A DNA stretch of 64,000 bases from Rhynchonema sp. JSB1_4 (taxonomy: Eukaryota > Nematoda > Chromadorea > Monhysterida > Xyalidae): positions 1 through 64,000 of the forward strand of contig JASAMV010008712.1 in NCBI GenBank assembly GCA_030248065.1. Reading direction: 5' to 3'. Made by a program: the position numbers and the translations under genes. Positions 1 through 64,000 of this stretch are shown here, one piece after another; within the stretch, counting starts at the first letter, position 1; each line of letters begins with the position of its first letter. The notes below the pieces were generated by a model. It worked only from the letters and a program-made list of their open reading frames with translations, made no database searches and had not been told where the DNA came from.

Positions 1-1403
1 ATTCGCTGCCCGTCACTATACTTGACTGAGGATGCTGCTGCAGCAAAACATTTCGCCGCCAGTCACTATACTTGACTGAGAATGCTGCTGCAGCAAAACA
101 TTTCGCTGCCAGTCACTATACTTGACTGAGGATATACTTGCGTATTTTTCCGCAAAATATATTTTTGGAAAAAAACCGTTTTTTTCCGGAAAAAAAACCG
201 TTTTTTTTCCAAATATTTTTCCAGTACTTAAGGATACCCATGGTGCAAAAACGCTTATTTTGGAGAAAATTTTGTCTGGAAATGGCCTGAAACAGGCCAA
301 AAATGCACCTGGAGATTAAAAAGTGCTCATTTTGAACTGTTTAGCACCGATTTACATTGGTTTTGACAACATCCTTTCGCAACCTTTGAAAATATTTCGG
401 AAATTTTTTGGAAAAAAAACGGTTTTTTTCCAAAAGTTGCCACTTGGAAAAATTTCCGGAAAAATAAAAACGTATTTTTCCGGGCCTCGGAAAAAAAACG
501 GTTTTTTTTCGGTTTTTTCCGGGAAAAAAACGGTTTTTTTTCGGCCCGCAAGTATAACTGAGGATGCTGCTGCAGCAAAACATTTCGCTGCCAGTCACTA
601 TACTTGACTGAGGAAGCTGCTGCAGCAAAACATTTCGCTGCCAGTCACTATGCTTGACTGAGGATGCTGCTGCAGCAAAACATTTCGCTGCCAGTCACTA
701 TACTTGACTGAGGATGCTGTTGCAGCAAAACATTTCGCTGCCAGTCACTATACTTAACTGAGGATGCTGCTGCAGCAAAACATTTCGCTGCCAGTCACTA
801 TACTTGACTGAGGAAGCTGCTGCAGCAAAACATTTCGCTGCCAGTCACTATACTTGACTGAGGATGCTGGTGCAGCAAAACATTTCGCTGCCAGTCACTA
901 TGCTTGACTGAGGATGCTGTTGCAGCAAAACATTTCGCTGCCAGTCACTATACTTGACTGAGGATGCTGCTGCAGCAAAACATTTCGCTGCCAGTCACTA
1001 TACTTGACTGAGGATGCTGCTGCAGCAAAACATTTCGCTGCCAGTCACTATACTTGACTGAGGATGCTGCTGCAGCAAAACATTTCGCTGCCAGTCACTA
1101 TACTTGACTGAGGATGCTGCTGCAGCAAAACATTTCGCTGCCAGTCACTATACTTGACTGAGGATGCTGCTGCAGCAAAACATTTCGCTGCCAGTCACTA
1201 TACTTGACTGAGGATGCTGCTGCAGCAAAACATTTCGCTGCCAGTCACTATACTTGACTGAGGATGCTGCTGCAGCAAAACATTTCGCTGCCAGTCACTA
1301 TACTTGACTGAGGATGCTGCTGCAGCAAAACATTTCGCTGCCAGTCACTATACTTGACTGAGGATGCTGCTGCAGCAAAACATTTCGCTACCAGTCACTA
1401 TAC
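1..1403. repeat. 50-bp minisatellite, about 19 copies
   Basis: Tandem head-to-tail 50-bp units containing GCTGCTGCAGCAAAACATTT and CAGTCACTATACTTGACTGA repeat from the window start to about 1403. Units differ by single substitutions only (for example GATGCTGC, GAAGCTGC, GATGCTGG). The array is split by a 424-bp AT-rich hairpin element at 133-556, so about 2.5 units lie to its left and 17 to its right. It may extend beyond the left window edge. The right end overlaps the predicted stop codon of a small minus-strand gene. Confidence 0.95.
133..556. mobile_element. MITE-like element inside the minisatellite (TATACTKG family)
   Basis: The insertion starts TATACTTGCG and ends CGCAAGTATA, a 10-bp perfect terminal inverted repeat. 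The interior is rich in short palindromes of the form GGAAAAAAACCGTTTTTTTCC. Related copies lie at 10853-11311 and about 11829-12264, ending CCGCCTGCCAGTATA, and a fragment lies near 18635-18730. It has no coding capacity. It interrupts the 50-bp tandem array, so it is younger than most of the array. The superfamily is not determined; a TA target site is possible. Confidence 0.8.
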
Positions 1404-1725
1404 TGACGCCATCCTAAAAAAATCAAAAGGCTAAAACCAACAGAATCGCCGACAGCAAGCGCAGCTCCTGCCCTGTCTTCCTCAAGCGACTGTTCGCTCT
1501 CTGTATCATTTGCCGCGCGTTTGCGACATCCAGGTTTCTTTTGGCGGTGCCGATCAGACTTCACACGCTGAAAAGTTAAATTTGATTCATGTGTTATTCA
1601 AAACATAAATTAAAAAATCAGCACATTAAAACCTGATCAGCTAATTTCACCGCAGCTGCTTTGTTGTGACCAGCCCTTTTGCTGTTTTGTCCAACACTTG
1701 ACTTTTTCATTGCCTTTTTCGGCAT
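1388..1725 (-). CDS. Small lysine/arginine-rich protein, two exons
   Basis: I do not recognise a family. Exon 1 (1725 down to 1651) starts at ATG and encodes 25 residues beginning MPKKAMKKSSVGQNSKRAG. It ends at a GTGAAA donor in phase 0. Exon 2 (1567 down to 1388) follows a TTTTCAG acceptor, also in phase 0, and encodes 59 residues beginning RVKSDRHRQKKPGCRKRAAN, then an acidic stretch (DTESEQSLEED) and a hydrophobic tail. The total is 84 residues. The strongly basic N-terminal half suggests a nuclear or nucleic-acid-binding protein, but that is inference. The stop codon lies in the last degenerate unit of the 50-bp minisatellite, so the true 3' end may once have been different. Matching splice phases are the main support. 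There is no homology evidence. Confidence 0.4.
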
Positions 1726-1789
1726 CGTCGAATTTCCAAATTGAGTGCAATAGAAGGATAAGAGAAGAATGAAATTCGATCTGAAGATT

Positions 1790-3895
1790 TATTTAAAATC
1801 CCAACCGCGCAGGGTTTGGCCAGCCATCCCGGTCCCGCTTGGTTAGGCCATCTCGGCCCGGTCCAATTTTCCAAATCTCCGTCCTGACGAGCCGGGCCGG
1901 CCAACACAAAGCACAGCCCCCTAAATGGGGTCAGTCAATCACCCCACCCCCACAAATAGAAGCCCCAAAATACAGCCCCTTAATTTGGTGAGGGATATCA
2001 GGTGCTGTCAGGTCATCCCGGCCCGGCCCGATTTTCGAAATCTCCGGCCCGACCAGGCCGCTCTCCCGATATCGTTTCCAACCACGGCAAAAAAAATAAC
2101 AAGCTTTAGAAAATAGAAAGCAAGCCAACCTTTCCAACACATATCGTTAAGTAAGCGTTCGCAATCGTGCCGGCCTGAGCTCGGGCCGGGCCGAGCCGAA
2201 GATTTGGAGGAACGCCCCCCCCCCACAAATAGAGCCCCCAAAATACAGCCCCCCTAAATGAGGGATTTCAGGTGCTGTCAGGTCATCCCGGCCCGGCCCG
2301 ATCTTCCAGATCTCCGGCCCAGTGTAGTTCCGTGGGGGAGGGGGTCCCCTCGGGTACGCTCGAGCCGAGCCAGGCCGACTCAATTAAAAACCCAAAAACG
2401 CACTCCCCCCCGCTAAATGGAGTCAGTGAATCACCCCCACCCCCAAATAACGCCCCCCAACTACAGCCCGGCCCGGCCCGACCCGGCTCCTAAATGGGGT
2501 CAATGAATCACCCCCCCCCCCTAAATAAAGCCCCCCCCCCCCCCCAAATTTTTCCCGACTTTTCCGGCTTTTTCATTATATTGACATATTGATTGCAAAT
2601 TGCACTTGCAATATTTTGATATTGGTTTTTGATATCTGTGAAATAAAATAATTTTTTTGGCTCAAAATTCATTATTTTCCATAAAAAAGTCGGTCAGATA
2701 GGCAATGACTTGGATCGCTTACTTGCCGAATCCGTCAGAAATTTTAGCGTTTTTTGAAAAAAAATTCTACTTCTTCAGAGCGTGTCGAAAGCCCCCCGGC
2801 CCGCCCAAACCAAAAAGCCCAATATCGCGGCCCGGTCCAGCCTGCCCAAGGTCGCCCCCCCCCCGATCCGTTTAGGAGGATGGCGTCAGCTCCCCACCTA
2901 AACACTGCTCCCCAGCCCCACCCTAAACAGGGTATGTGAATCACCCCCTCCAAATAAAGCCACCCCCCAAAGAAATACAGCCCGGCCCGGGCCGACCCGC
3001 CCCCACCCCCCTAAATGGGTCCAGTGAATCACCCCCAAATAAAGCGCCCCCCCCCCAAATCAGCCCGGCCCGGCCCGATTGCGACCTCTGCACGGACTGC
3101 ATTTAGCGGTGGGGGCCATATGGGGGGGCTGTGATTCAGTGACCCCATTTAGGAGCCGGGTCGGGCCGGGCTGTATTTTGGGGGCTCTTTTTGGGGGGGG
3201 GGGCTGATTCATTGACCCCATTTCGGAGCCGGGTCCCTTCGGAAATGGGGTCAATGAATAACCCCCCCCCCAAATAGAGCCCCCAAAATACAGCCCGACC
3301 CGGCCGCTCTCACAATATCAAAAAAAACCAACCAAAACAAAGCAAGCAAACCGGTCCAACCTGTATTCGTGCATCCAGAGGTCAAGCCGGGCAGCGATTT
3401 TCGGCCTTTGGTTCGGACCAGGCCGAATCCCCTATAAATGGGGTCCGTGAATCACCCCCCCCCCCGAAATCACGCCCCCCCCCGACCCGGCTCTTAAAGA
3501 GGGTCATTGAATCAGCCCCCCCAAATACAGCCCCCTAAATGAGGTCGCAATCGGGCCGGCCGGGCCGGGCCCCCTCCTAAATGGGGTCGGTGAATCACCC
3601 CCCCCCCAAATAAAGCCCCCCCCCAAGCTGATTCACTAACCCCATTTAGGGTGGCTGTACCCGGCCGGCCCGCCCGATCTTCCAAATATCCGGCCCGGCC
3701 ACTTTTTCAATGAAAGCACACATTTTTTTCACCAAACAATAGGATCAGGAAAAATCCCAAAAATTATGGCAAAAATCGGGTAAAAAAACCGACCCAAAAA
3801 AGTCGAGCCGGGCCTGGCCGGGCCGAGCTTTAGCCACCTCGGGCTGGGCCGGAGATTTGGGAGCTCGGGCCGGGCCGACCTCTGTCAAGCACCGC
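1790..3895. repeat. GC-rich cluster of nested CGGCCC-type hAT remnants
   Basis: The stretch is dominated by (CGGCCC)n runs and C-homopolymer phrases resembling CCCCTAAATGGGGTCA and GTGAATCACCCCCCC in both orientations. Several ends read CAGAGGTC or GACCTCTG (near 3084, 3378 and 3888), matching the termini of the complete element at 5814-6157. An AT-rich core at about 2560-2790 is shared with that element. No target duplications could be paired here, so it looks like several nested or truncated copies. No gene is visible. Open frames here are low-complexity artefacts. Confidence 0.75.
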
Positions 3896-4902
3896 TTCGA
3901 CCAAAAAAAGAAAAAGAAAAAAAACCGAAAAAGAAAAGGCGCGAACTTACAACCAATCAGCAGCAAACTCCACCCACTTCGCGCACTTAGCGCTACAGCA
4001 AACTTTCGGCCCCCGTTTCTCGCGATAGAAGCAATATCCAATTTTCCCTTATAGATGTAGACACGCGTCTCGATGAAACAAATCGATTGGTACATGACTC
4101 GACCGGATCGGTTCAGTTTCCTGGGAGGAGATAGCAATGGTAGCATGAAGTGTAGCCGCCGGAAGTCACGATTTTCGAGTGTCTGAAAAACCACTTTCCC
4201 ATTGTCCGATCGAGCTCAAATTTTCAGCGTTTTGTTGTGGCTTGACTACGACTAGAAAACAATAAAAACATTTTTCAGAACTAATCACACGCGTTCACAC
4301 CAGCATCGCCGATATAACACGTGAGGTATAGGGAAAAATCAGTTTTTCGAGCACGCTGATGTTTCACGTGCATGTTGGAAAAAATTTTTGCCACACGATT
4401 TCTTCACATCAACCTATCTTTCTGATAAGAACATTACCAACGACGAAATCCAGCTTTTTCCTGCTTCGTGGTCTAATCTCAAAGTACTGCGAAACGCTAA
4501 TGCGTTCTCGTAGATATCTCATTTCATTTGTTTTTGCACCTCCTGTGCCAGGTCAATGCAAACGCCCGAAGGCTATGTGGCAAATCATGTAAACAATAAA
4601 AGCTAAGCATCACAGTTTCATATCCACATTGCTTCGAACGAAAACTCGTATTTTTTTGTTTCTGTCCATTCCTTTTGTTGGCGATCGGATTTGAGGTCAA
4701 AATGTTTTCGTCCAACGGTAAAGGGAGCAGCAGTTTACAATTGTACTGCTCTGGCGTTCGTTCCCGCAGTTGAAAAAAAACAAACCATCATAAAAAACGA
4801 TATCATTCTTGAAAGACTTGTGGTAAAAATTAAAAAAAAGTATGACAACATCAAGCTTTTGTGGCAAGAATGCGCATGTTCCAACATTCTTAATCAGTCC
4901 AG
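3896..4902. other. Stretch without a supported gene, upstream of the capping protein exons
   Basis: AT-rich, partly low-complexity DNA (a run of A around 3903-3930) with one isolated ATGTTTCA octamer near 4369. Upstream exons of the capping protein alpha gene were expected here. I looked for the region encoding the tryptophan-rich part that precedes the YYEDGNVQL segment and could not see it. Confidence 0.5.
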
Positions 4903-5774
4903 GTGCACTACTACGAGGACGGGAATGTGCAGCTTGTCAGCTCGAAAGAAATTGCGCGCAAAATGAACGTTACCGTAAGTCGACGTTTTCTTTCTTTCTC
5001 CACCTTCATCTGTTTACAATGGCTTTTTTGCGTCATTTTGAAATGATAAATTACCAATTTAGTTTGATCAACGTTTTTTATTCTTTACGTTCACAGTCGG
5101 AGCCGGAAAACACGGCCAAAGAAATGATTCGCATAATCGAAGAAGAGGAGAGCGCCTACCAGGTGAGCTGGCTGTTGTTGTTGTTGTTGTTGTTGTGCGA
5201 GGCCGCGAAATTGAGCGTCGACCTTTGCACGAACGCAAAAAAATGTCAGCTCTTGGATCGTAACGCTTCCTTCTTTTATCTACTTTGGTCTATTTCTATT
5301 TGTCGGTTTTGAATTTCTTCCTCTGGCATTTGGATGAAATCGTTTTTGGCCGAATTTTGCCGCAGCCTAAAAATGTTGTTCGTGGTGTTGACAAACGAAG
5401 ACAGTATTCTCCTGGCGCTCCTAAAACGAAAACCAACAAGACCTAAAATCTGGTACAAAGAGTTTGATAGCAATCAACCAACCTGGCGTTTTTTTGTTCA
5501 CAAAAATGGCCTGTGGCACAATAGGCACTTGACCAAAATTCCCAGTGGCGGGCGACTTTGAAATCTCAAGTGGTGAAATCGGTGGTGAAAAAGTCGTGAA
5601 GGAAGCACCCTTTCTGCTCTGTTTCAGTCAGCCGTGCACGAGAACTACCAGACCATGTCCGATACGACCTTCAAAGCGCTCAGACGCCAGCTGCCGGTGA
5701 CGCGAACCAAAGTTGATTGGATGAAAATACAATCGTACAGAGTCGGACAGGAGATTAGCAAGCCGATTGGGTAG
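4903..5774 (+). CDS. cap-1: F-actin-capping protein subunit alpha, C-terminal exons
   Basis: This encodes the C-terminal third of the alpha subunit of heterodimeric capping protein (CapZ), which binds barbed ends of actin filaments in the cytoplasm together with the beta subunit. Three exons are visible: 4903-4974, 5097-5162 and 5628-5774 (TAG stop), all joined in phase 0. They have GTAAGT and GTGAGC donors and CAG acceptors. The translation begins [20 protein letters not shown], continues [20 protein letters not shown] and ends with a segment containing [20 protein letters not shown]. The last segment is nearly invariant in animal CapZ alpha and includes the C-terminal actin-binding region. 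About 94 of the usual 280-290 residues are present. The 5' exons are not seen between 1 and 4902, so the gene is either split by a long intron beyond the window or truncated. A hAT-like element lies 40 bp after the stop. Confidence 0.93.
5172..5198 (+). repeat. (TTG)n microsatellite in a capping protein intron
   Basis: About eight TTG repeats lie shortly after the GTGAGC donor of the second visible exon. Confidence 0.85.
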
Positions 5775-5813
5775 TCAAAGTCGGTTGGCGTGAGTGTATT
5801 TTGTGATTTGAAT

Positions 5814-6157
5814 CAGAAGTCGCAATCCCCCAAGCCCCCAAATCTCCGGCCCGGCCCGAATCTTTGCCTCAGATTTTATTTAACCCAATTTTTGTCATAA
5901 TTTTCGCGATTTTTTTGAACCTATTTTTTTGGTTGAAAATTCATTGTTTTCCATGAAAAAGTCGTCAGATAGACAATACTGATCAGTTACTTGCCGAATC
6001 CGTCAGAAATTTTAGTATTTTTGACAAAAAATCCCTACTTTTTCAGTAAAATAAGTCACTTCAGCAGCTTCGGGCCGGGCCTCCAAATCTCCGGCCCGGC
6101 CCGGCCCGAGCCAAAAGCCCAAAATCGCGGCCCGCCCCCGCCCGATTGCGACCTCTG
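5814..6157. mobile_element. Non-autonomous hAT-like element, CGGCCC family
   Basis: A 344-bp element starting CAGAAGTCGCAAT and ending ATTGCGACCTCTG, flanked by an exact 8-bp duplication ATTTGAAT (5806-5813 and 6158-6165). CAG ends with an 8-bp duplication are hAT hallmarks. The subterminal parts are CGGCCC-rich, and the core is AT-rich and shared with about 2560-2790. It has no transposase. It lies just downstream of the capping protein stop codon, probably within its 3' UTR. Confidence 0.9.
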
Positions 6158-6165
6158 ATTTGAAT

Positions 6166-7918
6166 ATTATGTCAACGGGGCTGACTTTTGGTTTTGGGTA
6201 TGGGAATTTTGATGATCAAACGGATTTTGGGCTTGGAGAAGGTGGATGATGGCTTTTTTTGCTACGGTAGCTGCAGCTGCTGGGTACCGTAATCTACCGT
6301 ATTGCGGATGCGGACAGCTATCTCCGTCCGCGGCTCCATCTTGCGCATCTAGCACTGTCAGAAGCTACCGTCCAGAATCGTGCCATCCACGCCCCCCCCC
6401 CCCGGAAGTCAACCCCGTGATATAAATAATTTTATAATTTGTCTCGTTCCTATGCTTCCAAAAAACTAGTGATTTTTGCAATGCTGCAATCAGTGATTCT
6501 CTTTGGGTATGATTTTTAAGAACGCTATTATATAATCATGGAAATTGAGGTTCGATGAAGTAAGATGCTGGTGTAATTTGCGGATAAGATCTTGTGTTTT
6601 AATGCAACTTTCGTTTATTTATTGCACTGTTTTGTTAATTGCAGAAAAATATTTTTGCAAAAGATTAATTGTTTTCTTGTAATTATTCCAAACTTGTCGG
6701 TTAAACTGAGAAACACGCGCAACATTTATTCTTCCATTTGCTGAACATTTTGTCGTGAAACGCAAACTACACCAATACGAGCCCGATTTCGAAGGTGGTG
6801 TGTTTTCAAAAGAAAAGAAAGAGAAACTCATCATGCTCCACTTTGCATTTGTCAACGTGTAACATTTCCCAAATCAGCAGCCACGTCAGAACGTTTAACT
6901 ATTCTGCCAGCTGCGAAATAGAGCTCATGTTGGAGTTGTTTGCCTTTATTTTTGTTTTGCGCACCCATGAATGTTGACCACAACGCTGTTTTCATGAGCG
7001 ACCAGAGCTTTTTGTTGGCAGAATATTCGTTTGAACTTTCTGTCGATGATTTTGTTTTTTTTTCTTTGCACCAGCTTCACGTTGCACCCTAATTCTAAAT
7101 GCAATTATTCCTTACAGACTGGTTGTATATTATGATATGGTGTTTTCATATGGAAACTTCACACAGCTTATGGCCATTATTAAGGTTATTTGTTGGTGTC
7201 TTTTTGCCAAGTATTAGCCAACCAACGTTTTGTGCACTGTGGTATTTGTTTTATAATGTGTAAACAGCTGCGCCCATCTAATTTCGTTTGTTCAGATGTT
7301 GAGATGTGTTCTGTTGAATTTTTTAGTAAGCTTTCGGATTAGTTTCTGGATACGCTTTTCGGATGGTGTTCCGGACCCTGAAATTAGGGTACCCGACTTT
7401 CATCATACACACATTGTCATATGTCGAACACATCTTTGCGTGAAGCAAATGGAATTATATCTCCCACTGATGTGTGTTTTATGGTAATCCGATGTTATTT
7501 TGCATTTCGTATGTTATGTGGCTTCCACAACTTGTCTATCTTTGTTGTACCTGCGTTATATGTTTACAAAAATGCACACACGCGGTATCTTTATCCATGA
7601 ACTTTTATAATATATGTACTGTTGTTCATTTTTGTGCGTACATTGTATTGTTGATGATGCAACACACTGCTTACGCTGTATCCACACAAACGTTCATACC
7701 GATGCTGGGATTTTGCATAAAAAGTTCTCGCGCTGGTTTATGTTTTTTTGATGGATTTTCATTCTCGGGCTTTGAAAAAGCGTCGCTAACCTACGCTTGG
7801 CGGATTTGCATCGTATATCTGCTCATACCTTGTGCTACCTGTGCTTGATTGATCCCAATATTCGTAATATTGCAGCTTTATTGGCAAACTACCCCTATTG
7901 CCCTATTTATATGCGACA
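6166..7918. other. Stretch without a supported gene
   Basis: AT-rich intergenic DNA with a short C-run near 6390-6400. Several open frames exist on both strands, but none shows a recognisable domain, a splice-consistent extension or a repeated paralogue. No repeat family could be assigned. Confidence 0.5.
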
Positions 7919-8037
7919 ATGTCTGCTGAACAAGCACCAGCCGCGCTATTTCGGGAAGGAACGAACTCGACTGGGCAGCATTCATTTCAAGACGGAACGC
8001 CTGTGAACAGTAATGGCACTGAAGATGTAGTTTTGAG
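7919..8037 (+). CDS. Candidate first coding exon of an unknown gene
   Basis: After a TTGCAG acceptor-like site, an ATG opens a 39-codon exon beginning MSAEQAPAALFREGTNSTGQ and ending at a GTTGGT donor in phase 2. GTTGGT donors are used repeatedly in better supported genes in this window. A phase-compatible continuation begins after GAGCAG at 8541, encoding a basic stretch starting TIARRVIARTAANLRDSR, but its end is uncertain. A hAT-like element (8143-8534) sits exactly at that acceptor. It could be the 5' part of the membrane-protein gene at 10454-12990 or a separate small gene. No homology is recognised. Confidence 0.3.
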
Positions 8038-8142
8038 GTTGGTTTTTTTTATTTTCCGGTCGTTTGGTTTTCGTATACTCAGAGTTTCTCCTGGATGTCA
8101 GGTGTCGCATAAGCTAACCAGAGTTTTATGATTGAGCAGAAC

Positions 8143-8534
8143 CAGTGGTGTCGTTGCGAAATCAAAAAGTCAGGATACCGGATACCCAAAATGAAAAATC
8201 TCGGATACCAAGGGGGGTTGCTCCCTAAAATAAAAAATCTCGGATACCCAGGGGGGGGGTTGTTCAAAAAAGGTCAATTTTTAGAGGAAAATCTAGCAAA
8301 ATCGGTGTTGAAAGTACAAAGAATGGTCATTTTGGGGGTTATGCTTGCGCCAGCAAGCGATTTTGAGCATTTTGGAGGTAAAAATTGGCGATTTTTACGG
8401 TTTTCGGAAAAATTTTAGGGTAGGATACCCCTGGACAAAAAGTCAGGATACCGGATACCCCTGGGTGAAAAAATCAAGATACCGGATACTAGGGGGGTAA
8501 CCCCCCCCCCCCTTCCCCCCCAACGACACCACTG
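8143..8534. mobile_element. hAT-like MITE with 8-bp target duplication
   Basis: A 392-bp element with perfect 14-bp terminal inverted repeats CAGTGGTGTCGTTG / CAACGACACCACTG and an exact 8-bp target duplication AGCAGAAC (8135-8142 and 8535-8542). The interior repeats the phrase AAAATCTCGGATACC and contains C/G homopolymers. It has no coding capacity. The duplicated target includes a CAG, so a potential splice acceptor now exists on both sides of the element. Confidence 0.92.
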
Positions 8535-9043
8535 AGCAGAACTATTGCAAGGCGAGTTATTGCTCGAACCGCCGCTAATTTGCGAGATTCGCGAAGCATT
8601 TCTTTGCTGCGGACGGTTTGGATCAAGATAATACCGAGCGCAAAATAGATTTTTATGTGTGAAATCAGTGGAGCATTTCTGGCTCTCCAAGTCTCTGTAA
8701 AGCCGGAGACCGATTCAGTCGATTCTAGTTATTTTTTTGCCGCAGACGCCCACGCCATGGGTTTTTCATCCATCCATCGCCATCCAAATCGGTTTTTTTT
8801 TAATTTTTCCATCGTAAATGACCGAAAACTTTTTGTTGTTTCGAATCATGATTTTCGTCGTTGCGGTTGAGTTTATGCGTGCCGAAAGCATCGTGTTGTT
8901 CAGCTGACACATACTTGTATACTGTGACAATACTATTGGGAGAAACTTTTCAAACGCATTGCCTGATCCGTAAAGCGCACGCATCTGGCGCAGCCAGCCG
9001 AGTTTCGTAGCATTTCGCAAATCACCACGTTAGACTTGTGTGT

Positions 9044-10169
9044 CAGAGATCGGAAACGGACCGGGTAAAGTCGGCCCGGCCCGGTCGGCGAAAAGTCCGA
9101 CCCGGCCCGGCCCGGTGGAGGGCTGCAGGTCGGCCCGGCCCGGCCCGACCCGGTCAGCCAATTTTCAAGTGCTGAAAACTAAAAAAGTCCAAAAAGCTGA
9201 AAAAAATTCGAAAATTTTCTGCAGAATACTTGTTTTCACTGGTTGGTACAGCTGGGGGGGGAAGGGTAGGTAGGTAGGTAGGTAGATTGACGCGCCATCC
9301 TGATGCAGTACGTAAGTCGCCTCCCCGGTTGGTACAGTAGTGTAGTAGGTATGGTATAATTTTTTGCTCAAAATGGTTTAAAATCGGTATTTTTCACTCC
9401 ATATAGGCGAAAAATCGCGCGTGACGCGCGAAATTAGCGCTTAAGAGTACATTCTCATCAATATGTAGACATAAAATTTTGTTCCCGGACGACTCCCCCC
9501 AGCTCGGCCGGTCGGTACTACAGTAGGTACATAGGTTGATTGCAGGCAGGCTTTTTTGGTGGTACAGTAGGAGTAGGTTGATTGCTGCAAAGCAAAGGCC
9601 TGGGTATGGGTAAAGGCAGTCTACCGGAGGTTGTCACTCAGCCCCCGAATACCGTAACCCACCGTAATTTTGATCTGCAAGGATCGTGGCGAGACCATTT
9701 TGTTTTTTATCTATGTTTTGTGTGTTAGCGCCAACACCAACCAACAATTCCAAGTTTTGGTGATCGGCGCGCACGATGACAATTTCCAGCTTGCTGCCGC
9801 TAATACACGTGTCGATAAGCAGCGATCAGCATGGGTCTCGCAACGATCTCGCTTGCGGTGGGTTACGGTATTCGGGGGCTGAGTGACAACCTCCCGTGGA
9901 CTGCCTTTAGCTGCTGCTTCTTTCTTCAAAACGATGACTGAAAAGATCAAGAACTAGGAAATGTTATTGCGCGAAGCGCAAAAATTTTGAAAATTTTGGT
10001 TCAAAAAATGGTAATTTCGTTCAAATTTAGGCATACCGGGCCGGACCGGGCCGGGCTGCTCGGCCCGGCCCGGCCCGGCCCGGTCCCCCCAAATCTCCGG
10101 CCCGGCCCGGCCCGGTCGACCAACTCCAAAATCGCGGCCCGGCCCGGGCCAGCCCGTTTCCGATCTCTG
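9044..10169. mobile_element. hAT-like element, CGGCCC family, nested
   Basis: A 1126-bp element starting CAGAGATCGGAAACGG and ending CCCGTTTCCGATCTCTG, flanked by an exact 8-bp duplication TTGTGTGT (9036-9043 and 10170-10177). The subterminal regions are CGGCCC-rich, like the shorter copy at 5814-6157. It carries a TAGG microsatellite (about 9265-9285) and an inserted TA-flanked MITE (9611-9909). It shows no transposase coding. Confidence 0.92.
9611..9909. mobile_element. TA-flanked MITE (AAAGGCAGTC family), copy 1
   Basis: Inverted ends AAAGGCAGTCTACCGGAGG and CCTCCCGTGGACTGCCTTT, flanked by TA, are followed inwards by AACCTCC/GTTGTCACTCAGC and CCGAATACCGTAACCCACCG on both sides. Near-identical copies lie at 19638-19936 and 22265-22563. 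It is about 295 bp and non-coding. The TA flanks suggest a Tc1/mariner-type source. Confidence 0.88.
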
Positions 10170-10453
10170 TTGTGTGTGTTGAGTGGCTGGCAGTCACGTG
10201 ACCGCCTAATACACGCATAACGCGCTTTACGGATCAGGCAACGCGTTTGAAAATTTTCTCCCAAGAGTATAGTCAGAGTATATGTACGCGTCTGCTTCAC
10301 TGCCACACTGAACTTTCGGCAAGGGTGAGTATGATGTTGTTGCCTGAACAACAGACTGCAAAAGCTCATTTCTAATTTTGGCTCATGATTGATCAACGAT
10401 TATAATTATTCTGTTTGTGCACATCCCGAATCTTCCTCTGCCATCACATTCAG

Positions 10454-12990
10454 TTTATCAGCAACTTTCCAGCCCCTCGCACGCGCTCGATCGGTCCACG
10501 TCCAGTTCCATGTCGCCAGCAGAAGGCATCGCCGATGTGAATGACACGCTGACCTTGCCAGGTGACAATGCGGATGCAACCGACCTCGGTGGTGGTGGAT
10601 GGGGCAGTCCTTGGCCGGCCGTGCTCGTGCTCGCCCTTATCGGGCTGGTTTTGGCTCTGTTGCTTGTCTGGAGAAGGAGACGGTTGGTTGGCTGGTGGGC
10701 CGTTTTTTTTTCATTTCAATCCGTGTTTGTGTTTTGACAACGTTTTACAGATGTGGTTTCGGCTAAGGTGATTATTTGTAATACAAATAATCACCTTAGC
10801 CGAAACCACATCTGTAAAACGTCGTCATGTATGTTACATAAATACAAATTTTGTATACTGTCATAAAGAACCGTTCTTTATTTTTCGTGGAAAAAAACGG
10901 TTTTTTTTCGAAAAAAAACCGTTTTTTTTCCAAATACTTTTCCAGTACTTAAGAACGTAATTTCGAAAAATATAACAATTTCAGTGCAAAATTTGTTCGA
11001 AGTGACGAGAGTGCTCTTGAAGAGTGTTGAAGTCAGTCGAAAACACTTGGTTTACACGCTTTTTGGCCCATTTTGAGCCGGTTAATTTTTGTGCTCGAGC
11101 CAATTTTTCACTGAAATCGAAAAACTCATCAGTTTTGCATTACAATTTTTTGAAAAAATTGGAATAAAGTACCGATATTTTTCCGATCAAAAACCGAAAA
11201 GGTACCTACGGAAAAATAAATGGAAAAGTATTCGGGTCTCGGAAAAAAAACGGTTTCTTTTCGGTTTTTTTTTTCGGAAAAAAAAACCGGTTTTTTCCGC
11301 CTGCCAGTATAATTATTTGTTTGTTCAACATAGGCACTCCATACATTGCAAATGCGAAACATTTTCGTTTTTTTTGCTTCACTGAAGTGTTGAAGTGAGA
11401 ACGGAATTCCGCTCATGCCGAAAGAAGCCCGCTGATGTCACACAAAGAAATTCAGAAAGCCAGCAAATGCAGAATCTATGTATAACTACACATCAAGCTG
11501 AAGTCATGCGAACAGCAAGGAATGAACGTTTTTTTGCAGCGACTACGGTGCGCTGGGTCTGGGTGTCGGGTCGCATCCGACGTCCCGTTTCGCGATCCTG
11601 TCCCTTCCCAATTGGTCGCGTCTGTCGTCGTCTCGTATGTCATTGGTCGGACATCCGTCACACTCGATGGTACATACATCGGACTCGAGTGCGCACGAAG
11701 TCATGTGGGCGCAACAGGGCGTGTACACGGCTGGTAGGCACATGGGGGATCATTTGAGCTCGAATATTTGTGCCAAGCTTAACCCAGCGTTCGCATGGCC
11801 TTTTTGACCCAGGCGTTGTGTGTGATGTCGCTGTCATAAAGAACCGTTTTATATTTTTCGTGAAAAAAACTGGTTTTTTTCCGATAAAACCGTTTTTTTT
11901 TCAAATATTTTTCCATTACTTAAGAACTTAATTTCGAAAAATATAACAATTTCAGTGCAATATTTGTTCGAAGTGGCGAGAGTGTTCTTGAAGAGTGTTG
12001 AAGTCAGTCGAAAACACCTTTTTACGCGCTTTTCGGCCCATTTTGGGTCGGTTAATTTTCGTGCTGGTGCCAATTTTTCACCAAATTCGAAAAACTCATC
12101 AGTTTTGCATTACAATTTTTTGGCAAAATTTGAATGAAGTACCGATATTTTTCGATCAAAAACCGAAAGTGTACCCACTGAAAAATAAATGGAAAAGTAT
12201 TCGGGTCTCGGAAAAAAACGGTTTTTTCTCGAAAAAAACCGGTTTTTTTCCGCCTGCCAGTATATGTCGCACACATGCAGAAAGCTTGAGGCCGGTTTCA
12301 CACGCAAAATGTGATGTGGGTTGGCGGTAAATTAGATCCAGTTCCGGCTAGAGACCGCAGTTAAAACTCATACGTTGAGGAAGAATTCTGGCAAACGAGG
12401 CGCATTCCCTGATACCAAAATTATGCGTGGGTGTTTCCTGCCTGAACGTTTACAAATGCCAAAAACCTTGACCCGCAACCCGCAGCCGCATGCATCGTGA
12501 AACCTGACTGAAAGAAATTTTGGTTACGGCGCAAAGGCTGGTGTATTTTTTATCCACCCATTCCACAGTCTGCACCAGCTCAATCTTTTTTTCTCAATCT
12601 TGTTATCATGCCCATCGGTGAAACGGTGATCCATTGCTCCATATTCGGCGAATCTATTTCGACCGTAATCTCACCCCATAACCACCCCATAATCTCATGC
12701 AGGTTCAGCACCAAGCAGTTCCGATCCGGAATTCTGGGAGCGCCACCTAATGCGCGATGATTACCTTGACGATATGGTTTATCGACCCTCGACCATTTGT
12801 GATCAACAGGCCAATACATACGTGCAATCAGACAGCAATGCTTTCGTAAGTCACTTGTCTGGGAGGTTTAATTTTGGGTGGGGATCAGAATCTGAAACTG
12901 GTATGCGGCACTTATAATGATCCGGGTATCTTGCCTTTTTATTCTGTTTTTTTTTGTAAATTTTAGGTTTACGATCGTTTGGTATGGTAA
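10454..12990 (+). CDS. Unrecognised single-pass membrane protein, four exons
   Basis: Four exons join in consistent phase: 10454-10682, 11540-11733, 12703-12845 and 12967-12990 (TAA). Donors are GTTGGT, GTAGGC and GTAAGT; acceptors are TTTGCAG, ATGCAG and TTTTAG. The first exon may start at ATG 10510 (MSPAEGIADV...) or be an internal exon of a longer gene. A Ser/Thr/Asp-rich N-terminal part precedes one hydrophobic segment, AVLVLALIGLVLALLLVW, followed by RRRR. This suggests an outside N-terminus and a cytoplasmic tail of about 110 residues containing DYGALGLGVGSHPTSRF and DPEFWERHLMRDDYLDDMVY. The C-terminus is AFVYDRLVW. An AATAAA lies about 200 bp later. No family is recognised; a receptor or adhesion protein tail is possible but is inference. 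The introns hold a perfect palindrome and two MITEs. Confidence 0.65.
10734..10828. repeat. Near-perfect 95-bp palindrome
   Basis: Two 40-bp arms (10741-10780 and 10782-10821) are exact reverse complements around a single central A. The inverted symmetry extends seven more bases on each side with one mismatch. It lies in the first intron of the membrane-protein gene, just after the donor at 10683. It has no sequence relation that I can see to the MITE families nearby. Confidence 0.95.
10853..11311. mobile_element. MITE-like element (TATACTKG family), intronic
   Basis: Begins TATACTGTCATAAAGAACC and ends CCGCCTGCCAGTATA. Palindromic GGAAAAAAAACGG phrases fill both subterminal regions. It closely matches the element at about 11829-12264 and more distantly 133-556. 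It lies in intron 1 of the membrane-protein gene. Confidence 0.75.
11829..12264. mobile_element. MITE-like element (TATACTKG family), second intronic copy
   Basis: Starts CTGTCATAAAGAACCG and ends CCGCCTGCCAGTATA. The interior is nearly collinear with 10853-11311, including a shared GTGTTGAAGTCAGTCGAAAA. It sits in intron 2 of the membrane-protein gene. Confidence 0.75.
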
Positions 12991-13191
12991 CATTATCTCG
13001 TTGCTTTTCTCACTCATGTTTATGTCGGACGCCAAACATTTTTGGTCGCATGAAAATTTCTGTTTCTGGCTTTCCGATTCCGTCGAAATGTTTTACAGTC
13101 ACCATTTCTACACGCACATGAATAATGAAAGACATTACACGAATACACGCTTGTCGTGTGCAAAAAAAGTTAAACAACTAAGCTGAACAGA

Positions 13192-13197
13192 AATAAA
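13192..13197 (+). terminator. Candidate polyadenylation signal AATAAA
   Basis: AATAAA lies about 200 bp after the predicted stop of the membrane-protein gene, in an otherwise gene-free stretch. This supports the gene ending here. Confidence 0.45.
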
Positions 13198-13199
13198 GC

Positions 13200-14256
13200 A
13201 GAACTGCCCAGAAACAGCTTTTGAAATTTGTCAGAATCAAGCCAATAATAAGTTCATGTTCTGTTCGTTTCAGGCGCAAGAAGGCAATATTCGGCTCGAG
13301 TTTACGAACTCCCGAATCTGAGATTTGGATTGCCGCCGAAATTACGTCCGTTTTGTCGTTGTTTTCACTTTTTATAATGCTTATGGTACTAAACAAACAT
13401 TCCGTGTATGCAAGACGTCAACTGAGTGATTCATAATATTTATTTTTTGGTTTTTTGTTCGTCAAAAATTGAAGTCATTCCGTGTGTATCCTTCACTTTG
13501 GTCAATTTGTATTTTTGTGCCAGTGTTTTGTTATTGGTGGATACGTGTTTGTTTCTGTTCTTAGCTAGTCACTTTACAACCATATTTCTTTGCATTTTAA
13601 TTTGTGGTACACTTCTTTTATAAACCACTGTCTTTGGGTCTGATTATTATCATTTCTGGTCAGGATCTCTGTTCGTAATTTTCCATCGTGTTGCTATCGT
13701 GATATATTACCTGCTGAGCATATTGTTAGCTTTTTTGGACCAAGAAAGGGATCTGATTTTGCGTCAACGTTATCCGTTGGGTGGTGGTTTTGTTACGCCC
13801 CGTTAAATAATAAGTGACAGAATCTTTTGGTGAGGTTTTCGTTTCTTTTTTGCTACGCAATTCATTGTTTGTTGTTTTTGCTTCGGCTTTATTTAACGAT
13901 AATCTTGCTAGTTATCGCCGTTCTTTTTGTACTTTGTTTTGTCTTTTTTGTTTTTAGTTTTGTACGAATAAAATAATAAAACTAAATAAAGGAACTATTA
14001 TCTGGATTGTGTTTGGATGGTTTCTGATTCGGAACATGTTGTTTCTGCAACAGGAAAAGTATTTTTGCGATTTTATTCGATAAGCAGGTTTTCATATAGC
14101 ATTTTTAGAAAAGCTCGGATGCAATACCGATACCAGATCTACCCGTACGAATCGGATTTTAATTAATCGCATGGCACAGACAGGCTACGAAACAAACAAC
14201 GTTAGCTGATCTTTGAACTTTGTTATTTTTGCGCATGGTTTGCGCATTCAGCTTCT
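13200..14256. other. Stretch without a supported gene
   Basis: AT-rich intergenic DNA between the membrane-protein gene and the first hairpin element. It includes an A/T-rich run near 13960-14000. No exon with a splice-consistent frame or known motif was seen, and no repeat copy was recognised elsewhere in the window. Confidence 0.5.
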
Positions 14257-14482
14257 GGGTGGAATTTTCGAAACGGTGTAAGGGTCAGTTGGGCGTAAAG
14301 GTCGGTGTAAAGTTCGGTCGAAAGCTCGGTCGGCGTAGCTCGGTGTAAACGTGAAACATTGCCTGTTATTAACGTGGAATGTTTCAAGTTTACACCGAGG
14401 TCTTTCACACTGAGCTGTCGACCGAGCTTTCCACCGACCTTTACACCCAACTGACCTTTACACCGTTTCGAAAATATCACCC
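14257..14482. mobile_element. GGGTG hairpin MITE with central TGAAACAT pair, copy 1
   Basis: A 226-bp hairpin with ends GGGTGGAATTTTCGAAACGG and CCGTTTCGAAAATATCACCC, flanked by a 3-bp duplication TCT. Inner arm sequence repeats GGTGTAAAGGTCGG phrases. At its centre lie a TGAAACAT (14352-14359) and an ATGTTTCA (14379-14386) pointing outward. Family copies lie at 37560-38154 and 42567-42779, with fragments near 30659 and 43356. Confidence 0.88.
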
Positions 14483-14689
14483 TCTGTCTTGGCGCACTCG
14501 TTGAGTGTTTGGGGTTCTGTCATTAACGCGCATGCGCCTTTCAACAGGCGGCTTAGGCTCATGCTTGCTGGTGAGCCTATGGTTAGGTTTAGGCCTACAG
14601 CTTCAACAAAACGGTAGCTATTTGCACGCGCATCAATGTGAGCAGAGCCAATCCAATCACGCAATAATGTTGTGTTGACGCTGAACTTT

Positions 14690-14975
14690 CTGAATCAGGT
14701 TCTAATATCAACTATTCGTTTGTGCGTCCCTGAGTTGCGCCCTCAATTCCATAATCACAAACGCGCGTATGCTCGGATCTTGTATGTCGTGCTCGGCTTG
14801 TTCGATCGCTTTCTGAACGCCGTGCACTCCGAGATGGTGCTGCGAAATAAAATAATAATTACTTTTTTTTTATTTTCAATGCTATTTATGTTGCTGGGTC
14901 GGTCGACCTGAGCTTTCTGAATCAGGTTCTAATATCAACTATTCGTTTGTGCGTCCCTGAGTTTCAATGCTATTT
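14690..14975. repeat. Short direct duplication
   Basis: A segment of about 52 bp, from CTTTCTGAATCAGG through GTGCGTCCCTGAGTT, occurs at 14690-14741 and again at 14911-14963. TTTCAATGCTATTTAT occurs at both junctions (about 14875 and 14962). This looks like a local tandem duplication of about 220 bp with internal divergence. Confidence 0.75.
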
Positions 14976-15288
14976 ATACAATAACAGCACTTTCGGCCTC
15001 AGATTCTCGAATCGGTCACATTTTCTCACAACCTTTCTTTGTCCTCTCTCATATCATTGTGATCAGAGCAGAAAATGTTTCCACAATGCGTTCGAGGTCC
15101 GAATGAAATTAATGCATCATTCCAGGGAATTTTCACAAGATTCGAACGCAACCAAAAATAAATTGACAAAAACGTATCCCTTTAGAGGATATATCCAAAA
15201 CCATTCGCAACCTGCGCGATTCGTTCGGCATAATCGATCCAGACACAATTCGCACACCCTGTGCCGCAACACACCGGCGTTGCATTGA
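14947..15288 (+). CDS. Candidate exon, Cys/His-rich frame
   Basis: A 113-residue open frame contains CDQSRKCFHNAFEVRMKLMH followed by a histidine/arginine-rich tail. The spacing is not a canonical C2H2 finger. The sequence could be a decayed zinc-finger exon related in style to the genes downstream, or chance. No matching splice partners were established. It lies upstream of the methyltransferase gene. Confidence 0.18.
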   Translation: MCVPEFQCYLYNNSTFGLRFSNRSHFLTTFLCPLSYHCDQSRKCFHNAFEVRMKLMHHSREFSQDSNATKNKLTKTYPFRGYIQNHSQPARFVRHNRSRHNSHTLCRNTPALH

Positions 15289-16009
15289 GAGCTGACCTTT
15301 CTTCAAGTCTGTTGGTGTCGGTCGACACTGGAATGTTATTTTATTTGTGCTGTTTTAGATTTAATAATGTTATCAAAATGTTTCAAAGTACCTGAACTCA
15401 TCGGTTTGTCAGAGTCTGACGATGCTGTTTTGTTGTTGTGTCCAGGAATTGAGCTGTGGAATTTAGTCCAACAGCAGCAATTGGTGCTGCGTCTCGATAG
15501 CAGCGCACAACGACGATGGAACAAGCTGAGCATTATGATGACTGCGATTTTTTGGCTGGTTTCGCACCGATTTGTGTGAAAAAATAACAATTTTCTTGCC
15601 GATTTCAACTGATTTTGCACACGATGTGTCTGCCCAGCAGCGAAGGCAAAGGCGCACACACAGAAGACAGTATGTCGCGCAGCGGCTGCGCTGAAACATT
15701 GCACACACACAGACTGAATGAGTCAGCAGCAGCACAAGCAAAGCGTCTGATCCCGACCCGGTAGAATGCAAACTCCGCCCACTTTGCCTGTTTAGCAAAA
15801 CGGGCCGGCCAGTTTGGCAAGACCGCACTGGCGCCTGAGCCTCAGCACGAGCATAAGCCTGAGAAACAGGGAAGTCAATTTTGAAACTGGACTTGGCTTT
15901 CCCAAAGTGCGTTCGAGAAGCCGGTTCGTTTATGGTGTGCAATTTCAAAATACAGGCTGTTGTGCAGTAACATAAAAAAAATTTGCAATTCCATTTTGCA
16001 GAGCGTCAA

Positions 16010-18246
16010 ATGTCGACGACGTATGTCCGAGATATCGACCTTTCCCTGCCTGGTGAGGACCGTTCGGTATGCCTGAGTATCCATCAGCAACACATCGGTT
16101 TGTATGATGCCGATGGCCATGTTTTCCATTGTATTTCACTGACGATGTTCTGGTGCACCGTTAATATTGACAGAAACCGGTCGCAACAAACTTTTTGACT
16201 GGAAAATTCTGCGTTTCTCAAAGTGCCGTCATCTTGTTTGTTGTCATGCCCATTGCCCATCGTTTTTGTGCTGTGCTATAGTAAATTTCCAAATTCGCTG
16301 CCACGCAGTAAAGTACGCCCCATAGTTAAGGTCAAGTTCTAAACCCGAAAACCATCTTTTGAAACATTTGGTCAACCAACCCACGCGCAGCTTGCCAGCC
16401 AGCCAGGCAGCTGCGCGCAATGTTTTAGAACCGCGCGCATGGTTAGCGTTCGGGTTTATAACTTGTACATAACGTGCCTACCATGGAATCAAAGCAGGGC
16501 ATGATAACAAGGGCATTAAAACACCAAGATTTTATTTATGCTATTGGTTTCGACTAGCTTATACAGTAAGTCCATCGAAAAAATTCGTGTGCCTGATGTT
16601 TCAATGATGGTATGCTGCACAGGTGACGTTGGCGCCGTGGTGTGGGACAGTGCGCTTGTGGCTGTGAAATATTTGGAACGCCTGTGTGCACGAGAACCGG
16701 AACGATTCATTGGATCCACGGTGCTGGAACTCGGTGCCGGAACTGGAGTGTGCGGCATTGCTATAGCTGTACTTGGGTGAGTGATGGAATTATTTTCTCA
16801 TCCTCTTTCAAACATAACGCTTGAATGCTCAAAGCGTCGTCTTGCTGCACATTATGGTGCCCTCTTGCCCGCAGTGCTTGGGCAAGATCCAAGTGGGGTG
16901 ACTACTTTGGCGGGGAGCGTGGGAAGGGGCGGTAACGAAGCATTTTCTGTCCGTGTTTTGCTTTCGAGTACCACGCATTCTCATCTACGCATGTGTACAA
17001 TGGTTGGAGCTCATGTTCAGCTTTTCTAATGCCAGGGAATCCTTCTAAATATTGTTCACCGACAGATTTGGTGGGCTGAGTGACTGATGTTTCAATAGGA
17101 CAGGCCAATCATCTAACGGCAGTGAGTTTTGTCCGTTTCGAAAAAAATCGTCAAGAAATAATAATCTCAAGCTTTTTTTTCAGCGCCCAAGACGTTTTGC
17201 TCACCGATCTTACGTCGCAAATCGATTTACTTCAACAAAATATCTCCGTCAATCGACATCTGTTCGCCGCCGAAACAACAGCTCGCGCTGCACCACTGCG
17301 TTGGGGTAATGTTTCGCAGGCGCACGGAACATTTGATGTTGTTGTTATGGTGGACTGCTTGTATTATGATCAGGTATGCATGTTTTTTACGTAGCTGTTT
17401 TTATTTTTCATCATTTTTTCGATCACACACACCATCACCATATGCATACATCGCTTGTTAGCATGACCATGATGTTGTTACTGATGCGCATTGTATGTCC
17501 CGTATAGGGTGCTGTTTCAAATAATAGGTGCGGTAAGTCATCTTCGTTATGTATAGTTTGTTGATTATATTTCCACATAGTGCATAAGCCCCATTCAGCG
17601 ATGTTTGGAGCGGGCTGGGTCGACGCCATTCTAAATGAATGTTTCAAGCATTGCCAATTCAGGCAAAGACCGATTGAACATTGCTTACTGCGTGGCGCAA
17701 AAACACGTGGCCTGTCATCGCACAGCACCAACAATGTTCAACGGCTCTTTGCCTGAATTGGCAATGCCTGAAACATTCATTTTGAATGGCGTCGACCCAG
17801 CCTGCTCCAAACATCGCTGAATGGGGCTTATGCACTATGTCGAAATATAATCAACAGACTATACAAATATGACAGTCTATCATTATCGTGATGGGCCCCT
17901 CGTATCACTACCCACAGAGAGGGCAGTATTGTCAACATTTCACTCAGAGTCTCGATCCCCTCCTAACAACGCTGCGGTCCGTGTGCAATCCCAACACCCG
18001 TGTTTATTGTGTCTACGAACAGCGTGACATCGGGCAACCAGCTGTGGTGCAGAAGAAGTTTTTCGAGGTTCGTCAGTTATATTTGCAGATTTTTAAATTT
18101 TTTTACAAACTTTTAGTGTCACGATGGATTAAATAATTTTTCAGACAGCGTCCACGTACTTTCGATTCGATGATGTTTCACTTGCCGATCAGCATCCGGA
18201 TTTTCGATCTGATGATATAAAAGTTGTTGTTCTCAGGCCATTATGA
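16010..18246 (+). CDS. METTL21D/VCP-KMT-like protein-lysine methyltransferase, complete
   Basis: A class I SAM-dependent lysine methyltransferase of the METTL21 family. The human METTL21D relative trimethylates the AAA ATPase VCP/p97. Five exons join in phase: 16010-16097, 16623-16776, 17184-17373, 17948-18067 and 18145-18246 (TGA), giving about 217 residues, close to the human length. The first exon gives MSTTYVRDIDLSLP. Then come GDVGAVVWDSALVAVKYLE (the family VVWD region) and VLELGAGTGVCGIAIAVLG, whose ELGAGTG is the SAM-binding motif I. AQDVLLTDL is motif II, FDVVVMVDCLYYDQ carries the DxxY-like motif near the active site, and VYCVYEQRDIG contains the YEQR element typical of METTL21D. 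The C-terminus, RSDDIKVVVLRPL, matches the family beta strand. Intron 1 holds a hairpin element and intron 3 another (17559-17856). Exon 5 contains one ATGTTTCA octamer. The start could lie further upstream if exon 1 continues past the TTTTGCAG at 15994-16001. Confidence 0.92.
16277..16485. mobile_element. Degenerate hairpin element in methyltransferase intron 1
   Basis: The left part (TATAGTAAATTTCCAAATTC) and the inner GGTTAGCGTTCGGGTTTATA match the more complete hairpin at 39258-39498. The right outer arm is missing. A TGAAACAT lies near the centre (about 16363). Confidence 0.7.
17559..17856. mobile_element. Hairpin MITE in methyltransferase intron 3
   Basis: A 298-bp inverted repeat with ends TGTTGATTATATTTCCACAT and ATGTCGAAATATAATCAACA and arms of about 110 bp (shared TGCATAAGCCCCATTCAGCG and GGGTCGACGCCATTC). 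The inner arms carry ATGTTTCA (17639) and TGAAACAT (17770), here converging. It is non-coding. Confidence 0.88.
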
Positions 18247-18634
18247 CCATACAGTAGGTGCGAAATTTTATCACGTTATGGCGTTTGTTACAGTTTTCTC
18301 TTATTGAATGATTCTAGTTCTTTTGTTTTTTTTTGGTTTGTTTGTTTGTTTGCTTTGTGTGTTTACCACACGTTTTTGTTTTGTTTTCGACATCGGTCGC
18401 GCTTTATTCTCACAGACGATTTTCCTTTCATAATAAATATTAGCCACAGTGACAGTTGTCTTGTTAGGAACTTCGCGCGTTTGTACGGGTGTGTTTTCGC
18501 ATCTTATTAGTGTGAAAAGTTGAAAATTGTTCTTTATGAATAAAAGTTGTCGCTGGGAAAGGCTCGTTGTTGTTTGATAAATCACTGTAATGAATGCAGC
18601 GCGAACTTCGCACAGCAGCGCGTACTTTGGAATG

Positions 18635-18735
18635 TGTCCGACTATACTGGCAGGCGAAAAAAAACGTTTTTTTGAGAGAAAAAAACGAAAAAACTGTTTT
18701 TTTCCGAGACCTTCGCCAATTGATAGGTGAGTTCC
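18635..18735. mobile_element. Truncated TATACTKG-family element
   Basis: TATACTGGCAGGCG followed by A-rich palindromic phrases matches the right ends at 11311 and 12264 in reverse orientation. The other end is absent. Confidence 0.6.
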
Positions 18736-18871
18736 GTTTCCGACATCACAACACTCCGTGGTCTTGCATTCTACGCTCTGCACTTCGGTGCGTGGGTCAA
18801 ACTCACGCTCTCATGTCAGTGTCAATTCGTGGCCATCATTTGTACCTCATACGATGAATCTTTGCAGCGCC

Positions 18872-21800
18872 ATGTCTGTGCCAACGCCGTTGTTCTGCCA
18901 TCTGTGCGCCACACAATGTTTGTCCATCCAACATCTACGCGAACATTTGTGTGAAGCACATTTCCTATATCGACCCTACAGGTGAGTGGTGACGGTATGA
19001 ATTGCTAAAATGCGTTGTGCGCGGCTATGCGCAGCAATCACGCGATTCGACATTTATATTGGTCGCACAATGACCATATAAGAATTCATCAAATGAATCC
19101 TGATTTTCACGTTCAGTCACTCTTAACCACTGTGCTATTTGTGATTCTCACAAAACATTTTCACCTCAAAATAATCCAGCACAGCACCCACGTTGCTGCG
19201 GGTCTGAAACATTTTGAAGACAGCTTGTTTTGTGTGAGATCGCGCAACGCAACGTCACTGCCCGTCACTTTCCCTCTTTGCGATTCAGGAAAAAAATTTG
19301 ACCAATTCTTATAAAGTCATTGTGCGACCAATATCCACTGCTTGTTGGCGGAGTTTTGTACCACAAGCTCAAGTTTTTAGTGCTTATGCCTATTTGATTT
19401 TATCTATTGTGAGTTGAATGCTTCGTTTGCGCGTCACCATCGCTTGAGGTTAATCCATACCTACAGTCGTAGTGAAACACTAGACGGGACCCGTGCCTCC
19501 GGCCCGGCTACAGCGCCCGTGCCGTGCCACCACCCCCCCCCCCCCCCCCCCCGGAAGACCCGTTAGCATACCGGAAGCTACCCGTGAAAATTGACCCGTC
19601 CGCACCTCCGAGGGAGGGGGCCACAGACAGACACACATAAAGGCAGTCTACGGGAGGTTGTCACTCAGCACCCGAATACCGTAGCCCACCGCAAGCGAGA
19701 TCGTTGCGAGACCCATGCTGATCGCTGCTTATCGACACGTGTATTAGCGGCAGCAAGCTGGAAATTATCATCGTGCGCATCGATCACCAAAACGTCGAAA
19801 TGTTGGTTGGTGTTGGCGCTAACACGCAAAACATAGCTAAAAAACAAAATGGTCTCGACACGATCTTTGCAGATCAAAATTACGGTGGGTTACGGTATTC
19901 GGGGGCTGAGTGACAACCTCCCGTAGATTGCCTTTACAGTCGTAGTGAAACACAAGACGGGACCCGTGCCGTGCCACCCCCCCCCCCCCCCGAAGACCCG
20001 TTAGCATACCCGAAGCTACCCGTGAAAATTGACCCGTCCGCACCTCCGACGGAGGGGGCCACAGACAGACACACATACATACATACGTCTTCCTGTTTTA
20101 GTAGTATAGATTTCGTCGGCATTTTCCTTTGGTTTATCTTACAACGCGATGAACGCTGAGAAATGTTTCGCACGGTTGGCACGAAATATGCAAAAATTAT
20201 CCGAATAAAATTCACCAACCAGCCCATATCTATTCGGTCGTATAATGCAGATTGTTATGTGTTTTGCAGATGTTTCATGTGCGACGCAAAAGTCTCCAGC
20301 AAACGACTGATGCAGGAGCACGCGCATGAATATCATTTGGGACTGAAACCATTGGTTGGTTGAGATGTTTGTGTCTTCTGTGTTGTTGTTGTTTGGTAAT
20401 ACTAGATGGGACCCGTGCCTACGGCCCGGCTACAGCGCCGCCGCGCCCGTGCTGTGCCACCCCCCCCCCACAACACCCCCCCCCCCCCCCCCGAAGACCC
20501 GTTAGCATACCCGAAGCTACCCGTGAAAATTGACCCGTCCGCACCTCCGAGTGAGGGGGCCACAGACACACATACATACATAGGTCTTCTTCATAGTATT
20601 ATAGATTTAACATGATTGTCCTTTTAATAGTTTGGACGCGGAAAATACAACTACAAGCCAAACTGTTTGTTTGAGGTGCTGCACGAACCCGACAAGAACA
20701 TCGAAGCCAAACTGAACCTGGCCATGCACTATTTTCGTAAATATTTGGGTGTGGTCGCTGGTAGCGGATCTGATGCCACAACCCTGGACCGACGGGCAGT
20801 AACATCGAGCCCGGTGGTTAAGAATGAACCACTGGTGGATACGAGAGTAACCCGGTGTGAAACATCAACATCGGCTATTGAAACATCAACGAACATGTCT
20901 TCGATCGGCGCCGATACAGTTGGTTAGACAGTTGTTTTTGGTATTAATGTTTTCCTGTTTATGGCCCTGTGGTGCTGGTTTTCTGGGTACCGGCGCATTT
21001 TGCGCTGGGTGGTCGTTCACGCTCAAAGTTAGGGAATGGCTTGCGTCCACATTTAGGCTTAGACTCAGACGTTGGCTTCTGCTCAGGCTCAGGCCTACAT
21101 CTCGGCCAACCGCAGGCCAACCGTTAACAGCTAGCACAAACCTAAACAACCACCTGGCGCCAAATGCGCTAATATCGCTTTCTGTGAACCAGCTGTGCTC
21201 ATAAATGGAAAGCACCACTCTATTTTTGGGTTTGTTGAGCGGTCACGTCCACATGATCATAAGCTGCCAATCAGTCACAGCCACAAGCCTCTGTATTCGC
21301 ATTCCATGGTGGACAAAATAAGCGGCGTACATTTCAGACTCGTGCCCGTCGGTGAAATTGGAACCGATTGATGTGGAATTCCACGCTCCTCCGCTGCTGG
21401 TTGACCGCAGCCACATGTCGGATGCAGAACGACGCCATAATCGTGATAAATATAGCTGTTACTATTGTCGTGTCTGCGATGTCAAAGTGGCACGCAACCG
21501 CTACAAACACGAATTGTCGCACGCCCAACTACAGCAACTCTATCGCGACCACGTGATGTTTCACCATCTGAATTTGCACAAATTCACCTGTCGACTGTGC
21601 CCGGCCGGTGCGACAACGTTCAGCACTGATCGCGAGCATGACTTGGTGGGTGTGCAACATTGTAAGCTCTTTTTCTGTTTGTGTTCGTGTTTTTTGCTAA
21701 TCAGTTCTTGGATGCCTGACATCATCTTTGTTCCAGCTTTCGCACATGCAATCATCGCACGCGAGCGATGTGCACAATATGCACACATTTGAGCAACTGC

Positions 21801-24800
21801 CACGATTCTACTATGGTGACATGGAGATCATGCGATGGCAGGACATTTACCGTGAAGCTGTCAAGTGTTTTGGTGTACGCAGAGTCATCGCTGCGATGAA
21901 CGGTTGGTTTGTTTGGGATTGATTGGTGCTGATTGTTTGTGATGTTTGTTCGGTGGATGCCGTGAGCGTTATTTACATTTGCAATTTCTCGGCCGTGTAT
22001 GCTCTTTCTCTTCGTGATCAACCACTCAACACACTCGCATATTTTATGATTCTTATGAATCGTTATTGTACAAGATCGTGACCAGTGACGTAGTTGGGGT
22101 TGCGGGAGCGGGGTGTGCAGCTAGCTCGAGCTGCTACCACATTCCATACCCCGAACCGCCTGCTAAGTAGCTCGAGCTACCAAAAAATGACAAAAACATA
22201 TTTTTCATTGGTGTTTTTATCAATTATTTTGACCACCAAAATTTGCCAGGTCGCTAGCTCGAGCTAAAGGCGGTCTACGGGAGGTTGTCACTCAGCCCCC
22301 GAATACCGTAACCCACCGTAATTTTGATCTGCAAGGATCGTGTCGAGACCATTTTGTTTTTTATCTATGTTTTGCGTGTTAGCGCCATCACCAACCAACA
22401 ATTCTAAGTTTTGGTGATCGACGCGCACGATGACAATTTCCAGCTTGCTGCCGCTAATACACGTGTCGATAAGCAGCGATCAGCATGGGTCTCGCAACGA
22501 TCTCGCTTGCGGTGGGTTACGGTATTCGGGGGCTGAGTGACAACCTCCCGTAGACTGCCTTTACCTGATCAACAACACGCATACATTACTGTGTGAGACA
22601 GACTTTTTAGCAAAAATAAATGTCCGATGTTTTTATTGGTCATCGTTTATTCAGCCAAGCAAAAACGTCGATTCCGCCCGAACATGTCGGATGGACCGTT
22701 GGACAGGAAGTCGTGCCCTACGATGCCCCGATCACATCAGATTGGAGTGTAGGTGCCCTGTTCTTTCACAATCATTTCACTTCAACAAGTTGGGTGGATT
22801 TTTTTGAAACGGCGTAAACAAGCCAGCTAACATCAACCTTCACACTCAGCTCTTGGGGTCGCATGAACTTTAAAAGCAAGTTCATTGGTTTGAGCACAAC
22901 GTGTATTTTTTGTGATAGAGTTGGCACACCAATTTCGACTGCCGTAAAAGTTGTTCATTTGGTGCAGGCCAACAACTTTCTATTACGGTGGTCAAAATAA
23001 GTTCGCCACGCCAACTGCATCACAAAACTAATGCAGCTCAACCAAAGCGCGCCAATGCATGCCCAAGCCAAGTCCATGCGAATGGGCTTTTGCCTTCAAA
23101 GTTGATGCGGCCTTCCTTGCCTTATTTTAAAGCCGGGTGGAATTTCATTGAATATAATAATCAGTTGCAGGAAATTCCGGCACGGGAATCGCCAGCTGAG
23201 CACCTACTGCAACGGCTGCAACACAGTCGCATATGGAACACAGGTCTTTTACAACATGAGCAAACGCACGCGACGCTCTTTGCCAGTGGGACACGCCAAA
23301 TTGCTTCAACTCATCAAGCACGTCAAACAGTTTAGTCGCACTGGCGCTTGTGTGCAGCTGACGGATGTTTCACAAATGACAGTGGGGCAGTGAATGTAGG
23401 CCATCAAGTGCGGAAACCCTTTTGTGACGCCCGATGTCGACCGTTGGTTGTACTCGGAGATGTTGCATGCGACAGCGCATGCGATCGAAAGTGTTCTGTG
23501 TATAATTTTGGAGCAGCTACGTTCTTTGACGAATGAGCTGCGCAAAGTTTGCTATAAAGCAAAGTAAAACGAAGGACGTTTGCGCCCACGATTCTTTTCC
23601 ACGCATTTGCAAACAGAAAGATTTGGCGCTGGTCTGCTTCAAGGCTGCATAGCTTGTTCACGAAAGCGCGTAAGGAGACCAAATTTTATCGCAAAAAAAC
23701 TGTGTCGCCAATGTTTCCGATTGCAACAGCAGAATTACATATCTGCATGTATGAACGCGGCCGAGATTTTGACTCACAAATGGTTTTCCGTACTTTTTGG
23801 GTCACCTCGTAATGTCCTCATTTTATGAAGACAAAAAATGCGCATTTTATATTTGTCAGATTTCACCTGCCCGCCGACGGAGTCTCAACGTCCGATTCTG
23901 CACTACGTAACATGACCTTTCAACTGTTCGAGGTGCAGCCGAGCTGGCCAGCCACTACGGTCAGTTCTATTGTGTGTGTGTGTTGGTGTGTCAAACGACA
24001 AATCGTCATGTTCATTGCGGTTACCTTTTCGTCGCCACCCTTGTTCAGGGTTGGATTAAAAAATTTTTTTATTATCGAACTTTTTTTTTAAAAAAAAACT
24101 TTTTAAAATTTTTTTTTTAAAAATCACTTTTTTTTATTCCGGACCCCCAAAAAATTGGTTTCTAGAAAAATGAAATTTCTGAAATCATGTTACTTAGGTA
24201 TGTTTTGAGGGACACTAAAGAGAACTTCTCCACTGACTTGCATGTTTATGTCGATCACCTGCGATCTAGCCCATTTGGTCATAATTTGAGAACCCGCCCG
24301 AAGGTAACTCTGTGGGCATATATGACAAAGGGAAGACCAACCTTCTGTTTGTGAATTTGGGGATAAATTTGAAGAGAGATAAAGAGTTACACCACACTCA
24401 TGTTGTGTGACAAAAGCAACAAATGACAAATCCACACAACTGCAAATAGGCGAGCAAAGTGGAGTCTGTCGATAGCTTACGTCGATAGCTCAATAACTGC
24501 ACAGTATACGGTATGGGGTGTCCTATATTATACGTGCAGCGATTGTTGGGATGTCTGGGAACTGTATGAGTCCATTACAACGCCATTTTAAACTGAAATA
24601 TAAGCGCCGCCGGCACTTTTTTTGAGAAACATGGGCAATAAAACACATGAAAACATGCCTTTTTACCTTAAAAAAGTCAGAAAATAACGAAAAAAAGGGA
24701 AAAATAATAAAAAAAAAGTGGACTTACTTTTTAAAATTTTAAAATAAAAAAAGTGGCCAACTTTTTTTTAAAAAAAAAAAATTTTTTTTACAAAATAATT

Positions 24801-27800
24801 TTTACTTTTTTTTAATCCAACCCTGCCCTTGTTGGGCCATTCGTCGCCTTAGGCGCACGAACCATCAGGCAGAACCTACTCTGTCAGCTTTATAAATTTC
24901 TGTTTGATCAAATTGAGTGCGCACCTGCAACATGTATGCGCAGCCAACTGCCGTTTGTCAAGACTTGCAAGTCTAACATTTTGCAGTCGACATCTAAACC
25001 AACGGAATGTGGGATGCAGTCAGACAGGACACAGTTGATGACAGGCCAACATCGCGTGCAGCCCAAAGTGCTTGTGCCCGACTTCCCCGCTGGAGCGCTC
25101 GCCTGGTGTCAGCGCGGCTGCAGGCAACCGGTGAAGCTCAACGGAAAAATAAATTTCGTCGTTCTCCGACTCAAGCTGCACGTCAAGCGGTTGGTTGCAT
25201 GTCGTTCTCCCCATCGCAACCGGGGCTAATATGGTGCAGTCGTCGAGCCAAGTCGTCAACTTTTGTCGTCAACACAAACAGCACTCAATGACTGAGCGAG
25301 AGACACTCTGCATGGGACTTGACGTTGAGAGTAGACGATCTGAGGTTGACGACAGTGACCTAAGCCCGTGACCGCAATGATTTGGTGTGATGCGTGAGCC
25401 AGTTATTAGATCATTATTATTCCGACATTCGAAGAAGGCCAGTAATTTTTTCGCAACTCTTTTATGCGCCTTTTCGATTCAAATACGGCCCGTTTAGTTG
25501 ACCAACTGGTTATACCCTGGTGCACCCACTGAGGTGCTTAAAGGGTGTGTCTAACGTCTCTTAACCCCATGTGTTATTGGGTGCAATCGAAAGATGACCT
25601 CGACAGGCCGCTGTGTGCAAAAAACCGCGTCTTCTGGCTCGTTTAATCGCGAAATATTGAGGGTTACTTTTTGAATTAAATCAATTTCCGGACACAAAAC
25701 TCCAGGCGCTTTTGGCGTTTTTCTGCTGAAACATTGCATGTTTAAGCGCGGCTCAGCCGCCTATACAATGCACGTAAACGCTCAACACACAACGCTCTGA
25801 CTGCTGGCTTGACTGTGGACACAATGAATGTTTCATTTAACCCACACAAGCTGGTTTGTGTGTGTTTCGCTTCGTAACTTTTCTTGTCTGCTCAGTCTGA
25901 ATTTTGTGTCCGGAAATTGATTTAATTCGAAAAGTAACCCTCAAGATTTCGCGATTTAGCAAGTTAGAAGTCGCGGTTTTTTGCACACTGCGGCCTTTCG
26001 AAGACATCTTTCAATTCCACCCAACAAAACATGGGGTTAGGAGACGTTAGACACACCCTTTAAGTCGATCAATATTTGTTGCAGCAATCATTGGCCGTCA
26101 CGATTTGGCAGATACGAGTGCACCGTCGAGGGCTGTGGTCGACGTTTTTTCCTACCTTCGTACATAAATGAGCATTGTCGCACTGTACATGGACGAGCTG
26201 GTGGATGTTTCATTCGAGAAATAGAAATGAACATGGACGTGGATAATTCAGAGTTGATGCGTGCCTCGCTGCGCAGATGTTTCAATGTGCGTACATGGCC
26301 CGCCGTGGTCACCGTTATTCAAATTCGCTTTTATCAATTTTTCGTGGGGTCCCGTTGAGATGACTAGCGGTTCCACGACTGTATTTGGTGTCGGATTTTC
26401 TTGTCCGTCAATTGGGGCCCGAGCAGAGGCTTACTTTCAGAGTTAGGCATAGGTTCACACTAAGTGTGTTCTCATAGGGGTGAGTGCAGCCTTCGCTAAG
26501 CCTAACCCTGAAAGTAAACCCCCTGGTCGGGCCCCAATTGACCCCGGGCCCCATATTGTAGGAGAATTGTCGGTTTTGCTGCAATGCATGTCCATTATGG
26601 TGTTGATGCTGGACAAGTCAAGCTTTCCAGTTTTTTTAGAATCTGTTTGTTTCCTCCTTCTAACGAACTCGCAATCAGCTCGTGTAGGCTTGTCGTGGAG
26701 GTGAAACATTTCATCCACTTGGTGGACGGTGATTTGTAAAGTAAATCACCGATGAATGTTTCGCACATGGGCACGAAACTAGTAGAGTGTGTTCGGTATT
26801 GCGGGTAAAGGCAAACCAGCCGAGCTTTGTAGTGCTAGGCCATACCGTATCACCCTGAATTTCAAGTCCCAGAAATGGCTAGGTATTACTGCAGCCACGC
26901 TGTGCAAGTTTGTTTGTGACGCCAGCGTGCTAAATGTTTCATGATATTGGCGCTCGAGGCGTGGCTACAGTAACCCAAACCATTTTTTGGGGCTTGAAAC
27001 TCAGGGTGATACGGTGCGGTCTATGTAGCACTGCAAAGCCAGGCTGGTTTTCCTTTAAAGGGGAAATTGCACATTCCTAATCGCCTTTCAAGTTTTACAA
27101 GCGTTTAGACAGCAATGTGGGCATCACAAAAATCAAATAATTTGGTACAAACTCTCAAACATGTACCCAGGAGATTCCATTTAAAGGGCTCGGGACATAA
27201 CCGTAGGAAGGGTAGCAGGGCATAGTGTTATACACCGTTGGAAAGCACTCTGACAGCGTATGTCGCGCACAAGCTTTAAGCTCCTTGGAGATTCGCTATC
27301 TCTTGGTGGAGCGACTTTTCGTTCCAGAAAAAAGTGAATTTTTTCACAACTTGGAAAGACCGGTGCAGAAACCACAAATCAGCTGGACGTCAAGTAACGC
27401 ATGGATACGATTACAAAAGTTTCTGGATAACTTATCATCACAACATCAGTCGCTCAAAGCATTGCTTCTCTCGGTGAGGGTGCGAAACGTTCCAAAAATC
27501 GGCCACATTTTTCGAGGGCACAAGTTTGTCCCTAAATTTCGAGGCCGCGCTTTGCGTTCCAGAAATGAAAGTGCAACACAAAAATAGAGCTTCGTCGAAA
27601 GTAGCAGAAAATAAGGTTTTTAGATTTGGAACCCCTTATGCAGCGGCGTGACAGGCCGAAAAAGACCCAAAAATTGCCCCAAAAATGTACAGTCGCATTC
27701 ATTGGCGGAAATGTGATGTAAATAGGCCACGTATTGCATCGCATTTGAAAGGAAAATGCCAGATAAACGCACAGTCCAACAACCTAGATGATTTTGAAGA

Positions 27801-29878
27801 CTTCAAACTCGATGGACCTACTGTTGCAGCCTTGCAAACCTGAATACGATATTCGGCTATAAGTCGTTTCTGTTAAGAACTATTTCACATCTGATAGCAC
27901 CAAACGATGTAGCTCTGAAATAGCTATCGAACGATATATGACATGCCCATACTATCTCATACTATGGACAAGAAACGGTCAAAATTCCGAAATCGCACAT
28001 GGTGGCGTGACGGTTCATTCCAGAATCTGCAAAAAAGCAATTTTTTCACCTGTGCTCCCAAGCGTTAGAATTTTTTGGGACTTGTCATATATCGTTCGAA
28101 AGCTACTCTGGAGATACATTCTTTGGAGCTATCACATTTGCAATAGCTATCAACAATTAGCACTTATAGCTGAATACCGTACTCAGATTACTATGGCTGC
28201 CGCGAGAGATTTGAAGACCTTGGGGTCTTCGGACCTTGATAGGTTGCTAAACCAGACTTTTCTCTCGATTTTTTGTTGCGAATGCGATACAATCTGTGGC
28301 CTTTTTGGGCCACAATTCTGGCGATAAATGTAACCATCTGGCTTAATGGTAATTCAATGGATTTTTAGGCCTGTCACGGAGCTAGCCATGAGTTTCAAAA
28401 TTTAAAAACCTTATTTTCTGGTACTTTCGACAATGCTCTATTTTCCCATTGCATTTCTATTTCTGCAGCGCAAAGCACGGCCTCAAAATTTAGGGACAAA
28501 CTTGTGTTCTCGAAAAATATGGCCGATTTTGGGAACGTTTCGCCCCCTCACCGAGTGAAGCAATGGTTTGAGCGACTGAAGTTGTGGTGACAAGTTATCC
28601 AGAAGCTGTTGTAATTATGTCCACGTGTTACGTGAACCGCAGCTCATTTGGGGTTTCTGCAGCGGTGGTTACAAGTTGTGAAAAAATTCACTTTTTTCTG
28701 GAACGAAAAGTCCCTCTACCGAGAGATAGCGAATCTTCAAGGAGCTTAAAACTTGTGTGTAACATAGGCTTTCAGAATGTTTTCCAACGGTATATACCAA
28801 TATGCCCTGCCACCCTTCCTTCGGTTATGTCCCGAGCCCTTTAAGACAAGTCACTGGGAACAAAATTCGGCGCGGACCGGCCGAATTTCTACCTGCGCAT
28901 TCAGGCTGATCAAAAGGCTGTCAAGGCGACAGAATGTTTCGCACGATTCTTGAAACTCACTAACTATAGAATTTCGCTTTTCTTTATATTTCGAATTTCG
29001 ACGAATTGTTCCAGCGTGTCTGCTAAATGTTTCATGCTCTGCTTGTCACGCTGGAACAATTCGTCGAAATTCGAAATATTAAGAAACGCGAAATTCTGTA
29101 GTTAGTGAGTTTCAAGAATCGTGCGAAACATTCTGTCGCCTTGACAGCTTTTTGATCAGGCAGTTTGCCTGAATGCGCAGGTGGAAATTCGGCCGGTCCG
29201 CGCCGAATTTTCTTCCCGATTGTTCCCTTTAAACTGCTTCTTCTGGGTACATGTTTGAGAGTTTGTACCAAGTGATTTGACTTTCATGATGCCCACACGA
29301 CTATCTAAACACTTGTAGGGTTTGAAAGGCGGTTAGGAATGTGCAATTTCCCCTTTAAGGCGCGGCCATGCAAACGCGGGCGCGAGTCGCGGGTCAGAAA
29401 AATATTCTATGCCCAAGGCCCGCCCCGCGTTTGCATGACCGCACTTACGGGTTGCGGTTTGCGGGTCACTTGAAACATTTATTTGACTGCAAACACACAA
29501 AAATGAACCAATCAGCGTCGAGCCAACGTCGCAGACGTGCCGTAGCACAGTCTGCGACCCGCGGTTGCATGGCCGCGCCCTTACGTAAAATTGATACAAA
29601 ATTGTGAGCCACACATTTCAGAGCCAATCATCTCTTGTGTGGTCCTTTTCAGATGAAGTCATGTGCCACATTAATTCATTTCTTATTTGTAGCTTGCCAA
29701 TGAATTCCAACTTTGCAACTGGACCCCACCATGTGCACCACCACAACCGATCAAATACAAACGTCAACATCCCGTCAGGAAGTCATCGATTGCGATACAT
29801 CAGCGAGCTCGTCGCATTGTCGCTAAGTACTGCTGTAAGACACGTAAGATTATGGCAATGCAAAACGGTGTGAAATAA
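18872..29878 (+). CDS. Multi-exon C2H2 zinc-finger gene ZF1
   Basis: An unrecognised C2H2 protein of about 639 residues. Eleven exons join in phase: A 18872-18981, B 20270-20354, B2 20676-20922, X 21338-21645, Y 21737-21902, Z 22655-22748, C 23171-23389, D 23860-23959, E 24987-25189, F 26085-26286 and G 29693-29878 (TAA). Fingers: A, FCHLCATQCLSIQHLREHLC; B, CFMCDAKVSSKRLMQEHAHE; X, CRVC...HELSH; X/Y, CRLC...HMQSSH across an intron; E/F, CQRGC...HVKRNH across an intron; F, CTVEGCGRRFFLPSYINEHC. B2 holds a helix-like LNLAMHYFRKYLG and a VKNEP acidic part; Z and G are basic. A nuclear DNA-binding role is inferred. Donors at B, Y and E are GTTGGT. C has only a GTGAAT donor, and its frame resumes with a long open stretch to about 23567, so that junction is the weakest. 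AATAAA overlaps the stop. ZF2 shows the same exon order and phases. Confidence 0.72.
19057..19333. mobile_element. TATTGGTCGC MITE, copy 1
   Basis: Ends TATTGGTCGCACAATGACC and GTCATTGTGCGACCAATA are inverted repeats around a 277-bp non-coding body that includes a TTTCACGTTCAGTCACTCTTA phrase and GGTCTGAAACATT. Other copies are at 42256-42532, 58384-58666 and, interrupted, about 44580-44962. It lies in intron A-B of ZF1. Confidence 0.9.
19480..20610. repeat. GGGACCCGTGCC repeat, three copies
   Basis: Copies at about 19480-19637, 19937-20112 and 20400-20610 share GGGACCCGTGCC, a long C-run, GAAGACCCGTTAGCATACC, GTGAAAATTGACCCGTCCGC and an ACACATACATAC tail. The first two flank a TA-flanked MITE (19638-19936). 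Related fragments lie near 30140-30190 and 37024-37085 in reverse orientation. The class is not determined. All lie in ZF1 introns. Confidence 0.75.
19638..19936. mobile_element. TA-flanked MITE (AAAGGCAGTC family), copy 2
   Basis: Inverted ends AAAGGCAGTCTACGGGAGG and CTCCCGTAGATTGCCTTT are flanked by TA. The body matches 9611-9909 in the opposite orientation. It is inserted between two GGGACCCGTGCC repeats. Confidence 0.88.
22265..22563. mobile_element. TA-flanked MITE (AAAGGCAGTC family), copy 3
   Basis: Starts AAAGGCGGTCTACGGGAGG and ends CCTCCCGTAGACTGCCTTT, flanked by TA, about 297 bp. It lies in the Y-Z intron of ZF1, just upstream of exon Z. Confidence 0.88.
24046..24825. mobile_element. 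hAT-like element in ZF1 intron D-E
   Basis: A 780-bp element with inverted ends CAGGGTTGGATTAAAAAA and TTTTTTTAATCCAACCCTG, flanked by an exact 8-bp duplication CCCTTGTT (24038-24045 and 24826-24833). Subterminal poly-A/poly-T tracts are extensive. No transposase is evident. Confidence 0.92.
25542..26059. mobile_element. TTAA-flanked hairpin element with empty site in paralogue
   Basis: A 518-bp inverted repeat with ends AGGGTGTGTCTAACGTCTC and GAGACGTTAGACACACCCT, flanked on both sides by TTAA (25538-25541 and 26060-26063). The paralogous site in ZF2 (about 41790-41815) reads GAGGTGCCTAAATCGATCAA with nothing inserted, giving an empty site. TTAA duplication is the piggyBac signature. The centre carries TGAAACAT (25727) and ATGTTTCA (25828) pointing outward. 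It lies 25 bp upstream of exon F. Confidence 0.9.
26408..26541. mobile_element. Short hairpin element
   Basis: Arms TCAATTGGGGCCCGAGC and GTCGGGCCCCAATTGA, followed inward by TTACTTTCAG.GTTAGGC and its complement, form a hairpin of about 134 bp in the F-G intron of ZF1. Confidence 0.75.
26806..27058. mobile_element. Hairpin element with central ATGTTTCA
   Basis: Arms share AACCAGCC.AGCTTTG.AGTGCTA and CGTATCACCCTGA.TTTCAAG in inverted form. The centre contains AAATGTTTCATG (26932). It is about 253 bp, in the F-G intron of ZF1. Confidence 0.8.
27185..28840. mobile_element. 1.66-kb TTAA-flanked foldback element, copy 1
   Basis: Starts AGGGCTCGGGACATAACCG, ends CGGTTATGTCCCGAGCCCT, and is flanked by TTAA at 27181-27184 and 28841-28844. 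The whole element is a giant inverted repeat, with two arms of about 800 bp that are clearly related but diverged from each other. The same arms in copies 30962-32623 (inverted) and 34149-35804 are nearly identical arm for arm. Open frames are short and mirrored, so no transposase is supported. Confidence 0.92.
28856..29227. mobile_element. Long hairpin with central ATGTTTCA
   Basis: Arms of about 170 bp pair from GGGAACAAAATTCGGCGCGG through CGAATTTCGACGAATTGTTC. The loop is GCTAAATGTTTCATGCTCTG (octamer about 29025). In the second duplicate (about 35815-36000) only the loop region survives recognisably. Confidence 0.85.
29355..29584. mobile_element. Hairpin element, GGCGCGGCCATGCAA ends
   Basis: Ends TAAGGCGCGGCCATGCAA and TTGCATGGCCGCGCCCTTA are inverted repeats. 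Inner arms share GCGGGTCGCAGAC-type sequence, and a TGAAACAT lies near the middle (29469). A near-identical copy at 36242-36471 belongs to the duplicated block. Confidence 0.8.
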
Positions 29879-29879
29879 A
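29874..29879 (+). terminator. AATAAA overlapping the ZF1 stop codon
   Basis: The sequence GAAATAAAG contains both the TAA stop (29876-29878) and an AATAAA. The same overlap is seen in ZF2 (43184-43189). If used, the 3' UTR would be extremely short. Confidence 0.4.
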
Positions 29880-30440
29880 GTGTAAATATATGCAGTATTT
29901 CTTTTTGAAAACTGGTAGAAAATTATTGTGCTTTATCGGCCTTTCTGCCGTGGTTGGTTTTTCTAGAATATGTTTGATATGTATCTCAAACCGATTACAT
30001 TCTGTGCACTTTCTCGATTTTGATTTGTTTTTTTTGGAATAAAAATGCAGCATTACTGAATACATTGAAAGTTGTATGATTGTCAACTGTTTTGACGCAG
30101 GGAAGGCTATCTACATGCCTCGTACATTCGTATATTCTTCACGGCACGGGCGCGGAGCTGAAGCCGTAGGCACGGGTTCCGTCTAGTGCACTCCTAAATT
30201 AATAATTTAGTCTGCAGCATTATATTTTTTCAAATCAGGTGATTTTCTAGCCGCACACGCAAAGCTGCCAAAAGCCAAACGATCCACAAATTACAGCTTC
30301 ATTACCACCAAAATTTCTCGTTCTGCTTCTCTGCTCTGCACTTGGGTTCGTCGCTTAATCACCGCTCTCATCAAATTCCCATCTCTCTTCATTCTCCTTT
30401 GTTTGCGCAACACGTGTCTTTCCAACCCCCTCTGTGTACC

Positions 30441-30553
30441 ATGTGGTCGGCGTCTACGCCGTTGTTCTGTCATCTATGTGCCGCACCATGTTTGTCCGTC
30501 GAACATCTACGTGAACATTTGTGTCAAGCACATTTGCTGTATCAACCGTACAG
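30441..30553 (+). pseudogene. Orphan zinc-finger first exon (A-type)
   Basis: Encodes MWSASTPLFCHLCAAPCLSV and a full C2H2 finger, as in ZF1 exon A and nearly identical to ZF2 exon A (37343-37455). It ends TACAG followed by GCACGT instead of GTGAGT. No B to F exons follow before the inserted foldback element and low-complexity DNA, so it is an isolated duplicate left by the junction duplication. It could still be transcribed or spliced to ZF2. Confidence 0.65.
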
Positions 30554-30961
30554 GCACGTTTGACGGGGGGGGTGTCTTTTTTCGTTTCTTTGAAACGTGC
30601 AATGGACAGGGTGTATGCTGCATTCTTACTGATGTGACATGCAAGGTTTTGATACTTAGGGTGGCATTTTCGAAACGGTGTAAAGTTCGGTGATTCGTAG
30701 CTCGGTAGCTTCGCCGCTCAGCGCAGACGGCGTTTCGCCTTTTCTTCAAGCGTGCGTTGTTTGCATCTTCTTTCTCACGTCTTGTCTGTACCTCTTGCAG
30801 CTGTTGGATTGTCCTGCATTCCGTCAATTTTGCCCCTGACAGCATAAATCACCTCCTCGAAATTCATACATATCGTTAAACGCTGCCCCCGCCCCTTCCT
30901 GCCGTCCCCGCGCGTCTCTGCTCTCGCGCTGTTCGCTTACGCCCCCTCCACCCCTATTTAA

Positions 30962-32623
30962 AGGACTCGGGACATAACCGAAGGAAGGGTGGCAGGGCAT
31001 ATTGGTATATACCGTTGGAAAACATTCTGACAGCCTATGTTACACACAAGTTTTAAGCTCCTTGGAGATTCGCTATCTCTCGGTAGAGGGACTTTTCGTT
31101 CCAGAAAAAAGTGAATTTTTTCACAACTTGGAACCACCGGTGCAGAAACCCCAAATGAGCTGCGGTTCACGTAACACGTGGACATAATTACAACAGCTTC
31201 TGGATAACTTGTCACCACAACTTCAGTCGCTCAAACCATTGCTTCACTCGGTGAGGGGGCGAAACGTTCCAAAAATCGGCCATATTTTTCGAGAACACAA
31301 GTTTGTCCCTAAATTTTGAGGCCGTGCTTTGCGCTGCAGAAATAGAAATGCAATGGGAAAATAGAGCATTGTCGAAAGTACCAGAAAATAAGGTTTTTAA
31401 ATTTTGAAACTCATGGCTAGCTCCGTGACAGGCCTAAAAATCCATTGAATTACCATTAAGCCAGATGGTTACATTTATCGCCAGAATTGTGGCACAAAAA
31501 GGCCACAGATTGTATCGCATTCGCAACAAAAAATCGAGAGAAACGTCTGGTTTAGCAACCTATCAAAGTCCGAAGACCCCAAGGTCTACAAATCTCTCGG
31601 GGCAGCCATAGTAATCTGAATACGACATTGAGCTATACAAATGCTCATTGTTGATAGCTATTGCAAATGTGATAGCAGCACCAAAGAATGTATCTCCAGA
31701 GTAGCTTTTGAACAATATATGACAAGCCCCAAAAAAATTCTAACGCTTGGGAGCACAGGTTAAAAAATTGCTTTTTTGCAGATTCTGGAATGAACCGTCA
31801 CGTCACCGTGTGCGATTTCGGAATTTTGACCGTTTCTTGTCCATAGTATGAGATAGTATGTGCATGTCATATATCGTTCGATAGCTATTTCAGGGCTACA
31901 TCGTTTGGTGCTATCAGATGTGAAATAGTTCTCAACAGAAACGACTTATAGCCGAATATCGTATTCAGGTTTGCATGGCTGCAACAGTAGGTCCATCGAG
32001 TTTGAAGTCTTCAAAATCATCTAAGTTGTTGGACTGTGCGTTTATCTGACATTTTCCTTTCAAATGCGATGCAATACGTGGCCTATTTACATCACATTTC
32101 CGCCAATAAATGCGACTATATAGTTTTGGGGCAATTTTTGGGTCTTTTTCGGCCTGTCACGCCGCTGCATAAGGGCTTCCAAATCTAAAAACCTTATTTT
32201 CTGGTACTTTCGGCGAAGGTCTGTTTTTCTGTTGCACTTTCATTTCTGGAACGCAAAGCGCGGCCTCGAAATTTAGGGACAAACTTGTGCTCTCGAAAAA
32301 TGTGGCCGATTTTTGGAACGTTTCGCACCCTCACCGAGTGAAGCAATGCTTTGAGCGACTGATGTTGTGATGATAAGTTATCCAGAAGCTTTTGTAATCC
32401 TATCCATGCGTTACTTGACGTCCAGCTGATTTGTGGTTTCTGCACCGGTCGTTCCAAGTTGTGAAAAAATTCACTTTTTTCTGGAACGAAAAGTCGCTCC
32501 ACCAAGAGATAGCGAATCTCCAAGGAGCTTAAAGCTTGTGCGCGACATATGCTGTCAGAGTGCTTTCCAACGGTGTATAACACTATGCCCTGCTACCCTT
32601 CCTACGGTTATGTCCCGAGCCCT
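30962..32623. mobile_element. 1.66-kb TTAA-flanked foldback element, copy 2 (inverted)
   Basis: Starts AGGACTCGGGACATAACCG and ends CGGTTATGTCCCGAGCCCT, with TTAA at 30958-30961 and 32624-32627. Its left arm matches the right arm of copies 1 and 3 and vice versa, so it is inserted in the opposite orientation. Confidence 0.92.
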
Positions 32624-32639
32624 TTAATCGCACTCCTGA

Positions 32640-34098
32640 TACAATCATTATATTCTGATCTCAAGAAATTTAGCTATGTAAAACTTAACTTGCATGTTAC
32701 CCACGATTTGTCCCACCCCCAATTACCAACCAAAAACACACCACACACACCCCAAACCTGCAACAAAGTATAGCAGAAGGTAATGTATGTGCGCCTTCCA
32801 TGTCCAGCTATCCATCAGATTGGCAGCACCCCCCCCACACACAAAACCCCCACTACACCTCACACAATTTTGTTATTTCGTACCGCACATAGCTCCCCAC
32901 CCCACCCCCCGCTCAGAATTTTTTTCCCAAGGTTGCCCAGAGCCCCCCCCCCCAAAAAACACGATGACACCCCTCCAAAAACCAATCGTAATCTCCCGGA
33001 ATAGTGCGCTAGTGCAGTTTGTACTTCGTTTTACGAACCCCCCCCACCCCAACAAAAAAATTACCCCCCCAACATAGAAATTTTTTCCTACCAGCGCAAC
33101 AATGTGATAACGAAGCGGAAACCCCACACCCCCTATTATTTTACAACCAAAAAAAAACAACCCCAACAACACCACCCAAAAAAACCAAAAAAACAAATTT
33201 TTAAAAAAACTGGAAACCTTAAATTTTTCACAATCAAACTTCACTACCAACACCCCAACATAAAGCGCAGCAACACCCCCCCCACGACTGACTTGTTCGT
33301 TCAACAACCCCACAAAAAAACAAAAACCCTTATTGCATTGCTTTCGTACATACAAACACCCACCCACCCCCCCCGCAGTATTATTTTGTCTGCGTATATG
33401 CCACGATTATTTCCGGATTGCCTGGGTGTATGCTTAGCCCACTTAAAGTCTATTTGCATTCCGACAATTCCCCACCCACTGCCTCCCCCACCCTTCCCAT
33501 ATATCATGCGACCGCGTTGTAGAATGTTTGCCAAAACCTACTCTAAATCCCCAACCCGCAATAAAACTTAATTAATAGCCTATCCTACGGCTCTATTCAA
33601 AGCAACCATCACAGGCCTGTGACATTATATGTAGAGGAATGACAACTCGAAAATTATTTTTCCTTCAATGCGTATCCAGATGAAATTTTTTATCTTGTCC
33701 GATTTCCATCTGAAATCGTTGGGTTGTCTTGCATGAGCAAGTGGATAGGACTATAATTGAGTTACATGAGAGTGTCGAGTCGAGTGAGGCGAAATTGCGT
33801 CGAGTATTGAGCCTTGCAGTAATTGCCTGTTCCAACGACATGTTCCTCCGTTGGCTTTGCGCGTTCCTGTCCCGTGCTGCACAACAAAAGCGCGTGCTGA
33901 CACCACCAATTGGTGCATGCAATGCCTTGTGCGTGATTGTCCGCAATAAACATTAAAAACTACCCAACTTCTCCTAAGTTATTCAGTCGGTACATCTTTT
34001 ACACACACAAAAATTCGTTCATTTTCTACTAAACTTCAAACATGTACCGATGGAGATCATAAATAATATTCAACCCAACCAAAAAAAAACAAAAAAAA

Positions 34099-34140
<42 letters not shown>
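32640..34140. repeat. Low-complexity C- and A-rich stretch
   Basis: Most of 32700-33570 is strongly biased to A and C, with many C-runs of 6-10, and few motifs recur. A run of nearly pure A covers 34081-34139. No gene is supported. Open frames here are composition artefacts. The abrupt composition could be real satellite-like DNA or low-quality assembly. Confidence 0.6.
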
Positions 34141-34142
<2 letters not shown>

Positions 34143-34148
34143 CGTTAA

Positions 34149-35804
34149 AGGGCTCGGGACATAACCGTAGGAAGGGTAGCAGGGCATAGTGTTATACACC
34201 GTTGGAAAGCACTCTGACAGCATATGTCGCGCACAAGCTTTAAGCTCCTTGGAGATTCGCTATCTCTTGGTGGAGCGACTTTTCGTTCCAGAAAAAAGTG
34301 AATTTTTTCACAACTTGGAACGACCGGTGCAGAAACCACAAATCAGCTGGACGTCAAGTAACGCATGGATAGGATTACAAAAGCTTCTGGATAACTTATC
34401 ATCACAACATCAGTCGCTCAAAGCATTGCTTCACTCGGTGAGGGTGCGAAACGTTCCAAAAATCGGCCACATTTTTCGAGAGCACAAGTTTGTCCCTAAA
34501 TTTCGAGGCCGCGCTTTGCGTTCCAGAAATGAAAGTGCAACAGAAAAATAGAGCTTCGTCGAAAGTACCAGAAAATAAGGTTTTTAGATTTGGAAACCCT
34601 TATGCAGCGGCGTGACAGGCCGAAAAAGACCCAAAAATTGCCCCAAAACTGTATAGTCGCATTCATTGGCGGAAATGTGATGTAAATAGGCCACGTATTG
34701 CATCGCATTTGAAAGGAAACTGTCAGATAAACGCACAGTCCACCAACTTAGATGATTTTGAAGACTTCAAACTCGATGGACCTACTGCTGCGGCCATGCA
34801 AACCTGAATACGATATTCGGCTATAAGTCGTTTCTGTTAAGAACTATTTCACATCTGATAGCACCAAACGATGTAGCCATGAAATAGCTATCGAACGATA
34901 TATGACATGCCCATACTATCTAATACTATGGGCAAGAAACGGTCAAAATTCCGAAATCGCACACGGTGACGTGACGGTTCATTCCAGAATCTGCAAAAAA
35001 GCAATTTTTTAACCTGTGCTCCCAAGCGTTAGAATTTTTTGGGGCTTGTCATATATCGCTCGAAAGCTACTCTGGAGATACATTCTTTGGTGCTATCACA
35101 TTTGCAATAGCTATCAACAATGAGCACTTATAGCTGAATATCGTATTCAGATTACTATGGCTGCCCCGAGAGATTTGTAGACCTTGGAGTCTTCGGACCT
35201 TGATAGGTTGCTAAACCAGACTTTTATCTCGATTTTTTGTTTCGAATGCGATACAATCTGTGGCCTTTTTGTGCCACAATTCTGGCGATAAATGTAACCA
35301 TCTGGCTTAATGGTAATTCAATGGATTTTTAGGCCTGTCACGGAGCTAGCCATGAGTTTCAAAATTTAAAAACCTTATTTTCTGGTACTTTCGACAATGC
35401 TCTATTTTCCCATTGCATTTCTATTTCTGCAGCGCAAAGCACGGCCTCAAAATTTAGGGACAAACTTGTGTTCTCGAAAAATATGGCCGATTTTTGGAAC
35501 GTTTCGCCCCCTCACCGAGTGAAGCAATGGTTTGAGCGACTGAAGTTGTGGTGACAAGTTATCCAGAAGCTGTTGTAATTATGTCCACGTGTTACGTGAA
35601 CCGCAGCTCATTTGGGGTTTCTGCACCGGTGGTTCCAAGTTGTGAAAAAATTCACTTTTTTCTGGAACGAAAAGTCCCTCTACCGAGAGATAGCGAATCT
35701 TAAAGGAGCTTAAAACTTGTGTGTAACATAGGCTTTCAGAATGGTTTCCAACGGTATATACCAATATGCCCTGCCACCCTTCCTTCGGTTATGTCCCGAG
35801 CCCT
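34149..35804. mobile_element. 1.66-kb TTAA-flanked foldback element, copy 3
   Basis: Same ends and orientation as copy 1, TTAA at 34145-34148 and 35805-35808. It is the first part of the duplicated junction block. Confidence 0.92.
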
Positions 35805-36579
35805 TTAAGAGATCGGGGGAAAAAAATTGGGCGGGACGAGGGCGAATTTTGCCTGGGCATTAGGGGAAAAGAAAAGGGGAAGGGGACAGAAGGATGGTCG
35901 AACGAACAACAACTAACTAAATAACTTTCTTTTCTTTTTTATGGAATTCACGAATGTTCCAGCGTGTCTCTAAATGTTCATGCTCTGCTTGTCACGCTGG
36001 AAGGATAGTAGAAATAGGAAAAAAAAGGGGAAATCAAATTAGGAGGAGAATAGAACCTAGGGCCCCTCTCCCTTTGGCAGTTCCCTGTGCGCGAGTCGCA
36101 CGAGCGGGCACGCCGGGACCGCCCCCCTCCCATTCCCCCTTGTTCCCTCCTTCTTCCCTGTCTGGTGAGATCATGATGCCCACACGACTGTCTAAACACT
36201 TGTAGCGTTTGAAAGGCGATTAGGAATGTGCAATTTCCCCTTTAAGGCGCGGCCATGCAAACGCGGGCGCGAGTCGCCGGTCAGAAAAATATTCCATGCC
36301 CAAGGCCCGCCCCGCGTTTGCATGACCGCACTTACGGGTTGCGGTTTGCGGGTCACTTGAAACATTTATTTGACTGCAAACACACAAAAATAAACCAATC
36401 AGCGTCGAGCCAACGTCGCAGACGTGCCGTAGCACAGTCTGCGACCCGCGGTTGCATGGCCGCGCCCTTACGTAAAATTGATACAAAATTGTGAGCCACA
36501 CATTTCAGAGCCAATCATCTCTTGTGTGGTCCTTTTCAGATGAAGTCATGTGCCACATTAATTCATTTCTTATTTGTAG

Positions 36580-36735
36580 CTTGCCAATGAATTCCAACTT
36601 TGCAACTGGACCCCACCATGTGCACCACCACAACCGATCAAATACAAACGTCAACATCCCGTCGGGAAGTCATCGATTGTGAAACATCAGCGAGCTCGTC
36701 GCATTGTTGCTAAGTACTGCTGTAAAGACACGTAA
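36580..36735 (+). pseudogene. Frameshifted duplicate of zinc-finger last exon (G-type)
   Basis: After a TTTGTAG acceptor the frame reads LANEFQLCNWTPPCAPPQPI, as in ZF1 exon G. An extra A near 36724 gives a premature stop after about 52 codons. ZF1 and ZF2 keep the 62-codon version. No upstream exons of the same gene copy exist, so it is debris of the junction duplication. Confidence 0.75.
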
Positions 36736-37342
36736 GATTATGGCAATGCAAAACGGTGTGAAATAAAGTGTAAATATATACAGTATTTCTTTTTGAAAAC
36801 TGGTAGAAAATTATTGTGCTTTGTCGGCCTTTCTGCCGTGGTTGGTTTTTCTGGAATATGTTTGATATGTATCTCAAACCGATTACATTCTGTGCACTTT
36901 CTCGATTTTGATTTTTTTTCGAATAAAAATGCAGCATTACTGAATACATTGAAAGTTGTATGATTGTCAACTGTTTTGACGCAGGGAAGGCTATCTACAT
37001 GCCTCATACATTCGTATATTCTTCACGGCACGGGCGCGGAGCTGAAGCCGGGCCGTAGACACGGGTTCCGTCTAGTGCACTCCTAAATTAATGGTTTAGT
37101 CTGCAGCATTATATTTTTTAAATCAGGTGGTTTTCTAGCCGCACACGCAACGCTGCCAAAAGCCAAACGATCCACAAATTACAGCTTCATTACCACCAAA
37201 ATTTCTCGTTCTGCTTCTCTGCTCTGCACTTGGGTTCGTCGCTAATAAATGCACCGCTCTCATCAAAATTACCCATCTGCTCTGGTCAATTCATGACCAT
37301 TTGTTTGCGCAACACGTGTCTTTCCAACCCCCTCTGTGTACC

Positions 37343-40300
37343 ATGTGGTCGGCATCAACGCCGTTGTTCTGCCATCTATGTGCCGCACCATGTTTGTCCG
37401 TCGAACATCTACGTGAACATTTGTGTCAAGCACATTTGCTGTATCAACCGTACAGGCACGTTTGACGGGGGGTGTCTTTTTTTCGTTTCTTTGAAACGTG
37501 CAATGGACAGGGTGTATGCTGCATTCTTACTGATGTGACATTCAAGGTTTTGATACTTAGGGTGGCATTTTCGAAACGGTGTAAAGGTCGGTGGCAAGCT
37601 CGGTGTGAGAAAGTTCAGTGTAAGCTCGGCGTAAGCTTGAAACATTGCACGCTGAGCAAGCTGCAGGCGTGCGTTTCTAAACGAAAGGTCAACTTTGAAT
37701 TTCGTTTACTACTGTGCAAGCGTAAAGCGTTTGTTTGCAATCTGGTTCATTTAAGCTGGTTGCACAAACGTCTTAAAGGAATACTTGTAAGTTACCTGAC
37801 ATTTCGCCGCAAGGCTGTTGAGAAATTGAACCTTCATTGACGGCGGTGCCAAAAATTTTGACGTCACTAACTGTTCGCAGCACAAAATCAAAACAGCTCC
37901 ATTTAACGAAATTCATACATATCGTTTAAAAACGCTTGTGTAACCAGCCTAAACAAACAATATTGCAAACAAACGCTTTACGCTTGCACAGTAAACCGTC
38001 AAAGTTGACCTTTCGTTTAGAAACGCGCGTCTGCTGCTTGCTCAGCGTGCAATGTTTCAAGCTTACGCCAAGCTTACACTAAACTTTCTCACACCGAGCT
38101 TTCCATCGACCTTTACACCCAACTGACCTTTGCACCGTTTCGAAAATATCACCCTTAGAGCCATTGCCATGGTTAGTTGACGTGCTTTTGTGTCATATAT
38201 CCCAATTTTCCAGTTTCTAAAGCCCATCTTGTTCCTTGAACGGCCGAAATGCCGAAACTAATTGGATAAAGTATAATGTTTTGAAAATATAGTCCAGCTG
38301 TCAATAACACATAAAACACTCCGAATAAAACTATTAAGTGTGTTGGTGTTCTCTTGTTCCAATGGATCGTGTTCGTGTTTTTCAGATGTACAATTTGCGA
38401 CACTAAAGCACCGACCAACCGAATGATGCAGGAGCACGTGCATGAATCGCATCTGGGATTGAGGCCACTGGTTAGCCCTGTATGTAATAATCTACGTGCT
38501 TTTCGGTCAGTTCAACCACTGCTCGTGGATGTCATTGCACGATTGTGGCACCCAAAATAAAGCCTAAAGCCAAACCACTTGTTTCAGGTGCTACACCAAC
38601 CCGACCGGAAAATCGCAGCCAATCTGAACCTGGCCATGCGCTATTTGCGCAAATATTTGAGTCTGATTGGTGGCCCCAATTCTGTTGCAACGATGAAACA
38701 ACCATCCGTATCTTCGACTGGGGGTGTCAAGGCTGAAGAACCACCTGCGGAACCGGAAGTGTCTCATTGTGAAACATCAACAACGGCCATCGAAATGGTC
38801 TGGGAAATGCCTTCACTCGCTGATGGTTAGACGGCATTTTGGAAGTCGTATTGGGCAGTGTCACTGTTTGCTGGAATACGGTGGTTAGGTTTGAAACTAA
38901 CAAAACTCACTGCTGTTACATTATTGCCTTTGACTTGGTATAAAAATGTTTTCAAATAATATACCCATCCATGAAACTTCAGCCAGCTCTCCATCAGCGT
39001 CTGTGCGTAACACGCCTGTGTGCTGTACAGCCAGTGCGCAACTGGATAGCTGATGCTTCACAATAGTGTGGATGTGGACTGAGTAAAGATATTTTATGCC
39101 AAGTCAAGTCAACTCACTCCGACCCAGGGTGCCATCAAAGTGCACGTCTGCGAATGTATTGTTTATGTCAGTGCCGCTTGTTCCAAAGTGTTTGTTTGAA
39201 TCTTGCTTAGCTTCGTTGCACCACCCACAGCAGATAACCATTAGATGGGCAACCAGCTATAGTAAATTTCCAAATTCGCTGCCGCACAGTAAAGTACGCC
39301 ACATAGTTAATGTCAAGTTATAAACCCGAACGCTAACCATGCGCGGTTCTGAAACATTGCGCGCAGCTGCCTGGCTGGATGGCAAGCTGCGTGTGAGTTG
39401 GCTGTCCGAATGTTTCACAAGTTGACTTTCGGGTTTAGAACCTGACATTAACTATGACGTGCTATAATGTGCGGCAGCGAATTTGGAAATTTACTATACC
39501 AAGTCTGTATTAGTTGCTGCAGTCCTTTGTATTCTCATTGCAAATGTAACAAAATAAGCACGAACTCCTTTCAGATGCTTTGTGGTCAACTGTAAAATTG
39601 GAGGCAACCGGCGACTCGGAGCTCCGCGATCCTCCGTCATCCGTTGACTACAGCCACACGCCGAATGTTCAACAGCCGATGTGAGCGTTGCCTCTCTTCG
39701 TCATCATCATTTTTAACCAGCTAACCTGTTTTTCGTATCATACTTACTAGAGTTTGATATTACAATCGAATCAAATAATCAGGGCAAATAATACCTAAAT
39801 GGATTGCAGGAAATTCCGGTACGATAATCGACAGCTGAGCACGTATTGCACTGGCTGCAACGCGATCGCATACCGAACGCAGTCGTTTCTCAAGTTGAGC
39901 AAACGCACACGCCGTTCTCTGCCGGTGGGACGCTCCAAATTGCTTCAATTGATTAAACACGTCAAACAGTTGAGTGGCATGCATCTGTGTAGCTGGCTGA
40001 TGTTTCATTTGTGTGTTATATCGCCCACTTGGGTTAAAATGGAATTGATCGTGTGGCACCTGGGAGCCAAGAGTTATGGGAGCCGATTCATGCGTGCTTT
40101 GTTGTGGCTGTGCTGCACTTGACAAAGTTTGGTATAACGCCTTGATAACTGGCGGGTTATCGCGCCTTTATCATTACCCGGTCGCCCAATAAGTTGGGTG
40201 GGGCATCTCAGTGTTTTTGGGGTCTGTGCGCTTCGTCTCAGTGATGTGGATCCGGAAACAAAACAAAGGGGCAGACGCCATGGGAGCCGAAACCCGCCAG

Positions 40301-43188
40301 TGATCAAACGCGTTGTGCCTGTGCGTGCCAGCTGGGAGCACCACACCAGAAAAAAAAAAAGCCAAAAAAAAACAAAAAAAAAGACAAAAAAAAAAACCGC
40401 CCCCCCCCCAAACCCCCCGCCCGCCCCCCCCCCCCCCAACCCCCCCCCCCCCCCAGACCGCGCCGCCACCCAAAAAAAACACCAAAAAAAAAACAAAAAA
40501 AAAAAAAAAAAAAAAAAACAAACAAACCACCACGACCTTTGAGTTTATTCAAATTCAAGTCTGGAGCGATCACTGATCACGGGCGCACTGAGTGTTGTGT
40601 TTGTGAATGTTGTTCATTTTCGGACCTGCTTACATTTTGAAAACTACCTTCGATATCCAACTTGCGTTTAAAAACAAAAAGCACGGTGTTTGTCTTCGTC
40701 AGATATCATCTGCCCGCCGATGCAGTGTTCTTGTCCGAATCTGCACTTCAAGACATGACGTTTCAACTATTTGAAGTGGAACCGAACTCGATACCTACTC
40801 CGGTTTGTATGTTGTGTATCGAACTTTGCGTGCTGATGTTTCGTTTGTAAACTACCGGAGAATGCCAAATAAACCCCTGGGGGCTTATTTTGATACACTT
40901 CTGATTTGAAATTTAAAAAGATGAAGAAATTTCCGAAATAAGCCCCGACTAACTTATGAAACAGTGCAGAAGATGGCCCTAGAAAGTTCCGAATTAGCGC
41001 CCAGGGGCTTATTTCGGGACGGTGGACTATTTCGCATTCTTCGGTACTTTGACGAGCTTGATGATTTTTATGTGATGTACCCACCTTTTTTACAGCCGAT
41101 TCCACAAACAACCGGGAATGACGTGTACTCCGAGACTTGGTGTCAACGCGGCTGCAGTCGACCGGTGAAAATCAACGGACCGATACAATTCGTCGTCTCC
41201 CGACTCAAAAAACACATAAAATAGTTGGTTTATTTTTTGGCACTATTTTGTCGCATCAAATCGTTGTGTTCACTGTTCGGGAAAACTGTCTGCGCTTCAT
41301 TCTGTTTTCCATCCCTACCCGACATCTGGAGGCACCCGACACCTACACTTTTTTGGGACCCGACAGTCGACATCCCTCTAACTCTAATCTGGTCAATTAG
41401 GGCTCCACCAGATAGACCCGAAACCCGAAACATAAATTTTTTCTATGTCCATGTTTCGGGTTTTGAAAAAAACCCGAAACACAAAGCATGATAATCGAAA
41501 ATGTTTTGGTCTTGCCACTTGTAGCCGACTTGTACAATTTATACAGTCAGTCGAGAGGTCGCGATTATCATGCTTCGTGTTTCGGTTTTTTTTAAAAACC
41601 CGAAACCCGAAACATGGACATCGAAAAAATTTATGTTTCGGGTTTCGGGTCTATCTGGTGGAGCCCTTAGTGATTTGTGATTCTGGTCATGATAATTGAT
41701 AATCAAGCCGAAGCAAGCCTATTCAAAAGGTCGACCTTACGGTGGCTTTCTTGACAACAAAGCTGACTAATTGATGATGCCCTGGTGCACTCACTGAGGT
41801 GCCTAAATCGATCAATATTTGTTGCAGCAATCATTTTCCGTCACGATTTGGCAGATACGAGTGCACCGTCGAGGGTTGTGGTCGACGTTTTTTCCTGCCT
41901 TCGTACATAAATGAGCATTGTCGCACTGTACATGGACGAGCCGGTGGATGTTTCATTCGAGAAATAGAAATGAACATGGACGTGGATAATTCAGAGTTGA
42001 TGCGTGCCTCGCTGCGCAGATGTTTCAAGGTGCATGTCGTTTTGATTGTTTCGTTTTATGAGTGTTCCGGTTTACAGTTTCTTTTAGAATTTGTTTGTTT
42101 CGAATTCAACGTCACTCACATGAACAATCGCCCTGTGTTTAGTCACTTGTATTGATACACACGTGGCAACTGTGAAACAATTCATCCGCTTGGTCCGTAG
42201 ATAATCTGAGGAAACATAAAACGCCGATAAATGTTTCGCACATGAGTATAGTAGGTATTGGTCGCACAATGACCATATAAGAATTCATCAAATCAATCCT
42301 GATTTTCACGTTCAGTCAGTCTTAACCACTGTGCTATTTGTGATTCTCACAAAACATTTTCACCTGAAAATAATCCAACAGATCAACCACGTTGCCGCAG
42401 GTCTGAAACATTCTCTTTACTACATGCTTTGTGTGCGATCACGCAACGCAACGTCACCACCCCGTCACTTTCCCTCTTTACGATTCGGGAAAAAATTTGA
42501 CCAATTCTTATAAAGTCATTGTGCAACCAATACAAGCTCGTGTTCCATATTGTGGGTTGCGTCATGGGGTGGCATTTTCGAAACGGTGTAAAGCTCAGTT
42601 GGGTGTAAAGGTCGGTGTAAACTCGGTCGGTGTCAGCTCGGTGTAAACATGAAACATTCCACGTTAACAGCAGGCAATGTTTCATGTTTACACCGAGCTG
42701 ACACCGACCGAGCTTTCGATTGAGCTTACACCTACCTTTACACCCAACTCACCTTTACACCGTTTCGAAAATATCACCCATGATTGGGAGCTTCACATCT
42801 GAGAACCGTTCATGCTCCATGCATGACCAATCTCTTGTGGTTCTTTTCAGCTGATGTTGGACTCATACCCACAGTTATTCATTTGTTATTTGGTTGGTTG
42901 GTTTGTTGCCAACATTCGGTAGTCGTGGTCGCGTTATGGACTGAAAAGATGTCCGACAGATCTTCTGCGCATTTGATCCGTCCGCGTCATTTGTTATTTC
43001 AGCTTAACGATGAATTCCAACTTTCCAACTGGACCCCACCATGTGCACCGCCACAACCGATCAAATACAAACGTCAACATCCCGTCGGGAAGTCATCGAT
43101 TGTGAAACATCGGCGAGCTCGTCGCATTGTTGCTAACTATTGTGGGAAGTCAACCAAGCTGTCGACAATGCAAAACGGTGTAAAATAA
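37343..43188 (+). CDS. Multi-exon C2H2 zinc-finger gene ZF2, paralogue of ZF1
   Basis: About 452 residues from nine exons with the same order and phases as ZF1: A 37343-37455, B 38386-38470, B2 38588-38825, X 39575-39680, C 39810-40010, D 40703-40802, E 41096-41223, F 41828-42029 and G 43003-43188 (TAA). Exons Y and Z and the finger part of X are missing, and X instead ends at a good GTGAGC donor in phase 2. Fingers remain in A, B (CTICDTKAPTNRMMQEHVHE), E/F (CQRGC...HIKYNH across the intron) and F (identical to ZF1 except near its ends). Several F differences from ZF1 are silent, which supports selection on the protein. Exon A has a GC donor (CAG|GCACGT), and E ends TA|GTTGGT, which mimics a TAG stop. 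The donor for C (GTGTGT at 40011) is the least certain. A nuclear DNA-binding role is inferred from the fingers only. Confidence 0.68.
37560..38154. mobile_element. GGGTG hairpin MITE, copy 2, large loop
   Basis: Ends GGGTGGCATTTTCGAAACGG and CCGTTTCGAAAATATCACCC, flanked by a 3-bp duplication TTA. Arms are related to 14257-14482 but extend into a second inverted portion (ACGAAAGGTCAACTTTGA and its complement). Octamers at 37638 and 38052 are in divergent orientation. It lies in the A-B intron of ZF2. Confidence 0.88.
39258..39498. mobile_element. Hairpin MITE, TATAGTAAATTTCC ends
   Basis: A 241-bp inverted repeat with ends TATAGTAAATTTCCAAATTC and GAATTTGGAAATTTACTATA. The centre carries a divergent octamer pair (39350 and 39410). 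A degenerate copy is in the methyltransferase intron (16277-16485). It lies in the B2-X intron of ZF2. Confidence 0.88.
40333..40535. repeat. Homopolymer-rich stretch
   Basis: A-runs and C-runs alternate with almost no other sequence. This may be a real microsatellite-like tract or an assembly/sequencing artefact. It lies in the C-D intron of ZF2. Confidence 0.75.
41400..41666. mobile_element. GGGCTCC hairpin MITE with TTA duplication
   Basis: A 267-bp inverted repeat with ends GGGCTCCACCAGATAGACCC and GGGTCTATCTGGTGGAGCCC, flanked by TTA (41397-41399 and 41667-41669). Interior arms repeat ACCCGAAACCCGAAACAT. The 3-bp TTA target fits PIF/Harbinger-type elements. It lies in the E-F intron of ZF2. 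Confidence 0.88.
42256..42532. mobile_element. TATTGGTCGC MITE, copy 2
   Basis: Collinear with 19057-19333, including ends TATTGGTCGCACAATGACC and TCATTGTGCAACCAATA. It includes GGTCTGAAACATT (about 42401). It lies in the F-G intron of ZF2. Confidence 0.9.
42567..42779. mobile_element. GGGTG hairpin MITE, copy 3
   Basis: Ends GGGTGGCATTTTCGAAACGG and CCGTTTCGAAAATATCACCC, flanked by a 3-bp duplication ATG. A divergent octamer pair at 42650 and 42677 lies at the centre. It lies in the F-G intron of ZF2. Confidence 0.9.
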
Positions 43189-43189
43189 A
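43184..43189 (+). terminator. AATAAA overlapping the ZF2 stop codon
   Basis: AAAATAAAG contains the TAA stop (43186-43188) and an AATAAA, as in ZF1. Confidence 0.4.
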
Positions 43190-43355
43190 GTGTTTTCTGC
43201 AAAAAGGTGCACTCTCTTTTATTCTTGTGAGCGGGTGAACTCTGTTGTGTTCTGTCAGATCACAACATTGCAACTTGCAATATTGTAGTTCTGTGTCTTG
43301 ACTTTGCTGTTTTTTTTTATTTGGTTCTGAAAATAAAAAACATTCATCGCCATTA

Positions 43356-43978
43356 TGGGTGATATTTTTGAAACGGGTAAAGGTCAGTTGGGTGTAGGGG
43401 TCGGAGGAAGGCTCGGGTGAAAAGTTTGAGTTTAAGCTACAAACAGTGCACGCTGAGCAGGCACAGGCCGCTTTTCAAAACAAAGGTCATCTTCAGCCTC
43501 TGCCGGAGAAACTCTCTTTCGCACTTTTTGGGGTGTCAGGTTTTAAAAATATAAATCGTGACCTTTTAAGCCGTTAATCCGCGGGCATTAGGGCCATTTT
43601 TTTACCGCCTCAAGATTCATTTCTCAATAGCCCACGGGGGATGTCAGGCACTAAAAAATTCCCTTTAAACCTCCAACGCAAAAACACAAACAAAATCCAC
43701 AAGCACGCAGAGTCAATCCTCTAGAAACGCGTGCTCTCCTCTCCCGCGTCATTTTCCACCCCGCCCCACCTTCCCTCCCCCGCCTCCTTCCCCCCCCCCA
43801 CCCCCCCCCCCTTCCCCTAAAAAAATCCCTATGTTGCGCACGTTGACTATGTTTATAATCCGTAGCTGTCGATTCTGGACGCAGCGCGGGCAATAGCACA
43901 GTGGTTAAGAGTGACTGAACGTGAAAATCAGGATAGATTTGATGAATTCTTATATGGTCATTGTGCGACCAATACCCA
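43356..43978. repeat. Degraded MITE fragments and C-rich tract
   Basis: A left end of the GGGTG family (GGGTGATATTTTTGAAACGG) is followed by diverged arm sequence to about 43460. A C-rich low-complexity tract covers about 43735-43815. At about 43896-43976 lies one inverted end fragment of the TATTGGTCGC MITE. No gene is seen. Confidence 0.55.
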
Positions 43979-44378
43979 AGGTTGGAAAAAAATTTTTAAA
44001 CTAGTTTTAAAAAAAAAAATTTTTTTTAAAGTCTGAGATTCGGGGAAATTTTACCAAATTTGCCTAAAAAACGCAAAAAAATGCAACTTTAATTGACAAG
44101 TCACTTTTGTGACTTAGTTTGCATCACTTATGAAGGGTGTTTACGTCATTTCGGTGCGATCCAACAGTCTGTGCTTGTTATGGACCTATGAGTGCTGCTC
44201 TGTGGTATCAGACACAACAGTTTATGGTCGAACTAGCAAGATTCCCTCATAAACCACACAGAATTGAGAATATAAGCTGTACAAATACTTGTCGGGCAGC
44301 TGAATCAGTCGTATAGGACCGATCTGATGGGGTATGACATCGAAGTACCATGTAGGTACACGCATACTGTGTCCCATG

Positions 44379-44962
44379 TATCAGTGGTTTTTTAAAAAAA
44401 AAAATTTTTTTTTTTATTAAAAAAAAATTTTTTTTTAAAAAAAAAATTCGTTCCAAAAGTTAAAAAAAAAATTTTTTTTTTTATTATTTCAAAATTCGAA
44501 AATTTCTCTATTTTTGCTATCAAAAGGGCTATTTTTTGCATAAGAATTGCTACGTTAACATCACCCGACCCTACCATGGGTGTATTGGGTGCATTTTCAC
44601 GTTCAGTGCACTCTTAACATACTGTGCACACACTCACATGGCCTCTCATAGATTACACAGTACAGGACTGGGGGGGCATGCTTTTCCTGCCAGAGCCGGA
44701 AGCATATTTGTGATTCTCACAAAACATTTTCAGTCTGTCACATATTTGCATTAATCGTGTACCAGCATAGATCCCCCACACCCCACGTTGCCGCAGTGTA
44801 CGTGTGAACATTCTGCTTTACTCATACCATGTTTTGTGTGCGAATGCACACCACACGTTATGGAAGAACAACCGCAACGTTGCCCCGTCACTTTCCCTCT
44901 TTACGATTCAGGAAAAAAAGTTGACCAATTCTTATAAAGTCATTGTGCGACCAATACCAACC
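44379..44962. mobile_element. Truncated CAGTGGT element inside a TATTGGTCGC MITE
   Basis: CAGTGGTTTTTTAAAAAAA at 44379 and the sequence to about 44590 match the reverse complement of 63485-63691. From about 44590 to 44962 the sequence follows the TATTGGTCGC MITE with small insertions, ending GTCATTGTGCGACCAATA. Both are non-coding. Confidence 0.65.
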
Positions 44963-45387
44963 TAAACTCGGACAACGTGCATTGTGAGCTCAAACACTTT
45001 TTGCGGATTAGCGGGTCTCCAATTAGCTGACCCACTAATCCGCTTTTTCAATTTCCATTGTGAATGCAAAAGCGTGCGCGAAAAGCGGGCCCGCTAATCC
45101 GCAACCCGCTAATCCGCTGCATTGTGAATGCGTCCTTACCCGTTGGTATTGTACATGTGGGCGATGTCAAACATTTGTTGGTCATTTCTGGGGAGTGCCA
45201 GAAGAAACGTTGCCGATCGTTTGTAAGTTGACTGTCAAAATTTGGATGTTTTGTTCGCTTCGGTAGAAACAGTTTTGCATCAAAAAAACGACCATAACTC
45301 AGCAACTGTTCCACACCCACGTCCAGATTCATATAAAATAGTTGCCAGTCCAGGACTCTAGTCCATGTTATATGTTGTGTTTTACAG

Positions 45388-46386
45388 ATGTTTCATGTAC
45401 GATACGAAAGCATCGAGTGAACGATTGATGCAAATGCACGGTGATTATGAGCATTTGGGATTGAAACCAGTTGTTGGTCAGGTCATAATGTTCCTTGTAC
45501 GTTGTGTTGTGCGCACATGCGTTATAATTCGGATTAAGTTCGCTCTCCGCAATCCGTTGGTGTTCAATATCAAGCCTAACGCAGTCTCTCCAATCCAACA
45601 CAAAAAGAACTACACGTTGTTTATCCCCCGTGATGTACGAACCAGAGATAGGGGCATCGAAGCCTTACTCCAGCAGGCCTTGTGTCATTTGGAGAAATAC
45701 GTGGATGTGATTGGCTCGAACCTTGCAACAACTTTGGGACAATCACCAACTACGGTGGTCAAGAGAGAACCGCTTATTGAATCAGACATGGCTCATCGTG
45801 AAACATCAGCCAGTCAGGCCGCTGGCATCGATTTGGACGAGCGACCGTCTAGGGTTGACAGTGATGGTTAGTGTGTTGCTTCAATTCTGTTCACTCGTTC
45901 GTCACGTTTCAATGGGCTGTGCGGAATATAGTCGATCCACGACTTGAGCGCCAATGTGTGCAGTCCATCACCCCAAGATCTATCTATCTAGTATTTCTGT
46001 GCGTGTGTGTTTCTGTGCCCAGTATGTTGGCGTGCATTGCACTGACGATGACCTGGTGCACCGTGCAAACAACCACAGACAGCAACCGAAGATCACAATC
46101 AAAGTGACTGCAACAAAATAATTCCCTTTTAGATGCAGTCTCCATGTCGAACCAAACGACAGTCAAATGCGAATCGATCCATGAGGAATTCTACGTTCCT
46201 CCACCCCTGGTTGAACGCAGCTCCATGCCAAATGCACCACAGGGTCAACAATCACAGAAACGGTCTTGTGACGCTCAAAAACCACCACAAGATCGTGGGC
46301 CAGGCCGTTGTGCTCTGTGCACTGTCAAAGTGGCACCCACTTACACACACGAATCGTCACAAACTAAACTAACAAATCTATCGTGA
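45388..46386 (+). pseudogene. Decayed zinc-finger gene ZF3 (B, B2, X exons)
   Basis: Exon B (45388-45472) keeps the frame CFMYDTKASSERLMQMHGDY, but the second zinc cysteine is Tyr. The B2 region (about 45632-45868) aligns with ZF1/ZF2 B2 but has lost its acceptor AG and has a two-base shift near 45650. It still shows VKREPLIESD.AHRETS and a G|GTTAGT donor. Exon X (46133-46386) begins in phase after TTTTAG and reads to a stop, with CALCTVKVAPTYTHES in place of the first X finger. No A or C-G exons were found, so it is probably a pseudogene, although B and X remain open. Confidence 0.7.
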
Positions 46387-46387
46387 C

Positions 46388-46680
46388 TAGGGCTCGCGCG
46401 GGAAATTTTTTTGAAGGACGGTAAAAGTTGGGGAAATTTCCCCTTTTCCCCAAGGGTCCAGGAATTCTTGCGGGAAATGGTAGTGTGGAACTGTGAAGGA
46501 CGGGAAATGTCGCGGGACAAGGCCCATTTCCCGTGGGAAATGCGGGAGAACTGGAAATTTCCCTCGGGAAATGGTGATATTTCCCTTAAATTTCCCGCTG
46601 AAAATAGGAATTTCCCGTAAATTTTACGCGGAAAACAGATATTTCCCGTAAATTTGGTTTTTGGTTTGAGAAGTTGCAAA
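46388..46680. repeat. CGGGAAATT-rich repeat
   Basis: The phrase CGGGAAATTTCC and its variants recur about 14 times in both orientations immediately after the ZF3 stop. It starts AGGGCTCGCGCGGG. It is non-coding. Confidence 0.75.
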
Positions 46681-46789
46681 CGCAATAGCAGGCCGCTGTA
46701 AGCGTTCCTTTGATGTTTTAAAATGTGGATGACAATTCCTGTTGATTGTTGATGTAAACTGGCAATGTGGGGACACTGTTTTATAAAAC

Positions 46790-48940
46790 GTGGCTTGACA
46801 ATTACGGTATCAGGGTCTGCCAGCAGCCCGATGCCAGCTCATTACCGTAATCGACATTGGTGTCGCCACGTTAATGACGTCATCCAAATGTCATCAAGCT
46901 CAATGCGACGTGAGTCTGGCAGATTTGGCGCTGCCGTTGAAACTGTTTATATTTTTAAGAAAATTTTTGTTCATCCTGTGGACTGAAAGTCTGCTAGCCA
47001 GCGCAACGTGTAGCGTGTGGCGTGCAAACCAGTGTGTGTCTGCACGGTTGCATGGGTATAAGTGCAACTTTGAGCCGCAGCCAGACCGCGTTCCCGTAGC
47101 TCAGTTTGTAGAGCAACTGGCTGTCCAGGCCTGGTGGCTGGGAGGTCGGAGGTTCGAGTCCTTCCGGGAGCATACGTTTGGTGTGGCGGCTCCGAGTTCA
47201 CAAAAACCATTATAAGGCGCAGAACCTAATTTTCCTAGGTCAAGTACCTCGTTTAGTGTAAGTGCACCTCAGGCATTTTGTTTCCTGTACTATCTTCCCA
47301 CACGAAAAGTCTGGACATCATATTGGCATTCTGGAAATCCATGAAAAAAATTCAAATGAAAAATTATTTTGCCAGCCCTGCTCCCATTTTGACGGTGGGC
47401 ATCGCTATCAGCTTTGATTCTGACGAATGGTGGACTTGGGGGCCTTTCTGTGCATTTCAGCTGGTCACGAAACATACGATAAGACGATTATTTTTCAATG
47501 CTTCGGCCCGCGTAATTTTCTCTTGCACAAATACAGAACAGCATGGTAGATGTTCCAATCTTTTTCAAATTGGGACGAACGCAAACATAGGCGACAGTCT
47601 GAGAGCTTCAATTTTTTGTTAAAATTTTCCATCATTTTATACATTTCTATATTATTGAAAAGCTGACTCAGATTTGTGTGTCTGAAATAAACGAGACGAA
47701 CATTCAGTCAACTCCGTGAATACCTAATCGGTATCCTACCGCCGCTGAATGCGAACGCCAGACGATAATACCTGACTTGACAATTACGGTATCAGGGTCT
47801 GCCAACTCATTACCGTAATCGATATTGTTGTCGCCACGTTAATGACGTAATCCAAATGTCATCAAGCTCAATGCGACGTGAATCTGGCAGATCTGGCGCT
47901 GCAGTTGAAAATGTTTATAGAAAGTTTTTGTTCATCCATTATAAGGCTCAAAAGCTAATTTTCTAAGGTCAAGTGCCTCGTTTAGTGTAAGTGCACCTCA
48001 GGCATTTTGTTTCTTGTACTATCTTCCCACGCGAAAAGTTTGCGCATCATATTGGCATTCCTGAAAGCTATGAAAAAAATTCTAATTAAAAATTATTTTT
48101 GTCAGCCCTGCTCCCATTCTAACGGTGGGCATCACAATCAGCTTTGATTCTGACGAATGGTGGACTTGGGAGGCTTTCTGTGCATTTCACCTGATCGCGA
48201 AACACACGATAAGACTATTATTTTTTAAACGTGTCGGCCTGCGTGCTTTTCTCTTGCACAAATACAGCACAGCATTGTAGATGTGCCAATTTTTTTTAAA
48301 TTGGAACAAAAGCAAACATAGGCGACAGTCTGTGAGCTTCTATGTTTTTATAAATTTTTCCATCATTTTATACATTTAAGAAAATATTTGTCCATCCATT
48401 ATAAGGCTCAAAAGCTAATTTTCCTAGGTCAAGTGCCTCGCTCAGTGTAAGTGCACCTCAGGCATTTTGTTTCTTGTACTATCTTCCCACACGAAAAGTT
48501 TGGACATCATATTGGCATTCCGGAAAAACATGAAAAAATTTCAAATAAAAACATATTTTTGCCAGCCTTGCTCCCAATCTAACGGTGCGCATCGCTATCA
48601 GCTTTGATTCTAACGAATGGTGGACTTGGGAGGCTTTCTGTGCATTTCACCTGGTCGCGAAACATACGATAAGAGATTATTTTTCAACGTGTCGGCCCGC
48701 GTCCCATTTTTGTCATGGCCTTTGTGTGAGAGCGGTTGCGCACGAAGATCTCTTTACAATGATCCAGCAAGTCGCATCATTTTATTCAGTGACGGTATTT
48801 ATCATGATATCTATCATTTACGTATTTATCATTTTTTCAAAGAAAAGATTTCATCTGTACAATTGCAATCGAATTGTCGTTTTTAATGTTAACGACGATA
48901 TTTATGTCATGTCAACTTGAAACAGGTTTTGATAAAATAA
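46790..48940. repeat. Satellite-like array, units of about 0.96 kb (part 1)
   Basis: Units begin TTGACAATTACGGTATCAGG and contain AATGTCATCAAGCTCAATGC, AGTGCACCTCAGGCATTTTG and AGCTTTGATTC, then TTTCACCTGGTCGCGAAAC. Units start at about 46796, 47775 (shortened) and 48399 (partial). Unit 1 carries a roughly 235-bp insertion with a tRNA-like sequence. Identity between units looks high. The same units recur at 53160-55320. No gene is supported within them. Confidence 0.85.
47090..47172 (+). tRNA. tRNA-like sequence, anticodon arm aberrant
   Basis: The acceptor stem GTTCCCG pairs with CGGGAGC (one G-U), the D arm is GCTC/GAGC, and the T arm GGAGG-TTCGAGT-CCTTC has a perfect B box. The anticodon arm does not fold canonically: ACTGG can pair with CTGGT only around a 10-base loop containing GTC. 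The total of 83 nt is longer than a class I tRNA. It is either an intron-containing or long-variable-arm tRNA, or a tRNA-derived pseudogene or SINE head. It sits in an insertion unique to the first satellite unit. Confidence 0.5.
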
Positions 48941-51620
48941 GTAGATACCGTATCAAATAACAGCACCTACTGTATGTATCAATAATTTTACGATATTCTC
49001 AAAGTGCTGACTTCAGATGCAAACGACAATCACGCCTTGCGGTTGTAACCCAAAAGAAATAGTCAATGCAGGTTGCTTACATCGAGAAAGTATGGGCCCT
49101 TCGGCAACGCAGCATGGCCACGAACAAAGTACTGTTTCTTGTGGTGAATAGGGGCCTTCATTGCCAATGGATTGCTGCGATCGGACTGCTCCTGCTTCAC
49201 CTATAATGCCGTGTATTATATTGTTAGTGCGGTTATCAGTGTCGCAAGAAAAAGCTTCCAATTGCGATAACATTACATTGCTTGTCATCCCTTCGATAGT
49301 CGTATTGAATTGGGACTCGCTCATTGAGCCTAGTGATTGGCTTTTTCGTATGTCTTCATCGTCCGCAACCTTCAAATGGTTTACTTTCAGACCGACACTC
49401 TGCAGTGTTGTTTTAGAACCCAGAACTTGTGTGTACCTACATAAAGTTTGCTATTTCCGCGCGCTGACAGTGGTAATGCGGGCGGGAATTCGAACCTACC
49501 CGGTGTCAGGTTCCATGCCCTGTCTCATCCTCCGGCCGATAAGTTGCAGTGTGCACCATTAATCACAGAACACTGCGTGCGCAAAAAAACCGATATTTGT
49601 ACGAGAAATCTTTAGTCTTTAATCTGAAAAATCTGTACCTATGTTGTGAGCGGGAACTGTTGGATTTAAAAAATAGAACTTCGGCCGCGAATTCTCACTT
49701 CGGGCTTCTGTTGTGCAATTCCGTTCACTTCAATGTTGCTTGGCAGGTCATGCTTTATTTCGTCACGTGTTTCTTGCGATATCTGCAGCCAATCTGTCGT
49801 GCACCAACGTTTGAAGCAGTCGGCTCCGGGGCTAAGCTGGGCACTTCATGGGTTCATTCATAAAACATGACCAACCTCCTTCTTGATCGCTCGTTGCTGG
49901 TTGAACGTGGATAGCGGCACTGATTCGGGTGTCTCCTGCAGCGCTTAAAACTGTCTTCAATTCGCTGAGTTCTGCATTTCGTGCATTCAGTGGGACACAC
50001 AAGAGTCAATGAGCTTGTGGGAGCAAAGCAATGGCATTCTTTAATCCCTTTACATAGTTAACGATTCCGTGCACGAGCTCCACTGTGCTTATATAGCCTC
50101 TATGAAACATCACGGTTGGACGTGTGACTCACTGGCTGCCGCGTTTGTTGTCCACGGGTAGTTTCAGGTTGATGTTTCACCTTAGGTATGTAATCAGTGA
50201 TCAAACAACTCGTGCATGTTTTGCGCTTGTGTGTAAAAGCAATAACAATGAAGCAACAAAAAGCTGTTTTTGGGGGTGTAAACGACCCTTTTTTGGGGGT
50301 GAATCGTCTACATACGGAAAGACTTTGCTGGAAATTTAGAAATACGTTTCACTTTCTGATCTTGCTCCACCGTAATCTGATTAACAGCGTACTTGCGGCG
50401 TTTGCCCGTTGCTTTCGCTCAAACGTAGCCAATTGAAAAGTACGTATTTTACATTGGCACTAACCTAACTTTTATAAATGACTTGTCAGTCATGGTTTCA
50501 ACCTGTGTAGTATCGTATCATCGTTCCAATCGTGTATTCCACATGTTCAATCATTGTCATAATTGTGTTGTAGCTTGCTGCCCTGCTGCTTGGTTATGGT
50601 GATGTTAGCTGCGAGTGATGACGTCAACTTTGGTGAAATCAAGTTTGCTTTAGAAGATCTGATAAAAAGTGAAAAAGCCACAAGTTGGCGTCGGCTTTTA
50701 TGCCCGAACGAATTGGTGACAGCGCGGTACACGTTTCACTCAATTGTTGAATGTTTGGGTTACGGTCTCCAGCTGGATTGTTGTGACATGCTGTACGACG
50801 ACACGTAATTGAGCTGCATATTGATTATTGCATATTGAGCTGAGTTGATTATTTCGTACAGCACTGCATCCAATCTTCATGAGCTGCTTTTTATTATTTC
50901 GTGCTCATTTGGCCACCACGCTCACGTCCTGGCGCTAACGCGCCCCTCCTGACCCGGCTAGCTGTGACGCTGATCCCTATTTATCTACCCTTCACGGATG
51001 GAGGGTTGAGCGGTTGAACTTCAGCCTGCACCTCAGCTGTGTTTTGCTCGACCGGTTGGGTGGTTGGGTGTTGACACACAACTTAACGTTGTACGTACAT
51101 GTACATGGTTATTTCAATAGATCGTTATTACTTTGTGTGAAAAGAGATGGAACTTTTTGGCTGCACACGGTGCTTGGGTGGAAGTGCAAAAACTATGGTT
51201 TGCGGGCATAATTCCAAGGTGATGTTTGTCCAAACCATCAGTTCAACCTAAAATTACGTGAGTGTGCGATCGACGGGTCAGCCGTACAGTCGACCAACCG
51301 TTGACTAACAGTAATCATGGCGACCGTGTACCGTGTTCCTGCGACCGCGACTCAAAGGGTCCATCACCTTGATAGTCAACGCTGATTCCGTAAGCACACA
51401 TTTCATTACGATGATTGTTCCTCACACGTCTCACATATCCAACCGAATATGAGAGAAAGAAAATGATATGTAATTGCATGTTTCGTGGAGATTATACAAC
51501 GATCTCTTCAAAGAAAATTATCTTGGTCAAGAAGCTGTATCGAAACCAGGGTTTGGGCAAAAAAACGACGGCGTTTATTTTCTTAAAAAAAACGAGGTTT
51601 TTTTAAAAACGCCTGGCCGT
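48940..51620. repeat. 2.7-kb segmental duplication, copy 1
   Basis: Collinear with 55625-58330, displaced by about 6.69 kb, with roughly 97 percent identity by eye. Open frames (for example 50596-50808, and 49013-49375 on the minus strand) are present in both copies, but most differences inside them change the amino acid, so coding constraint is not shown. A B-box-like GGTTCGAATTCC (minus strand, near 49485) hints at a tRNA-derived piece. Confidence 0.85.
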
Positions 51621-51959
51621 TTTTCGTTTTTTTAAATCCTGAGTTTCCTTAATTTTCCCTGATTTTTTGGGAATGTACCCTGATTTTCAAGAAAAATCAA
51701 TTTTTTGTCCCATTTTTTCAAAAAAATTTCGACCAATTTTTACTTTGTCGAGATACGTCGATACACGGAGTTTGACTTTCAATGATGACCCCGGTCAAAG
51801 TTTATTTTTTACCGTTTATTTTGAATCAGAATACATAGAATTACTTCATTTTAACCATTTTTTCTTCCAAACATGAGCGTTTTCCAATTTTTTTGGGCAT
51901 ATTTTGGTCACCTGGGCGTTTTAAAAAAAGCGATTTTTTGAAAAAAAACACGTGTTTTG

Positions 51960-52360
51960 CCCAATCCTGCTTGGGAGCCTTTCTGTGCATCTCACCTGGT
52001 CGCGAAACATACGATAAGACGATATTTTTCAACGTGTCGGCCGCCACAGGAAAAATAAAAAAGTTAAACAGGAACAAACTCATAAATTGGAACAAACTGG
52101 AACAAACGCGGTCCCTAATTACTGAAAAAATCCCCCAAATTGTTCCCGTTTGTTCCAGTTTGTTCCTTTTTATCTTCAGTTTGTTCCTGTTTATGTCGAG
52201 TTCAATGCAGTTTGTTTCCGTTTACCTCTGTTTGTTGCAGTTTATCCTGTTTATTTCTATTTGTTCCTGTTTATCTTTTTTAACATTGAAGGTGCTTGTA
52301 CCTGTTTGTTCCTGTTTGTTCCTGTTTATCTTTTTTATCCATTGTATTGGGTCTCTAGTG
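51960..52360. repeat. Satellite fragment and TTTGTTCCTG repeats
   Basis: A fragment of the 0.96-kb unit (TTTCTGTGCATCTCACCTGG) at about 51975-52050 is followed by irregular repeats of TTTGTTCCTGTTTATC in both orientations to about 52350. No gene is seen. Confidence 0.7.
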
Positions 52361-52417
52361 GACTAAACATCCCAAGTTACACTTGGTACATGTGGTACGA
52401 AGTAGCTCAGAGATGGT

Positions 52418-52950
52418 ACACCAGAAGCCCAGCAAACGGTTGGGCACTGGTACAGTTGGTGCACAGAAGCCCAGCAAACGGTTGGGCACTGGTACAGATG
52501 GCGCACAGAAACCAAGTAGACGGTTGGGCACTGGTACAGTTGACGCAAGGAGCCAAGCAGACGGTTGGGTACTAGTACAGTTGGCGCACAGAAGCCCACC
52601 AGACGGTTGGGCGCTGGTACAGTTGGCGCATAGAAGCCCAGCAGACGGCCGGGCACTGGCACAGTTGGCGCACAGAAGCTCAATCGACCGGTTGGATGTC
52701 GCTGCTACAGTTTGTGCATGAAAACCTAGCAAACGGCTGAGTTCTGGTATTGTTGGTCCACAGAAGCTCAGGGAACGGTTGGGCACTAGTATAATTGGTG
52801 AACAGAAGCTGAACAGACGCTTGGGCACTAGCACTGTTGGCGCACAGAAGCCCAGCAGATGGTTGGGCACTGGTACAGTTGTCGCAAGGAGCCAAACAGA
52901 CGGTTGGGCACCAGTACGGTTGGCGCACAGAGCCCGTTTGGATGTTGCGA
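52418..52950. repeat. 42-bp minisatellite, about 12-13 copies
   Basis: Units resemble GCACAGAAGCCCAGCAGACG followed by GTTGGGCACTGGTACAGTTG. Because 42 is a multiple of three, long frames open in several phases on both strands, for example a 14-residue repeat containing QKPSKRLGTGTVGA. Divergent units are at 52680-52790. No start, splice site or partner exon distinguishes one frame, so I do not call a protein. Confidence 0.9.
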
Positions 52951-53159
52951 GTACAGTTGCTGTTGGCTGACATGTTCCGTGCCGTTTCGCGACATTTTTG
53001 AGTGCACAAGCATCGACATTGAACGCACCGTCGGTTATATTATTCTGTGAAAGTATTAAATGCAGCGAGAGTTGGTGTGTGCACGTTCAGGCCTGGGCTT
53101 CTTCCCGTGAGTCTGACACCAAAGTTGCTTGCCGTGTGTCTGACAGCTTCACTCTTGAA

Positions 53160-55320
53160 CGCTGCTGATTTTTCAACGTGTCGGCCCGCGTGCTTTTCTC
53201 TTGCACAAATACAGCACAGCATTGTAGATGTGCCGTTTGTTTAAACTGGAACAAAAGCAATCATAGGCGACAGTCTATGTGTGCTTCAATATTTTTATAA
53301 AATTTTTCCATCCTTTTATACACTTATACATTATTGAAAAGTTGACTCAGATTTGTGTGTCTGAAATAAACGAGACGAACGTTCAGGCAACTCCGTGAAT
53401 ACATAATCGATATCCCACCGCCGTTGAATGCGAATGCCAGACGATAAAACGTGGTTTGACAATTACCGTATCAAGGTCTGCCAGCAGCCCGATGCCAACG
53501 CACTACCGTAATCGATATTGTTGTCGCCACGCTAACGACGTCATCAAAATGTCATCAAGCTCAATGCGACGTGAATCTGGCAAACTTGGCGCTGACGTTG
53601 AAAATGTTTGTATTTCCAAGAAAATATTTGTTCATTCATTATAAGGCTCAAAAGCTAATTTTCCTAGGTCAAGTACCTCGCTCAGTGCAAGTGCACCTCA
53701 GACATTTTGTTTCCTGTACTATCTTCACACACGGAAAGTTTGGACATCAAATTGGCATTCCTAAAAAATTCAAATGAAAAATTATTTTCGCCAGCCCTGC
53801 TCCAATTCTAACGGTGGGCATCGCTATCAGCTTTGATTCTAACGAATGGTGGACTTGGGAGCCTTTCTGTGCATTTCACCTGGTCGCGAAACGTACGATA
53901 AGACGATGTTTTTCAACGTGTCGGCCCGCGTGCTTTTCTCTTGCACAAATACAGCACAACATTGTAGATGTGCCAATTTTTTTTAATTTGGAACAAAAGC
54001 AAACATAGCCGACAGTCTGTGAGCTTCAATATTTTTATAAAATTTTCCATCATTTTATGCATTTCTATATTGTTGAAAAGTTGACTCAGATTTGTGTGCC
54101 TGAAATAAACGAGACGAGCATTCGGTCAACTCCGTGAATACATAATCGATATCCTACCGCCGCTGAATGCGAACGCCAGACGATAAAACGTGACTTGACA
54201 ATTACGGCATCAGGGTCTGCCAGCAACCTGATGCCAACTCATTACCGTAATCGATATTGTTGTCGCCACGTTAATGACGTAATCCAAATGTCATCAAGCT
54301 CAATGCGACGTGAATCTGGCAGATTTGGCGCTGCAGTTGAAAATGTTTATATTTTTAAGAAAATTTTTGTTCATCCATTATAAGGATCAAAAGCTAATTT
54401 TCTAAGGTCAAGTACCTCGTTTAGTGTAAGTGCACCTCAAACATTTTGTTTCCTGTACTATCTTCCCACACGAAAAGTCTGGACATCATATTGGCATTCC
54501 GGAAAGCCATGAAAAAATTTCAACTGAAAAATCATTTTTGATAGCCCCAACTCCGTGAATGCATAATCGATATCTTACCGCCGTTGAATACGAATGCCAG
54601 ACGATAAAACGTGATTTGACAATTACCGTATCAGGGTCTGTCAGCAGCCCGATGCCAACGCATATTACCGTAATCGATATTGGTGTCGCCACGTTAATGA
54701 CGTCATCCAAATGTCATCAAGCTCAATGCGACGTGAATCTGGCGGATTTGGCGCTGCCGTTGAGAATGTTTATATTTTTAAGAAAATATTTGTTCATCCA
54801 TTATAAGGCTCAAAAGCTAATTTTCATATGTCAAGTACCTCGTTTAGTGTAAGTGTACCTCATCTTGTTCCCTGTACTATCTTCCCAACACGAAAAGTTT
54901 GGATATCATATTGGCATTCCGGAAAACCATGAAAAAATTTCAAATAAAAATATATTTTTGCCAGCCTTGCTCCCAGTCTAACGGTGGGCATCGCTGTCAG
55001 CTTTGATTCTAACGAATGATGGATTTGGGAGGCTTTCTGTGCATTTCACCTGGTCGCGAAACATACGATAAGATTGTTTTGCAACGTGTCGGCCCGCGTG
55101 CCATTTTTGTCATGGCCTTTGTGTGAGAGCGGTTGCGCACGAAGATCTTTCTTACAAGGATCCAGCAAGTCGCATCATTTTATTCAGTGACAGTATTTAT
55201 CATGATATTTATCATTTATGTATTTATCATTTTTGTCAAAGAAAGGATTTCATCTGTACAATTGCAATCGCATGCTTTTGTCGTTATTAATGTTAACGAC
55301 GATATTAATGTCATGCCAAC
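53160..55320. repeat. Satellite-like array, units of about 0.96 kb (part 2)
   Basis: Partial and full units start at about 53160, 53456, 54195 and 54611, with the same internal landmarks as 46790-48940. The last unit leads into the second copy of the segmental duplication after an extra stretch of about 290 bp at 55325-55620. Confidence 0.85.
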
Positions 55321-55624
55321 TTGACCTCTCCTCTTCCCATTCATTCAATCGGCAAACTCGGTGGACTCATTGACAGTACAGATTGCACGCATGATATCTG
55401 TCTCGTTAGTCTAAAACAAAACGTCATGTCTGGTACATGATAACATGCTTGACTGGGAGTTTCAAAAACAGCTACAGTCTACAAAATTGAAGCAGCTTTC
55501 CAAGCGTCTTGTACTAAACAATAGTCAGTAAACATTATGAGTGTTGCTCATCAACATTCGCTCAGCTTTTGAGAACATGCCCCCCACGTGTTGTTCATGG
55601 AAGTTTTCCGATCTGATTGGTTTT

Positions 55625-58330
55625 GAAAAAATAAGTAGATACCGTATCAAATAACAACACCTACTGTATGTATCAATGATTTTACGATATTCTCAAAGTG
55701 CTGACTTCAGATGCAAACGACCATCACGCCGTGCGGTTGTGACCCAAAAGAAATAGTCAATGCATGTTGCTTACATCGAGAAAGTATGGGCCCTTCGGCA
55801 ACGCAGCATGGCCACGAACAAAGTACTGTTTCTTGTGGTGAATAGGGGCCTTCATTGTCGATGGATTGCTGCGATCGGACTGCTCTTGCTTCACCTATAA
55901 TGCCGTGTATTATATTGTTAGTGCGGTTATCAGTGTCGCAAGAAAAAGCTTCCAATTGCGATAACATTACATTGCTTGTCATCCCTTCGATAGTCGTATT
56001 GAATTGGGACTCGCTCATTGCGCCTAGCGATTGGCTTTTTCGTATGTCTTCATCGTCCGCAACCTTCAAATGGTTTACTTTCAGACCGACACTCTGCAGT
56101 GTTGTTTTAGAACCCAGAACTTGTGTGTACCCACATAAAGTATGCTATTTCCGCGTGCTGAGAGCGGTAATGCGGGCGGGAATTCGAACCTCCCCGGTGT
56201 CAGGTTCCCAGCCCTGTCTCATCCTCCGGCCGATAAGTTGCAGTGTGCATCATTAATCACAGAACACCGCGTGCGCAAAAAAACCGACATTTGTACGAAA
56301 AAATCTTTAATCTTTAATCTGAAAAATCTGTACCTGTGTTGTGAGCGGGAACTGTTGGATTTAAAAAATAGAACTTCGGCCGCGAATTCTCACTTCGGGC
56401 TTCTGTTGTTCAATTCTGTTCAATTCAATGTTGCTCGGCACTTCATGCTTTAGATCTTCACGTGTTTCTTCCGATATCTGCAGCCAATCTGTCTTGCACC
56501 AACGTTTGAAGCAGTCGGCTCCGGGGCTAAGCTGGGCACTTCATGGGTTCATTCATAAAACATGACCAACCTCCTTCTTGATCGCTCGTTGTTGGTTGAA
56601 CGTGGATAGCGGCACTGATTCGGGTGTCTCCTGCAGCGCTTAAAACTGTCTTCAATTCGCTGAGTTCTGCATTTCGTGCATTCAGTGGGACACACAAGAG
56701 TCAATGAGCTTGTGGGAGCAAAGCAATGGCATTCTTTAATCCCTTTACATAGTTAAATTTCCGTGCACGAGCTCCACTGTGCTTATATAGCCTCTATGAA
56801 ACATCACGGTTGGACGTGTGACTGACTGGCTGCCGCGTTTGTTGTCCACGGGTAGTTTCAGGTTGATGTTTCACCTTAGGTATGTAATCAGTGATCAAAC
56901 AACTCGTGCATGTTTTGCGCTTGTGTGTAAAAGCAATAACAATGAAGCAACAAAAAGCTGTTTTTGGGGGTGAGTCGTCTACATACGGAAAGACTTTGCT
57001 GGAAATTTAGAAATACGTTTCACTTTCTGATCTTGCTCCACCGTAATCTGATTAACAGCGTACTTGCGGCGTTTGCCGTTGCTTTCGCTCAAACGTAGCC
57101 AATTGAAAAGTACGTATTTTACATTGGCACTAACCTAACTTTTATAAATGACTTGTCAGTCATGGTTTCAACCTGTGTAGTATCGTATCATCGTTCCAAT
57201 CGTGTATTCCACATGTTCAATCATTGTCATAATTGTGTTGTAGCTTGCTGCCCTGCTGCTTGGTTATGGTGATATTAGCTGCGAGTGATGACGTCAACTT
57301 TGGTGAAATCAAGTTTGCTTTAGAAGATCTGATAAAGAGTGAAAAAACCACAAGTTGGCGTCGGCTTTTATGGCCGAACGAATTGGGGACAGCGCGGAAC
57401 ACGTTTCACTCAATTGTTGAAGGTTTGGGTTACGGTCTCCAGCCGGATTGTTGTGACATGCTGTACGACGATACGTAATTGAGCTGCATACTGATTATTG
57501 CATATTGAGCTGAGTTGATTATTTCGTGCAGCACTGCATCAAATCTTCATGAGCTGCTTTTTATTATTTCGTGCTCATTTGGCCACCACGCTCACATCCT
57601 GGCGCTACCGCGCCCCTCCTGACCCGGCTAGCTGTGACGCTGATCCCTATTTATCTACCCCTCACGGATGGAGGGTTGAGCGGTTGAACTTCAGCCTGCA
57701 CCTCAGCTGTGTTTTGCTCGACCGGTTGGGTGGTTGGGTGTTGACACACGACTTAACGTTGTACGTACATGTACATGGTGTACTTCAATAGATCGTTATT
57801 ACTTTGTGTGAAAAGAGATGGAACTTTTTGGCTGCACACGGTGCTTGGGTGGAAGTGCAAAAACTATGGTTTGCGGGCATAATTCCAAGGTGATGTTTGT
57901 CCAAACCATCAGTTCAACCTAAAATTACGTGAGTGTGCGATCGACGGGTCAGCCGTACAGTCGACCAACCGTTGACTAACAGTAATCATGGCGACGGTGT
58001 ACCGTGTTCCTGCGACCGTGACTCAAAGGGTCCATCAACTTGAGAGTCAACGCTGTTCCGGTAAGCACATATTTTATTACGATGATTATTCCTCACACGT
58101 TTCACGTATCCAACCGAACATGATTGAAAGAAAATGATAATTGCACTTTTCGTGGAGATTATACACCGATCTCTCCAAAGAAAATTATCTTGGTCAAGAA
58201 GCTATATCGAAACCAGGGTTGGGCAAAGAAAACGACGGCGTTTTTTTCTTAAAAAAACGACGTTTTCTTTTAAAAACGTCTGGGTGGTTTTTTTAAATCC
58301 TGAATTTCTTCAATTTTCCCTGATTTTTTA
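55625..58330. repeat. 2.7-kb segmental duplication, copy 2
   Basis: Collinear with 48940-51620. Near 57988 an ATG frame MATVYRVPATVTQRVHQLES leads to a GGTAAGC donor here, while copy 1 has a disrupting change at the same place. If this is a real first exon, only this copy is intact. The coding status of the block remains unproven. Confidence 0.85.
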
Positions 58331-58383
58331 GGGGAAGTACCCTGATTTTCAAGGAACATCTGAGATCCTGCGAGCCCAACAGG

Positions 58384-58666
58384 TATTGGTCGCACAATGA
58401 CTATATACAGTAAGAATTCATCAAATCAATCCTGATTTTCACGTTCAGTCACTCTTAACCACTGTGCTATTTGTGATTCTCACAAAACATTTTCAGCTGA
58501 AAATAATCTAGCAGATCAACCACGTTGCCGCAGGTCTGAAACATTCTCTTTACTACATGCTTTGTGTGCGATCACGCAACGCAACGTCATTGCCCCGTCA
58601 CTGTCCCTCTTTACAATACAGGAAAAAAATTTGACCAATTCTTATAAAGTCATTGTGCGACCAATA
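58384..58666. mobile_element. TATTGGTCGC MITE, copy 4
   Basis: Collinear with 19057-19333 and 42256-42532, ends TATTGGTCGCACAATGAC and TCATTGTGCGACCAATA. It includes GGTCTGAAACATT (about 58536). Confidence 0.9.
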
Positions 58667-61300
58667 TCTACTAGTGCTTGCAGAACCGGATTCGTCAACC
58701 GAGCCAAATCAATCAATGCCAATGTTCGGAACAGCGACAACACAGCAATGTTTCAGCTGGCCAGCTTTGTTGTGTGTGTGCGCTGCGGAATGGCTGCCTT
58801 GCGCGTGTTGTGGTAAACATTGTGTGAGCTGTGTAGGGTTTTGAAAAACGAAAAGCACATCCTGAACGCAGGATAATTGGACGATTTTTATTTGCAATTG
58901 ACAACTTATTTCATTCACCACAGTTGCCAAAAATTATGCAGCAGTAAAATTGTGCTTCAAAAAGGCTTGATTTTTCGGAGTGTTTCGTTTATAATTTGTC
59001 ACTCCTGGCGTTTCGTACAATGCTTTATATCTCGTTTGACAGAGAAACGTCTGCGTATAAAACGCTGAAAATATCTAAGATTGGATTACCGTGTGTCTTG
59101 CACAGGCCCGCCTCAAACTTTTCGTCCGAAATGTCTGTCTGGACAGGAATTTCTGACACTGGCGTTGCGGGAGACTATATTTACTATCGTGTGACGCGCA
59201 ATATACACGCTTCGCACTCGCAGCCTTGTTGGTTGCTTGCTCGACCAGTTTGGATACGGATAATCATGCGACACAAATTTTGACGTTCATATGAATTTTC
59301 TATGGGAAACGGTGGTCATGGCATGAAGTGCAGATCCCGAGGATCATGAGAGAAATGCGTGGCTCGCATTTTCTCCGCAAGGGCGTGCCAGACAACCCCA
59401 ACACAAAACATGAGCTTGCGATGAAAGTGGTGTGATTGAAAATTGATAGGGATAGCAGAGTGACGCCTTCAGTTCGACCTGAACTTGGACGGGTGTCATG
59501 TTTTTGTCCACGTATGGCAGTTTTATTTGGGCGTGAACCAACGAAAAGCAACAAACACATGAAAAAAAGCTCCAAACTTGAGATTTGAAACGTCACAACG
59601 AGCCGAAGTACATCTTGTTGTATTGCTTTTTCAAGCAGAAGAACATTATTTTTGTCGCCAAAAGTATGTATACCCATCATGTGATTCTGATGCATGATGT
59701 TGTTTCAATTCAGTTGTTTGAATCAAAGGCCAGTAGATCTTCCAGCAAATCTTCGCCCCAGTTCAACAAAATAACGGATTCAACGTGTACCTGAATTGCC
59801 TCTGCCACTCTCCCAACATCCACAGAACGTTCATTCGTGTGTATGTACAATATGTAGGTACACTCTACCTATCTGGCAGGCAGACTACGCGCTGTTTCGC
59901 TTGGCTGAGCTTCTAGGATCAAAACCCAGCTGAAGATCCCAAAAAATGGTTGAGGATTTTCCACTGTCGCTGCGCCAAACATGTACATACGGATCCCCAA
60001 ACAAGTAGCGTCCCTATGCGCAGAATTTTTTGGCCTACCGCAAGCCCACCGGATTGCCATCTTTAACATGTAAAGGTACATGCGACAACGACCCGACACA
60101 GGGGGCTACCGCAGACGACTTTGTATTGATCCAGTTTGCTGCGCATTTACTTGCTTTTGAGTTCCATTAAGCTGGGTCTAGTTTTGTGCTTCAGAACCCA
60201 CAGCAAGTAAATGTGATAATCAACTGCAACAACAGTCAGACGTTGTCCCAACCATGCCTACAACGTTCTATCCAACCCTACCCATTAGAGTCGCCGTTAT
60301 TAGTGTTGCTGGTTGGTACAAAGGTCCCCATGGATCGTTGCTCCCCCGAATATCTTTACCTTTTACTGTAGCGCGGAAGGCGCACAACAGACCATTCCTA
60401 ATCACAAGCGCACTATAAATGCCAAAGGAATGGAATGGAACAGGATGCTTATCGTGAGCATGTTGCATTGCAGCAGCAGGTTCAGTAAAGATCATCAACA
60501 ACTCAGTGACTCCACCAATAATTTGGAATTACATCAACGGACCTTTTGAATCTTTTGGTTGACCGACCGCCCGGCTGACATGTGCTGATATGAGCAATCA
60601 GTCTTATGCCAGACTGCGCATCACTATACATCCATATCTGTACAAAATGTGCGATTTGGTCTTACTATTTCCCAGCGAGTTGCGTTGCGCTGCAGCACGT
60701 TCAATAAAGGTCATCTGCAACGCAGTGACACTCCACCAAAAAATTTGGATTTACGTACATGAACTACTACCTTTTCAATCTTTTGGTTGTGTGTGCGTTA
60801 CTTGCCATTGGTTTGCGATTCGATGTCTCCAATCGCATTTGTACACACTGTGCTTGGTTTCGCCCACAAACACAGGTTTTTTGTTGTCACCATTCTTCAA
60901 AAACCAATTTCCGCTCTGTGTACTGATCAGCGTGGTGACTAACCTGTACCGCCCACAGCCAATGTGAAAAATTTCGCATTTCGCAATGTGTTAAGGTGGA
61001 ATTGCGTCACAACAAATAACAAGAGTTGCACGTTTCAATATATGTATATATGTATGTATTATTAATGATTGACGTAATTCAGGCCAGTTTTTGGTATTTT
61101 TTCTTGTTTCCGTTGAAATGGAATTGTATAAAAATATCAAAAATCGTGTGCAACGATCAGTTTGTTCAAGCGACAGACATTCTCTTCGAGTTTGAGACCA
61201 TATCGATATTTTACCGCAAGCTGTTCGCTTCCAAGTTTGGACATAAGTCGTTTATGTCATGTTGGATTTTACATTTTTGGACTCAAATTATTCAAATTTC
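58667..61300. other. Stretch without a supported gene
   Basis: Several open frames exist (for example 58996-59283 and 59300-59695), but none has a recognised domain, paralogue or splice-consistent extension. One ATGTTTCA occurs near 58749. No repeat family was recognised between 58.85 and 61.3 kb, so unknown exons may be hidden here. Confidence 0.45.
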
Positions 61301-61311
61301 AGACCTGCAAA

Positions 61312-61431
61312 ATGTCCTCCCGCCTGAGCACCCTGTTGTTGATGCTATGCATTGTTCTCGCCTTGATCATTCATTCTCCATGCCTGGCTTTTAGGTGCCT
61401 CAAGTGGTGCAAGGATACCGAAGACGGTTAG
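61312..61431 (+). CDS. Candidate small secreted peptide
   Basis: After a AAATTTCAG acceptor (61302), an ATG opens 39 codons starting MSSRLSTLLLMLCIVLALII, a clear signal-peptide-like hydrophobic segment with a likely cut after PCLA. The mature part would be FRCLKWCKDTEDG, with two cysteines. The frame then meets TAG within GACGGTTAGC, which could instead be a weak GTTAGC donor leading to further exons. Function is unknown; a neuropeptide, defence peptide or secreted effector is possible. No homology is recognised. Confidence 0.4.
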   Translation: MSSRLSTLLLMLCIVLALIIHSPCLAFRCLKWCKDTEDG

Positions 61432-62614
61432 CTTCTTTGGTCGTGTTTTCAGAGGCTCTTTATATTGAGCAACCGAGTCAAATATGGAACGAATAACTGT
61501 ACATCTGCGACCACCTAGACCATGCATTCGCAAACTTTATTAATGTACATTTTAGCGAATGGATGATGGTTTTGACTAGCGTATAGTAGCTCATTAGGGG
61601 CGGCAGGGGAAAAATTTTTGCGAAATAACATGGAGTTTAGAAAATAACAATAGGGTAATATGTTGTGACCGCATGTGTGCCGAAGCATAGGATTACGTTA
61701 ATCGATCGCCAAAGTATATTGCCTCAATATGTTGCGCAGCATGAACAATATTGTGCCAGAATTATGCTGAACAATTAAGCGTGCTCCTATGCTTCAACCC
61801 ATTTGCAACGTTGCGAAAAACACAATACTACACAGCATTGTTATTGTTCTGCTGCAACGTCATGTTGTTCTTTTGCACGTGTGCACATGTATCGGGTGGT
61901 CCAGAATTAGTTATACTAGGTGAACAGAACGACGTGTGAGGAACATACGAAGAAGCATCAAATAGGCCTAAAATTACAGTAGGTGACGAGGGTTTTCGGA
62001 CACGGGGAATCTGAAATTGGGCTCATTTTTTTAGTTTAGGACATATTGGGTCCAGGAAATCGCAAACCTCAAATTTTTGGACCCAAGTTTGATTGGCCCT
62101 AATTCTTTGACCCATATTGTCCGGACTATAAAACTGAACGTCTTTTTCGGAATCCGCGTGTCCGAATACCCCCTGAAGTTTGAACACGGACATTTATTGT
62201 CTGATTTGATTGTTGGATCCATTTTTCAGGCCCTTGGTATTGCTGCGCACGCGATGATTCGCCTTGGTTTCCCGGAGGTCAGAACGAACAGTGAATGAAC
62301 CTCACGTCACGTCCAAGGCCAAAGTTTGAACATGATCTACCAGTAAATGTCGCACTGATATTCAGCCTTATTTTCATTTTTTACCTTGAGCGTGTCCATG
62401 TTGGTCTATGTTGGTGAAAGCACGTCACACCGTTCCGTATTCCAAGTCCTTTTGTTGTTGAACATTTTTACCGCCAGAACGCAGCATCACATAATTCCGT
62501 GAAAAAGCTAAATCCGCACAGTTCCGCTCTGAATTGAAACTTCTCACAAGACATGAAAAATACGTTTGGCCGGAATTTAGTTCTGCCCAGTCCAGCCCAG
62601 TGAACTAGCGCCGT

Positions 62615-62899
62615 ATGAATTATACAAGAATGAGTACTCTGGTTTTTTACTGTGTAGTGTGTTTCAGTGCATTGTCTTTGTGCGGATTTTCCTTTCCGTT
62701 GTGCGTTAGTTGTTGACTACAACGATTCGTTCGTTGCTATTGGTGTATTGAAGTCCAGAAAAGTGAACGTTGGAAACTTCTGGGACTTTAGCTTTATAAA
62801 CTACATACCATACACTCTTCTGATAAAACTGATCAATCTCCACACTTTCAGGTTCACAATAAAGCACGTTACCCGACAGAAATGGCCCGAAATAAGTAA
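62615..62899 (+). CDS. Candidate small secreted peptide, two exons
   Basis: Exon 1 (62615-62704) encodes MNYTRMSTLVFYCVVCFSAL and SLCGFSFPLC, a signal-peptide-like start, and ends at a GTTAGT donor in phase 0. Exon 2 (62852-62899) follows a CTTTCAG acceptor in phase 0 and encodes VHNKARYPTEMARNK and TAA. An AATAAA lies about 25 bp downstream. The short length and lack of homology keep confidence low. The alternative is chance open frames. Confidence 0.32.
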
Positions 62900-63000
62900 T
62901 TTTAAACAATAATAATAAATTAAGAAATAAAAAGATTTTTGTGCTTTAAGTATAATTTATGCAAAGCGTAGGCGGTACCACATATGCATGGCATCAGGAC

Positions 63001-63691
63001 CAGTGGTCAATAAAAAAAAATTTTTATTCGAACCCCATTTTTAAAAAAAAAATTTTTTTTTTATTCCACCCAAAATCTGCCCAACACGATAAAAAATGAG
63101 CGCTCAAGTACAAAATAGGGGTATTTTTGTTACATAATGTGTTCTAAGTGCATATAAAGCACAGGTGATACGAAAACCATGCTATCCAATGGTCGATAAG
63201 TACCAACCATAGTCAGGTACACACCCGCACCCTTCCCCAGGTGGTGCGGGAGTGATGGTATGGCTTTCGGGACGGGAATTTTGGGTGAAACTATGACGTC
63301 TAGGTACACGACCAATGCAAGTAAGCTGCACATAGTGTGAAATTAGTGTGAATACAAAACAGAATCACTCCTTTCGGGTCTGGGCCATGGATAAATAAAT
63401 TCCCACCCAGTCACATGTACGTGTGTAGTCATATGAGAGGCCCTGTGAGTGTGCGCACTATGTCTAGATGCCACAAAACAACGATTATGGCGCACCCAAT
63501 ACACTCATGGTAGGGTTAGGTGATGTCAACAGTAGCAATTTTTGTGCAAAAAATAGCACTTTTAGAGCAAAAAAATCGAGAAATTTTCGAATTTTGAAAT
63601 AATAAAAAAAATTTTTTTTTAACTTTTGGAACGAATTTTTTAAAAAAAAAATTTTTTTTAATTAAAAAAAAAATTTTTAAAAAAACCACTG
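63001..63691. mobile_element. hAT-like element with poly-A/T arms
   Basis: A 691-bp element starting CAGTGGTCAATAAAA and ending TTTTAAAAAAACCACTG, flanked by an exact 8-bp duplication ATCAGGAC (62993-63000 and 63692-63699). Its right half is the reverse complement of 44379-44590. No transposase is visible. Confidence 0.92.
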
Positions 63692-63905
63692 ATCAGGACA
63701 GTGTTGTGCATGAACGTTAATTTGCCTGGTGGCCATTAATAAATTGATCAAGAAGAAGCAATCAACAAGCAAGCATAAAAATGAAAATAAAATATTAAAC
63801 AAACTAATATAATAACTTGCATTGAAGTATAATTTGTGCTTCACATAACACGTACAACACATGCTTGATGTCGGAACGGCATTGTATTTCAATATTAATT
63901 AGGGC

Positions 63906-63996
63906 GCCCTTAGTCATAGTGGAAAATGGAAATGGAAATGCAAAAAATATTCTATGTCCAAGTTTTCCATTTCCATTTTCCAATATGACTAAGGGC
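63906..63996. mobile_element. Short hairpin, GCCCTTAGTCATA ends
   Basis: A 91-bp hairpin with arms GCCCTTAGTCATAGTGGAAA and TTTTCCAATATGACTAAGGGC and an inner GGAAATGGAAATG/CATTTCCATTTTCC. It lies at the right window edge, so flanking duplications cannot be fully checked. Confidence 0.7.
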
Positions 63997-64000
63997 ATAC

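What the first reader, a model, noticed from the sequence alone, without database searches (positions are those of the whole stretch)
14352..45806. Large cluster of ATGTTTCA octamers resembling nematode piRNA (21U-RNA) promoter motifs
Seen: about 47 exact ATGTTTCA/TGAAACAT octamers in the window (about 3 expected from base composition), about 40 within 31.5 kb, on both strands, in exons, introns, spacers and unrelated transposons. Known: C. elegans type I 21U-RNAs lie about 40 bp downstream of a motif with core CTGTTTCA, in dense clusters, and snpc-4/PRDE-1 complexes act there. Inference: this is a piRNA locus with an A at the first core position, or another dispersed-motif domain such as a meiotic pairing-centre-like array. 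Exonic copies would be unusual for piRNA promoters and may make this a variant system.
Basis: partly seen in the sequence, partly recalled or inferred. Interest (0 to 1): 0.9.

Follow-up and report, generated by a model that had tools for sequence, protein, structure and literature searches.

The report
Genome-wide half snRNA-promoter motif
The short motif seen in this window is not a local cluster but is scattered tens of thousands of times through an animal-like genome, and it matches one half of the switch that this genome uses for its own spliceosomal RNA genes, which hints at a large field of half-promoters like those of worm guide RNAs, although no sign of transcripts was found.

Summary
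The octamer excess is real: 47 copies in the window against about 6 expected. It is not a local cluster: the 204 Mb genome holds 93,825 copies against 8,711 for the reversed word. The longer word TGATGTTTCAC occurs 17,175 times against 112 and scores highest among dispersed 11-mers in my sample.

The octamer is the 5' half of this genome's U1 promoter element (PSE, bound by SNAPc in other animals). It sits 34-37 nt before U1, one U2 and one U5 gene. The full PSE, GATGTTWCA-N5-GAWWGACT, occurs 589 times against 7. Dispersed copies lack the 3' half.

But the 21U start signature is absent, and a Piwi-clade protein was not shown. Some octamers ride on palindromic repeats, but the long form does not favour repeats (7 of 27).

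Best reading: a genome-wide field of SNAPc-type half-sites whose binding and transcription are unproven. Species unknown.

The parts
14352..45806 (.). stretch with 40 of the window's 47 ATGTTTCA/TGAAACAT octamers; denser than the genome mean but not unique
4357..4367 (+). extended half-PSE TGATGTTTCAC
18171..18181 (+). extended half-PSE TGATGTTTCAC
20857..20867 (-). extended half-PSE TGATGTTTCAC, antisense in a coding-looking frame, invariant in 3 paralogous segments
21554..21564 (+). extended half-PSE TGATGTTTCAC inside the open frame 21322-21792
36679..36689 (-). extended half-PSE TGATGTTTCAC
38769..38779 (-). extended half-PSE TGATGTTTCAC, antisense in paralogous segment
45798..45808 (-). 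extended half-PSE TGATGTTTCAC, antisense in paralogous segment (open frame 45362-45871)
50170..50180 (+). extended half-PSE TGATGTTTCAC (duplicated at 56864)
56864..56874 (+). extended half-PSE TGATGTTTCAC (duplicate of 50170)
17551..17865 (.). about 315 bp palindromic MITE-like repeat carrying two octamers (17639 +, 17769 -); about 40 copies at 92-95% identity scored out of 1,823 candidates
14257..14482 (.). palindromic repeat with octamers at 14352 (-) and 14379 (+), 27 bp apart; the same spacing recurs at 42650/42677 and in contigs C3, C4, C7, C10
37578..38119 (.). inverted repeat grouped with the same family, octamers 37638 (-) and 38052 (+)
28897..29168 (.). inverted repeat whose 28 bp loop holds the octamer at 29027

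Best explanation
ATGTTTCA, most strongly as (GC)TGATGTTTCAC, is the 5' half of this genome's snRNA promoter element (PSE), and it exists as tens of thousands of dispersed half-sites. Most likely mechanism: SNAPc, or a SNAPc-derived germline complex with a Myb-type SNPC-4 subunit, recognises the half-site. This would be analogous to nematode Ruby-motif loci, which keep only one half of a SNAPc motif. Some copies were multiplied by palindromic transposons that carry them. Shown: genome-wide over-representation, identity with the U1/U2/U5 PSE half, hundreds of full PSE-like elements, absence of the 3' half at the sampled dispersed sites. Inferred: SNAPc binding at dispersed sites. Open: whether they are transcribed at all.
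For: 93,825 copies against 8,711 for the reversed word; TGATGTTTCAC 17,175 against 112. Scored by presence in 2 kb chunks against an order-3 Markov model, the top three 9-mers, top two 10-mers and top two 11-mers are pieces of CTGATGTTTCAC; among 8-mers ATGTTTCA is second. Of 8 fetched U1 loci (10 matches) 6 have the exact octamer 34-35 nt upstream and 2 have the same PSE about 276 bp further away. Of 8 fetched U5 loci 1 has the octamer and 7 GATGTTACA at the same place; of 8 fetched U2 loci (9 matches) 1 has the octamer, 1 ATGTTTTA, 5 GATGTGACA or GACGTGACA, 1 not located. Extended context GCTGATG stands before the core in 3 of 8 U5 and 4 of 8 U6 loci; dispersed sites with G at -1 have T at -2 in 33 of 43. 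Full PSE pattern: 589 matches against 7; about 65 of the roughly 100 listed are the TTTC form, with varied spacers (hand count). The long form is not concentrated in repeats: 7 of 27 against 40% of bases. Nematode precedent: PMC6436959.
Against: No binding, small-RNA or transcript data. No initiator, T or GC signal at the expected place. At the 3'-half position no site outside the snRNA PSEs reaches 7 of 8 bases. Six of the seven octamer PSEs at normal distance from U1 or U5 genes have T at -1, while dispersed sites prefer A or G (71 of 80), so the match is to the general half, not to the U1 copy. ATGTTACA, the main U5 form, is only slightly enriched among dispersed words (15 against 9.8). An AATGTTTCA class without the extended context exists (28 of 80).
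Confidence: 0.55

Rival explanations
1. The octamer is a cis-signal of transposons (for transposition or for their germline expression), shared by many unrelated palindromic families and selected at the level of the elements; its likeness to the PSE is secondary or is how it works (recruiting a germline factor).
For: 137 of 216 octamers lie in repeats against 40-41% of positions, and 83 of 216 within inverted repeats against 13%. Between diverged copies (flank divergence 19%) the octamer is intact in 83% against 18-45% expected, while between young copies (2.6%) it decays at the neutral rate, 84.5% against 81-90% (L020 left out). One-mismatch variants are few beyond expectation (446 against 424), as for young copies.
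Against: The repeat excess leans on L020: without it 100 of 179 against 39%, and in the 19 other random stretches 23 of 59 against 34%. TGATGTTTCAC is not enriched in repeats (7 of 27). Counted by family the conservation is modest: 12 of 15 families above flank identity (p = 0.035), but 10 of 15 and p = 0.93 against the stricter null; one set of control words also kept 67% intact in a class of 6 queries. A 1.66 kb palindromic element with three copies at 27181-35808 has none. All repeat calls see only a 0.18% sample of the genome.
Confidence: 0.2
2. The sites are active piRNA-type promoters, each making a short capped RNA that starts about 35-38 nt downstream.
For: GTTTC core and snRNA-promoter origin as for nematode piRNA motifs; spacing in the snRNA genes (34-37 nt) resembles the about 40 bp given in the finding; copy number of the strong form (17,175) is near the >15,000 loci given for C. 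elegans (abstract start of PMC7917550); many PIWI-domain loci (54 fragments).
Against: No T, YRNT or GC-profile signal at the expected place in 126 or 71 nonredundant sites; sites in coding-looking frames and transposons on both strands; Piwi_N domain not found, although that search had no positive control.
Confidence: 0.18
3. Binding site of another sequence-specific factor (for example a zinc-finger protein, a meiotic pairing or replication factor), with chance resemblance to the PSE.
For: Near-exact 9-11 bp requirement; A or G at -1 differs from the usual U1 PSE.
Against: Coincidence with the PSE half, including the extended context of some U5 and U6 PSEs, is unlikely; genome-wide spread argues against a chromosome-region array.
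Confidence: 0.12

Closest known systems
Nematode Ruby-motif (type I) piRNA promoters
   Same: GTTTC-containing core, derived from a SNAPc motif, only one half kept, more than ten thousand copies; spacing to the start (as seen in snRNA genes here) resembles the about 40 bp of the finding
   Different: Genome-wide rather than in two megabase clusters as in C. elegans, partner half lies 3' of the core here (in Plectus the extra motif is 5', PMC6436959), core starts ATG not CTG, no YRNT signature, copies in coding-looking frames and transposons, no small RNA evidence
Plectus piRNA and snRNA promoters with full bipartite SNAPc motif (PMC6436959)
   Same: Bipartite SNAPc-type element; 589 full PSE-like matches here against 36 snRNA matches of U1, U2, U5 and U6
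   Different: The dispersed majority here has one half only; targets of the full PSEs unidentified
snRNA PSE bound by SNAPc
   Same: Octamer is the PSE 5' half in U1, one U2 and one U5 gene
   Different: Sampled dispersed copies have no 3' half
Transposon-spread transcription-factor sites and MITEs
   Same: Some octamers lie inside palindromic repeats of many copies
   Different: The word is shared by many unrelated families and by unmatched contexts; the long form is not enriched in repeats

Membership tests
C. elegans-type Ruby-motif piRNA promoter | Core motif CTGTTTCA (as given in the finding) | tested here: not met
   CTGTTTCA 25 seen, 20.5 expected; ATGTTTCA 143 against 23
C. elegans-type Ruby-motif piRNA promoter | Initiator YRNT / 5' U at fixed spacing | tested here: not met
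   flat in 126 and 71 nonredundant sites; a minority of active sites is not excluded
C. elegans-type Ruby-motif piRNA promoter | Clustering in large domains, or location in introns of active genes as in Pristionchus | tested here: inconclusive
   genome-wide with uneven density; genes not annotated
C. elegans-type Ruby-motif piRNA promoter | Piwi-clade Argonaute (PRG-1) | tested here: inconclusive
   54 PIWI-domain fragments, Piwi_N none but no control rang
C. elegans-type Ruby-motif piRNA promoter | 21U-RNAs and capped precursors | not testable with these tools
   no RNA data
C. elegans-type Ruby-motif piRNA promoter | PRDE-1/TOFU factors | not tested
   not searched
SNAPc-type snRNA PSE | Octamer occupies the PSE position of this genome's snRNA genes | tested here: met
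   34-37 nt upstream of 6 of 8 fetched U1, 1 of 8 U2 (L026), 1 of 8 U5 (L045)
SNAPc-type snRNA PSE | Complete bipartite element at dispersed sites | tested here: not met
   mean 2.73 of 8 at the 3' half against 2.60 in controls, 80 sites
SNAPc-type snRNA PSE | Bound by SNAPc | not testable with these tools
   needs ChIP or in vitro binding
Transposon-borne motif | Located in repeats more than expected | tested here: inconclusive
   octamer 137 of 216 against 40%, but 23 of 59 against 34% in 19 random stretches; TGATGTTTCAC 7 of 27
Transposon-borne motif | More conserved than flanks between family copies | tested here: inconclusive
   strong by pair, modest by family
Meiotic pairing-centre array | Array confined to one chromosome region | tested here: not met
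   octamers in 18 of 20 contigs sampled; factor not tested

The most novel reading that the evidence does not exclude
A genome in which no SL1 leader was found has about 17,000 SNAPc half-site promoters embedded in coding frames, spacers and transposons, which make short guide RNAs: an ancestral or independent form of the Ruby-motif piRNA system that uses the other side of the PSE.
Probability: 0.17. Interest if true: 0.88.

Novelty: new variant of a known kind. Interest (0 to 1): 0.6.

Why it matters
Nematode piRNA promoters are thought to have arisen by co-opting half of an snRNA promoter. A genome full of half-PSEs, with hundreds of full ones beyond the snRNA genes found, would show either that this co-option happened more widely or earlier, or that a basal small-RNA promoter half can be spread through a genome for another purpose. 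Both can be tested with one small-RNA library and one SNAPc ChIP.

Tried and rejected
Rejected: chance or base composition (Markov 143 against 23); one satellite or one repeat family (80 groups of contexts at E 1e-3; 27 in the window); local cluster. CTGTTTCA-type core not enriched. YRNT/T/GC tests negative at the expected offset; isolated peaks elsewhere (A at +72 in 43 of 84; YRNT at offset 20 in 27% of 33) are unexplained and may be chance among many positions. SL1 not found at up to 2 mismatches (the 22-mer is recalled). Species not identified: a cadherin-like query found no homologues; Pfam gave one sub-threshold match on ten window frames and one, cadherin just under its cut-off, on ten sample frames; searches by assembly size and for hairworm genomes did not settle it. 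Pairwise conservation of the octamer looked overwhelming but became modest when counted by family. Enrichment in repeats was rechecked without L020 and weakened; I lowered the transposon rival from 0.25 to 0.2 for that. No paper reporting this dispersed motif came up in searches (20 of 1,070 listed; 12 of 57 listed; 14 of 14) and 93, judged from listings.
Full report
Observation. The window holds 47 exact ATGTTTCA/TGAAACAT (25 and 22), against 5.97 +/- 2.41 in 100 shuffles, largest 13. 40 lie in 14352-45806. The preceding base is A or G in all 47. In the 20 sampled 10 kb stretches it is A or G in 88 of 96.

Not a local cluster. The window belongs to a 203.9 Mb assembly of 5,747 contigs. It contains 93,825 octamers against 8,711 of the reversed word. 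Nineteen sampled 10 kb stretches hold 0 to 12 copies; the twentieth (L020) holds 37 because it is mostly a 9.5 kb palindromic element with tandem subrepeats. The window stretch is 2.8 times the genome mean, and its 47 copies collapse to 27 contexts. Density is uneven, but this place is not special.

What the motif is. After grouping contexts that match each other, 80 groups of 209 sites remain: -1 is G 43, A 28, T 6, C 3; where it is G, -2 is T in 33 of 43 and +8 is C in 18 of 43. The extended word TGATGTTTCAC occurs 17,175 times against 112 reversed. Scored by presence in 191 chunks of my 339 kb sample (L020 and the snRNA cores left out), the top three 9-mers, top two 10-mers and top two 11-mers are pieces of CTGATGTTTCAC; ATGTTTCA is second among 8-mers. 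Homopolymer C runs are in more chunks but with lower scores. The 24 one-mismatch variants together are hardly in excess (446 against 424; 410 against 402 without L020), with ATGTTTCG (2.6-fold) and ACGTTTCA (1.9-fold) as exceptions. Genome-wide, up to one mismatch, there are 418,770 against 224,041 for the reversed word, whose exact expectation is about half.

Link to the snRNA promoter. U2, U6, U1 and U5 were located by Rfam models (9, 9, 10 and 8 matches, 8 loci fetched of each). In six of eight fetched U1 loci the PSE reads ATGTTTCA-N5-GAA(T/C)GAC, with the octamer 34-35 nt before the start; in L040 and L044 the same PSE is displaced by about 276 bp. One U2 (L026) and one U5 (L045) have the octamer 37 and 36 nt before the start; the other seven U5 have GATGTTACAC-N4-GATAGACT or GAATGACT; five U2 have GATGTGACAG or GACGTGACAG, one has ATGTTTTA and in one (L028) I did not locate the element; four of the eight U6 loci (two full-length, two truncated genes) have GATGCTACAG followed by a TATA-like box. 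GCTGATG precedes the core in 3 of 8 U5 and these 4 U6 loci, as in the dispersed consensus. The full pattern GATGTTWCA-N5-GAWWGACT with up to one mismatch occurs 589 times against 7 reversed; of the roughly 100 exact places listed, about 65 are the TTTC form by hand count, with varied spacers, and five coincide with U1 or U5 genes found above. Since the four models gave 36 matches in all, most full PSE-like elements have targets that I did not identify; some may be copies in repeats.

Dispersed sites are half-sites. At the 3'-half position the 80 group representatives match 2.73 of 8 bases against 2.60 at control offsets; among all 209 sites only ten, all at snRNA PSEs (two of them the displaced ones), have at least 7 of 8.

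No transcription signature. Neither T, YR, YRNT nor GC content shows a peak where a start would be (126 sites; 71 sites and the TG class of 33). A minority of active sites would not be seen at this sample size.

Repeats. 137 of 216 octamers lie in repeats detected inside my sample against 40-41% of positions, and 83 of 216 within inverted repeats against 13%. This leans on L020: without it the figures are 100 of 179 against 39%, and 46 of 179 against 11%; in the 19 other random stretches alone 23 of 59 against 34%, and 16 of 59 against 11%. The long form TGATGTTTCAC is in repeats in only 7 of 27 cases. So some octamers ride on palindromic elements, but the strong form does not favour them; the sample is 0.18% of the genome, so repeat calls are incomplete. 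A 315 bp palindrome at 17551-17865 has about 40 scored copies at 92-95%. Octamer pairs 27 bp apart recur in other contigs. By pairs the octamer is strongly conserved between diverged copies but neutral between young ones, which would mean selection on elements rather than on each site. By family the effect is only modest (12 of 15, p = 0.035; 10 of 15, p = 0.93 against the stricter null), though the control words do worse (13 of 34 and 7 of 26). L020 was left out.

Coding-looking copies. Three paralogous segments (20200, 38320, 45320) align at 63% mean identity, and the antisense of TGATGTTTCAC is the longest invariant run (11 bases), reading Glu-Thr-Ser in the open frame. This is suggestive of DNA-level conservation but could be protein-level. 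The octamer at 20270 is kept at 45388 but not in the third segment. The frames look C2H2-like by eye; Pfam was silent.

Argonautes. 54 PIWI-domain fragments on 17 contigs have E up to 0.001. The Piwi-clade N-terminal family gave nothing, but no control rang, so absence is not shown. Sequences could not be fetched.

Comparison with what is known. PMC6436959 (sections 8 and 9 and passages read) shows that the Ruby motif is ancient, was probably co-opted from the half of a SNAPc motif holding GTTTC, that Plectus piRNAs have an additional 5' motif like the SNAPc motif, and that 297 C. elegans 21U sites have SNPC-4 motifs. PMC11262695 and PMC7884074 (passages) describe the USTC complex at the Ruby motif and SNAPc at the PSE. 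The present case shares origin and core, and in the snRNA genes a similar spacing, but differs in the side on which the partner half lies, in genome-wide spread, in copies inside coding-looking frames and transposons, and in lacking the start signature. It looks like a half-PSE; membership among piRNA promoters is not established.

Verdict. A real, very strong, genome-wide motif that equals half of the organism's snRNA PSE. The piRNA reading is a lead worth one sequencing experiment; the local-cluster reading is wrong.

Noticed in passing
G000, one search places: 589 full PSE-like elements against 36 matches of U1, U2, U5 and U6 suggest many unidentified SNAPc-type small-RNA genes.
   Followed up: partly
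L040 and L044: About 276 bp element with ends ATTGGTCGCACAAT / ATTGTGCGACCAAT between the PSE and the U1 gene; one of these ends also stands near 44884-44961 in the window.
   Followed up: no
L020:1-9516: 9.5 kb palindromic element with 130-147 bp tandem subrepeats; the stretch holds 37 octamers.
   Followed up: partly
window 27181-35808: Three copies (one inverted) of a 1.66 kb palindromic element, arms 97-98% alike, without any octamer.
   Followed up: no
window 2-1404: 50 bp tandem repeat in two blocks (2-133, 557-1404).
   Followed up: no
window 47090-47172: tRNA-Gly (TCC), 83 bases long.
   Followed up: no
window 49013-50180 and 55707-56874: Similar duplicated segments 6.7 kb apart, each with an octamer pair.
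   Followed up: no
G000: Argonaute (PIWI-domain) genes appear numerous: fragments on 17 contigs.
   Followed up: partly
sample loci: TACCGTAA/TTACGGTA is another widely dispersed over-represented octamer (35 of 191 chunks, 4.9 expected), first by score among 8-mers.
   Followed up: no
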